From Diospyros lotus (Eukaryota; Streptophyta; Magnoliopsida; Ericales; Ebenaceae): DNA of 64,000 bases. Where the stretch lies: the NCBI RefSeq assembly GCF_014633365.1, contig NC_068352.1, forward strand, positions 17,579,310 to 17,643,309, given 5' to 3'. Shown here one piece after another: positions 1-64,000 of this stretch. Below the pieces are notes generated by a model that saw only the letters and a list, made by a program, of their open reading frames with translations, did no database searches and was not told where the DNA came from. The first letter of the stretch is position 1. The number at the start of each line of letters is the position of its first letter. Position numbers and translations under genes: made by a program.

Positions 1-510
1 ACGAAGAAGTTGAATGGACAAAATTATTCCACTTGGTCATCTGCAATTGAAATTTGGTTTCTTGGATATGGCCTTGAGGATCATTTATCAAAGACCATTT
101 TAACTATTCCTGAGGGAGATCAACCTCTTTAGCGAAAGGTGGATGCATAGTTTCTAAGTTTATTGTGGTAGATTATTGAACCGACCTTGATGCCTATATT
201 TCGACCTCTTCGTGAGTGTAGTGCTCTATGGACTCGGGCTCGTGAGCCATATACGAGTGACATCACTCGTATTTATGATGTGATTGGTGCTTTGTCCAAT
301 TTACAACAGGCTGATTTAGATATGACCACATATTTGGGTAAGCTCCAAGCTTCCATTACCGATTTTAACAAGTTGATGCCCTTCAATACAAATATCAAGA
401 AACAACAGCAGCAGCGTGATCAAATGTTTATTGTACCTAGAGATCACTCAGCCTTTGCTACTACCCAGACTGATCATGGTCGTCGTGGGGGTCGTCCTGG
501 GGGTGGGAAT
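1..510 (+). pseudogene. Copia-1 gag, N-terminal part (broken)
   Basis: Plus-strand remnant of a Ty1/copia gag, the capsid-like protein. Frame 1 opens with KLNGQNYSTW, the conserved start of plant copia gag proteins, and stops at 130-132. Frame 187-510 continues with gag helices (DVIGALSNLQQADLDMTTYL). The piece stops at 510 because a gypsy LTR is inserted there. Gag resumes at 3267 with a zinc knuckle. The gag start codon and 5' LTR lie outside the window. One stop and one frame change show it is dead. The copia assignment is firm; the lineage is not determined. Confidence 0.8.
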
Positions 511-3266
511 TGTAACACCCCGCTCCAACCGAGCGGCGTTATAAATGCGGAAAACATCATCATGGATTTCGGGGATATATTTTTTTTCATAAATATATAA
601 TATAGCGTCTGTACGTATATAGTACACCAGGTAAGTTCCCAGAACAGAGAAGGGGGTCACAAAAGGACATACTTAAATACCAAGTCTTTCCTTAGCCAGA
701 ACTTTCTTAGACATGCACTTCCACTACATAACACTTAAATCCATAACTTTCCCGACAATCCCGATTACCTTCTCAGCACATCAAACTAAAATCATCAAGC
801 TAAGACAGGTAATATCATCATAAAACAAATGCGGAAGCTAGATCAAAACCTGATATGGTACATAACCGAAATCATTTCCTTCATAATATCCAAAACCGTA
901 CGATCGTCTAACATGACATCATCAAAATGAAAAGCATATAATCCAAAATACATGCTACGATCCACCTACAAGTTGCCGTCAATCCTCACCAATTCCTTTC
1001 CCTTTGGCACTGCTGTCTCCACCTAGAACGTTGAATATTCCAGGACAAAAGTCCAACAATTAGATGCTAAATCATCTAAGTGAGAATTCAAAAACATTTT
1101 TATGAATGTATGCAAGACATGAAACAACAGAAAATCATGACAAAACCCGGCCCAAGAGAATCCCACGCAGCACTTAACCCTAACCAGGGAAAATGCAATC
1201 TCTCTAAAGGCAACACAACTACATCGACACATTGGCAAAACACAGTCCTAGCTTAAAAGGGAGCAACGTCAATGCATGAACCCCGGGAATCACCCCGTCA
1301 TCATTACGTTCCCACTAAGAAGCTTAAGGAACACGTCAACACAAATTCTGGCCAAATGATGATCAACACCATCCTGGGAATCCACGTCCACATCAGAAAC
1401 AATACTACTGCACAAGGCATCTAGGGTGGTGCCTACTCGCAGCCCGCCACTTGCCAGTCCGGGTTGGTGTCCACTCTCAACCCCGCCATTTGACGATTCA
1501 CATGGGTGAATCCAAGTCGCAAAAGGGTATTTTCCCTTGGCATGCTTCCCGAGTGTTGTCACTTCAAGTGCCACATCATAAGTTGACATCCCATCCCATA
1601 TGAGAATCGTCAAGGCACCCTAACTAACATATAATCATCAAAAACCTATTTTTCTTACAATTTCCTTATTTTGTCCTTTTTTTGCCTCTAAAAATCCAAA
1701 TAAATATCTCTCAAACTATTTTCTCCAATCTTTCTTCACAACAAATCATAATAATCTATGAACTTTAAGAGAAAATTACTGAACTTACCTGGATGCTGCG
1801 TTTTCACGCAAAACAAGGCTGTTCGGTGCTAAAACCGAGACACTGGGAAGGCCAAACCCAAATATTTTTGCACAAGCCTCTAGAGCTTGATTTTAGAGAA
1901 ATTTAGCAATTTTTTTCACAATTTTTGGAGTCCGGACTTGCCCTCACACACCCCAACAAGTTGCTCCAAGCGCCCCCACTCACGGGGCCCAGCTAGTGCG
2001 TGTCCCATACGCGCCAGTCGTTTTCTTCCTCCAGCACGCCAGCAGCTCGCAACCCGCCTGGTTTTTTGGCCATATCTCCCTCATCCGAGCTCCGATTGAC
2101 CCCCCGTTTGAACTTATGGCTTCGTCTTTTCACCCTCTACCGGATAATAGCTTAAAATCCCACAAACGGATCCATTTTCAAACTACTCGAAGCTATTTTC
2201 TGGCGAAGCTCGTTTTTTCGACGAGGCTTTGGATCTCCCTCATCTCTCAACCAAAATGGCTCAAAATTTCCAGAATTGCTCCTCTAGACATGGGCAACAA
2301 AAGCCCCTTATCCGATTCTCCCAATTTATTCACAAACTCACGGATTTACAAAATTAATTTCTTCAAAGCATTCGACCACTTTTATTTATAGGCGACGCCG
2401 AGCTTCCAAACGCTCAAGGCTGCTTAAACCGACCCCTCTAAAGCTTCTACTACCCTTGGATCGACCCAATTGCATCAAATCCGACCGCAATGATGACTTT
2501 TGAAGCTTTCAAAATCCGGCCAAGAACTTGGTCGAAAAGCTTCCAAATCCGGCCAACCCAAGCTCCCTTGTCAGCCCAGACCCGACCCTGATGCATCCCC
2601 GACCCATTTGGCTCGATTCCCCACAGTCGGTAGGCCTTGGTCAGCGACCAAAAGCTGCTGGTCGGCCATGCCAAGTTGCTTCCAGCTTCATCTTTGCTAA
2701 ATTGCACTTTTGCCCCACCTAATTTTGTCTCTTATGCCTTGTCCCATTTTCACAAAGCCCCTGATCTTTCTCTAATTGCCAATACATCCCTCAAGTCCTA
2801 AAACTTCCATTTCCCCCTTGAAGATTCAAAAAAGTCGCCATCTCGACCTCCATCTAGCCAATTCGAAAAACTGCACTTTGGCCCGAATTTTCGTTTTGGC
2901 CGCAAACCCATTCGTTTCTTCCAAAAACCACTGAATGGTTGCTCTACATGCCAAATATGAACTTTCTCGGGGTTCCGTTGATTTTCTAGAAACCCCTTAC
3001 ATTAATTCAGTTTTACAGCCTATCCCGTAGCTACATTTTTAGCTGTACTGAAAACTATTTCTAATCCATTTTCTTTTGATGCCATAAATCATTTCTTGAA
3101 ATACTCGACAGTACTATATCATTTTCTTTAGGCATCTCGACTCCAGGGTACTCCCTGCAGTCGATTCGATTAATCTATCGGGCTATTCTAATACCTATTT
3201 TCCTCAAATCCCATTTTTCTAATAAAATACTCATTTCTCAATTACCCAAAGTTCTCAGGTATTACA
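511..3266 (-). mobile_element. Solo LTR of a Ty3/gypsy (Tekay-like) element
   Basis: A 2756-bp block bounded by TGTAACACCCC at 511 and GGTATTACA at 3266, so on the minus strand it starts TGTAATACCTGAGA and ends GGGGTGTTACA. Flanks are GGAAT (506-510) and GGCAT (3267-3271), a 5-bp target duplication with one mismatch. Copia-1 gag continues on the far side. I see no coding domain, primer-binding site or polypurine tract, so it reads as one LTR left after recombination. It shares the motifs GGAATATTC and TATGGCC with the other gypsy LTRs here. Short open frames inside are noise. The Tekay/Del assignment rests on terminal motifs only. Confidence 0.8.
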
Positions 3267-4335
3267 GGCATCCTCGGCCCCAATGCTCCTATTGTAATCA
3301 TCTTGGTCACACTCAAGAGACGTGTTATCGCTTATAAGATCGTCCACCTCAAGCAACCAGTACTGCTAACATGGTTGTTAGCGTTTCAGAGGGTTAAGCA
3401 TCTATCACACCCAGTGATTCCTCACCAGTGACTATCTCCAAGGGGGAGTATACTTAGTTCCTTAAGTTTCGGGCAACACAACAGGCCACTTCACCTATCA
3501 CATCCCTACTCACACTGGTAACCCTACTGCTTGCTTTACTAAGTCCTCTTCTCTTGGCCCATGGATTTTCGACTCCAGTGCCACTAATCATATGTCTGGT
3601 AATCGTTCTCTCCTATCTCATATTCAAACTTTGAAGTCTCTACCTCCTGTTACACTGGCTAATGGCTCTTACGCCTTAGTCACGGGTATTGACATAGCAT
3701 CACCCCTTCCTACTTTACCATTGTCATCCGTTTTACATTTACCATAGTGTCCCCTTAATTTACTTTTTGTTAGTCAACTCACTCGTAGTCTTAATTGCTC
3801 TATAACATTTTTGTTTGATTATGTTCTTGTTCAGGATTAGAGGACTAGATAGACGATTGGCACGAGGCTTGAGTCTTACGAACTTTACTATCTAGCACCC
3901 CCTACTTCATCAATGGCATGCACGACGACTACTTCCCCACTACAAGTCCATTGTTGGTTGGGGCACCCATCTCTACCCAATCTCAAGAAGATGGTTCCCA
4001 ATCTCTCTAGTATTTCTTCCTTAGAGTGTGAGTCTTGTCAACTTGGGAAGCATAGTCGTAGTTTTTTCCCGAGTAGAGTCAATAAACGTGGTAGTTCGCA
4101 TTTTTTAGCGGTCCATTCGGATGTATGGGGTCCCAGTTGTGTCAGTTCAAAAGAAGGTTTTTGTTATTTTGTAACCTTTATTGATAATTTTTCTCGAACT
4201 ATATGGCTATATTTAATGAAAAAGCATTCAAAATTGTTTTCTATCTTCATTACATTTTGTGCTAAAATTAGAACTCAGTTTAATATGCATATTCGTGTTC
4301 TTCGTAGTGATAATGCTCTTGAATATTTGTCTTCG
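3267..4335 (+). pseudogene. Copia-1 zinc knuckle, protease and integrase N-terminal part (broken)
   Basis: Continuation of Copia-1. A CCHC knuckle (C-SY-C-NHLG-H-TQET-C) lies at 3284-3325. A protease motif DSSATNHMSG lies at about 3571; the usual Gly of D-S-G is Ser. The GAG-pre-integrase/HHCC region (HCWLGHP ... CESCQLGKHSR) starts near 3950, followed by the integrase core with catalytic Asp in VHSDVWGP and a second Asp in LRSDNALEY. The open frame 3913-4356 runs past 4335 only because it reads into an inserted LTR. Several stops occur between 3330 and 3900. The integrase frame resumes at 37605, 33 kb away. Confidence 0.88.
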
Positions 4336-4682
4336 TGTCATGAACCTTGGAGATGAGCTAGGGTATGAAAGGAAGATCGAGAATAATAAGGGAAGAACTT
4401 GGGGAAGAGATCAGTTGGGAAGGAGAGAACAACAAGAAGATGAGGGAGGAGATCACCAAGAGAGAGAGAGAGGGAGAGAAATATTTGAGAGAAACAGAGT
4501 ATTCAATTCATTTTCAGCATGCCCTCTTCCTACAGCTGAGGCAATATATATATAGCCTTACTTAACTACCAAACAAAGCTCTCTAACCACATAAGCTACA
4601 AGACAAAAAGGGAAAAATATCCTAACAAACTATTGCAACCCTATTATAATGATGCCCTTCTATTGTTCCTTGGGCCATGATA
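4336..4682 (-). repeat. LARD-1 3' LTR
   Basis: 347-bp LTR. On the plus strand it starts TGTCATGAACCTTGG and ends CCATGATA (TCATGACA in the sister copies). It shares the variants ggagatgagc and tatgaaagg with the LTR at 37245, not with the LARD-2 LTRs, which pairs it with 37245. It carries a purine-rich GAGA stretch near 4450-4480 and TATATATATAG near 4544. Confidence 0.85.
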
Positions 4683-4699
4683 ATTCCCCCCTCCTTGAA
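4683..4699 (-). other. LARD-1 polypurine tract
   Basis: On the minus strand TCAAGGAGGGGGGAAT directly precedes the 3' LTR. The same tract sits at 31482-31497 in LARD-2. It would prime plus-strand DNA synthesis. Confidence 0.7.
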
Positions 4700-4700
4700 A

Positions 4701-5032
4701 GAGTTCTTATCCCCAATAACTTGCAACAAGTAGCCATTGCTTCATCCAATTCCCACCTTTTCTATCTGATTTATCTTTCCTCCTTTCTTTTTCTTTTTAG
4801 GCCTCTTCTTCTTCCTCGTTCTTAAATGTCCAAGATCAATCCTAGTCGTAATTTGGCCAAAAACTTCAATAAGAGTAACCTGATAGAGTTCAAGTTCAAT
4901 ACACTCACCTTCTAGAACAGCTGTCCAATCATGATCGGTCTCCACCTTAAGAACACAACCAGCCATTGGTTCATCCCACCCTGCAGTAGACAGCAACTTG
5001 GATTTTCCAATAGGAGTAAAAACCAACACAGC
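4701..5032 (-). pseudogene. LARD-1 coding remnant, C-terminal part
   Basis: Minus-strand open frame (ATG-to-stop part 4742-5029, 95 aa) with a very basic tail (RTRKKKRPKKKKKGG). The frame continues upstream of 5029 until the inserted element at 5033. The upstream part resumes at 11731: reading across, ...GKNTLA joins VLVFTP in frame once a short target duplication is removed. No known domain is recognised in this part. It is probably the 3' coding end of a gypsy-derived gag-only protein whose gag core lies at about 12,250-12,500. Confidence 0.6.
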
Positions 5033-7377
5033 TATAACGCCCCACTTTTCAAATATATAATGATGCTAAATACAAGCTAATATGGTATTCATTATATGCT
5101 AATAATGACCTCGGGCGCTATTGGAAACCTTTAATCAACGAAAGCGCTGGATCGAACCTGTAAGCTTAATAAAGGGGGTTTCCACTAGATTTTCTTCACA
5201 AGCACAAGTAATGCAAATGACTTTCAATACTCCAGAAAAACAAAACATGTCACTAGAGGTACAACAACTGTAGGACACTCACACACTAGGTAGCACGGAA
5301 ACAAAAATGGGAAACATTTCCGATACGAAACGGAAACACAAAAATGGCATTTTTCAAAAAAGTTAGGAAACGAAAAAGTGGGGTAAACTGTAATTTTAAA
5401 AAATATAGGGGTGTATGTGAAATTAATTTATAATTTATATGATATAAATAATATTAAGTTACAACTTGCAAACCCTAGAGTTACAGATCAAAGTTGCAGG
5501 ATTTTGGAGCAGCAAGAGAAGACCCATGCCGCCTCTCACCGGAGTGTTCTGCCACTGTCGCCGCCTATCTCGCCGTAGACGCATCGCCTCACCTCTCTCC
5601 CCATTCTGGCCACCGCCTCGCCTCTTACCCTCGTCGTTGAATGGTTCTGTTCGAATAACAATTCAAGATCCAGATTCGCTCCGCTATTCTTTCCTCTGTT
5701 CAATCTCAGCTGGGTTCTTTCTCGCCGTCTTTGGGGACGAAGTCGCAGTTTGGGTCTACGAATTCTGGCCTAAAAACCCCCAATTCTCTGACAACTGTCA
5801 CCATCCCTACTTCTAAAAACGAAGAAGACAGCTTGCTGAAGGTTTGGATTTGTCGCTGGAAACGCGTTTCTGGCCCATTTTTTTAAATTTCGAAATGGCC
5901 CGCAATTTTTCAAAAATTACACAAACGGCCCAAAAAAACATTTCGGGCCGTTTTTCACATTTTCAAAACGGGAAACGGTTCAAAAACACCAAAACGACAT
6001 CTCAAAGCCATTTTCGTGCTTCACAGCTCACACACACCTCTTACAACCATGAGTATCCTACTCGCTATTTACAATACATCATTTGGATTACAATGGTACA
6101 TAATGAAATAAAATCCAGAACTAGCTGCAAAACCCAAAGCTAGCCAAGCACCACCTCTTTGCCCTTGCTCAAACTGGAACCTGGATCACCTGACACGTCT
6201 AATATACCTGGGACGTCGAATATTCAAGGGGTATGAAACACCCGAGTTAGATTGCACCACTCTTTCGGCCATAACTCGGTCGTTTTAACTCCGATTCGAC
6301 CCCCGTTTTTTCCTATAGCTTTCTTTTTCCGTGCTTTACAGGATTATAAACTTAAATCGTACTTACCTCTGGGTTTTGGTGGCCTTTAACACGCTTTACG
6401 ATGCTGGCTCGGGAAACCCATCAAGGCTTTTCCTCCTTTGATTTCCGGCAACACTTCGACCTTTCAACACTTGTTTTCCTCTATTCAAACCCTTCCCCAC
6501 CAAGCCTTAATTTATAGAAGTGTTCATCCAATCCCATTTCGCCATTTACTACTTCAAAATCATGACTAATCATTGCTTTTTCCTTTTGGTGCCATGTGAT
6601 TTGTCCAAGTGTAATCTTGAGATTAAGCTCCATCATGCTTATACCACTTGTTGCCACAAGATTAGGCCACTTGGTATTTGAGATTTGAGTCTCATGATTG
6701 CTTTTCCAAGTGTCCCAACCCCATGGTGCCAAGTGTTATCTAGATTAGCCTTCATCATTACTTAGATTTTGAAAATTTAATTGTAATCACGACTCATCAT
6801 TTCTCCACCGTGTAGCACATCCCCAAGGTGCCAAGTGTCTAAAAATCATCACCCATCATTGCTTCGCCATGTGGCACATCCACAATGTGCCAAGTGTCTC
6901 ATTTTATAAACACATTTGGCCAATTATTTTTCACCACGTGTCTCGCCACCTCAAAGGAGTCATTATGCATCATCATGAGACCTTAGCTTAGCTTTCAAGT
7001 AACCCAATAGTTACTTCCCACATGTCCTTGAGGATAAGGTTTGGAGACTTTGGAGACTAAGCAAAGACTTAGAGAAGACAAAGACTTCAAGCAAAAACTT
7101 GGACTTGGACTTCAAAACGATCCAAAACTACATTTGATTGAAGTTTGAAATCCAAAAATATTTTAAAATTCATATCTTTTACACTAATTCCCAAGACTTT
7201 TGGTCAATTGCACTTTTACCCGAAATTCAATAATTACGACTTTGCCCTTGGCTCAGAAATGAACTTTTGCCTCAGGCTTCAATAATCCCTTGAAATGACC
7301 TATTTCCTCAAGTATCAGAACCAAATAGACTCAGGCATTACATCATATTTGATTCTAAAAAAATCTCGGATATTACA
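5033..7377 (-). repeat. Left (minus-strand) LTR of the inverted-LTR element
   Basis: On the minus strand it runs from TGTAATATCCGAGATT (at 7377) to GTGGGGCGTTATA (at 5033). It is 2345 bp, of which 749 are a later hAT-like insertion plus its duplicated target. By eye it aligns along most of its length to the reverse complement of 9339-11730, but lacks the counterpart of about 10,450-11,247 (junction near 6254). It duplicates a short piece of its start: two TGTAAT-type units about 35 bp apart, as in the right LTR. Confidence 0.88.
5287..6027. mobile_element. hAT-like non-autonomous insertion (741 bp)
   Basis: Flanked by a perfect 8-bp direct repeat TCACACAC (5279-5286 and 6028-6035), the hAT size. 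The partner LTR has an uninterrupted site (reverse complement near 11,470). Ends are imperfect inverted repeats: left TAGGTAGCACGGAAAC, right (reverse complement) GCTGTGAAGCACGAAAA. The centre is GC-rich with a coding look (5466-5816, 116 aa, Arg/Pro-rich) but no recognised domain. No transposase. Confidence 0.8.
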
Positions 7378-8752
7378 TCCCCCCCCCCTAAATGAAAATT
7401 TCGTCCTCGAAATTCCACCTCATTCCTCAAAATCATTGTGTCTCTAGAACACCTTCCCCAAGAGGTATTATTTCATTCCTCAAGACTCACATCAGGGTGG
7501 ATAGCATACCTGGCTTGGTGTGCCTCGTTTAATATGATTTTCCTTAACTCTTGGCATCAGGCACATAAATTCCATCCAATATCCACAGTCAGGGTTTTTG
7601 ACCCAGTCCCAATTTTCAACACGTGACCATACCTTCAAGTCTTCTAAAATAGCTTGCCAAGTCTGTTCATCAGATGAGAGCGAATCACCAGGCTAGTGAC
7701 GGAAATAGATGTTCCATCAGGAATCACATCCTATGCCACAGGCTAAAAAAACCTCCACTAATCCCCACTCTCGGGTCAACAGAACAGGCTCATTCCCGCA
7801 TCAGCCACCACGTTCACTTTCCCAAGGTGGTACTAGATCACACAATCGCAATCCTTCAAACTCCATTTATTGCCGTAACCCCACATCCAAGTCCCATGTG
7901 AGAACAAGCACCTCAAGCTTACACGATCCCCAAAGGCTTCGAAAAATTTTCCCTCTTCAAAGGCCAACTCTTCTCCTAGGTGCGCCAAAGCATGCCTACT
8001 ACTGCATCAGCTTGTATTACTAAGGTAAGATTCGGGATAATCAAATCAGAGCCAATTACTCACAATTCCTGGGGAGTACAACAATCTGCATATCAAACCG
8101 AAGGTCAAGTCGGTAACCAGAATAAAATGTCCATTCCCCAAAGGCCAAGTATGAGAACCGCAATCCCATGGCTTGCTATTATGAGAAAACACATTTTCTA
8201 AGCAAGCCACAACACCTCTCATGCCTACATCGGGGAAAACCTACCACTCATAGCTACAACTTATCCCGACCTACGTATGCAATTACCATTCCATCACCCA
8301 TTTCTCGAACTTTCGAATCCCCGAGCCCACTCAGCACATGATGCAGTAGTCACACTCCTGGTACCAACACTTTCTCATACTCGAATTCTCATGAGGAGAA
8401 CAAGTCAAATATCGGTCCACAAATACAATCACAAACTAATCTAAGTATGATTTGAACACCTCAATCATCAACTCACAAGGGTTACAGGTGCGTTTGCTAA
8501 CCCCAAATATCATTACTGACTTCTCATAAAAATTCGTAACAAGGTCTAGAGTAGTCTTGTTATATCTTCCTTTTCATTCTTAATTACATTCCTTAAAGTC
8601 ACAAACCATACTCAAGGTGACAATTAACACACATTAACACACAACTACCTAACTTACTATTTGGCATACTTTCTTTGGCCAAATTATAGGTTGATACATT
8701 TATCATCATTCCTTGGGTGATGTGAATAGGCTGACTGGGGACCGACTAACAC
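7378..8752 (-). pseudogene. Gypsy pol remnants, polypurine tract and 3' end
   Basis: Minus-strand internal region of the inverted-LTR element. A run of 12 Gs followed by ATGTAA lies against the LTR at 7378-7390; just upstream is TTTCGAGGACGAAATTTTCA, the usual 3' end of Tekay-type plant gypsy elements. Around 7480-7560 a fragment NEAHQARYAIHPD resembles the H2C2 zinc-binding N-terminus of gypsy integrase. Around 7790-7830 KVNVVADA matches the end of gypsy RNase H. The rest is full of stops and internally deleted. Plus-strand open frames here are shadows. Confidence 0.7.
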
Positions 8753-9338
8753 TTGCACAACCGCATTAAGGAGGATTCGTGGTACCTTGCACGACCGTCG
8801 AGTGTCATTAGCACATTTTCCCGTCAACTAGAACACACAACCTTGCTGCGGCTCTCAGCCTCCTTCGTTCGTCCGAGATTAACTGACTTCTCTCCTTTGT
8901 GGGCAATCCTTAGAGAAATGGCCGACCAGTCGACAGTTGAAAGACAGGGGTCCTTTCGAGCAATCTCGAGATATGTGGTCATTTCCTCCACAGGTATAGC
9001 ACCTTTGGTTCCCTCTTTCACAAGGTTTTCCCGGATGAAATTTTTGGCATATGGGGCAGTTCTCCTTGTTTTTGAAATTTTCTTTTTGAACCCCAAGATC
9101 ATGTTTTTTCCCAAGTTTTTTGTCCTTAGGTTCCTGGATTTCCGTCCTTAGGGCGTTCATTCGGTGGAGGTTGCTTTCCATGGTCAGGGCTTATGAAACC
9201 ACCTCTGCATAAGTGCATCCCCCTAAAGAGCTTAATGCTAGCTGAATTTCCAACTTCAACCCTCCAAGGAATTTTTGGGCTATTGCTTCCTCATCTAAAT
9301 TATAAATGGGCATGTACTTGATTAGCCGAGGATAAGGA
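8753..9338 (-). pseudogene. Gypsy gag C-terminal part with zinc knuckles
   Basis: Minus-strand gag remnant. Upstream of an ATG at 9181 the frame reads through IYNLDEEAIAQKFLGGLK-like gag sequence. The 100-aa frame (8879-9181) has CPICQKFHPGKPC and CYTCGGNDHISRDC, the latter a canonical CCHC nucleic-acid-binding knuckle, then a second degenerate knuckle (FNCRLVGHFSKDC, first Cys changed). The N-terminal gag is missing: the sequence is cut at 9338 by the first base of an LTR in the opposite orientation. Confidence 0.8.
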
Positions 9339-11730
9339 TGTAATGCCTGAGATTTTTTTAGAATCAAATATGATGTAATGCCTGAGACTATTTGGTTCTG
9401 ATACTTGAGGAAATAGGTCCTTTCAAGGGATTATTGAAGCCTGAGGCAAAAGTTCATTTCTGAACCAGGGGCAAAGTCGTAAGTATTGAATTTTGGGTAA
9501 AAGTGCAACCGACCAAAAGTCTTGGGAATTAGTGTAAAAGATATGAATTTTAAAATATCTTTGGATTTCAAACTTCAATCAAATGTAGTTTTGGATCGTT
9601 TTGAAGTCCAAGTCCAAGTTTTTGCTTGAAGTCCAAGTCTTCTCCAAGTCTTTGCTTAGTCTCCAAACCTTATCCTCAAGGACATGTGGGAAGTAACCAT
9701 TGGGTTACTTGAAAGCTAAGCTAAGGTCTCATGATGATGCATAATGACTCCTTTGAGGTGGCAAGACACGTGGTGAAAAATAATTGGCCAAATGTGTTTA
9801 TAAAATGAGACACTTGGCACATTGTGGATGTGCCACATGGCGAAGCAATGATGAGTGATGATTTTTAGACACTTGGCACCTTGGGGATGTGCTACACGGT
9901 GGAGAAATGATGAGTCGTGATTACAATTAAATTTTCAAAATCTAAGTAATGATGAAGGCTAATCTAGATAACACTTGGCACCATTGGGTTGGGACACTTG
10001 GAAAAGCAATCATGAGACTCAAATCTCAAATACCAAGTGGCCTAATCTTGTGGCAACAAGTGGCATAAGCATGATGGAGCTTAATCTCAAGATTACACTT
10101 GGACAAATCACATGGCACCAAATGGAAAAAGCAATGATTAGTCATGATTTTGAAGTAGTAAATGGCGAAATGGGATTGGATGAACACTTCTATAAAATAA
10201 GGCTTGGTGGGGAAGGGTTTGAATAGAGGAAAACAAGTGTTGAAAGGTCGAAGTGTTGCCGGAAATCAAAGGAGGAAAAGCCTTGATGGGTTTCCCGAGC
10301 CAACATCGTAAAGCATGCTAAAGGCCACCAAAACCCAGAGGTAAGTACGATTTAAGTTTATAATCCTGTAAAGCACGGAAAAAGAAAGCTATAGGAAAAA
10401 ACGGGGGTCGAATCGGAGTTAAAACGACCGAGTTATGGCCGAAAGAATGGGAAAAAGGGAAGCTGGCCAAAAGCAGAGGGCTGCGCGTGAGACCCTTCCC
10501 GGGGCGCGTGTAACCTCATGTTTTCTTGAAATTTTGCAACAATGACCCTTACTTCAATCCCCACACTTTCATGTAAAAATATTTGATGTTTACCTTACCA
10601 AAACTCATGTTTTGGCAATAAACAGCTTCAATTTGCGTGTAAACGGTATTTTTCGGTGAACCTGAAGGTGAGTGGTCTATGCATGCTTCTTTCTTCCTCT
10701 TTATCACTCTTGGTTTCATTTGTGGATGGTTTGTTGCTTACGTCTTATGTTTCCTTTGATTCGAGCATATCCTTTCTACTTTGTTGCTTCGAGTTTGACC
10801 ATGACGGCTTTCGTATGTGGCTTAGGGCTAGCATATCATATTCCTTCTGCTTTGTCATACAACATGTCATGGTTGGTGGCTGACATCTCATGTTTACTTG
10901 CTATGAGCATATCTTGCCCATTTTATACGCATCTAAATGGTTGTATATGTGGCTAATTGTTGGGACATCACGAGGGATCTCGTGCTCTTGCGATGAGCCA
11001 AGATCTCATACTCTTGCGGTGAGCTACCTTGATGATTGCGAGACATCACGAGGGATCTCGTGCTCTTGCGGTGAGCTACCATGATGACTGCGAGGGTGAT
11101 TGCAACCCTTGACCTTGTTACCACATTAGAGGTTTTATATTGACATGATTTTAGGAGATTTCGTACTTGTTTCTGCATATCTCCTGGCATAGCTGCATAT
11201 TGCTCTTGCATGCATTATTTCTTTTCTTGTACCACTCACTTAGATGTAACAATCTAACTCGGGTGTTTCATACCCCTGGAATATTCGACGTCCCAAGTAT
11301 ATTAGACGTGCCAGGTGATCCAGGTTCCAGTTCGAGCAAGGGCAAAGAGGTGATGCTTGGCTAGCTTTGGGTTTTCCAGCTAGCTCTGGGTTTTATTTCA
11401 TTATGTACCATTGTAATCCAAATGATGTATTGTAAATAGCAGCTAGAATACTCAAGGTTGTAAGAAGTGTGTGTGACTGTCCTACAGTTGTTGTACCTAT
11501 AGTGACATGTGTTTTTCTGGAGTATTGAAAGTCATATGCATTACTTGTGCTTGTGAAGGAAATCTATTAGAAACCCCCTTTATTAAGTTTTGGTTAAGCT
11601 TACAGGTTCAATCCAGTGCTTCCGTTAATTAAGGGTTTTCAATAGCGCCCGAGATCATTATTAGCATATAATGAATACCATATTAGCTTGTATTTAGCAT
11701 TATTATATATTTGAAAAGTGGGGCGTTACA
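9339..11730 (+). repeat. Right (plus-strand) LTR of the inverted-LTR element
   Basis: 2392 bp from TGTAATGCCTGAGATT to GTGGGGCGTTACA. It is the inverted partner of 5033-7377 and the more complete copy. It contains a coding-like shadow at 9975-10226 that is mirrored at 6481-6732, as expected of a repeat. Features include near-repeated blocks with gacacttggcac around 9800-9900, a G-box-like gacacgtgg at 9765, and tandem repeats near 11,000. Confidence 0.88.
10968..11092. repeat. Tandem repeat in LTR
   Basis: Units beginning gacatcacgagggatctcg and ending gatgaytgcga occur at about 10,969 and 11,042 (period about 73 bp). A partial unit (gatctcatactcttgcgg) lies within the first. The partner LTR lacks this whole region. 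Confidence 0.7.
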
Positions 11731-12966
11731 GTGTAGCGAGAGTATTCTTTCCTTCGACAAAACCTTCGGCTTCTTCAACTATTCCCCTTAGCTTTCCTCC
11801 AGCTAGTGCTGTCTTTGCCTTCTCGTTGCCTATTTTAACCCAAGTCAGGGACGACTCAACCTACTTCAGAATCAAAATCCCATCAAAAGAGTGCCTTTTC
11901 TCAACCTCAAGCTTCTTCCTTAATGCTAGTCCAAGTTCGTCAGCCTTAGGATCAATTTCCACATAACCAAAATAAGATTGTTCAGGTCCTAATTGTTCAA
12001 TTAGACCTTCTTCAACTGCATGTGGACCTTCACAATCTTGACCTTGCCTAGGATAGATGTTACAAGCATTGCCATTCTCAGCTCCAGCTTGTTTTATATT
12101 CAGCTTATTTAATGGATCCATATTTTGTTCCAAATTTGATTGTTCCTCAGATTTCGATAAGTCCAAAATCCAAGGAAAGGCTCCAACACCATCATCCGCA
12201 TCGATGGCTAGTCCTTTAGTCAGATTTGCCTGATCTCATGCTATTCCATCAGCATGTCTATCTCTTTGTTTCTTCTTCAGTGCTTCCAACGTTAATTCAA
12301 GGAGCTTGGAACTATCAGCAGCATGCTTGAGAGTCTTGGGCCGAAGCACCATCACCATTGGCCTCAACTCTTCGTTCAAGCCAATTATGAAGCTTGAAAC
12401 GAACTAGGCCTATGTCAAATAGGGGTTATGATCGAGCATCAAGGATATCAGCTCTTCAAACCTCAATTAGTACTCCATCACTGACCCTACCTCTTGATTT
12501 TATTGAACTCTTCCACCACATTAGACAAGCCCCGATCTCCAAACCTCTCCTTAGGCTGCCCCATTTTAAGGGACTCCTCTTGGTTAGAACTTCCACGATA
12601 ATCATCAAAGAATTCCGTGGGAAAGTTGTAATGATACTTCTTAGTTAGTATCATTGCAAACTCCTGCAATTGCTAATGTAACATATGGTTGAATTCCCTG
12701 CTCGTATCATGCACCACACTCCTTGTTTCCTTGTCCAATTGGTTGATCCCCATTTCCAACTTCTTTTCCCATGCCTAAGGCTTCTGGCCAAACTCCTCAT
12801 GTTTCCTATTATTCCCAGCTAAAAATACAGCCTTCTTTTGCTACCCTTGAGACTCCATTTGTCTCATGCATGAACTGCTCCCCATGGTTGACTTCTCACC
12901 AACAGAACACTACAAAGACCAAGGAGTAGGAGTTCTGTACATTCTTCTGTTAGATCAATTCCTGTA
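11731..12966 (-). pseudogene. LARD-1 gag core (broken)
   Basis: Minus-strand gag of LARD-1. Around 12,250-12,500 it reads RFEELISLMLDHNPYL, then FVSSFIIGLNEELRPMV and LRPKTLKHAADSS, the pattern of a Ty3/gypsy retrotransposon gag domain. Upstream (12,487-12,669) is QEFAMILTKKYHYNFP, repeated almost identically in LARD-2. Downstream is an acidic, variable stretch (11,861-12,166) ending at the inserted element. At least four in-frame stops are present. Plus-strand open frames here are shadows. The bounding base 12,966 is where an Athila LTR begins. Confidence 0.75.
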
Positions 12967-14567
12967 TGATAAAATCATAATTTTATAATTTTATTCTCCT
13001 TACATTTAGTCTATTTAATATGTTTTATGTCTTATGGTGTTTATTTGTGATAATCTTTTATGCATAAGACATTAGTGATAAAGTTTTAGTAAGTTATGTT
13101 TAAAAGCCAAAAATTCAGCATTTTTAATAATGACCTTCTAAGCTTCTTGCAGGTTTTTGACTTGGAAGAAATTCTAGAATGAAAACATTCTCTTCACTGA
13201 ACTTGAAGTAGACTTTCTGATCTTTCCATAATGGTATTATGGACCAAAATCCAATTTCGTTTGAGTTTTCAAACGTTACATTTAAAACAGTGTAGAAATC
13301 CGAAACTACAAGGCAGAATTCCTGCTCGAACCAGAAAATTAAAAAGGGCGTATCTAAGGCTTCCGATGTCCAATTGAGGTGATTCAAAAGCCCAAATTCA
13401 TCTACAAATCTCAAGCTACAATTTTTATGAAGGGACCAAAGTCAAGAAAAATCATTTTCCTATCCGAAAATGGTCTGAAATATATGCTGGAATTCTAGAG
13501 CTGTAAAATCAATTAGTTTTGCATGATTTGTGAAGTCTTATTCTAACTTCTAGAAGGAGTTAAATATCATGTGCCAAGCAACTAAAACATGTGCTGGAAT
13601 TCTAAGGAAGACTTTGAATTTGGTAGCCTAATTAAGTTAGGTAGCCTAATTTGATAAAGTTAGGAAGCCTAATTATGTTTCCCAACCTAATTGGATTGAA
13701 AATTGTAACCATGCTCTATAAAAGGGAGATGGATTGAGAGGAAGAGAAATGTAGAGAGAAAAGAAGATACTTATAGGTTTTTGCACTTCTTTCATCATGT
13801 TCGGCTAAGATCTATAAGTCGATTCAAGGAAATTTCATTACAACTTGCAAGTTTGTGAGATCATGCTCTTAATCTTATTTATTTTCCTATTCAAATATCT
13901 GTGCTTCTTTATATTTCATGTTAATGATTGCATGATTTAATTAATTCAAAAGGCCTATTAATTGATTGAATTATGTAGTCTATAGCTAAACTGAATCCAT
14001 AATTCGTAATTGTTATGATGTTCAATTGAAGTAGCAATTAAGAAAAACAATTATGATCCCAGTTTTTGTTACCTACTTAAGAGAAACATAGAATGAATTA
14101 AATAATTTGACGTTTGTCGATTATTATTCATCTTTAACTCCTTCTTTAGTTTGTAATGCTATCAATAAATTCATGGGGATTGCTTAATACCAATTGGTTT
14201 ATTGATAAGGATTAATTTGGGTGCTGGGCCGAGATTAATTAAATTAGAGAAGGTAAAACTTGTCTCGCTTGTTGACAATCTTTGGTTAAATATTTGATTA
14301 TAGAAAAATATATCTATTAGATATCAGTGATCAATTTGCAATCGTAAGTAATTTTTCCTTGACTCGATATTGTCTTCAATTAAAGTTTGTTACTTAATTC
14401 TATTTCTTTTGAATTATTCTACAACATTAAAATCCCCCCATTTTCCTTTTATTTTTAATTGTGATATTAGATTTGATTTACTAGTCTCTGTGGATCAATA
14501 TTTACTTGTCATTACTATTAATTATAAGTAGAGTAATTTTATTATTTGGTGCATTCGACACGCATCA
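12967..14567 (+). repeat. Athila-type 5' LTR
   Basis: About 1600 bp from TGATAAAATCATAATT to CGACACGCATCA, followed within seven bases by a primer-binding site. The same LTR occurs in inverse orientation at 30385-34977. The open frame on the minus strand at 13124-13414 recurs at 34530-34820 because both are LTR sequence, not a gene. A TATA-like sequence and GAGAGGAAGAG lie near 13,717-13,750 (ctataaaaggga), a plausible LTR promoter. Confidence 0.85.
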
Positions 14568-14573
14568 AGTTTT

Positions 14574-14591
14574 TGGCACCGTTGCCAGGGA
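14574..14591 (+). other. Primer-binding site, Athila type
   Basis: TGGCACCGTTGCCAGGGA lies seven bases after the LTR end. It is one or two changes from the TGGCGCCGTTGCCGGGGA site of Athila-like elements, thought to pair with tRNA-Asp. Confidence 0.75.
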
Positions 14592-14645
14592 CTAATGATA
14601 ATCAAATTTGGTATTTTTTTTTATGAATTTTAATAATAGTCAGTT

Positions 14646-15947
14646 GTGTTTTTACCTTTGTTTGTGAGTTTGTGTGTTTTTAGGTTCATAACCAGATCTT
14701 CTCGTCAAGGTGAATTGAAATTTGACTCGAAAATTGAAAGAACTATACACAAGTTGAGGAGAGAATCAACATCAAGCATCAATACAGCTTCAAAATTAAC
14801 TAGTAATTCAGGAGAAGAAGAAGTCATGACTGCAAATAACAAAACTTTGAAGGAGTTAGCTGCTCCTTATTTGAATCAACAACCCTTGTGTATTGAGTAC
14901 CCTAATTTAAACGTTGCTTTTGAATTAAAATCAGGACTCATACATTTGTTGCCTACTTTTCATGGTCTTGCAGGTGAGGATCCTCATAAGCATTTGAAGG
15001 AATTCCATGTCGTGTGTTCAAGCATAAGGCCACAAGGCATTTCAAAGGAGCAAGTGAAGCTACGAGCTTTTCCCTTTTCCTTGGCTGATTTGGCTAAGGA
15101 TTGGATGTATAACCATCCTTCAGGTTCAATCAACTCTTGGAATGAGATGAAGCGATTCTTTTTAGAAAAATATTTACCTACTTCACAACAGGCTAGCATA
15201 AGGAAAGAGATATATGGCATTCGACAGTACAATGGAGAGACCTTGTATGAATATTGGGAAAGCTTCAAGAAGTTGTGTGCAAGTTGTCCACATCATCAAA
15301 TCCCAAATCAACTCCTAATCCAGTACTTTTACGAGGGCTTGTTATCAATGGATAGAAATATGATTGATGCTGCCAGTGGAGGAGCATGGGTGGACAAGAC
15401 TCCAGAAGCTGCAAAGAATTTGATTTCCAATATGGCAGCCAATTCACAACAATTTGGGACGAGAATGGATCATGCACCAAGAAAAGTTAACGAGGTAAAT
15501 ACTTCTAGCCTTGAACGTCAAATTTCAAATTTAACTTCTTTGGTGAGACAAATGGCATTAAACAATGTTCGAGCTATCAAGGTATGGGGAATTTGCTCAG
15601 TTACTGTTCATATTACGGATATGTGCCCAACTTTGCAAGAAGAGCCAGTCCAGCAAGCCAATGCCATTGGAGGTTTTCCAGGGCAACCTCAACGACAATA
15701 TGATCCATATTCCAATTCCTACAACCCAAGTTGGCGAGACCACCTGAATTTGAGCTATGGGAATCAAGCTGCCCAAAATCGATATCAACCCCCATTCCAA
15801 TCAAGAAACAAGCAACCCAGCCTTCAAATACATCACTTGAGGAAATTGTTAAGGCACTGGCTACTAATACACAACAGTTTCAACATGAGACGAGAAGCAG
15901 TATTCAGAATCTGGAAAAACAAATCAGTCAACTGGCAACATCAATGA
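14646..15947 (+). pseudogene. Athila-type gag
   Basis: 433-aa frame with the retrotransposon gag domain: FHGLAGEDPHKHLKEFHVVC near residue 100, AFPFSLADLAKDWMY, then RFFLEKYLPTSQ and FYEGL. This forms the particle shell. The nucleic-acid knuckle near 15,590 reads WGICSVTVHITDMCP: the first Cys of CX2CX4HX4C has become Trp. The true frame shifts near 15,730 into the next frame, so residues after about 365 here are out of frame. The first ATG at 14646 is just after the primer-binding site; the real start may be at 14825 (MTANNKTLKELAAPYL). Confidence 0.85.
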
Positions 15948-16549
15948 GCAGGCTTGAAGCTCAAGGTTCTGAGAAATTTCCTTCCCAAACAGTTGTAAAT
16001 CCTCGAGAAAATGTAAGTGCCATTACTCTACAAAATGGAAAAGAAATTAACACCCATGTTCAAAATCCGGCAGATTTGGCCAAGAAGACTCAAAAGGATG
16101 AGGCAGGAAATGATGAGACGATCTCTTCAAAGGTAACCTCTCCAACAATTGTGCATAATTATTGTAAACCTATTCCTCTTCCTTTTCCTAGCAAGTTATC
16201 TAAATCTAAAAAGGAAGAACAAGACAAGGATATCCTTGAGACTTTCCGAAAGGTAGAAGTGAACATTCCTTTATTTGATGCCATTAAGCAAGTCCCAAGG
16301 TATGTAAAATTTCTTAAGGAACTGTGTACTACAAAGAAAAGGCTAAGAGGTGATGAAAAGATCAATGTAGGAGAGAATGTGTTAGCAGTAATTCAACATA
16401 AGTTACCTCCAAAATGTAAGGATCCAGGTACATTTACTATTCCATGTGTGATTGGAAATTCTAAGATTGAACGTGCCATGTTAGATTTAGGAGCATCCAT
16501 AAATGTCATGCCATATTCAATTTATGCATCTTTGAATTGGGTCCTTTGA
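15731..16549 (+). pseudogene. Athila-type gag tail and aspartic protease
   Basis: Continuation of the Athila polyprotein in another frame. A coiled-coil-like stretch (SIQNLEKQISQLATSMSRLE) lies near 15,900-15,960. The protease region follows, with KLPPKCKDPGTFTIPC and the active-site motif DLGASINVMP near 16,483, the form normal for Athila proteases. A frameshift near 16,540 (ends LNWVL) moves the reading into the frame at 16537. It processes the polyprotein in intact elements; here the frame is broken at both ends. Confidence 0.85.
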
Positions 16550-16942
16550 AACAAACAAGTGTAATAATTCAATTGGCTGACCGTTCTAATGCATACCCTG
16601 AAGGGGTAGTTGAGGATGTTTTGATGCAGGTTAATGAGCTAATTTTTCATGCTGATTTTTACATTCTGAATATAGAGGATAATGCTTCTTCAAATCCTGC
16701 TCCAATTTTGCTAGGAATGCCTTTTCTAAAAACAGCAAGGACAAAGATTGATTTTCATGATAGTACCCTTACTATGGAGTTCGATGGGGAGATTGTGACA
16801 TTTAAGAAATTTGAGGACAGAAGGTACCCTAATGATATTCAGTCTGCATTTTCTATTGATGTGGTTAATATTTTTGCACAAGAGATTTTTAAGTTGAGAC
16901 ATGAGGGAAAGACAAATGTAAAGATAAAGGACAAGAAAATCA
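16537..16942 (+). pseudogene. Athila-type post-protease region, truncated
   Basis: Reads QLADRSNAYPEGVVEDVLMQ, then PAPILLGMPFLKTA and TLTMEFDGEIVTFKKFEDRR, as downstream of the Athila protease. The open frame formally continues to 17013, but from 16,943 the DNA is a reversed piece of copia integrase, so the last 20-odd residues (from about NAHLSTVL) are not Athila. Reverse transcriptase and integrase of this Athila are absent. A second copy of this fragment lies at 27326-27604, minus strand. Confidence 0.8.
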
Positions 16943-17065
16943 AATCTAATGCCCATCTTTCTACAGTACTCATCAAAAGGACCACTGTATTCGACGACAT
17001 GGGCTCCGCCTAATTGTTTCCGTCATTATTCTCCTTACTCTTAGGCTGGGGGGGGGGGGGAGAAT
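16943..17065. other. Chimeric junction: antisense copia integrase piece plus copia 3' end
   Basis: Positions 16,943-16,990 match the reverse complement of the copia integrase at 24,067-24,117 (tctaatgcccatctttct ... ccactgtattcg). Then gggctccgcctaattg to the G-run and agaat matches the copia 3' end at 25,202-25,262. A copia LTR starts at 17066. The identical order occurs, inverted, at 27,210-27,325. Confidence 0.75.
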
Positions 17066-17353
17066 TGTTGGGTTCCAGCCCAATTTGTTAGGCTACCTAA
17101 CATTGTGCCTAATGTTAGCTTACCAAATTGTGCTTAATTTTTGGGCTTAACTTATGCCTTTTTTTTAGGGGAGGGAGGAGGTAAGGCTCAAGTATAAATA
17201 CCCCCCTCTCATAAGGTTTAAATGTGAGATCCAAGAAGAGAGACAAGGAAGCAAAGGCTTCAAAGTGAGGGTGTTTTGTGAGTGTCATTATAATGTTGTA
17301 TCACTTGAAAGAGAGTAGAGTGTGTAAGGATATTTTGTAATTATCAAGGTCCT
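17066..17353 (+). repeat. Copia-2 LTR, truncated
   Basis: Starts TGTTGGGTTCCAGCC after a polypurine tract (17 Gs then agaat). It matches about the first two thirds of the 489-bp LTR at 22544-23032 and stops at gtaattatcaaggtcc, where an LTR in the opposite orientation is joined. Confidence 0.8.
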
Positions 17354-17570
17354 TTCGGGAAAATAGGATAGAGATTTGAACAATCACGAAGCTCCTCAGA
17401 ATCATCTTTTCCCACCACCTAATAGAATACAAGCAAAAAATACAAGAGACATAAATTTAATGTAGAAAACCCTCAAAAAGCATAAGTTAGGCCCAAAATT
17501 AGGCACAATTTGGTAGCTTAACATTAGGCACAATGTTAGGTAGCTTAACAAATTAGGCTGGAACCCAACA
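17354..17570 (-). repeat. Copia-2 LTR, internally deleted
   Basis: 217-bp LTR in minus orientation, from TGTTGGGTTCCAGCC at 17570 to the end CCTATTTTCCC near 17354. It keeps both LTR ends but lacks about 270 bp of the middle, including the TATA-like tataaatacc region. The same deleted version occurs at 26701-26919. It is the 3' LTR of the gag-only copia at 17571-18246. Confidence 0.8.
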
Positions 17571-18246
17571 ATTCTCCCCTTATCTTCGGTGATGAAAATT
17601 TCGGATTGCGAAGACGAAGCTTGAAATCTTCTCATCTATTCGTTCAAAACAGCACCATTAACAAGTTACATCATCACTGCACCATTAGAAGCGGAGTTAC
17701 AAAGAGACATTCTGAATGTCTCCCAAGAGTCTGGTAAAGTACTGAGCAACCATAAAACTTGAATCTCATCATCAAACTTTACACCCATAGAAGACAACTG
17801 CTGCAAAATTCCTTGAAAATCACTCAAGTGATCGGAGATAGTACTATCTTCCTTATAGTGTAAATTCATCATCTTCTTAATCAAGAAGAGCTTGTTGTTG
17901 TTGGTGTTTTGAGCATATAGAGATTCAAGTTTCTCTCACAACGATTTTTGCATGCGTCTCAGCACAAATATGATCGAACACGTTGTCATCTCTCCATTGC
18001 CGAATAAAATCACATACTTGGGCATGTTCGAATTCCTACTCTTCATCGGTTTTCGATTCAGGCTTTTGTATAGTAAATACCGGTAGATGCCAACATTTCA
18101 CATAAAGGAGATCTTTCATTTTTCCCCTCCATACGTGATAATTGGTTCCATTCAGACTAATCATTCTGCTTGTACTAGCTTCCATCAAGCTTTAACTATT
18201 CATTGTGAATAGTAACCGTATATTGGAATAGTGTATGTACGTGAAT
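17571..18246 (-). pseudogene. Copia-2 gag, pol-less derivative
   Basis: Minus-strand gag. It starts MEASTSRMISLNGTNYHVWR near 18,183, passes FEHAQVCDFIRQWRDDNVFD and continues after a one-base frameshift near 17,930 in the frame 17666-17884 (MIKKMMNLHYKEDSTISDHL ... LLSTLPDSWETF). This is the plant copia gag (UBN2-type) fold. After ASNGAVMM it runs through the gag tail SSQSEIFITED straight into a polypurine tract and LTR, with no protease, integrase or RT. The frameshift is shared with the copy at 26086-26605. The leader is split by a hAT transposon. Confidence 0.82.
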
Positions 18247-18267
18247 CAGTGTTCTAAAACTCGGGCT

Positions 18268-18415
18268 GGGCGGCCGCCAACCGCGACGCTTTTGGGGGAG
18301 GCGGCCCATTTAGGCGGCCCCCCGACTAGGCGGTTCCAGGCGCGCCTAGGCGACCGAGGCGGCCGCCTAGCCACCAATCGTAGCCCTAGGCGGCCACCGC
18401 CTAGGCCTCCGCCCC
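18268..18415. repeat. hAT subterminal repeat array (5' side)
   Basis: Very GC-rich stretch with multiple copies, in both orientations, of aggcggcc / cgcctagg (for example ggcggcccatttaggcggcc and ggccgcctag). The 3' side mirrors it at 22,205-22,258. Likely transposase-binding sites by analogy with other hAT elements. Confidence 0.65.
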
Positions 18416-18429
18416 CCACACTTTTCTTC

Positions 18430-19483
18430 AGCTAAGCGCGTAGATCGTTTTTAGGGTTTACATTTCATTTCGTTTTCAGATTTCCCCCCCCTCCTCTCTC
18501 TCTCGCCTCTCGTTGTCTCATCTTGGTGCGTCGCCGGTTGCTCCCCTCCTCGCCGTCGCCGGACCCGCCGCCGCTGCTCGCTGGAACGACAACCTGTCTG
18601 GCCGCCTCTCTCACCGCACCACCTCTCTCATCGAGCAACCTCTCTGGTCGCCTCTCTTACTGGTCGCCTCTCTCACCGGCCACCGCACTGCCTCTCTCAC
18701 CAGCCTCCGACCGCCTCTCCTCTGTGTTCTGCCACCGCCGAGCCCCTTTCTCTCTCAGTCCGCCGCCTTCAAGCATCACTAACAGTATGTACTATGTATT
18801 TAAAACTATTTATTAACCATCATCTATGATTTTCAGATTTATTAACCATGTCTTTCACTAGCAATGTTTAGATTTTGTCTTCCACATGATTTTGATTTTC
18901 AGATTTGTGTTAGCCTCTCTCTCTTTTTTTCTTTTCCTTGATAAGTCACCTGATGATCCTTTCATTGATTCTTATTGAACCTCCTTAACACAAACTAGAC
19001 TTCATTACCCAAACTTACATTACATTACCTTTACCAGTAAATTCAGTGCACAAAGATAAAATTAATGCTATTTGCTGATTATTTTACCAGGGATGGAGAG
19101 GTTTGAAAGTTCTTAGTCCATTGGAAAGATCATCCTGATTATGATTCTACTTAGAATCTGTTAGGCTGTTAGCATTAGCAATGTTAAGTTCATGTGTTAG
19201 GCTGTTAGCTTTGATTTTCAGATTTGTGTTAGGCTATTAGCGATTTTCAGATTTGATTTTTAGATTTTATCTTCCACATGATTTTGATTTTCAGTTTCAG
19301 ATTTGTGTTAGGCTATTAGCAATGTTAAGTTCCTGTGTTAGGTTGTTAGCTTTGATTTTCAGATTTGTGTTAGGCTGTTAGCAATGATTTTGAGATTTGA
19401 TTTTCAGATTTTGTCTTCCACGTGATTTTCAGATTTGATTTTGACTTCCACATGATTTTCAGATTTGATTTTGTTCAGTTTAA
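18430..19483 (+). other. hAT 5' untranslated/promoter region with degenerate repeats
   Basis: Between the subterminal array and the transposase ATG. 18,480-18,780 is CT- and C-rich with long open frames but no recognised domain. 19,140-19,475 is built of degenerate repeats of gattttcagatttg and gtgttaggctgttagc, about ten partial units. No other gene is seen here. Confidence 0.6.
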
Positions 19484-21989
19484 GTGATGTCTGGAACGGG
19501 GAGTACGGAAGCATCGTTCGCTACCATCTCAATTCTTAAAAGGAAGTCAAATGATGTGGGGTGGGAGTATGGGATGCTAATTGATCCCAAGAATATGGAC
19601 AAAGTCAAATGCAAGTTATGCAGTAAGGTGATGTCTGGCGGTGTTTACCGAGTTAAAGAACACATTGGCCACATTTCTGGAAATGTGTCTGCATGTCCAA
19701 AAGCTTCTCCAGATGATAGAGACAAATGCAAGAATGCAATTGAGGAGGCAAGGAATAAAAAGAAGAATAAGAAAAAGGAAGAAGATCTGATGAGATCAAC
19801 AGTCAATATTTCTAAAAAGGGGGAAGGGAATGGCGATGATGAATTGCAAGAATTAGGGAGTAATAACCCACCCCGCACACTTGGCCCTATGGATAAATTT
19901 GCAAACTCCATCAGCCCTGAAGCTGGTTCAAGTGTAAAAATGACACAAAGACAACAAAATATCAATGAAGCACTCTTTAAAGAGAGGACACAAACAGTCC
20001 GTGAATATTGTGCTAGGTGGGTCTATGAGCACGGTATTCCTTTCAATGCCATTGATAATGACAGTTTCAAGTTGTTTGTTGAGGCAGTTGGTCAATTTGG
20101 GCCAAGTTTCAATCCTCCTAGTCAATACCAGTTGAGGGAAACGTTGCTAAAGGGGGAAGTTGACAGGATGAAAGGTTTGTTAAAGAAGCATGAAGAAGAG
20201 TGGGCAAGAAATGGGTGCTCCATTATGACAGATGCTTGGAGTGATAGAAAAAGAAGGAGCATCATGAACTTATGTGTTAATTCTAATGCAGGTACTGCTT
20301 TCCTTTCTTCTAAAGAATCTTCAGAGGAGGCACATACAAGTGAACTCATTTTTGAGTATGTGGACAAATGCATTGAGCAAGTTGGGCCACAAAATGTTGT
20401 CCAAGTGATAACTGACAATGCTGCCAACAATATGGGAGCGGCAAAGTTATTGAAGGTGAAGAGACCCAATATCTTTTGGACATCATGTGCTACTCACACC
20501 ATCAATTTAATGCTTGAAAGCATTGGAAAACTGCCAAGTTACAAAAAAGTCATTGATCAAGCCAAGAGTTTGACAATCTTTATTTATGCACATCATAAGA
20601 CCTTATCCTTAATGAGGTCATTTACAAAGAAGAGGGATATAGTGAGACCGGGTGTCACTAGATTTGCTTCTTCTTTCCTTACTCTACAAAGTTTAATGGA
20701 GAAAAAGAGCCAATTGAGGGCAATGTTTACTAGCTCTGAGTGGGAGGAGTGCAAGAGGTCAAAGACTGTTAAAGGGAAAGCAGCCTATGCAACTGTGTTA
20801 AGCATTGCTTTCTGGAATGGTGTGACTATATGTCTTAAGGTTTTTGCACCTTTGGTGAAGGTGCTTCGAATTGTTGATGCAGATAAGAAGCCTTCTATGG
20901 GCTTTTTATATGGAGAGATTAATCAGGCAAAAAAGGATATTAAGGAGGCCCTAAACAATCTTGAAAAGAACTATTTGCCTATTATGGAAATTATTGATGC
21001 AAGAGTGAAAGATAGGCTAGATAGTTCATTGCATTTTGCGGCTTACCTTTTGAATCCATATTATTTGTTCAAAGATATGGATATGCAATTTGATAATGAA
21101 CTGATGGATGGGTTTTTTTAATGCTGTGGAGATGTTTTTTTATGGTGATGATCGCATGCAAGGGCATATTTTAAATGTTGAGTTGCCAAAATATACTTGC
21201 AAATGAGGAGTTTTTGGAAAGTCATGGGCAATTCAAGGGTGTGCAACAAATGATGATAATTATAACCCAGGTATAAAATTCCTTTCTTTAATCCGTAGGA
21301 CTTTTTTTTTTTTTAGTTTCTATCGTATATTAGTTTAGTGTATAAATTTCAAATTTGTTTAACCTATGTAGTTAAATGGTGGATGACTTATGGAAATCAA
21401 ACACCAAACTTCCAACGAATGGCGAGAAGGATCCTCTCATTAACTAGTAGTTCATCCGGTTGTGAAAGAAATTGGAGTATTTTTGAAGGGGTTAGTGCAT
21501 ATTTTAAAGTGTTTTCAATATTTTAATCAATTAGTTATCTATCATTTATATTGAATTATTGATATTGCTTTCATTTTCTTCATATAGATACATACGAAGA
21601 AAAGAAATAGACTAGATGTTAATCGATTGAACAATCTAGTCTTTGTCCAATTTAATGCAAAACTGATGAACAAGCAAAAAAGGGAGAAGGAGAGGAATGT
21701 TGATGTGCTAGTTGCTAGTGATGCTAGTAATGCACAAGGATGGATCGTTGATGGAGAAGATGATGAAGAAATTGAGCCTGGTATGGGGCTCACTTGGGAA
21801 ATGGTTGGTGAAGCTTCTGGAGCAGACGACATGCTTCAACCTCGAAGAAGTTTTAGGATGAGAGAACTTCATGAAGATGATTTTCAATCAGAAGAAGAAG
21901 ATGAACAAGAGCATCATGAATTTGATTTTGAGTCTGATGAAGATCGTGTGCTAGAAGAATATGGAGAGGAAGAAGAAGAAATCCACTAA
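19484..21989 (+). pseudogene. hAT transposase (BED finger, RNase H-like core, dimerisation domain), disrupted
   Basis: Main exon 19484-21121 codes 545 aa. A BED zinc finger lies at about residues 20-75 (CKLCSKVMSGGVYRVKEH and later Cys). The catalytic core has TDAWSD near residue 248 and ITDNAANNMGAAKLL near 307. A one-base excess in a T run at 21,113-21,119 ends the frame, and a TGA follows near 21,206 (after PKYTCK). Conserved sequence continues to a donor at about 21,271. Exon 2 (about 21,371-21,490) carries SSSGCERNWSIFEG, the hAT dimerisation motif. Exon 3 (about 21,588-21,989) is a long acidic tail. Exon ends are inferred from GT/AG and frame. Long exon and two lesions suggest recent loss of function. 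Confidence 0.88.
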
Positions 21990-22277
21990 GATAACTAGAT
22001 ATTACTTAGATTCTTCATATATGTTTTAATGTTTATGTTGTATTATTGTTATTTTTGTCATCTTGACCTCAGTACTAATCTACAACAGTTTGTTTTTAAA
22101 GTTTTTTAATGTTTAAATTCATTATTTCACTTATTATTCCAACTTTGGTTTACTTGATATCAAATTGCATCAAAAAATTTAAAAAAAAAACACTATTTTC
22201 CAAGTCGCCGCCTAGGCGCTAGGCCCCAGTCGGGTGCCCGACTAGCGCCTAGCGCCTTTTAGAACACTGACGTGAAT

Positions 22278-22543
22278 AGTACACTAGGTAAGTTCTCATA
22301 AAAGAGAGGTGGGTCACAAACGAACACACTTAAGTATCAAGTCTTTTCTTAGCCAGAACTTTCCTAAATATGCAATTCGACTACACCACACTTAAATCCA
22401 ATAACCAAACATACAAGAAAGATGCTTTTAGCCAAGACAATTCTTTTCTGATGTGGAAGATCAAACAATGTTGCGACCACAGAACATACTAAGAATTTCC
22501 TGAAAAGAATTATACTTTCGTAACCAATAGCTCTGATACCACT
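22278..22543 (-). other. Copia-2 leader and primer-binding site
   Basis: Untranslated leader of the minus-strand copia. The primer-binding site is at 22531-22543; on the minus strand AGTGGTATCAGAG, complementary to initiator Met-tRNA, two bases after the LTR end CCCAACA. The leader matches 25773-26085 and 28118-28161 plus 30053-30227. Confidence 0.85.
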
Positions 22544-23032
22544 TGTTGGGAAAATAGGACATAAACTTGAACAATCGTGGAAGCTTCTCAGAATCACCTT
22601 TTCCCACCACCTAATAGAACGCAAGCAGAAAATATAGGAGGCAAAAATTTAATGTGAAACACCCTCCAATATTGAGGGAAAAACAACGGAACAAGCTCCG
22701 AGCAATATTCCACTATAATAAGAATAATTACAAAATATCCTCACACACTCTACTCTCTTTCAAGTGATACAACAATATAGTGGCACTCACAAAACACCCT
22801 CACTTTGAAGCCTTTGTTTCCTTGCCTCTCTTCTCTAACTTGAACTTGAATGCTCAAGTTTTGGATCTCACATTTGGAATGGATCATAAAACTTTATGAG
22901 AGGGGGGGTATTTATACTTGAGGCTTAACCCCCCCCCCCAAGACAAATGTTAGCACAAAATTAGGTAGCCTCACATTAGCCCAACACTAGGCACAATGTT
23001 AGGTAGCCTAACAAATTAGGTTGGAACCAACA
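22544..23032 (-). repeat. Copia-2 5' LTR, full length
   Basis: 489 bp on the minus strand from TGTTGGTTCCAACC at 23032 to CCTATTTTCCCAACA at 22544. It has a TATA-like tataaatacc near 22,905-22,920. It is the reference full-length LTR of this family in the window. Confidence 0.88.
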
Positions 23033-24032
23033 ATTAGTAAAAGCAAAGGTCCAAAAGGTAAAGATAAAGGTCGAAGCAAGTTAAGGCCTAATTACAAAAA
23101 TGTCGAGTGTCACTATTGTGGCAAACTGTGACACATTAAAAAGAAGTGTTTCCAGTTCAAGAAAGATATGAAAAAGGGCAACGAAGAAAAGAAAGATCGT
23201 GACCACAGCGATATAGTTGTCGCTGCTAACCTTGTCATAGTTTGTGATAAGGAGGTCATTAATTTTGCCTGTCAAGAGACAAGCTGGGTCATTGATAGTG
23301 GAGTTGCCTTACATGTTACATTAAAGAAGGAACTCTTTTCATCTTATACGCTCGGTAATTTTGGGGTGGTAAAGATGGGTAATGAGAATTATTCAAAGGT
23401 TGTTGGCATGGGAGATATCCACTTGGAGACCAATAAAGGAGCACGGCTGATTCTCAAGGATGTTAGGCATGTGCTTGATATTCGCTTTAATCTAATCTCA
23501 GTGAGAAGGCTTGACGATGAGGGCTATTGCAACACCTTTGGTAATGGACAGTGGAAACTTACAAAAGGTTCTTTGGTTGTGGCTCTACGAGAGAAAAGTC
23601 CTAGCTTGTATGTGACACAAGCTAACATTGCTGGTGACTCTGTTAAATGCTGTGGAAGATGAGAAGACAGTCGAGATGTGGCATAAGAAACTTAGCCACA
23701 TAAGTGAGAAAGGGTTAAACTGTTTGGCCAAGAAGGATATGCTCTCGGGCGTAAAGAGAGCAAATTTGAAGAAATGTGTGCATTGCATGGTCGGGAAGCA
23801 AAACAGAGTTGCTTTCAAGAGTCACTCTCCTTCAAGACAATCGGATTTGCTAGAGTTGGTGTATTCCGATGTTTGTGGTCCCTTGAAGGTAAAATCCTTT
23901 AGTGGCGGATTTTATTTTGTGACGTTTATTGATGATCATTCAAAGAAGCTTTGGGCTTATATTTTGAAAACCAAAGATCAAGTGCTTGATGTTTTCAAGC
24001 AATTTCATGTTTCTATTGAAAAAAAAAACTAG
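23033..24032 (+). pseudogene. Copia-2 zinc knuckle, protease and integrase N-terminal part
   Basis: Plus-strand pol-containing copia fragment. Basic gag tail (SKSKGPKGKDKGRSK), then knuckle CHYCGKL-stop-HIKKKC near 23,105 with a TGA at the conserved Gly. Protease motif IDSGVALHVT at about 23,293. GAG-pre-integrase and HHCC zinc-binding (WHKKLSHIS ... CVHCMVGKQ) in the next frame from 23,628. First catalytic Asp in YSDVCGP near 23,870. A run of nine As near 24,018 shifts the frame. The fragment begins exactly at the first base after an LTR in the opposite orientation, with no leader or gag start. Confidence 0.85.
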
Positions 24033-25262
24033 TAAGAAGTTGAAGTGTATTCGTACTGACAATGGAGGCGAATACAATGGTCCTTTAGATGAGTACTGCA
24101 GAAAGATGGGCATTAGACATCAAAAGACATCTCCAAAGACTCCATAGTTGAACGGTCTGGCTGAAAGGATGAACCGTACCCTAATAAAGAGAGTCAAATG
24201 TTTGCTTTCAGAAGCAAAATTGTCAAAATCTTTTTTGGGGGAGGCTTTGCTTACAACAGTACATGTTATCAACCTATTTTCAGCAGTTGCTCTAAATGGT
24301 AATGTCCCGAACAAAGTTTGGTATGGTAGAGAAGTCTCTTATGATCATCTACGAGTTTTCGGATGTAAGGCGTTTGTTCACATTCCAAAGGATGAGAGGT
24401 CAAAGCTTGATGCTAAGACATGACAGTGCATCTCTATCGGTTATGGTCTTGATGAATTTGGCTACAAATTGTATGACCCGATTGAGAAGAAACTCGTTCG
24501 AAGTCGCGATGTAGTATTCATGGAAGATCAAACCATTGATGATATTGAAAAGGCTGAGAAGAAAGTGTCTAGTGGCAATGAAGGCTTGGTTGATCTAAAT
24601 CCAGTTCCTGTGGTGAACTTGCCCAATCCAGTTGACAATGGTACTCAAGGTGATAATCAGACTGATGGCCAGCCAGGGGCAGATGATGCAAGAAATGATG
24701 ATGAGGTTGTTGAGCAAGGGGAGCAACCCCCTCCACCACCGCTTAGAAGATCAAAGAGAGAGCGGCGACCTTCTTCTAGGTACTCTAGTTTAGAGTATAT
24801 CCTTCTTACGGATGAGGGGGAGCTAGAAAGCTTTGATGAAGTTCAAACTCATAAGCATAAAACCCAGTGAATGAGAGTCATGCAGGACGAGATGGATTCC
24901 CTGCAGAAAAATAATACTTATGAGCTTATGGAACTTTCGAAAGGCAAGAAACCTTAAAGAACAAATTGGTGTTCAAGCTTAAGAGAGATTGTAACAAGCT
25001 AGAAGCTCACTTAGTCGTGAAAGGTTTTGGACAAAAGCGAGGGATTGATTTTGATGAGATTTTTCTCTCCGGTTGTCAAAATCAGCTCTAGAGCAATAGT
25101 GGGTTTAACAGTTAGCTTGGATCTAAAGCTTGAGAAATTTGACATGATGACAAAGGTTGTAACTCGGGAGAAGCTGCAACTAAGTGCCAGGTTGGCCGGC
25201 ATGGACTCTGCTTAATTGTTTCCGTTGTTATTCTCCTTACTCATAGGCCGAAGGGGGAGAAT
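24033..25262 (+). pseudogene. Copia-2 integrase C-terminal part, RT fragment and 3' end
   Basis: The integrase core continues with IRTDNGGEYNG (second Asp) near 24,050 and NGLAERMNRT (catalytic Glu) near 24,155, with a TAG stop just before it. 24,469-24,870 is the variable acidic linker ending in PPLRRSKRERRPSSRY. The RT start follows (DEMDSLQKNNTYELMEL), then large internal deletions: the frame at 25027-25215 joins an RT fragment to TREKLQLSARLAGMDSA, the polyprotein end. 3' untranslated sequence and polypurine tract aagggggagaat lead into the LTR at 25263. The RT palm and most of RNase H are missing. Confidence 0.82.
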
Positions 25263-25758
25263 TATTGGTTCCAACCTAATTTATTAGACTACCTAACATT
25301 GTGCCAAATGTTAGGCTAATGTGAGGCTACCTAACTGTGCCTAATTTTGTACCTAAAACTTGCCTTGAGGGGGGCTCAGCCTCAAGTATAAATACCCCCC
25401 TCTCAGATGATTTTATGATCCATTCCAAATGTGAGATCCAAAGCTTGAGCATTCAAGTTCAAGTTAGAGAAGAGAGGCAAGGAAGCAAAGGCTTCAAAGT
25501 AAGGGTGATTTGTGAGTGTCACTATATTATTGTATCACTTGAAAGAGAGTAGAGTGTGTGAGGATTTTTTGTAATTATCCTCATTACAGTGGAATATTGC
25601 TCGGAACTTGCCCCGTGATTATTCCCTCAATATTGGAGGGTTTTCCACATTAAATTTCTGCCTCTAGTATTTTCTGCTTAAGTTCTATTAGGTGGTGGGA
25701 AAAGGTGATTCTGAAAAGCTTCCGCGATTATTTAAATGTCTGTCCTATTTTCCCAAAA
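25263..25758 (+). repeat. Copia-2 LTR, full length, shared by two pieces
   Basis: 496 bp from TATTGGTTCCAACC (TG changed to TA) to CCTATTTTCCCAAAA. Left of it is the 3' end of a pol-bearing fragment with polypurine tract; right of it is a primer-binding site and leader. It serves as 3' LTR for one copy and 5' LTR for the next. Confidence 0.82.
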
Positions 25759-25760
25759 AG

Positions 25761-25772
25761 TGGTATTAGAGC
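25761..25772 (+). other. Primer-binding site (initiator Met-tRNA)
   Basis: TGGTATTAGAGC, one change from TGGTATCAGAGC, two bases after the LTR. Confidence 0.8.
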
Positions 25773-26700
25773 TATTGGTTACGAAAGTACAAGTCTTTTT
25801 AGGAAATTCCTAGTATACTCTATGATCGCAACATTGTTCGATCTTCCACATCAGAAAAGAATTGTCTTGGCTAAAAGTATCATTCTTGCATGTCTGGTTA
25901 TTGGATTTAAGTGTGGTGTAGTCGAATTGCATGTCTAGAAAAGTTCTGGCTAAGGAAAAACTTGATACTTAAGTGTGTTCGTTTGTGACCCACCTCTCTT
26001 TCATGGGAACTTACCTAGTGTACTATTCACGTACATACACTATTTCAATATATGGTTACTATTCATAATGAATAGTGAAATCCTGATGAAAGCTAGTACA
26101 AGCAGAATGATTAGTCTGAATGGAACCAATTATCACGTATGGAGGGGAAAAATGAAAGATCTCCTTTATGTGAAATGTTGGCATCTACCGGTATTTGCTA
26201 CACAAAAGCCTGAATCGAAAACCGATGAAGAGTGGGAATTCGAACATGCCCAAGTATGTGATTTTATTCGGCAATGGAGAGATGACAACGTGTTCGATCA
26301 TATTTGTGATGAGACGCATGCAAAAATCGTTGTGAGAGAAACTTGAATCTCTATATGCTCAAAACACCGACAACAACAAGCTCTTCTTGATTAAGAAGAT
26401 GATGAATTTACACTATAAGGAAGATAATACTATCTCCGATCACTTGAGTGATTTTCAAGGAATTTTGCAGCAGTTGTCTTCTATGAGTGTAAAGTTTGAT
26501 GATGAGATTCAAGTTTTATGGTTGCTCAGTACTTTACCAGACTCTTGGGAGACATTCAAAATGTCTCTTTGTAACTCCGCTTCTAATGGTGCAGTGATGA
26601 TGTAACTTGTTAAGGGTGCTGTTTTGAACGAATAGATGAGAAGATTTCAAGCTTCGTCTTCGCAATCCGAAATTTTCATCACCGAAGATAGGGGGAGAAT
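25773..26700 (+). pseudogene. Copia-2 leader and gag, pol-less derivative (second copy)
   Basis: Leader 25773-26085, gag ATG at 26086 (MKASTSRMISLNGTNYHVWR). Frame one stops at 26344-26346; gag continues one base out of frame and is open from 26387 to 26605 (LLSTLPDSWETFKMSL). The tail frame at 26636 (SSQSEIFITEDRGR) runs directly into agggggagaat and an LTR. The normal gag tail, as at 23,033, would read RGR followed by SKSKGPKGK. The jump from gag to polypurine tract therefore lies at a shared AGGGGGAGAA. Same frameshift and same deletion as 17571-18246. Confidence 0.85.
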
Positions 26701-26919
26701 TGTTGGGTTCCAGCCTAATTTGTTAGGCTACCTAACATTGTGCCTAATGTTAGGCTACCAAATTATGCCTAATTTTGGGCCTAATTTATGCTTTTTGAGG
26801 GTTTTCCACATTAAATTTATGTTTCTTGTATTTTTTGCTTGTGTTCTATTAGGTGGTGGGAAAAGGTGACTCTGAAAAGCTTCCGCGATTGTTCAAATCT
26901 CTGTCCTATTTTCCCAAAA
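26701..26919 (+). repeat. Copia-2 LTR, internally deleted (second copy)
   Basis: 219 bp from TGTTGGGTTCCAGCC to TTTTCCCAAAA. Missing the same central part as 17354-17570, of which it is the inverted copy. Confidence 0.8.
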
Positions 26920-27209
26920 GGACCTTGATAATTACAAAATATCCTCACACACTCTACTCTCTTTCAAGTGATACAACAATATAGTGACACTCACAAAACA
27001 CCCTCACTTTGAAGCCTTTGTTTCCTTGCCTCTCTTCTTGGATCTCACATTTGGAATGGATGATCAAAACCTTATGAGAGGGGAGTATTTATACTTGAGC
27101 CTAACCACCCCCCAATAGCATAAGTTAGGCCCAAAAATTAGGCACAATTTGGTAAGCTAATATTAGGCACAATGTTAGGTAGCCTAACAAATTAGGCTGG
27201 AACCCAACA
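26920..27209 (-). repeat. Copia-2 LTR, truncated (second copy)
   Basis: Minus-orientation LTR part, from TGTTGGGTTCCAGCC at 27209 to ggaccttgataatt at 26920. It is joined tail to tail with 26701-26919, in the mirror image of 17066-17570. Confidence 0.8.
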
Positions 27210-27604
27210 ATTCTTCCCCTCTAGCCTAAGAGCAAGGAGAATAATGACGAAAACAATTAAGCGGAGCCCATGCTGGCGAATACAGTGGTTCTTTTGATGA
27301 GTACTGCAAAAAGATGGGCATTAGATTTGATTTTCTTGTCCTTTATCTTTACCTTTGTCTTTTCCTCATGTCTCAACTTAAAAATCTCTTGTGCAAAAAC
27401 ATTAACCACATCAATAGAAAATGCAGACTGAATATCATTAGGGTACCTTCTGTCCTCAAATATCTTAAATGTTACAATCTCCCCATCGAACTCCATAGTA
27501 AGGGTACCATCATGAACATCAATCTTTGTCCTTGTTTTTAGAAAAGGCCTTCCTAGCAAAATTGGAGCAGGATTTGGAGAAGCACTGTCCTCCATATTCA
27601 GAAT
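27210..27604 (-). pseudogene. Athila/copia chimera (second, inverted copy)
   Basis: From right to left: Athila post-protease fragment (minus-strand frame 27257-27595; NPAPILLGRPFLKT, TLTMEFDGEIVTF), then copia integrase piece in sense orientation on the plus strand (27,274-27,325, GEYSGSFDEYCKKMGI), then the copia 3' end and polypurine tract next to the LTR. This is the mirror image of 16,674-17,065. The Athila part stops at 27,597-27,604, where a plus-strand copia LTR starts. Confidence 0.78.
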
Positions 27605-28103
27605 TGTTGGTTCCAGCCTAATTTGTTAGGCTACCTAACATTGTGCCTAACGTTAAGCTAATGTGAGGCTACCTAATTATGCCTAATTTTGTGCCTAACA
27701 TTTGCCTTGGGGGGGGGGGGGGGTAAACCTCAAGTATAAATACCCCCCCTCTCATAAGGTTTATGATTCATTCTAAATGTGAGATCCAAAGCTTGAGCAT
27801 TCAAGTTCAAGTTAAAAAAGAGAGGCAAGGAAGCAAAGGCTTCAAAGTGAGGGTGTTTTATGAGTGTCACTATATTGTTGTATCACTTGAAAGAGAATAG
27901 AGTGTGAGGATATTTTGTAATTATTCTTATTATAGTGGAATATTGCTCAAAGTTTACCCTGTGATTTTTCCCTCAATATTGGAGGGTCTTCCACGTTAAA
28001 TTTCTGTCTCTTGTATTTTCTACTTCGTTCTATTAGGTGGTGGGAAAAGGTGATTCTGAGAAGCTTTTGCGATTGTTCAAATCTCTGTCCTATTTTCCCA
28101 ATA
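27605..28103 (+). repeat. Copia-2 LTR, full length
   Basis: 499 bp from TGTTGGTTCCAGCC to CCTATTTTCCCAATA, with a run of 16 Gs near 27,707-27,722. A primer-binding site TGGTATCAGAGC follows at 28106-28117. Confidence 0.85.
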
Positions 28104-28161
28104 AATGGTATCAGAGCTATTAGGCATTTTTCTTATATGTACGGTTATTGGATTTAAGTGT
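28104..28161 (+). other. Copia-2 primer-binding site and leader, first part
   Basis: TGGTATCAGAGC at 28106-28117, then leader sequence interrupted at 28161 by a solo gypsy LTR. The leader resumes at 30053 after the duplicated target AGTGT. Confidence 0.8.
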
Positions 28162-30052
28162 TGTAATACCCTAAAACTTGTAAGTTATTTCTATTTAATA
28201 AATGAAACGATTTCCCGATTTTCTTTAGGTTCTCAAAGACTCGGGAATTTGTGAGATTCAAGGATCTTTAGGGGACTTAAGGGCAATGGACTTCAAAGTT
28301 TATTTAAACCTAACAATGGATTCCAAAAAAATATCAAAAGTGGCTATGGATTTCAAACCCGAATTAAATTCAATTAATGTACACATGTCACCATATGGAT
28401 GGAGACACATGGGTAGAAATGATTACATGGACACGTGGCGTAATTTGGATGGAAAATCAAAAGTAATAATTAAACACCAATCTCGAGGGACACGTGGCAC
28501 CGTAGGATGGAAGCAATGATGAAGGCTCACATCTCGAGGGACACATGTCGTAGTAGGAAGAAAGTAATAATGAAAGCTCATATCTCGAGGACACGTGGCG
28601 CCGTAGGATGAAAGCAATCATTATGGCTCAAATCTCCATAACACGTGGCGAAAATCCATTCGTTAAAGGGTTAAAAATGTCATGATAAGGCTCATATCTC
28701 AAGAGCCACTTGTCACCATGGGAAGAAAGCAATAATTAGGGTGTAAATCTCAAGTGCCAAGTGTCACCATCTTAGAAAGCCAAGTGTCACAATCCTATGG
28801 ATTTAAGGGCACTATATAAGAATGCCTTGGGTTGGGTTTTTGGCCACCAAATTAAGGAGGTAAGTTGCTTATAAAGGAGGGGAAACTCTGCTGCAAAGAA
28901 GGGAAGGAAACCCTGCCCGAGTAGGAGCCGAAAGCAAGCCGTTGGAAGGCACGAGCCCCTTGAAATCCGTGCAAAACAGTAACCAAAACTGCAAGGTAAG
29001 CTCATCTTCTTTCTGTAATCACGTAGAGGGTTGAAAGAGGAGTCTGTAGGTTCAAACGGCACTAGAATCGGAGTTAAAATGAGAGAGCTATGCCCGTTTT
29101 AATTTTCAGGGTCGGAAGTCCGTCTGGCGCGTGAGCCGCACGCGCCCAACAGAGCTGCGCGTCCAGGCGCGTGGCAGACCTTGTGGGAGCGCGTGTGGGC
29201 GCGTGATAGGTCGTCTTGGCTTGAAATTTTTCATGAAAACTCCTACTTTTAGTAGATACTTACCTATCTAAACATATTTTAGGTTTGGATACAAAAAGGT
29301 CTCGATTTTTATAGAACAGTCCACTTGGAGCGACGTTTGGCCGTGAATTTGTGCAACCAAGAAGTGGGAAGCTTCGGTGAGTGGTTTCTAAACTGTATTT
29401 CTTACATGTTGTGCATATTATTGAGCATGTTGGCGGTGATTGCAAGTGCATATCATGTTTATTTCATTTGATACGCATGTTTCTTTCCATTTGTTCATGC
29501 ATCACTACGTGTGGCTTGTGACTAGTTGTGAATATCTTGGGTGAAGGGAGTCTTCACTTGGCCGTGTTGTTAGGCTGTGTTACATGATAAGGTTGGCAGG
29601 GGTGATTGCAACACCCTGGCGTCACATCCACCTGGAGCATGCATCTTTGCATTTTGCATTTGCACGCATGAAGTTATTTTTAACCCTCACTTAGATTTAA
29701 CGATCTAACCCGGGTGTTCATACCCCTGGAATATTCAAATGTTCCAGATCTGTCAGGCTCGGGCTCAAAGGGAGAAGGCCTGGAGGCGGTGCGAGTGTAG
29801 TTATCTTGTTTAGGCATCTCTTATGATGTTGTAGTATGTTACAAGATTTGTACTTAACTTTGACAATATTTTGTCTCGTGGAGAATGAAGTCTATTTTCC
29901 TTGCTATCTTGATAAATTGTGTGTGTGAATGTTTATTTTATGGAAGTCCCAACATTTCAAGTTACGATCCTTACTGTAGTATATGGGATTTCCTTAACGC
30001 CCGTGTAAATATTATAGTACCTTATATACTATCTTGGGGTTGGGGCGTTACA
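28162..30052 (+). mobile_element. Solo Ty3/gypsy LTR with perfect target duplication
   Basis: 1891 bp from TGTAATACCCTAAAACTTG to GGGGCGTTACA. Perfect 5-bp target duplication AGTGT at 28157-28161 and 30053-30057. Like the LTRs at 9339 and 511 it carries atcggagttaaaa, then atgcc, and cccctggaatattc. No internal domains, so a recombination-derived solo LTR. It lies in the leader of a copia element. Confidence 0.92.
28431..28650 (+). repeat. Tandem repeats with G-box/ABRE-like cores
   Basis: About 50-bp units, each with acacgtggc or a variant, start at 28,431, 28,490, 28,541 (acacatgtc), 28,591 and 28,641. Spacer motifs ctcgaggg, gtaggatg and aagcaat recur. ACGTGGC is the core of abscisic-acid response elements in plants; function here is not shown. 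Confidence 0.75.
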
Positions 30053-30384
30053 AGTGTGATGTAGTCAAAGTGTATGTCTAGGAAAGTTCTGGCTAAGGAA
30101 AGACTTGGTACTTAAGTGTATCCATTTATGACCCACCTCTCTTTCCTGTGAACTTACCTGGTGTACTATTCACGTACATACACTATTCCAGTATACGGTA
30201 CTATTCATAGTGAATAGTAAAAGCCTGATGGACGCTAGTTTAAGCAAAATGATTAGTCTGAATAGAACCAACTATCACGTATGGAGAGAAAAAATGAAAG
30301 TTCTCATTTATGTGAAAAGTTAGCATCTACCAGTATTTGCTACACAAAAGCCCGAATCAAAAACCGATGAAGAGTGGGAATTCA
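30053..30384 (+). pseudogene. Copia-2 leader and gag start (third copy), truncated
   Basis: Leader continues after the solo LTR. Gag ATG at 30228 (MDASLSKMISLNRTNYHVWR), a stop after KVLIYVKS, then HLPVFATQKPESKTDEEWEF. It ends at 30,384 where an Athila LTR in minus orientation begins, about nine bases short of that LTR's own end. Confidence 0.78.
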
Positions 30385-31121
30385 AATGCACCAAATAATA
30401 AAATTATTCTACTTACAATTAATAGTAATGGCAAGTAAAGGTAGATCCATAGAGACTAGTAAATCAAATCTAATATCACAATTAAAAATAAAAGGAAAAT
30501 GGGGGGATTTTAATGTTGTAGAATAATTCAAAAGAAATAGAATTGAGTAACAAACTTTAATTGAAGACAATATCGATTCAAGGAAAAATTACTTACGGCT
30601 GCAAATTGATCACTGATCTCTAATAGATATATTTTTCTATAATCAAATATTTAACCAAAGATTGTCAACAAGCCAAACAAGCTTTATCTTCTACAATTTA
30701 ATTAATCTCGGCCCAGCACCCAAATTAATCTTTATCAATAAACCAATTGGTATTAAGCAATCCTCATGAATTTATTGATAGCATTACAAACTAAGAAGGA
30801 GTTAAAGATGAATAGTAATCGACAAGCGTCAAATTATTTAATTCATTCTATGTTTCTCTGAAGTAGGTAACAAAAACTGGGATCATAATTGTTTTGCTTA
30901 ATTGCTACTTCAACTGAACATTATAACAATTACGGATTATGGATTCAGTTTAGCTATAGACTACATAATTCAATCAATTAATAGGCCTTTTGAATTAATT
31001 AAATCATGCAATCATTAACATAAAATATAAGGAAGCACAGATATTTGAATAGAAAAATAATTAAGATTAAGAACAAGATTTCACAAACTTGCAAACCGTA
31101 ATGAAATTTCCTTGAATCGAC

Positions 31122-31481
31122 TGTCATGAACCTTGGGGATGAGCTAGGGTATGAGAGGAAGATCAAGAATATTAAGAGAAGAACTTGGGCGAGAAATTAG
31201 TTGGGAGAGAGAGAACAGCAAGAGATAAGGGAGGAGATCATCGAGAGAGAGAGAAAGAGAGAGAAGTATTAGAGAGAAATAGAGTTTTCAATTCATTTTC
31301 ATCATATCCACTTCCTATAGCTAAGGCAATATATATATAGCCTCATTTAGCTACCAAACAAAGCTCTCCAACCACCTAAGCTAAAAGACAAAAGGGAAAA
31401 GACAAAAAGAGAAAAATATCCTAACAAACTATTGCAACCCTATTACAATAATACCCTTCTATTATTCATTGGGTCATGACA
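31122..31481 (-). repeat. LARD-2 3' LTR
   Basis: 360 bp; plus strand TGTCATGAACC to GGGTCATGACA. TATATATATAG near 31,331. Confidence 0.9.
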
Positions 31482-31631
31482 ATTTCCCCCTCCTTGAAAG
31501 AGTTCTTGTCCCCAAGAACTTACAACAATTTAGCCATTGCTCCTCAACCCATACCAACTCTCTCTAGCTTGGTAGTTCTTTCTTTTATCATTCCCTTTCT
31601 AGGCCGCTTCTTCTTTGTCCTTAGATACTCT

Positions 31632-32604
31632 TTAGCTGAAACAAAAAATGATAATCAGTGCAATCAAAGCTGCATCTTCCTCCAAGGAGCGGCATACCAT
31701 TTCCCGTGGGTTGGTGATAGCTACCAAATTAACATAGCTTGTACCCATAGATTGAGGATCCAATATGATGCCAAATCTAGTCAATATATCCTCATCTAGT
31801 GCCTTCATTGAATTTAGCTGCTTCTGGTCATAGGCAACAGCTGAAACTTGCAGTCCTTCAGCCTTCAATTGTTGTTGCTCCTCAACCTCAAAATTTACAG
31901 CAACATTGTGGCACATTTTAGGATTAGTTCTACACACCTTCACAACATTTGGAAGATATTTCAGCTACAAGTAGGCCATCTTCATAGCAGTTTTGCTTCT
32001 GGTTCCGCCTCTCCTTCCTTTTTGATTCATGCTCCAACTCTTCCATAAAATGATCAATGCTCCTTGCTTCCTTGTTTGCTCTTTCTTTCAGCTTCTCCTC
32101 TTGCTGCTCCATTCCAAGGAATTCCTCCTTGTTAAAGCTTTCATGATGATCATCAAAATATTCTACCGGAAAGTTGTAATGATACTTCTTAATAAGTATC
32201 ATCGCGAACTCTTGCAGCTTCTCACGTATCATAAGGCCAAATTCCTTGCTCTCTTCATCAAACCCTCTGCTGGTTCCTTTGTCCCTTCAGCTAGTCTCAT
32301 TCTCAAATTTCTTTTCCCAAATTTGATGCTTCTGGTCAACTAAAAATGCAGCATTCTTTGGCTGCCATTAATGCTCCATTCTAGCTGAAAATGAAGCATT
32401 ATTTTGCTGCAATTTAGGGCCCATCTGCTCCATGTATGCACTGCTACCAATGGCCTTATGATCAGGTCGTCCACCTAAAAATGCAGCACCCTTCTGCTGC
32501 GACTGAGACTCCAATGTCCTCGTGTGTGCACTACTCCTCTTGGCTGAAATCTCACTGGCTGGAAAATCAATAGGCCAAGAAAACGCAGCCCTTTCCATCA
32601 TAAT
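31632..32604 (-). pseudogene. LARD-2 gag-derived coding region (broken)
   Basis: Minus-strand frames: 32368-32601 (MMERAAFSWP..., Gln/Ala-rich), 31930-32232 (QEFAMILIKKYHYNFP, then a Glu/Lys-rich likely coiled coil EEKLKERANKEARSIDHFMEELEHE) and 31632-31943. They are separated by stops. The part shared with LARD-1 is the N-terminal QEFAMIL block; the gag capsid core visible in LARD-1 near 12,300-12,500 appears deleted here. No protease, RT or integrase. Function is inferred only from its place between primer-binding site and polypurine tract. Confidence 0.6.
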
Positions 32605-33754
32605 TCCTCACACTTCCCGCTTCTAACTTAGCAATTGGCAACTTGAATCCGATTGCTGTGTTGATTGACCAACTACAAATTTTACCAAATCTGTTTTTTC
32701 TTTCCACCAATTCGAACCGAGAGCCGTCGAGAGGTAACAGCCTAAGAATAATCAGAAATTAACCGTCAAGGAGCGTCGGAACCTAACCGAGAGCCACCTC
32801 CCAATCAACGCAGCAGCCAACACAGCCCTCCTAGATCTGAATTTCAGCGCCTCAAATCTGGGTCCTTTTCCTGGATCCCCAGAATTTAGCGGCAGTAAGA
32901 GGAATCGGAAGTTGGACAGTGGCCAAGATCCGTTGCTAAGGAGAAACAACCAAGATCGCCTAGGTTTGCTTGCCTCACTCACACACAATGACTTGGATCC
33001 AGCTACTAGGACAACTGTAATTTACACAAGCTGTTGGAATTGAAGGCCAAGGATGGTAACAGAATTCGCCGAGGGTCACTTACCTGCGGCGCCTCCCAAG
33101 TTCGAGCTGAGGGTGCTCGCTTGCTTGGAGATTAACACCTCCCAACACCTAATCACCTTCCAGATGTCCAGAGTCGCTGGAACACCTCTTAAATCTGTTT
33201 CACCTTCCTTGTTCGTCTTCAAGATCCGATCGAAACTGTTTGGTCTTGCTTGCCCACAACACAAAGTCGTTTGCACCGCAGCTCCGTTCGTGGACCTCGT
33301 TTAATGCCAAGAACACTACTGGCCTTGCTCGTCTCTCCGTGCTGGACCCAATTGCGATTGCTGTGGATTCAACAATCTTCTCCGACCGACTCCTCACCCA
33401 ATCACCGACCACAGCTGGAGGACCGCAACACTTTTTGAGTTCGCCTTGATCGACAAGACCTTGGAATCCAATTGCGATGGCGGTAGACTCTGATTGTACC
33501 ACCGAAATGGTTCGACTCCGTCACCTTATCAATTACGTGTTGTTTCTGGAATCGCCTCCTGCGACTTGTTCGTTTCCTCCACCTATTGCTGGCCAGCTTC
33601 AACACCTACTGTGGATTGGAGTCTGTCGCTGCTCTCATTCAGATTCGAGTTGACACTCACCAGAATAGTTGGAGTTGCACTGGAAGAAGAAACTGATGGT
33701 TGTTGTCGATATCTGTTGGACCTAAATTAGTAACGACAATCGCCGAAGAACGGT
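32605..33754 (-). other. LARD-2 untranslated leader
   Basis: About 1.15 kb between the primer-binding site and the gag-like frame. CG-rich compared with surroundings, with open frames on both strands but no recognised domain. A similar leader lies at 36291-37230 in LARD-1. Confidence 0.6.
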
Positions 33755-33767
33755 GGCTCTGATACCA
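33755..33767 (-). other. LARD-2 primer-binding site
   Basis: Minus strand TGGTATCAGAGCC, complementary to initiator Met-tRNA, three bases from the 5' LTR. Confidence 0.88.
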
Positions 33768-33770
33768 ATT

Positions 33771-34121
33771 TGTCATGAACCTTGGGATGAGCTAGGGTAT
33801 GAGAGGAAGATCGAGAATATTAAGAGAAGAACTTAGGGGAGAAATCAGTTGGGAGGGAGAGAACAGCAAGAGATAAGGGAGGAGATCATCGAGAAAGAGA
33901 GAGAAGTATTAGAGAGAAATAGAGTTTTCAATTCATTTTCATCATGCCCACTTCTTATAGCTAAGGCAATATATATATAGCCTCATTTAGCTACCAAACA
34001 AAGCTCTCCAACCACCTAAGCTACAAGACAAAAGGGAAAAGACAAAAAGAGAAAAATATCCTAACAAACTATTACAACCCTATTACAATAATAACCTTCT
34101 ATTATTCCTTGGGTTATGACA
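33771..34121 (-). repeat. LARD-2 5' LTR
   Basis: 351 bp; plus strand TGTCATGAACC to GGGTTATGACA. Very close to 31122-31481 by eye, the length difference lying mostly in the GAGA tract. Confidence 0.9.
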
Positions 34122-34977
34122 TCGACTTATAGATCTTAGCCAGACATGATGAAAGAAGTGCAAAAACCTATAAGTATCTTCTTTTCTCTCTACATTTCTC
34201 TTCCTCTCAATCCATCTCCCTTTTATAAAGCATGGTTACAATTTTCAATCCAATTAGGTTGCCAAACTTAATTAGGCTACCTAACTTTATCAAATTAGGC
34301 TACCTAACTTAATTAGGCTACCAAATTCAAAGTCTTCCCTAGAATTCCAGCACATGTTTTAGTTGCTTGGCACATGATATTTAACTCCTTCTAGAAGTTA
34401 GAACAAGACTTTACAAGCCATGCAAAACTAATTGATTTTACAGCTCCAGAATTCCAGCATATATTCCAGACCATTTTCAGATAGGAAAATGATTTTTCTT
34501 GACTTTGGTCCCTTCATAAAAATTGTAGCTTGAGATTTGTAGATGAATTTGGGCTTTTGAATCGCCTCAATTGGACATTGGAAGCCTTAGAAACGCACTT
34601 TTTAATTTTCTGGTTCGAGCAGGAATTCTGCCTTGTAGTTTCGGATTTCTACACTCTTTTAAATGTAATGTTTGAAAACTCAAACGAAATTGGATTTTGG
34701 TCCATAATACCATTATGGAAAGATCAGAAAGTCTACTTCAAGTTCAGTGAAGAGAATGTTTTCATTCTAGAGTTTCTTCCAAGTCAAAAACCTGCAAGAA
34801 GCTTAGAAGGTCATTATTAAAAATGCTGAATTTTTGGCTTTTAAACATAACTTACTAAAACTTTATCACTAATGTCTTATAGATAAAACATTATCACAAA
34901 TAAACACCATAAGACATAAAACATATTAAATAGACTAAATGTAAGGAGAATAAAATTATAAAATTATGATTTTATCA

Positions 34978-35558
34978 AATTCCCCCACACTTAGCTTTTG
35001 CACGTCCTCGGGCAAAACTACAAAACATGACACACACTAATTCCCCCAATGACACCAAAAACATCACATATCATAATCAAAAACAACCCAAAGAATCAAA
35101 CATTATAACACATCATGAACTAAACACACTTATCAAACTCAAACTAAAATAAACAAGAGATTTTCATTCAAAAAGCAATCAACAAGTAAGGTAGACCCTC
35201 ACATGTCACTCATACTTCACTCAAGTGTTTAAAGGTTAGAAACATTTCACTCAAATTCAACTCATGCTCAATTGCTACTATAAACTTGCTTGTTCATCCA
35301 ATCTTTATTACCAAAATCACAGGCCATACACAAATCAAATGGTCTTTAATAAGATTGTAATGGGACTAAGGTAAAGGTAGGATATAAAGGGAAAAAAGTT
35401 AAGACCTAAGAAATTAATAGAGCATTTAGAAATAGCGTGGGTTAATTAAGCACTAAGGACCCAAAACCATAACCAATAGCCAAACACTCTTCGTTTCTTC
35501 CTTCCTTATTCCTTTATTCAATTCAAAGGTCATAAGTTATGTCTTTGCACCTTTTATA

Positions 35559-35592
<34 letters not shown>

Positions 35593-36290
35593 TTTTGCAT
35601 AATATCATAATCATTCCCCAAATACATTCCACTTCATCAATAATACAACCATAACAAATCAACAATAGCATCTCCAAACTCATTCAATTCACTGTTCTTT
35701 TCAAAACCCATCAAATAATTCCAAATGCTCTACTAATCCAAAGGTAGGTAAAACATAAGGATAACAAATGAAAACAGTTTACGGCTCATAAATAAGGATT
35801 GTTGAGCAAAGAAAAGGACAACAGGCTCAAAATAGGTATACTAAAGTCAATTATGTAAGGTTGGCTTTTTAAGTCAAGTGGCTATCAATCCTACATGCCA
35901 TTTTCATCTTTATGTATACACATGAATCAGTAACTTTGACTAGTATTAGAAGCAAGTTTTATAGCAATCTTACATGAATGAACATCACTCCAAAAGAAAA
36001 CATGAGATTGCCATGTATGTTTCGATCTCAAAAAGCTCAAGAGCTCACCCAGAAGTGTTTTTCGGTTTACCAACACATTTTAATACTCTTCAAAATCAAA
36101 CTCAAGTCAATTCTAGCCTAAGTATGCAAGTTATTTGTTCAATCATGTTATGACATTCTCACCTCAAGTCAATTTAAGTTTATAACATATGAATCCTTGA
36201 ACATCATTGGGGAAACATCCTAGACATCCTAAAAATTTAAACACATACGAATGCAAACAAAACATAACCTAAATGCTCTTAATTATTGTC
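34978..36290 (-). other. Athila-type 3' untranslated region
   Basis: On the minus strand ...TTTTGCCCGAGGACGTGCAA, then AAGTGTGGGGGAATTTGATA leads into the LTR, the usual polypurine end of Athila/Tat elements. The remaining 1.3 kb is AT-rich, without open frames of interest, as expected of the long 3' non-coding region of these elements. The right boundary with LARD-1 is approximate. Confidence 0.65.
35555..35597. repeat. (TA)n followed by poly-T
   Basis: About ten TA units then about 22 Ts. Simple-sequence repeat. Confidence 0.95.
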
Positions 36291-37230
36291 TAAAATTTTT
36301 GTAAAACCACTGCAACTTCTGAACCGAGAATTACTACTCCATTTTGGTTATGATCGGTCTTGATTTCAACAACAGAGACCAATCAAACTCGCTGGAATTA
36401 GCTGTTGTGCTTCGGCTTGCTGACCCACACTACCCAACCTCATAAAATAGCTGCAATCAACTTGCTCTTCCGCTTCGCATCAGTCAACCCGAACAAACGA
36501 TCGCCTGACCACATTTAGTGATCTTCAATTCTCCAGCAAAATCAACTGCTAGGCAACGAATCCAATTTCGCCTTCTGGCTCGCCTATTGCAAAAGTCTCC
36601 TACACTCGCCTCGCCTTCATGATCGACTACAACAACAATTCACCATGTCATTCCACCTTCAATAGTCGCTTCGTTTCACCTTCAAAGTCGCAATAGCCAA
36701 GATTGATCGGCTGCCTTGTTCACATGCATGCCTTCTTTCTCGCTATCTTCTCTCGCTCAAAATGAATTCAAGATTGCCCGTATAGTCGCTACCCAATCAC
36801 CGACCACTGGACCAATGGAGTCGCCTCAAGCCCTGTTGCCTCAATCGCATACTTCCTTTAAACTCTCATGCCTGAGTCGCCTAAGTCCGCAACAATTGCG
36901 ACTTATATCGTTGGACTGCTTCACCCTCTGACTAACTCACGCCCCTTCGAAACGTCCACTACTGTCGTGGACGCCTGGTGGTCCGCTTAACCCTCTAATA
37001 GATTTTTGCTTCTCGCGAACGACGTCCAGTCACATCACCCTACCAACCGCTTCTCACAAACGACGGTCGTTAGCTTCTCTAGCGTGCTCGCTGGTCCTCC
37101 GTCCAATTGCAAGACCGTCAGCTTTGGTCGGAATCACCTTCCGATCCAAATGAGCAGCACATCACTGAGCCCCAATCGAATTCGCCTTCAAATCGGAGCC
37201 ACAACAGAAACACGATCGGGGATGGTACCG
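36291..37230 (-). other. LARD-1 untranslated leader
   Basis: CG-richer region between the LARD-1 primer-binding site and the point where Athila sequence begins. It resembles the LARD-2 leader in composition and position. Open frames (36716-36931, 37006-37236 on plus) are not supported as genes. Confidence 0.55.
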
Positions 37231-37241
37231 CTTTGATACCA
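37231..37241 (-). other. LARD-1 primer-binding site
   Basis: Minus strand TGGTATCAAAG, one change from TGGTATCAGAG, three bases from the 5' LTR. Confidence 0.75.
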
Positions 37242-37244
37242 ATT

Positions 37245-37604
37245 TGTCATGAACCTTGGAGATGAGCTAGGGTATGAAAGGAAGATCGAAAATAAAAAGG
37301 GAAGAACTTGGGAAAGAGATCAGTTGGGAGGGAGAGAATAGAAAGAAGATGAGGGAGGAGATCACCGAGAGAGAGAGAGAGAGAGGGGGGGAGAGGGAGA
37401 AATATTTGAGAGAAATAGAGTATTCAATCCTTTTTCAGCATGCCCCCTTCCTATAGATGAGGCAATATATATATAGCCTCACTTAGCTACCAGACAAAGC
37501 TTTCTAACCACCTATAAGCTACAAGACAAAAAGGGAAAAATATCCTAACAAACTATTACAACCCTATTACAATGATGCCCTTCTATTGTTCCTGGGTCAT
37601 GACA
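37245..37604 (-). repeat. LARD-1 5' LTR
   Basis: 360 bp; plus strand TGTCATGAACCTTGG to GGGTCATGACA, with a (GA)n/G stretch near 37,369-37,400. Pairs with 4336-4682 by shared variants. The 60-aa open frame in it is not a gene. Confidence 0.88.
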
Positions 37605-38210
37605 CCTCGCCATTTAAATCCTATATGGCATCCAATGGAATTCTTCACCAAACTTCGTGTCTTGGAACCCCACAACAAAATGGGGTGACTGAATGAAATA
37701 ATCATCATTTAATTAATTGAGACCACCTGCACACTTCTTCTTCATATGCATGTTCCAATTCAATACTGGGATGATATTGATTTAATTGCATGTTACTTAA
37801 TTAACCAAATGCCATCTCCTGTCCTTAATGACCAAATTCCCCATTCTGTTCTTTTTCCTCGGGTTGACATATATTCTCTTCCTCCTTGTATCTTTGGGAG
37901 TACCTGCTTTGTTCGCCATCTTGCCCTAGGTAGTGATAAGCTATCCGCTCGTTCTATCAAATGTGTATTCCTAGGTTATTCACGCCTTCAAAAGGGGTAT
38001 CATTGCTACTCTCCTCAATTAGCTCACTATTTTGTTTCAGCAGATGTTACCTTCTTTGAGTCCTCTCCTTATTTTCCCTTTTCATCTGAGGTCTCTAAGT
38101 TCGTGTCTACTGGCTTACCTTTGCATGTTCCTTTTCTTGACCTTTCATCTTCTCCTTCTCCACTGCCCTCTACCTCTTGCCTTGATCACCCCGATCTTTA
38201 GGTCTATCAA
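37605..38210 (+). pseudogene. Copia-1 integrase, C-terminal part
   Basis: Resumes the integrase interrupted at 4335: CLGTPQQNGVTE near 37,650 holds the third catalytic residue (Glu), followed by two stops, then frame 37746-38201 with YWDDIDLIACYLINQMPS and FGSTCFVRHLALGSDKLSAR, the usual end of copia integrase and its C-terminal GKGY/GYS-type region (FLGYSRLQKGYHCY). Linker to RT from 38,110 is Ser/Pro-rich. Confidence 0.88.
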
Positions 38211-38469
38211 TGATATCCTCAACCTGTTGCCCAACCAGCAGCGCCTGTCGTCGCTAGTCCAAGGGAGTCGTCCACTGACTCATCCTCTATGCCCATTAGT
38301 TCTTCCTCCTTTAGTCCATCACCCTCGATTTCTAATCTTGACTTACCTATTGCTCTTCGTAAAGGTACTCGTCATTGCACCACTCTCCATCCCATTTCAC
38401 ATTTTGTTAGTTATAATTGTTTGTCCTTGACGATTCTGCTTTTGTTTCTTCTTTATCTTCTATTTCTCT

Positions 38470-39340
38470 TCCTAAATCTATGAAGCTCTTTCCCATCCAG
38501 GGTGGCGAGCTGCTATGGTTGAAGAAATGTTTGCCTTGCATTCCACTGGCACTTGGTATCTCTTCCCAAGGGTAAGTCTATTGTTGGTTCCCGCTGGGTT
38601 TACACTATTAAAGTTGGTCCTGACGACTGGATTGATCGCCTTAAGGCTCACCTTGTTGCTAAAGGATACACTCAAGTTTTTGGCCTTGATTATGGCGATA
38701 CATTCTCTCTTATTGCTAAGATTTCCTCTGTTCGCCTTTTCTTGTCTCTTGTTGCTATGTTTTACTGACCTCTTCATCAACTGGACATCAAGAATGTCTT
38801 CCTTTATAGCGATTTACATGAAGAGGTGTATATGGAACAACCTCCTGGCTTTGATGGTCAGGGGGAGTCTAGGTTGGTCTATTGCCTTCAAAAATCCTTA
38901 TACAACTTAAAATAGTCTCCTCAAGCTTGGTTTGGTCAACTCAATTCAAATGTTCTTTAGTTTGGGTTAATTCGTAGTGAAGCTGATCATTCTATTTTTT
39001 ATCGCTCTTAGTCTAGCCGCCATATTCTTCTAGTGGTATATGTTGATGATATAGTACTTACGGAAGATGATGATGTTGGTATCACTAAATTAAAGACACA
39101 TCTTCACCAACAGTTCCAGGCTAAGGATCTGAGTTCTTTGAAATATTTTTTGGTTATTGAGGTAGCTCGGTCAAAGCAAGGCATCTATATTTCTCAAAGA
39201 AAGTATGCCTTGGATATGCTAGAGGAGACAGGGTTGCTTGGATGTAAGCTAACAGATACCCCTATGGATCCGAATATTAGACTGTTACTAGGACAGGGGA
39301 GCCTCTTTTTAACCCTGGGCGCTACTATCAACTAGTTGGG
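38470..39340 (+). pseudogene. Copia-1 reverse transcriptase (broken)
   Basis: Pieces of the copia RT in order: [16 protein letters not shown] near 38,511, GSRWVYTIK then [20 protein letters not shown] (38,590-38,710), QLDIKNVFLYSDLHEEVYME with the first catalytic Asp (38,780-38,840), LYNLK, then the active-site box VVYVDDIVL at about 39,030 and DLSSLKYFLVIEVARSKQGI. At least four stops or shifts. Makes cDNA in intact elements; dead here. Confidence 0.88.
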
Positions 39341-40018
39341 AACTTAATTACCTCACAGTCACACATCCTAATATTTCATTTGTTGTGAGTGTGGTAAGTC
39401 AGTTCTTTAATTCACCTTGTGATAGTCACTAGGATGCAATGATTCGTATTCTTCGATACATTAAGGCTGCCCCCAGCCGGGTGTATTGTATAAGAATCAT
39501 GGACACAATCAGATTGTGGGACATACGAATGTCGATTGGACAGAATCACATAGTGACAGATGATCCACATCTGGATACTGTGTATTTGTGGGTGGAAACC
39601 TAGCCTATTGGAAAAGTAAAAAACAAAATGTTATCGCCAAGTCCAATGCAGAAACTGAATATAGGGCAATGGCCGTAACAACATGTGAGTTAATGTGGCT
39701 AAAACAATTAATTGAAGAGTTAGGAGTTACACAGGTCAAGTCTATGCAATTGATTTGTGACATTCAGGCTGCAATGCATATTGCTTCTAATCCTATGTTT
39801 TATGATAAAACCAAGCATATTGAAATTGATTGCCACTTTGTTAGAGAAAAGGTGTTCTCTGGGAATATAGTTACAACATATGTGGGTTCCAACGATCAAT
39901 TGGTTGATTTACTCACCAAGTCGCGTAGAGATCCTCGTGTGAATTACATTTATACCAACCTGGGCATGAAACATGCTCAATATATATGCTCCAGCTTGAA
40001 GGGGAGTGTTAAATAAGA
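39341..40018 (+). pseudogene. Copia-1 RNase H and polyprotein end
   Basis: RNase H: SPCDSH region at about 39,410, frame broken to 39,588, then YWKSKKQNVIAKSNAETEYR with the conserved Glu, LICDIQAAMHIASNP with the Asp, and DKTKHIEIDCHFVREK. Ends LKGSVK then stop at 40014-40016. GAAGGGGAGTG at about 39,998-40,008 is the polypurine tract. Confidence 0.88.
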
Positions 40019-40035
40019 TAAGTAAGGGTTTGATA
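40007..40035 (+). repeat. Copia-1 3' LTR remnant
   Basis: TGTTAAATAAGATAAG follows the polypurine tract and is the expected LTR start, but it is cut within about 30 bp, where a reversed LINE fragment begins. The exact end is uncertain. Confidence 0.5.
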
Positions 40036-40263
40036 GAATACACATTACTTTATTCACAAACTCTATTATAGATTTTTACAAGTCTAAGATACCATACACA
40101 TATCTCTTTATTTATCTCCTAACCTTTCTATCAGATGTCTAATAAGTAGGTAGCTTCCATCATTGACCTACTAGGCATAAAATTAAATTGGTTCTCGAAG
40201 GCCTTGGTTTCTTTCCTCAACCTTCCCTCAATTACCCTCTCTCAAAGTTCCAAAGCATGGATT
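40036..40263 (-). pseudogene. RTE-type LINE reverse transcriptase fragment
   Basis: Read on the minus strand, from 40,263 downward: ALEL-stop-ERVIEGRLRKETKAF, ENQFNFMPSRSMMEATYLL, then after a shift KEICVWYLRLVKIYNRVCE. These align with 42,250-42,470 of the neighbouring LINE ([20 protein letters not shown] ... [20 protein letters not shown]). More decayed than that neighbour, so an older insertion in the opposite direction. Confidence 0.75.
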
Positions 40264-40349
40264 ATTAACTTGACCCCCAAGCCCGGATAAAGGAGGAGGG
40301 TTGTGTTAGGTAACCGATAGCCAACATAAAACTTAGTCGGATCCAAAAC

Positions 40350-41576
40350 ATGAACTCTAGACAAATTATGAAAAAACGTTTGGACGTGGGCGTAACCCTT
40401 CATAGCGACGTGCTACACTGCCCGCGTGTAGTGTCAGGTGAGCTAGGACCGCTGCATCGGCGCCCGGATGTAGTGACAAATGAGCAAGGGTTCCCACATT
40501 TGCTTGGACGGATGTGGGTAAAGAAGTTAGTCCAAAATCAAAATCAAAACCAAAACCAAAAACAAAATCAAAAACAAAATCAAATTCAAAGTCAAAACCA
40601 AAAACAAAATCATAGATTAAGGATTGGGTCATGGAACATAGGAACATTAACAGGCAAAGCTATGGAAGTGGTAGATGTGATGATTAGGAGAAAAATTAAT
40701 ATTATGTGCCTTCAAGAGACGAGATGGGTAGGGAAAAAAGCAAAAACTTTGTCAGAAAATGGATATAAAATATGGTACACAGGAAATGATCGAGCAAAAA
40801 ATGGAGTGGGGATCATTATGGATAAAAGCTTAGTAGATGAGGTAGTGGATGTAAAGAGAATAGAGGATAGGATTATTATGATGAAGGTTATTCTAGGAAA
40901 AATGACTATGAATATCTTTAGTACATATGCACCACAAGCGGGGTTAGGTGAGGAGATAAAAGCAAAATTCTGAGAGGACCTAGAGGGACTCATACAAATG
41001 ATACCAAGAGGAAAGAAAGTGATTATAGGAGGTGACTTAAATGGTCACATGGGTAGAGACGGAAACGGCTATAGAGAGGTACATGGAGGGTATGGATTCG
41101 GGAAAATTAATAATGAGGGTAAGTTTATTCTAGATTTTGCAATGGCATATGGACTCATCATAACCAATACTAGGTTCAAAAAACGGGACGAACACTTAAT
41201 CACATATAAAAATGTCACATCAAGCACCCAAATAGATTATTTCCTCATGAGACAAGAGGACCGGGTATGTTGTAGGAATTGTAAGGTGATACCGGGAGAG
41301 TGTTTGACTACTCAACATAGACTTCTAGTACTTGACGTCCAAGTAAGAAATTGGAAGAGAAAAAATCACATAAAACAAAATTCAAGAATCAGGTGGTGGG
41401 ATATAAAAGGGGAGAAACAACTAATCTTCAAAGAAAAAATAAGGGGTAGAAGAGAATGGAATGGAGAAGGACAGACAAACCAAATGTGGAGAGAAATGGC
41501 TAATGCCCTGAGAAACACAGCAAAGATAGTGCTTGGAGAGACAAATGGTAGAGCCCCTAACCTTAAGGAGTCTTAG
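40350..41576 (+). pseudogene. RTE LINE endonuclease (broken)
   Basis: AP-type endonuclease that nicks target DNA. Frame 40350-40973 begins with a low-complexity Asn/Gln/Lys tract, then LRIGSWNIGTLTGK (catalytic Asn), ICLQETRW-like IMCLQETRWVGK (catalytic Glu) and MNIFSTYAPQAG. TGA at 40971-40973. Frame 40998-41576 continues with IIGGDLNGHMGRD (Asp/Asn), TRFKKRDEHLITY, STQIDYFLMR and LTTQHRLLVLDV (the His). Ends TAG. Confidence 0.85.
40527..40617 (+). repeat. Low-complexity tract (caaaay)n in LINE
   Basis: About 14 units of six bases (caaaat, caaaac, caaaaa) coding alternating Asn-Gln/Lys-Gln. Just upstream of the endonuclease core. Confidence 0.85.
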
Positions 41577-41591
41577 TGGTAGAATGAAGAA

Positions 41592-43467
41592 GTGCAATTG
41601 AAAATTAAAAATAAGAAAAATTGCTATAAGGCTGTATATCAGTGCAACAATAAAGAAAATCAAAAAAATTATAAAGAATCAAAAAAGGCAGCAAAAAAAG
41701 CTGTTAGTGAAGCAAGGTCAAAAGCATACGAGAATCTATATAAACGACTTGATACAAAAGATGGAGAAAGGGATATATATAAATTAGCTAAAGCAAGAGA
41801 AAGAAAAACAAGGGATTTAAATCAAGTGAAATGCATAAAAGATGAAAATCAAAATGTATTAGTGAATGAGGGAGCGATTAAGGAGAGATGGAAGGAGTAT
41901 TTCACAAAATTATTCAATGATGATGGCGACACGAGTTAGGTTGGGACATCTTAGTAACTCCGAAGGAAATGTGAGCTATACATTTTATCGACGCATAAGT
42001 CCAAATGAAATAAGGCAAGCATTAAAAAAGATGAAAAATCATAAAGCGGTGGGACCGAATAATATACCAATAGAAGTATGGAAATGCATGGGAGAAGAGG
42101 ATATCTCCTGGCTAATGAAATTATTTAACGCGATTTTTAAATCAAAAAAAATGCCAAATGAGTGGAGGAAGAGTACTTTGGTCCCTATATATAAGAACAA
42201 ATGAGATGTTCAAAACTGTGAAAATTACAGAGGAATTAAGTTAATGAGCCATACCATGAAACTTTGGGAGAGAGTAATAGAGCAGAGGCTTAGAAAAGAA
42301 ACAGAGGTCTCAGAAAATCAGTTTGGTTTCATGCCCGGTAGGTCAACAATGGAAGCTATATACCTACTGAGGCGCCTAATAGAAAGGTATCGGGATCATC
42401 AGAAGGACCTGCATATGATGTTTATAGATCTAGAAAAGGCCTATGATAGGGTCCCTAGAGAAGTATTATGGAGGGTTTTAGAGAAGAAAGGAGTCCGAAT
42501 AGCCTATATACAAACCCTTAAGGACATGTATCATGGTGCAAAGACAAGGGTCAGAACATGCGGAAGGGATACTGAACCGTTTAAAATTACAATAGGATTG
42601 CATCAACGTTCTGCACTAAGTCCATACTTATTTGCTTTAGTAATGGATGAACTCACTAAAGATATTCAGACAGATGTGCCATGGTGTATGCTATTTGCAG
42701 ACGACATAGTGTTGGTGGATGAAACAAAAGAAGGAGTGAACACTAAGCTTGAGATATGGAGAAACAATTTAGAATCTAAGGGATTTAAATTAAGCAAAAA
42801 GAAAACAGAATATATGGAATGTAAATTTAGTAAGAATGCAAGAGTGAAGGATGTTATAATAAAATTGAAAGACCAAATCTTACAAAGAAAAGACTATTTT
42901 CGATATTTGGGATCAGTGATTCAAAAAGATGAAGAAATTCACGAGGATGTCACACATAGAATTAAGGCAGGTTGGCTAAAATGGATAAATGCATCGGGGG
43001 TGTTATGTGATGGTAAAATCCCATTAAAATTGAAAGAAAAATTCTATAGGACAGCCATAAGACCAGTTTTATTGTACGGCTCAGAATGTTGGTCAGTCAA
43101 ATACCAACATGAGCAAAAGACGAGTGTAGCGGAGATGGGGATGTTAAGATGGATGTGCGGCCATACAAGAAAAGATAAAATTAGAAATGAAGTTATTCGT
43201 AATAAGATAGGAGTAGTGCCAATAGAGGAGAAGATGAGAGAGACTAGACTAAGATGGTTTGATCATGTGAGAAGGAGACCAAGAGACGCTCCTGTGAGGA
43301 GAGTTGATGAAATAGAACAATTAATCAAAAAAAGAGGCAGAGGCAGACCTAAGAAGACTTTGAGGGAGACATTAAAGTTTGATATGAAGTGTATGGATCT
43401 CAACGAAGATATGACAAAAGATAGAAATACATGGAAGTCTGGAATTCATGTAGCCGACCCCACATAG
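41592..43467 (+). pseudogene. RTE LINE reverse transcriptase (broken)
   Basis: Three frames: 41592-41939 (Lys-rich linker), 41866-42204 (RT start: KAVGPNNIPIEVWK, PNEWRKSTLVPIYKNK, then TGA) and 42244-43467, 407 aa: [35 protein letters not shown] (Asp), [17 protein letters not shown] and the active-site [10 protein letters not shown] near 42,690. The C-terminal part ([20 protein letters not shown] [19 protein letters not shown]) is typical of RTE elements. It copies LINE RNA at the nicked target; broken here by one frameshift and one stop. Confidence 0.9.
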
Positions 43468-43510
43468 TGGGATAAAGGCTGGATATGTTGTTGTTGTAAT
43501 AATAATAAAA

Positions 43511-44027
43511 AGGAAAGTAGCATAAAGGATTTAGAGCTGAAAACTCACAGAATTAAACAGCCCTTTTTCTTATTTGAGAGAGAGAGAGTAGAGAGCTCCA
43601 GTGAAGAGGAATGCTCTACTCTAATTCAACTATTTATAGCCTCTTTCTCCAGCCTACTTACCATCTGAAAACCACACCCTTTTCTAGTTATAAGGGCCTA
43701 CATGCTGACAAATTACATTACAACAATTGTACACAAACTGATAATTTTGCATAGAAATCAGATGAATTATTGGTGGCATGCCACCAATAATGGGGGCTAG
43801 TCACCAATAATGGAATGTCCACCAATATTGTAGTCTTCCAAATGGAATGTTTCTCGGGAGGTTGGAAATGTTTTGCCAGGCACCAATAATTGATGTTTTA
43901 TTTATTTATTTATTTTTTTACACTTTTTCTAGCCTGGTGATAAGGTTGCCAAAATTGCTTTTTACTGAACCGATAAGGTTCACACAACTGACTTTAATTC
44001 TGATGCACGTCTTGCTGATTTTGGCTG
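43511..44027. other. No gene seen
   Basis: AT-rich. A (GA)n run at 43,574-43,589, ctatttatagcctc near 43,630 (TATA-like on plus) and three copies of caccaataat between 43,778 and 43,895. I cannot assign it. Confidence 0.5.
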
Positions 44028-44540
44028 TTATTGAGAGAATAATCCAAAATAGTCATCTCCATTTGGAATCAAGATCTGGCTCTTGAGTAGACCCATCTGA
44101 ATGGGTCGACCAAGCTTGATCAACCATTTGCTAGAGGATTTCAGCAAATTCTTCTTGGATTTTGGCCTGAGAGACAAACACTTAACTGATGTCAGAGGAG
44201 ACTGAGATCCTGAGATACTTCTGATTGCTTGTCTTTTTTCCATAAGAAAGGATTCTGCTGGAACCAATTTAATACTTCTTCCTTGTTGATCCTTGAGATA
44301 TCATAATCCCACCATTTAATTTTAATATGATTAACAAGACATTACTAGGATCTAATTTCATGAACTTGATATTCAAGGAGAAGAATCCATGAGACATTGA
44401 ATTGTTGTTGGCAATAACAGAACAAGGATGGATAAGTATGCCATAGGTCTGGTAACTGAGCCCCTGCGTTGAAGAGATCATAGCTTTTTTAACTGATGGA
44501 GGAAGGTTGGACCAAACTAATGCCACCAACTAAAGAGTTT
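44028..44540 (-). pseudogene. Unidentified coding remnant, possibly endogenous pararetrovirus movement-protein region
   Basis: Minus-strand frames 44269-44529 (VWSNLPPSVKKAMISSTQG, SYQTYGILIHPCSV) and 44028-44267 join in series with one frame break near 44,268. Composition and spacing look like real, decayed coding sequence. The closest impression I have is the movement-protein part of caulimovirid polyproteins integrated in plant genomes, but I cannot confirm any diagnostic motif. Its counterpart at 44609-45341 faces the other way. Confidence 0.35.
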
Positions 44541-44647
44541 TAACATCTTTTTGCAAAATTTCTTTGGCTGATTTGCAATCTTTTTGCAAAATTTCTTTTA
44601 CGCATTAATTGCAAATCAGCCAAAGCAATTTTGCAAAAAGATGTTAA
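44541..44647. repeat. Inverted repeat at the junction of two coding remnants
   Basis: Arms of about 39 bp: taacatctttttgcaaaatt at 44,541 and its near-complement ending aattttgcaaaaagatgtta at 44,647, spacer about 29 bp. Each arm, read outward, encodes KSAK-E/A-ILQKDVK, so it is coding sequence repeated in mirror image. The spacer repeats ctttttgcaaaatttctttt once more. Confidence 0.85.
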
Positions 44648-45341
44648 AGATCTTGCTGCAAAACAAATTTTTGCACAATGGCAAGCCTTATTAGCTTATC
44701 TTTGATTTTGATATTTAATACATCAAAGGAGATTCTAATTGTCTTCCTAGCTTCTTAACTCGCAAGTTCCTACAGAGGAAAAAATATGAGGAGCATTAGT
44801 CCTTATCATGTCGTCATCAGATGAAACATCTGTCCAAGCCCAAGATAATTGTCTGGCTAGCCCACAGCAAACGGCTGATGGTAAAGGCATATTAAATCCA
44901 TTATAGCTGGAAGCTTTGCCAAAAAGACCACAAACCCATAAAATAGTGATCTTACGATCCCTAAGGGAAAGATATAAGATGGGAGATCCAACCATTGGAC
45001 CCTAATCAGAAGAAGTTAAATTTCTCTATTTAGTGGAATATGGGACAGCTGACCCAAAGTTTTTATATAAAGAACTTACAGTCAAAATTCCCCCATTAGA
45101 ATTTTCAATAAATGAAAAAAGACGCAAACAAATTGTCCGAGGATTTCACCCCGGCAACATTTTCCTTCCTTCAGAAATTATCAATGATATTGCTATCAGG
45201 GTTGCTATGGGGGAGTCTCTTAAACAAAAACTTGATGTGGTACATCTGGGAAATCCAGATGAAAAACATCCACAAAAAGATTTTGATACTAATCACAGTT
45301 TGTTAACCTTAGGACTCTTAGATTATACCCCTAGGCGATAA
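44609..45341 (+). pseudogene. Unidentified coding remnant (mirror partner)
   Basis: Plus-strand reading: CKSAKAILQKDVKDLAAKQI from the palindrome, a gap with stops, then MSSSDETSVQAQDNCLASPQ from 44,809, two in-frame stops, ILRSLRERYKMGDPTIGP and EEVKFLYLVEYGTADPKFLY, and the open frame to 45341 (INEKRRKQIVRGFHPGNIFL). The minus-strand open frame at 44747-44995 is a shadow. Possibly the upstream part of the same viral-like protein as 44028-44540, separated by inversion. No function can be assigned. Confidence 0.4.
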
Positions 45342-46028
45342 AACCCTCTCCAACACTCTCGGATGCAGTGGAATTATAAGAATAGAAAATGAACAACAGA
45401 AAAGAAATTAACAGAATTGAGAAGATCAAACCGTAAAGGAAACACAACAGATTTATTCTGGTTCAAACCAATTTAATTGACTCTACATCCAATAGTCCAA
45501 CACCCCAATCGAGCAGCTTTTATTGAGAAGAAACTCATCAGTACAAAACCCAAGCCCTCTCTCAATCCTATCACTCAAGTACCATCCTTATTCACTCAAA
45601 GAAAGCCTAAGAACTCAATACACAAGCCTTACTTTCTCTAGAACAAAAGTACTCACAATAATAACCGAGAACTTGACAAGAGAGAAGATGATCCTAGACT
45701 GCCGCCTTACCCTCTTATTTATAGAGGAGGCGGAACCCCTTTAAAACTAACAACTATAGAGTATTTACAGTTAGACCCCCAAATATATATTAATTACACT
45801 TTGATTTAAAAAACCCTAACTGTCTAATTGTTTCCAGGCGAAAGACATCAACGCTCCATTGATCTTCCAATCGGAAAACTCTAGGCAAACCTCAACACAG
45901 TCTTTGCAGGACTCAGAAGATCAGCATGACAGATTCTTCAGAATAGAAAAGAAAAAAGAAAAAAAATATCAGTAACTCTTGTCCGTCCAACTTCTCCTAA
46001 ATAGGAGTCATCATCATCAGTAAAACCA
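45342..46028. other. No gene seen
   Basis: Mixed sequence with ttatttatagaggaggcgg near 45,716. Its style (short A-rich blocks, a TATA-like site) is compatible with an LTR or viral intergenic region, but I find no terminal repeats. Open frame 45523-45744 is not supported. Confidence 0.4.
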
Positions 46029-46108
46029 ACCATTAGAAATAAATTGAACCTATCAAATCAGATTGCTCCCCTTGACAACCATTAGAAATAAATTGAACCT
46101 GTCAAATA
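46029..46108 (+). repeat. Short direct duplication
   Basis: aaccattagaaataaattga occurs at about 46,029 and 46,077, followed in both by acctrtcaaat. Offset 48 bp. The second copy runs into copia coding sequence. Confidence 0.8.
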
Positions 46109-46987
46109 AACCGTGTGGCACACCAATGACCTCGAGCATGTCCTTGACAGATGAGGGTGAGAGAGATGTTTTCGGATCCATCTTTCTACAGAACTATTGT
46201 TGGTTCTCTTCAATACCTGACTTACACCCGGCCAGATATAGCCTTTGTAGTCAACAAGTAGTCAAGTCAATTTCTATCTTCTCCTAAGCAACAACATTGG
46301 TTGGCCTATAAAAGGTTATTGTGGTATCTTAAAGGGACTATTAATCTTGGTCTAGTGTTCACTCCATCACCTAAGAATCTGTCATTAACCATCTACACAG
46401 ATGCTGATCATGCAGGATGTAAGGTGACTAGGAGATCAACCAGTGGGCTATGTGTATTCTTTGGCCGTAATTTGTTGATTTGGGGTTCCAAAAAACAGTC
46501 AGTAGTTGCCAAGTCAGTAGGTGAAGCAGAATATAGGGTTGTTGCCCAAGGGGTGACCAAGATCTTGTGGCTAAAATCGTTGTTATCAGAGTTAGGCTAT
46601 CCTTGTACTCAAACTCCGATTCTTTGGTGTGATAATCTAGCAGCTAAAAGTATGGCTGAGAACCCTGTATTTCATTCTAGAACAAAGCACATTGAGATTG
46701 ATGTGCATTTTGTGAGAGAAAATGATGAAAATGGAGATATTGATATTCGGTATGTGCCTACACTTCATCAAGTGGCTGACATTTTTACAAAAGGGTTATC
46801 AAGGGATAGATTTGTGTTTTTATGTACCAAGCTGGGGCTCAAGAGGTCACCTATGTCTAACACTAACACTGATCCTTCTGCTGCTGTAACAGAAAATCTG
46901 CTGCCTACAATTACTACAAAATCTATTTCCTCATCATCTATGGAGCTTGATTTGAGGGGGAATGTGGATGACATAAGCTGTTGGTAG
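46063..46987 (+). pseudogene. Copia RT end and RNase H (third copia family)
   Basis: [19 protein letters not shown] near 46,110, then [16 protein letters not shown] in another frame near 46,210 (RT connection), then the open frame 46301-46987: YKRLLWYLKGTINLGL, LTIYTDADHAGCKVTRRSTS (RNase H Asp), SVGEAEYR (Glu), LWCDNLAAKSMAENP (Asp), RTKHIEIDVHFVREN, QVADIFTKGLS. The C-terminal end ELDLRGNVDDISCW overlaps the polypurine tract and LTR start, as usual in this copia type. The gag, integrase and RT palm are missing. Confidence 0.88.
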
Positions 46988-47227
46988 CAGGCTGCAATTG
47001 TGCTCTTAGTTGCAGCTGATTATATTTGTTATAATTGTTATAATGATTAGTTAGGCAGTTAGGCAGTTCATAACTTGTTGTATATATATATAAGGATCAG
47101 TTAGTTCTCTCAATGAATTGACTATCATTTTATTCATTCATTTCAATAACATTTCCTGAGGTATTTTTCATCTCTGGTTGTTCTTATTTTCAATTGTGAA
47201 GCTCTCACTTCAGCCTAGATCGTGACA
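46963..47227 (+). repeat. LTR of the third copia family
   Basis: After the polypurine tract tttgagggggaa the sequence TGTGGATGACATAAGC begins; the likely end is GATCGTGACA at 47227 (265 bp). It contains tatatatataagg near 47,080 as a TATA box. The end is inferred from TG...CA only. The next base enters ARPC1 intron sequence. Confidence 0.6.
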
Positions 47228-47502
47228 ACTTCTCAGCTCTCACCCTCAAAACCTATCTCATTAATAAGTCTACCAATTTGAAAAATCATTTACATAGAAC
47301 TTCCATAAAGGTTGAAGTCTAACATAACAATAGTAAAAGAGACCACAAAAGCAACATAGTCTAACAAACCAAAAAGGAGCAATAAAAAGAAAACAAGTCA
47401 CAAATATATGTCCAAGAAACATATATAGTAAGGTGCAACATGGTACAGCAAATGAAAAGCAACAAAAATAAACACACCATTGAAACTTAAATTGCACCGT
47501 AC
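47228..47502 (-). other. Remaining part of the following ARPC1 intron
   Basis: T-rich on the minus strand, as usual for a plant intron, and open-frame free apart from a fortuitous read-through. It ends at the copia LTR. Confidence 0.6.
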
Positions 47503-47588
47503 TTTTTGAAGAACATGTTTCTTCTCCCACCTCTCTTCAACAAATTTATAAATGTGAACTTCATTATTGTTTGGGCAAAATGCAATCA
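47503..47588 (-). other. ARPC1 second coding exon
   Basis: Acceptor TCTCCTTTGCAG, then TG ATT GCA giving IAFCPNNNEVHIYKF and WEKKHVLQK, donor GTACGG at 47502. 86 nucleotides, which with the preceding single base keeps frame. Confidence 0.88.
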
Positions 47589-49188
47589 CTGCAAAGGAGA
47601 TAACCATTTATTTCAAAAAAAATTAATGAGTAAGAAAATAACATTCATTAAAGGGCTGAAAAGTGTGATACATGAACAAAGATATGAGAGCTAACTACCA
47701 ACCTATCTAAAATAATATCATCCACAAAAAATAAATAAATACATAAAAAGGCAAAGAAAATCATACAAAAGGTCGATCTTCCAACAACAACAAGCAAAAG
47801 GAAACATATTTTTCTAAGTTATAAGAAAAATGATACAATACAAAAAAAAAAATAATAATAATAATACAAGTTAACTATGGACTTTCAAACAGAAATGATT
47901 TGCAAGCCAGAATGCATATTGCCAACCCAACCTTGTGAGAGCAAGACTTGGTGTCTTGTGTTTTAATTGCTGACTCCAAGATGTTGTAGTGTCATATTAG
48001 ACAGAGGGACTTCTCACAAACTTCTATTTATCCATCATTCATCTATGCAACTATATTCTATTATTTTTAAACTTGTTGAACGCTTCAAGGAAATTCATTT
48101 CCAAATCTAGGACATGATTATCCATCACCTAAACAAATTGCAGCTCTAGCACAAGTTTAGAGAAATAAATTGGAAACCCCCATACTATAACAATAATATG
48201 AACTACTTTAGTCCTTCCGCAATTTTTAACTTCAAAAACTATGAAAACTAAAAACATACAACTTGTTCTTAACTAAAGCCTTCTAATATATGATAGAATT
48301 TTTTGTTCATGTTTCTTTTGTAATATGCACATATATATATAATGTAAAATATAATCTCACTATTTTAGTATAGTAAAATATGAACATCTAATTCATATAA
48401 ATGAAGAAGATCTTAATTTTCACATCCACGCTATACATAATAAATATAATATGCATGTGACGTGTTGTGTTATCTCCTCATTTTTTTTTCAACTTATCAC
48501 ATTTGCATGTCCACTAAGTCTCCTTTTTCTTTGGAAATTACTATTATTCATGTCATATATGTATCATTAATATGTACATATTTCTGCTTTGGATACACAT
48601 CATGAGCTCCCAAAACGATTCCAAAAACAAAGGGAGCATATTAGAATAGCATGTAAATTACTGCTTAGATAGAACTGCAGACTGACAGTAAAATTACTAT
48701 ATCATAAAGTTATACAAAACAAAACAAGAAAGAAGGCACTGCAAAAACTGTACATAAATGCAGAAACCTCCCCGGCTTTCACAGACAGTCAAAATAAATG
48801 CAAACAATTCCAATAGATATCATGTTTCTGAGATATTTTATCTACAACTTGTGTTTGGATTCAATTACAATGTAGAAAAGGAATTCTATTGATTTTGTTT
48901 GATTGATAAGGATGTCAAAACCCCAAGGATATACTAGAAATAGCATATTACATGTATTGTAGTAAGTTGTACCTTGTTGTATTGTAGCTGTTGTACCTTT
49001 CAATTGTCATTGTAACTAAAAGGCAGACAAGCCTATAAATAGGCTAAATCTTAGAGGATAAAGGTATTGATGAATGATATCAGATTTCAAGTCTTTTCTC
49101 TCTACAATTCTCTCCCGAATTCTCTCTGATTTCTCCCTATTCTTTCTGTTTCTATCTGTTCTTTCTCAATTCTCTCTCTATTCTTCCT

Positions 49189-49244
<56 letters not shown>

Positions 49245-51120
49245 ATTTCTACCAATTTCCACTCAAAACCCTAGGTTAAACCTAGGATCTGACAAAGGAA
49301 TTGGAAAAAAAATATTTATTTATATTGGTATCCCTCTAGAAAGACTACATTGATCAAAAAACAATAATAACTAGGAATTAGGTTATAACAATAATGTTGC
49401 TCTTTTTTTAATATAAAAAAAACAACTTCCAAAGATAATTCTTTGTTTCATTCAACTGTGTGATGAAACATAACCATATCAATTATCTTCATCAGGAAGG
49501 GCATCCAGTTTAAATTTTTGCCACATTGTCCTTTTGCATGAATTTGTATTGTCATGTGACTTTTAGGAGTCAATTGACATTTTGAATGTTGTACTACCAG
49601 CCCCAACTTGGTTAGGATAAGGTGGACTTGATGTTGATGATGATGATATTCAACCAAGCTAAATTATTCATTGATTTCTAGTAAGTTGGAAGTTGAATTA
49701 CCATACAAGAAATAAAAATCATCTACTCAAGAAATAAATAAACAAAGAAGGAAATGGAATGTACTAAAACAAGTATTTTTTTTTCTATATTTTTCCCTAG
49801 AATAATATTCTCCATAAAATTTCCTAGCTTGTCCCACGTCATTATGACAATTTAGTTTCATCAAGTGTTGTTAGGAGAACGTATGAAAACTTCAAAAATA
49901 TAAACCCGGTGAAGTAAACACACATCAAGCATGCAATTATGACTATGTAGTGGTAATTTGATCACCACTAAAGCTTGGATATTCTTTAAAGAAAAAGATA
50001 AAGGGCACATTGCAGTAAAAGCTTAAGAATCTCTTTCCCAGCAATTTACCTATAGTGTATACCTAAATGAAAACAAACCACCATCAGAATTAGAAATATG
50101 AGAACTTATAATTTCTTAAAACAAGTATCTAATGAAGCATGAACAATACATGCATCAAAGAATTTACTGCTTAATCATAACTTCTAATCAAACAAAATAA
50201 TTTTTTGTCCCAAATAATAGGATGCATTAATTGCCCCATCACCTAAGTCAATGACACGCCCACGAAATTGCAAGTATGAATAGGATTGACCCACAGAATA
50301 ATAATACAATTAACAATAAATAGAACAGCATTTAATAATTAAATCAACAGTCATAATAGCAATATATTAATGAGAACCCTTCAAATTAAGTCAATTTGTA
50401 ATTAAGTCATTTTGATGGGACAATTTTGTCCAAATGGCACTGACACAGCTTCATCCAGAGGGGATCACCAAATTGGTATTCTACAATTATAGTATAATAG
50501 TACAGATATTGACGATGCCTCTGATTACTTCAGCTCGCGTTTTCAGGCATTATGAATGAGGAATTAAAATAATTACCAGTCAAGCAAATGAACTACTTGT
50601 CTTTTCGATCAGGATTTAATAAGTAGGTCACAGAAAATGCAACAGTTACACTGATATGGATAAAAAAAAAAAAACTAAAAAATGCACATGCTTAAAGATT
50701 CAAAGGGATATTGAATGAGTAAAAGACGGTACTGGAGAAGTCGGGACTCCAAGCATGGCAAGTGATGCACGGAGCCAACTGGTGAACAGCAATTGCAGCC
50801 ATTTTACCTGCAGCACGCAAGAAAAGAACACGGGCAGAGAGAAAGAAAATCAGAGATTTGTTAGGGTTTCCCGTTGGAGCCGAATCACTGCTCGAAATCG
50901 ACGTAATCTGTAACAATTTCGTCGTATACTACGCTTACGTGGCGATAGGAAAGAACACAAGGATGGAAAATGAAGATTGAAAGAGTGTTGGGAGGCGAAT
51001 TGACAGAGATCGTTACCTGTCAGCAGATCCGAACGGAGAGAGTGGAGGCTGGAGGTGGAGGGTGAATCGAGTAAGGAATTACGTGCAAGAGAAGAGAGTT
51101 TTTTACCAAACACGAGAAGA
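47503..51120 (-). CDS. ARPC1: ARPC1, Arp2/3 complex subunit 1, 5' exons only
   Basis: Subunit 1 (p41) of the Arp2/3 complex, a WD40-repeat protein that helps nucleate branched actin in the cytoplasm. Exons on the minus strand: non-coding 51,017 to about 51,120; 50,733-50,807 with ATG at 50,802; 47,503-47,588. Introns obey GT/AG. The join between the two coding exons falls inside a codon and gives HAWSPDFSMIAFCPNNNEV, then HIYKFVEERWEKKHVLQ, the expected start of plant ARPC1, ending just before the IVSGIDWS-type part of the first WD repeat. That makes 52 of roughly 380 residues. No later exon is found to the left: the next intron is entered by a copia LTR after 275 bp. Either a very long intron or a truncated gene. 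No frame lesion in the visible exons. Confidence 0.88.
48913..49294 (+). mobile_element. Solo LTR (382 bp) in ARPC1 intron
   Basis: From TGTCAAAACCCCAAGG to GGATCTGACA, with perfect 5-bp target duplication AAGGA at 48908-48912 and 49295-49299. It has tataaataggc near 49,033 as a TATA box. It contains a long CT microsatellite. No internal region. Strand is inferred from the TATA position. Confidence 0.9.
49192..49242. repeat. (CT)n microsatellite
   Basis: About 25 CT units, with degenerate ttctctct repeats for another 90 bp upstream. Inside the solo LTR. Confidence 0.95.
49592..49650 (+). other. Possible SINE/RTE 3' tail
   Basis: actaccagccccaacttgg, then gataaggt and gatgttgatgatgatgat resembles the 3' ends of plant RTE-dependent SINEs. 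Too short to be sure. Confidence 0.3.
50733..50807 (-). other. ARPC1 first coding exon
   Basis: GTAAA then ATG (50802-50800) reading MAAIAVHQLAPCITCHAW, then SPDFS plus one base. Donor GTACCG at 50732. 70 coding nucleotides. Confidence 0.88.
51017..51120 (-). other. ARPC1 non-coding first exon
   Basis: On the minus strand ...GGATCTGCTGACAG then GTAACGATC gives a donor at 51016. The matching acceptor is TGCGTGCTGCAG at 50808, making a 209-bp intron in the 5' untranslated region. The transcript start is not determined; it is guessed at about 51,120 from CT-rich sequence. Confidence 0.6.
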
Positions 51121-51680
51121 AGAAATTTGACCCAACCCCACTCGCTATCTTTCGTTTTCTTTTTCTATTTCCAATATACAATTATTCATTTTCCTTTTGA
51201 TCCATGCGCTTTCGTCTTTCCTTCAATTTATTATATGTTCGACGTCAGCTACGTATTCTTTTTTATTGATTTAATAATAATAAAAATATAATACAATATA
51301 AATTAATTATTAACAATTAAAATTTATTAAAACTCGACTTTATTTATTTGTCAGGAAACACTTTTCGAATTTTCTTACATTAATTCCAAAAAAACAACAA
51401 AGTCAAATAAATCATTTTCTAGTCAACTATAAGAAAAATTTGAAAGTCACTCCTTAGAGTTTAAATTGAGAAGTTAGTTTTTGACGTAGTGTTTATTAAT
51501 TAAAAAATGATTTGAAAAAAAGTGAAATATAAAAATTATTCTGAATAAAAATATTTTTTATTGTATTTGTTAAATTTATATGACAATAATTAAAAAATAA
51601 ATTACGTGACTTCTTATTTGAAATGTTTTAAATAAATTTATCTTTTATCCCTTCAGATAAATTTATTTGGAATCTTATAG
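51121..51680. other. Upstream region of ARPC1, no gene seen
   Basis: Should contain the ARPC1 promoter on the minus strand. No clear TATA box; an AG/CT-rich stretch at 51,080-51,180 is the best candidate for the core promoter. The rest is AT-rich. Confidence 0.4.
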
Positions 51681-51690
51681 ATAAAAAAAA

Positions 51691-52606
51691 GCTAAAAGCA
51701 TACTGAGCTCTCTCAACTTTTACTATTTAACTATTTTGCACTCTAGACTTAAGGAATAACTCTATTAGCCCCCTCAACTTTCAATTTTGAGCATATTGTG
51801 TCCCTCCCTTACTAATTTTGTAACAATTGCATACCTCACTCTAGTAAGTATTGCGCACGAGTTACACGCACAATTTGACATGGGCCTCACCTTCACTAGT
51901 CTAATGAAGGCTTGCCAAATGTCTCACTGTTGCAAGATAGGAAATAGGTCGGCGACAAATGACATGGTGGATAGCTACTGGAAGACGATCAAGGAGGGTA
52001 TAGCAGCCTCCAACGGTCGCCCACACCACCGCACCATTGCCCATCCACACCATCGTTCGCCTCATATGCTGTTGGCCAAATCTGCTCACCCACGCCTACC
52101 CGTTACTATCGCCAGCCTCTCCAACCCCAATCGACGTCGTCGCCGGCCACCAACACGAACCACCGAATGACCGCTCGCCTCCCACACCGTCGGCCTAGAT
52201 TTGCCTACCTATCCCCAACCATTACAATTAACAGCCCCCTAACCCTGATCGACCTTTCGCGTCCCACGTCGTTGGTGACCACCGACAAAAGGCGACAATG
52301 ATAGCGAGAAAGAGGCTCAACCACCGAAAAAATGCAAGAAAAAAATAGCGACCACTAATAAATGAAAGAAGGAGCAGGGTCGGTTGATGCAAAAGAAGGT
52401 GAAAGGTCACCGATGACGAGAAAGACTATGAAGGAGAAATAAGATAATGATGATGGTGTTGCACGCACCTCAATCGCATGTGTAACTCACACTGATCCCA
52501 AGTGTTTGATAGGTTCAAAATTGAAAGCTGGGAGGGTTAATGGGTCATTCATTAAGTTCAGGAGAAAAAATGGTGAAAGTTCAAGAGGCTATGTATGCTT
52601 TTTGCC
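51691..52606. mobile_element. Mutator-like non-autonomous element (possible Pack-MULE)
   Basis: 916 bp flanked by an identical 10-bp repeat ATAAAAAAAA (51681-51690 and 52607-52616), in the Mutator range. Ends are long imperfect inverted repeats: left gctaaaagcatactgagctc, right complement ggcaaaaagcatacatagcc, similarity continuing for about 100 bp (actttcaattttga in both). The centre (51,900-52,430) is much more GC-rich and coding-like on both strands, but I recognise no protein. Confidence 0.78.
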
Positions 52607-52616
52607 ATAAAAAAAA

Positions 52617-53660
52617 TGATTCATATAACCCCCAATGCATTTAAAAAAATTTAACAAATAGTCTAATACAAATTTTATAATGTTTCTCATCCTTATTTTG
52701 ATTATTCTATAATTTGATCTAGAAAACATTTCAGTCTTATTTTGATACAATCTTATCTTACCCATTTTAATAAACGCTACCTAGAGTTATACAATTGGCT
52801 TTTTTTTCAAGCATCTAATGTCTTCTCTAGCTTCGTCTAGCTTTTCTTATGTTACTGTTTATGTCCATCTAGCAACTCCTGCATCGTCATCACTGTTCGT
52901 TGATTCTTTCTACATTGTTGCCTCTGTTCGCTAAGCTTTGGCTATCTCGATCATCCTTTCTTTGTCTTCGTTGTACTCTATCAGCTTTTATCTGCGTCAT
53001 GTTCTCAATCGGGCTCCATCTCCATCCGGATTCATCTCTTTACATTGTAATCTCAATTTTTCTTCACCTTTGTTTATCAAGCTTAACTTGAGTCGCTCTC
53101 TCTGTCTATCTTCGGCTCTTTCTCTGTCCTTTACTATTATATTTTTTTATCTCTATGTAATAAATTTGATAATAAGAAAAAAAATTGTAATTTTATAAAG
53201 TACCAGCCAAGCACTAGAAAAGGTTATATAGTAATATTTTCAGGTTATAACTAAATAACAAAAAATACGTTTTAGGAAAACACTTCTCAGAAAACTATTT
53301 TTTCTCAAAAAAAAAAAACTTTATAGCAAACAAACAAATCCTAAGATTTATTAAATTCTAATTTAGCTTAAACTTTTTTCCTTCTTACAGTTTGTAAGAA
53401 ACTAAAAGCCATGCAAAAAGGCATTGAATATCTTTAATTGTTGTAGGGTTTTGGATGTGTCACTCGTTAAAAATATATTTAATATACTTTATTTTTAATA
53501 TTTAAATATTTATTAATTAGTAAAATATTTAAAGAAACAATGTATTTATTATCAATTTATAAAAAAATATTTAGGACTAAAAACAAACTACATCAACTGC
53601 CTGAACCTTAACAAGTGCTTAGAGGTACTCGTTAGCAAAACATTCCATAAGTAATTTAAA
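52617..53660. other. No gene seen
   Basis: 52,800-53,110 is CT-rich with a hydrophobic open frame but no recognised domain. The rest is AT-rich. Confidence 0.5.
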
Positions 53661-53663
53661 ATG

Positions 53664-53937
53664 AATTTAAGGATAATGTTAATAATTGCTTTGCATTCAC
53701 TAATGTGTATTTTATTTTTAAATAATATGTATTTGCTACTCTTTCTTTGTAAATTCTAAACAATTTTATTGGTTGAATAAATGTTTCAAAACATGGTGTA
53801 TTTTTCACCAACCAATTTAAGTGTTTAAAGGTTGGAACTAAAAATAATAAATACACATTATCTGAAAATAAAGTCCATTTATGTATTACTAACAAATGTC
53901 TTAAACAAAGAACACTCGTCAACATTATCCTAAATTT
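53664..53937. mobile_element. Foldback MITE (about 274 bp)
   Basis: Inverted arms: aatttaaggataatgtt at 53,664 and aacattatcctaaattt ending at 53,937, with weaker matching for about 90 bp more (atgtgtatttta / aatacacattat). No clear target duplication. The open frame at 53656-54000 is a by-product. Confidence 0.65.
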
Positions 53938-54003
53938 GAAAATAAAAAATAAATTTATCCCACTGATGATCAAATGTCTGCATCCTATTTTATAAGACAA
54001 TAT

Positions 54004-54056
54004 TTCTAATATTATATTAGTATACTAATATAATATCACTATTATATTAACAACTT
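54004..54056. repeat. AT palindrome
   Basis: atattatattagtatactaatataat is close to a perfect palindrome around 54,010-54,035; further ATATTA-type repeats follow. Confidence 0.7.
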
Positions 54057-54127
54057 TATATTATAATATAATCTCATAATCTTCGCCATGACTTTAGTCA
54101 TCCTTAACAATCAAAATAGAATTCTTG

Positions 54128-54382
54128 GTCCAAAAGATGAAATCATTCATCCCGGGTGTCCCTCACACCCGACCCGACAGAATGTGGGGGAGGTTAATCA
54201 TGGTGACCCAACCGGACGCAGTAGCTAAACTCGGGCTTACCGTGCACAAGGAGTCCCTCCTCACTTTAGAGAGAGGTATCCCGACACTGCCGCTTAAGAG
54301 ACTCGATCATCGGTCTTGATCCAAGATTCACCACAAAATATACTTTATGTCCCTTTCTTGACCAACTGGACTGTCCATACGG
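54128..54382 (-). mobile_element. SINE with 18-bp target duplication
   Basis: 255 bp between identical 18-bp repeats ATCAAAATAGAATTCTTG (54110-54127 and 54383-54400), a length typical of LINE-type target-primed insertion. On the minus strand gatcgagtctct is close to a tRNA B box and tccagttggtcaaga may be the A box region. gggactccttgtgcac resembles plant SINE bodies. The open frame at 54125-54319 is not a gene. Confidence 0.75.
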
Positions 54383-54400
54383 ATCAAAATAGAATTCTTG

Positions 54401-54823
54401 ATAATACTGTGCGAGGTACTATAATAGCCTGATGATATATAATTTATTAACCTAGAAATTAGTAGATTTAAGGAACAGGTGGACGCAGGGTTGCGTAGGA
54501 TGGATAAGATCTCCTATATGCATATACATATATATATATATATTGATGTTTGGATTAAAGGTGGTATGGGTCTTGAATTCACCCTTAGAGGTATTTAATT
54601 TGAGTTTTCTGATTTGCAAACAATTCCTTTTAGGTCTCTTATGACCCATCACCATATGTTGTCAAATTTAAATGGTGAAAATAAAAATAACACTATCACA
54701 AAAGCTTATATGGAGAAAATACGAATAAAATTATCACAAAAGCCTAATAAAATATCATTTGAAGCTTTAAATAACATATTTAGTATGCCTACCCCATAAA
54801 TCTTGAATAACATTATCACTTGT
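54401..54823. other. No gene seen
   Basis: AT-rich, with a (TA)n run at 54,530-54,542. Short open frames unsupported. Confidence 0.5.
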
Positions 54824-57503
54824 TGTTAGAGATCGCTCCCGAATTTTTCGTTAACATAGGAAGTCCGAGAGAAGATCCATTCAAGATGGATACAGATACT
54901 CAAAATTTTCAAGAAATTTATTTTTCGAATTTGCTTATTTACAATAGGAGCTAGAATAAATTACATAACATTCATTACATCATCATCTTGGGCTTATCGC
55001 CCATATATTTTGAAAATAAAAGGGCATTAAGGCTTTAAAAATAAAATAAACCCTCTATTTCTTGCCCTCAACATACACCAATGAATTTTTTAGGTCGGGA
55101 CATCTCTGTATACATATAATCAGAATTCGTCCCAAAAATATCTATCTTTCATTACCTGAAATGACAAAAGAAACAACATGAGTCACAAGGCTCAACAAGT
55201 ATATAGCAAATGAAGTATTCATAGAATGATATATGAAGGAATGAATAACTCAGAGCCACCGAAAATCATTACCCAACATCTAAACACCCATTAGGTTCAT
55301 GCCTTCTAGACTAGACAACAACATTCTCAAAGAAATACACTTCCTTATGGTTCATCAAATCCATATTTCAAAGTGAGCCATAAGGTTAGGCAAGTATATA
55401 TATATAACTACGGAAACAAGAAGGAAGGGATGAATAACAAAATAAAGTACACCCGACTCTCCAATATAATTTAAACCCATCATTCAATTCTCATTAGTAA
55501 TATCGTTCCATAAACAAGCATATATTACAACAAATGAAGCAATAGGGTTAAGGTATGGATAAATCAAAGTGGAATAGACTCGACTCTCCAAGTACGAGTA
55601 GCGTTTCCCATTAGTTCTCATCATTAAACTCATTCCCATGCCATTGTCATTATGCATTTTATGCACCATTTCATTTCTCATGAATACATAGATCTCCATA
55701 TATCGTATTGTCTCACACAGCCTTCCATATACATGGATCACATTGGCTCCCAAAGCCCTTTATTCACATGCATGAATGCATACATACATATATAAAATCA
55801 ATTTGTCACTCATTGGCTTGAGCATCGCCTATCGGGTTTATGGCCACCTCACCCGCGTCAGGCACTCTTTAGGATATTCTTTTCTTTTCTCATTTGCGGA
55901 ACATAGTTGCCACGCCAAAATAATAGTAATAGGGGCGCAAATTATAATGCCATGCAATGCTCATGGAATCTCACATAAGTATAATATACATGCTCCATTA
56001 TAGAAATGTACACATCATAAACATCATGCACATTTAAACATTCCAATAACATATTCACTCATGAGCCCATGCATGCACATATGCATATTTTCAATCGCAT
56101 CCTAGCATTTTGGAGGGTTGAGTGATGCTAGAGGAAGCAATTAATGGCAATTGAGATCAATAATCATGCTTAATTGGTTTAAGGAAAGCCTTGAACAACT
56201 TAAATTATAACCAAAATATATGACATTATATATAAAATCAAATCTCTTGAAGTCTAGTTTATGACGCTTCAAACGGATTGCAATTCCGAGTTCTACATCA
56301 AAAGTTATGGTCAAAATAGCACAACATGCGCAGTGTTGAAAAAGTTGATTAGTCGACTTTTGGGGAGACAGTAGTCAACTTTTGGGGAAGGAATAGTTGA
56401 CTTTTGATGAGTCGACTGATCAACCCCCATTAGTCGATTGGGCCAAGGTTGACACCAAAAATTTGAGAAAACAAGCTTTTATTGAGTCAACTAAGCATAA
56501 AAAATAATCGACTCAACGCACACAGAACACATGAAATGGACCCAAAACACCCTCAAAACAAACACCACTAACTTCCTAACCCACAAATGTCATTCCTTGA
56601 ATGAAAAATGGGATGAACAAGTCCCAACGAAACTATCACAAAGACTTGACACAAGCTTTGACTAACATACGGTTTGAAGAAAATATATAACCGATACCAA
56701 AAATATTTTTAACCATGAGAAAATAAAGAACCATGAAGCATTTTGACATCACAATGGAAAATAAGGAAAGCTTGCACAAAATAAATAAGTATGCAAGAAG
56801 AACTTGCCTTTAAAGATGCTTGAACTGAAGAAGAATAAGCTTGCTCTTCTTAAATCTAAAAATCTCTTTCTTGAAATTTAAATCAAGAAGATAAAGAAAG
56901 AAAATAAGAAGGAGAAAATGGAAGAAAGAGAAGAAACAATCCCACGAGAGAGAAAGAGAGATTGGGAGAAGAAGAAATGAAAAATTAAACAAGGCATGGA
57001 GAGGTGAGGGGGAAGGAATGGTTTGCCAACCACTCTTTCCTTTGCTTTTACCATAATACCCTCCACATAAAACACACACACAAATATCTCATACCTCTTA
57101 TAGACATTTCTCATCTCATTTCCATTTATTTTCCATTTATTTCCTTCCACTTATATAAATCCATGGCCCTAAGCCCAAATCATTGACCCAATTAAATATA
57201 ATGGCCCATTTCCATCATAAACCCCAATGGGCTTTACAACTTCACTTAATTTGATATGCAACATTTTACACTTGGGCTTAACCCAATTTCAAAGCCCCAA
57301 TTCATTAGAGATGGGCTTATTTTAACTTCCCACGTATAATAATAACACTTATAATTTACCCACAAAATTTACTTACATAGATTTGCCTCATAAAAATATT
57401 TTCCACATTTGTTCTAATAGGGAAAAAAAGTTCTCATGCTCAAAATTAAAATATCCATAAATAACATATTAATAACTCTTAAACCCACTTACGGATCGTT
57501 ACA
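54824..57503 (-). mobile_element. Solo Ty3/gypsy LTR (second family)
   Basis: 2680 bp; on the minus strand from TGTAACGATCCGTAAGTGGG at 57503 to GGAGCGATCTCTAACA at 54824. Flanks CTTGT (54819-54823) and CTTGC (57504-57508), a target duplication with one mismatch. It contains ttatggtc near 56,307, like other gypsy LTRs here, and a cluster of gtcgacttttg repeats at 56,345-56,440. No internal domains. Confidence 0.82.
56345..56445. repeat. Degenerate gtcgacttttgg repeats
   Basis: Units such as agtcgacttttggggaga, agtcaacttttggggaag, agttgacttttgatgag recur five or more times in 100 bp. The homologous position at 58,905-59,030 has an independent expansion. Confidence 0.75.
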
Positions 57504-57508
57504 CTTGC

Positions 57509-57930
57509 ACTGTGCCTAATTTTCTTGATGAGGTTACAAGTCAGGTGGATATTCCAACCTTATCATTTTAATTAAGAAAAAAAATCATCCTCAGACAATA
57601 TTACATTTTCTATGTATCCATATACAATTTTTTTTAATATAAAAATTTAAAATATAACCTATCCATCCATCTATTTATTAGAAACCTCAATCTAGAGCAT
57701 TTATGTCACATTAAATTACATTCTCTATAAAAAATATTTCATTATTATAACTTAAATTGCATTAAATTTAAATAAGTATTATTTCAATAAATTTAAATAA
57801 GTATTATTTCATTTTTTTCATAAAGAAAGTAAGGAATGAAATAATTAAATAAGTTTTATTTTATTTTCCCATTTTTTCATTCAAAACACAAATTTAAAAG
57901 AATTTGTAAAGTCGATCCTATACATAAAGA
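57509..57930. other. No gene seen
   Basis: Very AT-rich. A short direct repeat taaatttaaataagtattat occurs at about 57,770 and 57,791. Confidence 0.5.
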
Positions 57931-57936
57931 TTAATG

Positions 57937-58344
57937 CTACTTTGCTCGAGAGCCTCACAGAAAGGCTTATTGAGAGGGGCCAAAAAGACGAAAATGCCCA
58001 TCACCCAAATGTAAATTTACCCATTCCCTGCTGCAACCTCCTCTCTTTTCTGTCCTTTTTCCCATGGCCATCATCTCCAATAAGCTCTAGCACTCATCGC
58101 AGCCTTCCTCGTGCCGCCTCGCCTCACACTGATTGTCGCTGCATCCTTCCCCATCCATTGCAGCGATGGTCGGCGTGAGACGAGGCGGCGACAGGTGTTG
58201 GAGCTTACTAGAGATGGCGACCATGTGAAAGGGATAGAGGATAGAAGATCTTTCAGCAGAGAAGGGATAAATTTGTATTTGGGTGAGGGGGCATTTTTAT
58301 CTTTTTGGCATCTCTCAGTAAGTCTCTCTATGAGAGGAAAGTAG
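57937..58344. mobile_element. Foldback MITE (about 408 bp)
   Basis: Inverted arms of about 75 bp: left ctactttgctcgagag, then gaggggccaaaaagacgaaa and cacccaaatgtaaattta; right complement ctactttcctctcata, gagatgccaaaaagataa and cacccaaatacaaattta. The centre is GC-rich. No clear target duplication. Open frames on both strands (57942-58178, 58071-58358) are artefacts of the repeat. Confidence 0.75.
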
Positions 58345-58505
58345 TAAGACTCGTACATTTAATTCATAAGAGCAATCTGCTCTTGGAGTTAAGAGGTCTT
58401 GCGGTTCCTGTAACAGAATTCCGAAAGAAACATGATGGTTAGATCCCAAATTTAGCACCAAGATCAATTTTGTTAAAGTTAAACATGGATTGATGAATGC
58501 TAACA

Positions 58506-58571
58506 GGTTCCAAGCGATTCATCTAGAAAGTCTTGAACGGTTCCAAGAAATTCATCTAGAAAGTCTTGAAC
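58506..58571. repeat. 33-bp tandem duplication
   Basis: ggttccaagcgattcatcta, gaaagtcttgaac, then the same with two changes (aagaaattc). Two units, 58506-58538 and 58539-58571. Confidence 0.85.
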
Positions 58572-58739
58572 GCCCCACAAGGTTGCACACAAGAAAGAAA
58601 AATGGTTCCCAATCCAAACAAATAGATGCAATTCCTTATGGCACAAACCAGTCTTTAAAGGGAGAAATTAACTATATTTTTACTTCTTTTTTTATTAACT
58701 TCAGAACAAATATTTGATTTTAGCAAGTCACAACTCAAA

Positions 58740-59894
58740 CTTATCAGTTTGTTATAATCATAGAATGCCCATTAGAAACCATTACCCTTTACCCCTTAAA
58801 TCAAATCCCTCGACATCTAGTTTACAACCCAAAAGCGGATCTCGATTCCGATATTGGGGTAGAAAATTATAGCTAAAAGAGTACAAGGTGCGCAGTGTAG
58901 TCCACCGCGAGGGTCAACTTTTGATGTATGGAAAGTCGACTTTCAACATTTGGAAAGTCGACTTTTGACTTGGGGAAGGTCGACTTTTGAGGGAGGGTCA
59001 ACTTTTGACACTTGGAAGGTTGACCTTCGCAAGTAGAAACTGAATAGAATCGACAAAAATGATACCCTAACCCATTTTCTTCAACCCAACTCATTTAAAC
59101 TCAATCTTGGCTCAAAACTAGTATCAATCCTTAAGAAATATGGGATAAATCAATAACCCAACGAAACCACAAGCTTAGACACTCAAAATCCGATGACAAA
59201 TGAAAGATTTACATACAATAAGATTTTTACATAAAAACCAACCCAAACCAAAATACACCAAATTTTTAGATTTCAACCCGGTAAAATTCATTTTTTTTAG
59301 GCTCACAAACCTCCCCACAAGGCTCATTTTCTACCATTCCCATGAAAAAAAGGGGAATTAATACTTAATTTGAAAGGAAAGAAAGTTTGTCTTTAGTTTT
59401 TAAAAATCGGGTTGAAACCAAATTTTTTGCCTCTAAAAGCTGTCTTTTAATCTCTATTAAAGCCCCAATTGACTAAGAATTTGTGTTGTAGAATAAGAAG
59501 AAGAAGAAATTGAGTGGCCGAGAGAAAAAGAAAGAAAAAGGAAAGAAGGAAGAAATGAAGAAAGAAGAGAAGAAAGAGGTGGCTCACGCCAGACGCTACT
59601 CCCCATCCCCTTCCTTTTATTCTATGCCCAATTTTCAATTTTGCCCATGCAAACGACCTCTATGTCCTCCCTTTCAATTTTAATTCAATTTATCACCTAT
59701 ACATATATACATTTATTTTTTTTTCTTTTCTTTCTTGGCTATCTTTCCACACACACAACTTATTCATTTTAGACTTTGGTCAACACTTTTAATATCATAT
59801 ACCGTTAAATCATTCAATACCAAGAATATGACTCACACATAAAAATATTAAGCAATCTCGAAAAATAATATAGACCCGCTAATGAGTTGTTACA
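58740..59894 (-). mobile_element. Partial LTR of the second gypsy family
   Basis: On the minus strand it starts TGTAACAACTCATTAGCGGG at 59894 and aligns with the first part of 54824-57503 (shared: catctagttta, gcggat, ctcgattccga, ggtgcgcagtg). The other end is lost near 58,740. It has its own expansion of gtcgacttt repeats at 58,905-59,030. Confidence 0.7.
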
Positions 59895-60496
59895 CTATAG
59901 CTTCAAAATTGGTCCCTCTCCTGCAGATCTCACAACAGGTAAGAAAAGAGCAGAAAGCCAAAACTAAATCTTCAGTCTAGGCCATAACTAGTGTTATAGG
60001 CCATTGATCACATGCATAGCACCATGGTGGCTCTTACAAGGAAAGAGTAGCTTGCCTATTTTATTGTTAAGTAAATAATTTATTGCTAACGCAGATATAA
60101 TTGGATGTTTACGCCATAAACGTCATGGAGTAGTCATGACATATTGTCATGACAAGGAACAAATTTTGTTTTCACATTAAAAATAGTTTAAAACATTTCT
60201 ATTTCTTAGGGAACTGACACAACACAATGCAAAACTCAAATTTTAGTATTTCCTACGTGATCAACATAAATGTACTAGAACTCAACAAAACATCATGAAA
60301 ACAATTAGTTATTTTCATAGTTATTACTAAAATCTAATAACCTATTTTTTATTTATCTTCTTTTGTTTGAAGGAGATAATTGAGAATAAAAGCACATTAG
60401 AGAATATGAGAAAGAAAATGTAGAAAGGAGAAAATTAACTTGATGTTTAATTATGTTCCAAGAAAGCAAAATAAAAAATGAACCTAGCGAGGAAGG
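59895..60496. other. No gene seen
   Basis: AT-rich, no features recognised. Confidence 0.5.
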
Positions 60497-60566
60497 GATC
60501 CCATATCCTGCATAGTGGGATTAAGGCTTGATATATTGTAGGGATTAAGCCTTGATATGTTGTTAT
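60497..60566 (+). mobile_element. RTE LINE/SINE 3' end fragment
   Basis: atcccatatcctgcatagtg, ggattaaggcttgatat, then attgtagggattaagccttg and atatgttgtta: the RTE 3' end motif, partly duplicated. Compare 43,464-43,500. Confidence 0.6.
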
Positions 60567-61250
60567 TAGAGATGAGCAAAATTTTAGTTTAACTGAAATA
60601 ATCAAATCGAATTGACTTAAATTGCCAGTTCAGTTTGATTCAAGCTAAGGGTTTGTTTGCTTTAGTTTTCAAATTTGGCAATTTTGGTTTGATTTGGTTC
60701 GGTTTTCGTATTGAAAAAAAAATTAAAATAACTGAATCCACCGAAATGTCATTTTTACTCAAGTAAGAGAAACTTTTTAAATGAGTAATATCATTTTACT
60801 CGAGTAACAAATCTTTTTAATTAAGTAATATTTTTGGACTGAAATATGCTCACAAAGGTTAAACGAGTAAAAGTTGTTCTTAATTGAATAATATTCTTTT
60901 TACTCGAGCAACACTTAGTAAAGTAACAAATATTTTGAATCGAGTAATATTTCTAGATTGAAATTTGCTCACAAAGGTTAATCGAGTAAAAATTATTCTT
61001 AATTGAGTAATATTATTTTTACTCAAGTAACATTTATTCCTATTCTTACTCAAGTAGCATTTTTTTCAATTTTTTTGTATATGTTCAGTTTTTGATTGAT
61101 TAGGTTTTTTTTCGTATTTGTTTGATTTTTTATGTGTTTGGTTTTCGTATTTTTCAATCAATTAAGTTCGTTTTTTTACACAAGTTCGATTATTTCAATT
61201 TCAGTATTTTGGTTAGTTCAGGAATTGAACCGACTGAATACTTACCTCTA
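60567..61250. mobile_element. hAT-like MITE (684 bp) with internal repeats
   Basis: Terminal inverted repeat TAGAGATGAGCA at the left and TAGAGGTAAGTA (complement) at the right. Flanks GTTGTTAT (60559-60566) and GTTCTTGT (61251-61258), an 8-bp duplication with two mismatches. The centre has a repeated unit of about 125 bp containing actcgagtaac, gctcacaaaggttaa and cgagtaaaa. No transposase. Confidence 0.65.
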
Positions 61251-61258
61251 GTTCTTGT

Positions 61259-61815
61259 TTTTTGTTATGAGAAAAAGATCCCACACTCAGATTTCTATGA
61301 TATTTAATTAATTTTTTAAGATTCCCAAAGTAATTGGACATTTTGCACTTAGGTTTCATTGGGCCATTAATCTTTAATTTTCTAACCTTATTTTATTTAT
61401 AACAATTCAAGGAGCAACTATTAGTAATTCTTCTTCCTCTAGAAAATACATTAGTGAAATAGTCAACCCATTGACATGGGAAGGCGTCTTGGTGATTGAT
61501 ATTTCACCAATTATGAATATTCCTTTCTCCTTTCCTTTATTCTCTATAAGAGAATGATAGCCTTCGAACGTTTCTAAGATATCATAAGCAAATAATATGT
61601 CTATTTCATTCATGCAATGAGATGGTATAATGTGATTCTACAACAAAGAAGAAATGCATGGTAAGTTTCACGTCATGATTAATATTAAACGTGGTTTTTC
61701 GTATTAATGTTTTACTCCCACTATTTTACTCAAGTCAATAGCCCTCACTATTGGCTCGAGAAGTCCTATTGGAAGACTTCCTAGCGGCTAAGATCCCTCC
61801 CTAGCTTGCCTTAAC
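61259..61815. other. No gene seen
   Basis: AT-rich. The minus-strand 68-aa frame at 61407-61613 is not supported by any recognised domain. Confidence 0.4.
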
Positions 61816-62169
61816 CTTGACATTGGCCAACAAGCCAAGACAAATTTGATTAGTCAGGTAACTTACTTAGCACTCCCATGCAGAGCAATGTTAAACCCTT
61901 TGTCCAACCCTAACCTTGATGTTGGCGAACAAGTTAGGACAGATTTGGGGGCCATTACCCACTTACATGGAACCCCTAGATAGTTAGGATGATAATTTTT
62001 ATCACTTGCACCTCATGCCATTTCCTAACTTTTTCCTTCAAAAATCCATTAACCTTGACATTGGCCAACAAGTTAATGATTTTCATTTAAGTCTAACCAA
62101 TGAAAGATAACACTTAACTCATGATGTGAGGTGTTGATGTGGCCACAGAGCTTGACGTTGGCCAACAAG
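61816..62169. repeat. Four dispersed copies of a 19-bp near-palindrome
   Basis: cttgacattggccaacaag and close variants at 61816, 61915, 62054 and 62151 (spacings 99, 139, 97). TTGGCCAA is the palindromic core in three of them. Surrounding sequence is only weakly repeated. Confidence 0.8.
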
Positions 62170-63531
62170 TCATATGACGAAGAAGACTATAGCTTATGCC
62201 ACTTTGGTGGAAAGGAATATGTTATTTTGAACTTAATATTTTATATTGAAGGATTTGTTATTAAGGTCTCATCATGCCATATGTGCATACATACCATTAT
62301 CACATAACATCAATATACATACACCATTGACATGCATTCTATCACATAAAAGTATAAGGGAATTTAAACATGTAAACAATCATGGACTTTCTACAATTAA
62401 CCCTTTGAGCTAATGAAGGGTTAATGGGTCGTAATCCTAGGGATCAAAACATAGAAAGATCTTTAAAATGTCTTCTAGCTTTCGGCCTACTCCTTTTGGC
62501 AACTCCTTATCTTGATATTCATGCTTCTGTACATCAATTCTTACACTACTCCTATACTACTTTACATTTGAATGAAAGAAATCTCGTGTTTCATACTTGG
62601 GGAGTAAGGTGAGAAGAGAAGTACAAATAGAATTTCCAAAAAGACAAGACACGTAGGCCCTATTTACCAAAATAATAATTACAACCCAATTTAGAAATAA
62701 AATCAATCCAATCACATTGGTCATTATGTCCATGATCACCACATCATGTAAAGACTACACTAATCATTGAAAAGAAAAACTTTATTTGAATTAAATTCAT
62801 CACGTGCATTAATTAATTTTAACACTTAGAATTAATCAACATATCAATCTTCTAATTGGTCAAATTAGGCATTTAATCGTAAAATTAATTTTCATTTTCA
62901 AAAGTTAAGGAATATTGAAAAAACCTGGTCTGTCGGGCCATTGGTGCAATGATTACACTTGGATAGCCCACTGGGTCGTGTACATATGGTTGTAGTCTAC
63001 GCAACCTACATGATAGCCTTGCGTGAACCCCCTTGCTCTCTCTCTCTCTGTGCACATGGGTGCAGCCCAAGGCAACCCCTGCGCAACCGCAAGGCTGGGC
63101 ACTGGAAGTGCACTGCCAACACTACTTTTGCTACACTCATGTTTGAAATGGCCCGTTCGACCCTCAAACAACCACACCTGACACCTTGATTGTAGTTTGT
63201 CAACTTTTAATTGATCAAATCAATTATCGCCACCCATAAACACTTCATAGATTGATTATTCCTCATAAAATATTGTTTTAATCTCATTAAAATCATGAAT
63301 CATGAAATACCGATTCTAATCTCACTAAAATCATAGATCATGAAATATCAATTTTAATCTCATTAATATTATGGAATACATATTTTAATCCCATTAAAAT
63401 CATGAATTTTCCCTAGACCCAATTATAACTCATCATAAATTTAATCAAATAAACAACCCAATTAGAACTCATAATAAATTTAATCAAATAAACAAACCAA
63501 ACATGTATCGAATCTATTTCCTATGGAGGTA
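62170..63531. other. Probable internal region or leader of a copia element; no gene seen
   Basis: Lies downstream of a minus-strand primer-binding site. 62,925-63,185 is a GC-richer patch with a (CT)n run that could be a SINE, but has no target duplication. 63,260-63,410 carries three near-repeats of atttctaatctcattaaaatcatg type. No gag is visible. Confidence 0.35.
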
Positions 63532-63543
63532 GCTCTGATACTA
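63532..63543 (-). other. Primer-binding site (initiator Met-tRNA)
   Basis: Minus strand TAGTATCAGAGC, one change from TGGTATCAGAGC at its first bases, one base from the LTR end. Confidence 0.6.
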
Positions 63544-63544
63544 C

Positions 63545-64000
63545 TGAAGCAATTTATGGATCATAAGTGTAGCGAAAAAATAAAAATTTATAATAATAAA
63601 TTCCTTTAAGATCTTTCCAAAAGAATAGATTACAGAGAAGAAGGCCAAGTTTACCTCTTGAAGTAAAGATTCAGAACCAACACTTGATGAAGGCGATCAT
63701 GAAGTCGTCCAAACGTTTGACCTCTAACGATATCCGCACGAGCAACCAACACCAAGAACCTCCAAGGGGGCGGCTTCTTAAGACTTGAAGAATGCTAAAT
63801 CAAAAAGGGGTAGCATGGAAGCTCTTTCACATGCATGTTGCACAGTATTAATGGCTTAAGGGCACACTAAAAGAACCATATAGGGGCTATTTATAGCCCC
63901 TAGGTGCAAACCCTAATTAATGAGGTTTGGGCTGCATGGTATTTTAAGCCTATGTTTTAAATATTTTAAAATATAATATGGGGCCTTTCTTTTTATTCTC
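63545..64000 (-). repeat. Partial 5' LTR of a minus-strand copia-type element
   Basis: Ends (minus strand) ATTGCTTCA next to the primer-binding site, and continues past the window edge. ggggctatttatagccc near 63,890 is a palindromic TATA region at the right place for an LTR promoter. Confidence 0.55.

Follow-up and report, generated by a model that had tools for sequence, protein, structure and literature searches.

In nested LTR-retrotransposon clusters of plant genomes, elements lie within elements, and target duplications and solo LTRs occur among them. Long introns filled with transposons are likewise already known in plants. In the excerpted text on Phragmites australis, introns of more than 10 kb occur in 2,473 genes and contain many transposon sequences, with expression reportedly unharmed (PMC11742667); the excerpted larch annotation gives 10,153 bp as its longest intron and mentions that spruces, poplar, grapevine and maize have longer ones (PMC9370799). 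According to the excerpts of a study on Arabidopsis, full-length transcription over the T-DNA introns of AG and LFY (>10 kb) requires IBM2, EDM2 and a heterochromatic state, and suppression was never observed for a GL2 T-DNA intron of more than 20 kb, a length that its authors consider may exceed the capacity of Pol II or of splicing; they also mention far longer human introns (PMC5364540). Arabidopsis IBM1 is governed by a methylated intron. In most Arabidopsis genes whose introns are methylated, by contrast, this methylation is, in the part of the source used here, not decisive for full-length transcription, with IBM1 and PPD7 given as exceptions (PMC11265718). Repeats make up 66.6% (PMC7048303) and 69.56% (PMC11524226) of Diospyros lotus assemblies in the excerpts concerned.

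The ARPC1 locus described here is a further example of a long transposon-filled plant intron rather than a surprise. We consider it highly probable that the locus is an intact, expressed ARPC1 gene of D. lotus, or of a very close relative, in which nested transposons have swollen intron 2 to at least 47.5 kb, exon 3 lying to the left of position 1. The literature searches found no paper pairing Diospyros with ARPC1, and no usable precedent or rival on an ARPC1 intron with a retrotransposon or on Diospyros introns, retrotransposons or alternative splicing.

The window, that is, the whole stretch of DNA that was analysed, comprises 64,000 bases with a GC content of 37.6% and zero N. ARPC1 is the WD40 subunit of the actin-nucleating Arp2/3 complex and is defined as a complete seven-bladed WD40 protein. 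Its features in the window are as follows (a slash within a splice-site motif marks the exon–intron junction).

50808..51016, minus strand: probable 5′-UTR intron of ARPC1 (CAG/GTAACG ... CTGCAG/G), proposed by eye from splice consensus
50733..50802, minus strand: coding part of ARPC1 exon 1, with the ATG at 50802 and the donor A/GTACCG
47589..50732, minus strand: ARPC1 intron 1, 3,144 bp, from the exon limits
47503..47588, minus strand: ARPC1 exon 2, 86 nt, acceptor TTTGCAG/TG, donor AAAAA/GTACGG, phase 0, placed by the frame join and tblastn
47228..47502, minus strand: the 275 bp of ARPC1 intron 2 beside exon 2, with the copia B boundary set by eye

Joined, exons 1 and 2 give 156 nt, or 52 stop-free codons encoding the peptide MAAIAVHQLAPCITCHAWSPDFSMIAFCPNNNEVHIYKFVEERWEKKHVLQK, and they are bounded by GT donors and an AG acceptor, which bears out the preliminary description of these two exons as intact and in frame. 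In a search of the PDB with this peptide, the top five matches were ARPC1B/ARPC1A chains (E 1.6e-11 to 4.3e-10); CIAO1 came next (E 1.7e-5), and 3dwl_C, a further chain named Arp2/3 subunit 1, reached E 0.67 only. By this sequence comparison the exons can be assigned to ARPC1, which they match beyond other WD40 proteins. Residues 1-52 are the whole ARPC1 coding content of the window; the remainder of the protein is seen in public D. lotus proteins. Neither intron 1 nor the start of intron 2 (47228..47502) resembles anything elsewhere in the window at E 1e-3. Intron 1 contains a CT microsatellite at 49190-49243 (by eye, limits approximate). Just upstream of the 5′ end of the gene, at 51691-52605, about 0.9 kb lies between imperfect inverted repeats (107 bases, 72%) and resembles a small inverted-repeat transposon near the promoter.

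When the 52 residues were compared with about 5.8 billion proteins, 101 matches were obtained. Three of the 101 were identical over the full stretch, and all three are isoforms of D. lotus actin-related protein 2/3 complex subunit 1A (X4, X2 and X6); the other 98 showed at most 85% identity. The three isoforms run on from VLQK into exon 3, HDQIVSGIDWSARSNR (HDQIVSGIDW...), and further. A fourth isoform, X3, was found by a search from the downstream part of ARPC1, among the 120 of 349 matches listed, and consists of MLGVPTSP followed by the same exon 3. In the six frames of the window, MLGVPTSP can be encoded at one site only, the last 24 nt of exon 1:

50733..50756, minus strand: alternative ATG and first eight codons of X3 (MLGVPTSP), read in a different frame of exon 1 and reaching up to the donor of that exon

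Given that these codons end at the exon 1 donor and run into exon 3, X3 is read from the sequences as a predicted join of exon 1 to exon 3, in which the 86-nt exon 2 is left out and translation starts at the later ATG. The splice phases agree, exons 1 and 2 contributing 156 nt and X3 24 nt ahead of exon 3. Thus both donors in the window lead, in the public annotation, to one exon outside it: the annotation models join exon 2 to exon 3 in X2, X4 and X6, and exon 1 to exon 3 in X3. Annotated alternative isoforms of this kind rest, in the NCBI pipeline, on transcript evidence. The preliminary description had left two readings side by side, a gene whose remainder lies beyond position 1 across an intron of more than 47 kb, and a decapitated 5′ remnant whose promoter could drive transposon transcripts. 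The D. lotus proteins that match exons 1 and 2 exactly and then enter exon 3, together with the use of the exon 1 donor by X3, favour the first of these, and the D. lotus protein records lend no support to the second. Against this stands the nature of the isoforms, which are annotation models, and the annotated assembly may be without the stack of transposons. Provided that the annotated assembly matches the present one at this locus, intron 2 measures at least 47,502 bp.

Of the four D. lotus proteins examined (X2, X3, X4 and X6), not one has the full 378 residues of ARPC1. X3 is without residues 1-52, and X2, X4 and X6 (entries P0003, P0002 and P0004) are without an internal stretch around LDLSFCWAFGVKWSPSG, where they are partly out of frame; after this gap, X4 reads out of frame up to its end. 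The missing stretch and the altered reading suggest further alternative splicing or a weak downstream exon. The entry for X3, P0223, stands for three member sequences, which may include X1 and X5.

Exon 3 and the exons beyond it were sought in the window itself, and none was found on either strand. When 101 ARPC1 homologues, including three D. lotus proteins, were used as tblastn queries, strong matches to the window fell at exons 1 and 2 only. The D. lotus entry P0223 reached a best E of 1.7 in the window, and the exon 3 peptide HDQIVSGIDW is absent from its six frames. When ARPC1 residues 53-156 were compared with bases 1-47502 in 30-residue pieces at a step of 5 residues, the best match had 10 of 30 residues identical, the value also obtained in both of two base shuffles. 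The claim that the window holds no further ARPC1 exon to the left therefore withstood the tblastn, six-frame peptide and 30-residue-piece searches alike. The lowest E value outside the two exons, 0.013, belonged to a weak match at 9502..9203, which was dismissed as it contains a stop and is gag-like by eye; around this site (~9.2-9.5 kb), 87 matches from the 101 related queries fell into one 300-base bin.

The absence of exon 3 onward from the window is also what would be expected if exons 1 and 2 were a decapitated, recent duplicate of the ARPC1 5′ end beside transposons, with the intact gene elsewhere, and protein identity is blind to the difference between a very recent copy and the gene itself. 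We nevertheless regard such a duplicate as very unlikely. All four D. lotus ARPC1 entries (P0002, P0003, P0004 and P0223) list a 34,286,129-bp contig, and no second D. lotus ARPC1 locus appeared among the matches listed (101 of 101 and 120 of 349), although clustering of these proteins at 90% and, in the second search, the cut at 120 of 349 could hide one. Moreover, the splice sites and the reading frames of both isoform types are undamaged in the window, and a dead copy older than E2, an element of the stack that is not recent by its LTR divergence (below), ought to show damage.

On the far side of the 275 bp of intron 2, transposon features begin. The part nearest to exon 2 contains the following features.

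46110..47227, plus strand, antisense to ARPC1: copia B, a copia element present as its 3′ end and annotated and delimited by eye, with an RNase H-like ORF at 46262-46987 and a 3′ LTR at about 46963-47227
43509..46109, no strand assigned: transposon-like sequence separating copia B from the LINE, without a family label
40200..43508, plus strand, antisense to ARPC1: LINE with a reverse transcriptase ORF at 42205-43467 (RVT_1, E 4.6e-34), 5′ limit approximate and 3′ end by eye

The 3′ end of copia B, placed by eye at about 47,227, is in keeping with the earlier statement that retroelements start 275 bp into the intron. No partner LTR of copia B was found in the window, and its RNase H-like ORF had no Pfam match. 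Assignment of that ORF to the 3′ end of copia A, a second copia element, was considered and dropped, since an RNase H and the start of a 3′ LTR that belong to copia A lie near 39.6-40.0 kb. In the stretch without a family label, an ORF of 111 aa (45006-45341) had no Pfam match at E 0.01. The LINE is probably of the RTE type. Just after copia A, 151 bases at 40122-40271 match the LINE reverse transcriptase region at 42238-42388 in inverted orientation (74%) and are perhaps a second, older LINE fragment. Self-complementary, hairpin-forming repeats are present at 44533-44654 (122 aligned bases, 82%) and at 57954-58334 (388 aligned bases, 71%).

Most of the remaining stack is copia A and what has been inserted into it.

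1..510, plus strand, antisense to ARPC1: gag part of copia A, by eye; the element begins to the left of position 1
511..3266, no strand assigned: E3, a solo-LTR-like insertion in copia A (TGTAACACC...TATTACA), with flanks GGAAT and GGCAT (4/5)
3267..4335, plus strand: copia A gag zinc knuckle (by eye), gag-pre-integrase (PF13976, E 9.4e-13) and first part of the integrase
4336..37604, presumably minus strand: E2, an LTR element in the copia A integrase gene, 33,269 bp with further insertions, LTRs at 4336-4682 and 37245-37604
37605..40110, plus strand: remaining copia A integrase, SH3, reverse transcriptase, RNase H, polypurine tract and start of the 3′ LTR (~40009), 3′ limit approximate

The copia A ORF at 172-597 had no Pfam match. 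The start of the integrase matched PF00665 at E 2.3e-7 and 31.4 bits, slightly below the curated cut-off of 32.6, and the segment at 37605..40110 matched PF25597 (E 4.5e-18) and PF07727 (E 4.8e-15); the integrase end, RNase H and LTR start there were placed by eye. As position 1 seems to fall inside the gag of copia A, the 5′ LTR of this element should lie at most about 1 kb further left unless it is interrupted; this is predicted by eye from the way copia elements are usually laid out. The integrase reading stops at the left edge of E2 and restarts at its right edge. E2 is flanked by CTTCG and CCTCG (4/5), and its two LTRs are identical at 323 of 346 aligned bases (K2P 0.071; 90.3% counting gaps). 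This divergence indicates that the stack is not new, yet the ARPC1 exons are intact.

Within E2, several further elements were recognised.

8879..9190, minus strand: zinc-knuckle ORF of a further element (PF00098, E 1.4e-9)
14640..15947, plus strand: gag ORF of an LTR element, presumably gypsy (PF03732, E 4.7e-21)
19484..21121, plus strand: hAT transposase-like ORF of 545 aa with DUF659 (PF04937, E 2.8e-58)
23132..24870, plus strand: copia C fragment with a beta-barrel domain, gag-pre-integrase, weak integrase and SH3
31122..34121, presumably minus strand: E1, a 3.0-kb LTR element with an exact 5-bp target duplication, TCGAC

The strands of E1 and E2 are assumed from the position of the primer-binding motif. 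The LTRs of E1 are identical at 338 of 351 aligned bases (K2P 0.038; 93.9% counting gaps), and its empty site is preserved in the window: the joined flanks match 13916-13718 over 199 ungapped bases at 94.5%. Three nesting levels are thereby resolved, E1 lying in a repeat within E2, and E2 in copia A. Each of the two insertions combines a target duplication with an interrupted host element, as in nested LTR retrotransposons, the duplication being exact for E1 (TCGAC on both sides) and agreeing at 4/5 positions for E2.

The preliminary description had put the stack at no less than 47 kb. Its extent holds, as features continue to position 1, whereas family labels are missing at 43.5-46.1 kb and over much of the 33-kb insertion. 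Several repeats were noted within that insertion. Inverted arms at 5028-7380 and 9336-11734, about 2 kb apart, consist of pieces that are 89, 94 and 97% identical and are possibly opposed copies of one element or the source of a long hairpin RNA. A 1.6-kb repeat is present in inverted copies at 12967-14558 and 30382-34977, the right copy being split by E1; together with 16663-18250 and 27604-26022, this pair forms a loose palindrome of more than 20 kb. Among the 59 stack ORFs that reach 95 aa or more and lie left of 47.2 kb, a transposon domain was detected at E <= 1e-3 in nine on the plus strand and one on the minus strand. A bias in transposon orientation relative to ARPC1 was considered and dropped, as a count per element (about six antisense and three sense, by our own reading) is uninformative.

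The hAT ORF is stop-free and belongs to a family with recent copies in D. lotus. Over its full length it is 98% identical to D. lotus LOC127808959 (annotated as 696 aa) and 97% identical to two further D. lotus loci, and, of the 120 matches listed out of 1029, the best full-length one from outside D. lotus reaches 84%. The 98% match ties the stack to D. lotus; the matching loci sit on contigs of other lengths, so the stack is not thereby placed on the ARPC1 contig.

Assemblies tend to break in repeat-rich blocks, and a misassembly at about 47,228 could have set an unrelated block of transposons beside the 5′ end of ARPC1. The block is, however, orderly: E1 has its exact TCGAC duplication and an empty-site match, E2 interrupts the integrase gene of copia A cleanly, the copia B 3′ terminus looks normal by eye, and the window is free of N. 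The order of the block bears on the interior of the stack and not on the 47,228 junction itself. Taking these points together, we judge a false join to be most improbable.

If intron 2 does span the stack, as we favour, polymerase II would transcribe across the whole of it, and the exon 2 donor at 47503, or in X3 the exon 1 donor at 50733, would be spliced to an exon 3 located just left of the stack, beyond position 1; the present copy of the gene would then be the one expressed. The stack is probably methylated heterochromatin, and factors like Arabidopsis IBM2/EDM2 may aid full-length transcription over it. Most methylated-intron genes of Arabidopsis are, in the excerpts, independent of such methylation, so an IBM2/EDM2 step is not to be assumed for ARPC1.

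The proximity of the stack to exon 2 raises a second question, that of its effect on splicing. A stack 275 bp past exon 2 could weaken recognition of that exon and so give rise to X3, in which case ARPC1 output would follow transposon chromatin state. Such an effect would supplement the giant intron and not displace it. The exon skipped by X3 is exactly the one adjoining the stack, and the donors A/GTACCG and AAAAA/GTACGG deviate from the consensus AG/GTAAGT. The weak donors, on the other hand, would by themselves explain the skipping, and internal downstream exons are also skipped in X2, X4 and X6. Arabidopsis offers a parallel in IBM1, whose full-length output is decided by intronic heterochromatin, but in the excerpts of the same source most methylated-intron genes are without such dependence (PMC11265718). 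We think it unlikely, if conceivable, that the stack weakens exon 2 in this way, and quite doubtful that it works as a splicing switch, its chromatin state setting both exon 2 skipping and the amount of full-length ARPC1. A switch of this sort would mean that a persimmon cytoskeletal gene is tuned by at least 47 kb of intronic heterochromatin, well above the Arabidopsis intron sizes shown to work in the excerpted study (PMC5364540).

Should the giant-intron reading be true, the gene for a conserved subunit of the actin nucleator is still transcribed through nearly 50 kb of nested transposons, and the locus is a natural test of the reach of polymerase II and splicing in plants. The defined donors, the alternative isoform and the layered insertions would allow alleles, or Diospyros species, that carry the outer elements to be compared with ones that lack them. 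Its size, its conserved gene, the nesting order and an exon-2-skipping isoform beside the stack make the locus a usable test case; otherwise it is an ordinary outcome in a genome whose sequence is about two-thirds repetitive.

Compared with the known systems, the locus resembles Phragmites australis in that introns of more than 10 kb are lengthened by retained transposons, and the Phragmites genes are still expressed. It differs in being a single case from a eudicot tree, of at least 47.5 kb, with a nesting order that is partly resolved and with ARPC1 splicing known through annotation alone. As in the Arabidopsis introns dependent on IBM2, EDM2 and AIPP1, a long repeat-bearing intron must be read through and spliced. 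The ARPC1 intron is longer than those in the excerpted Arabidopsis reports (PMC5364540, PMC11265718), and methylation, H3K9me2 and IBM2/EDM2 dependence, which belong to the Arabidopsis cases, are putative here. Finally, the stack shares with nested LTR-retrotransposon clusters of plants the insertion of elements into one another, target duplications and solo LTRs, but, unlike those clusters, on the best reading it lies inside a conserved gene and not between genes.
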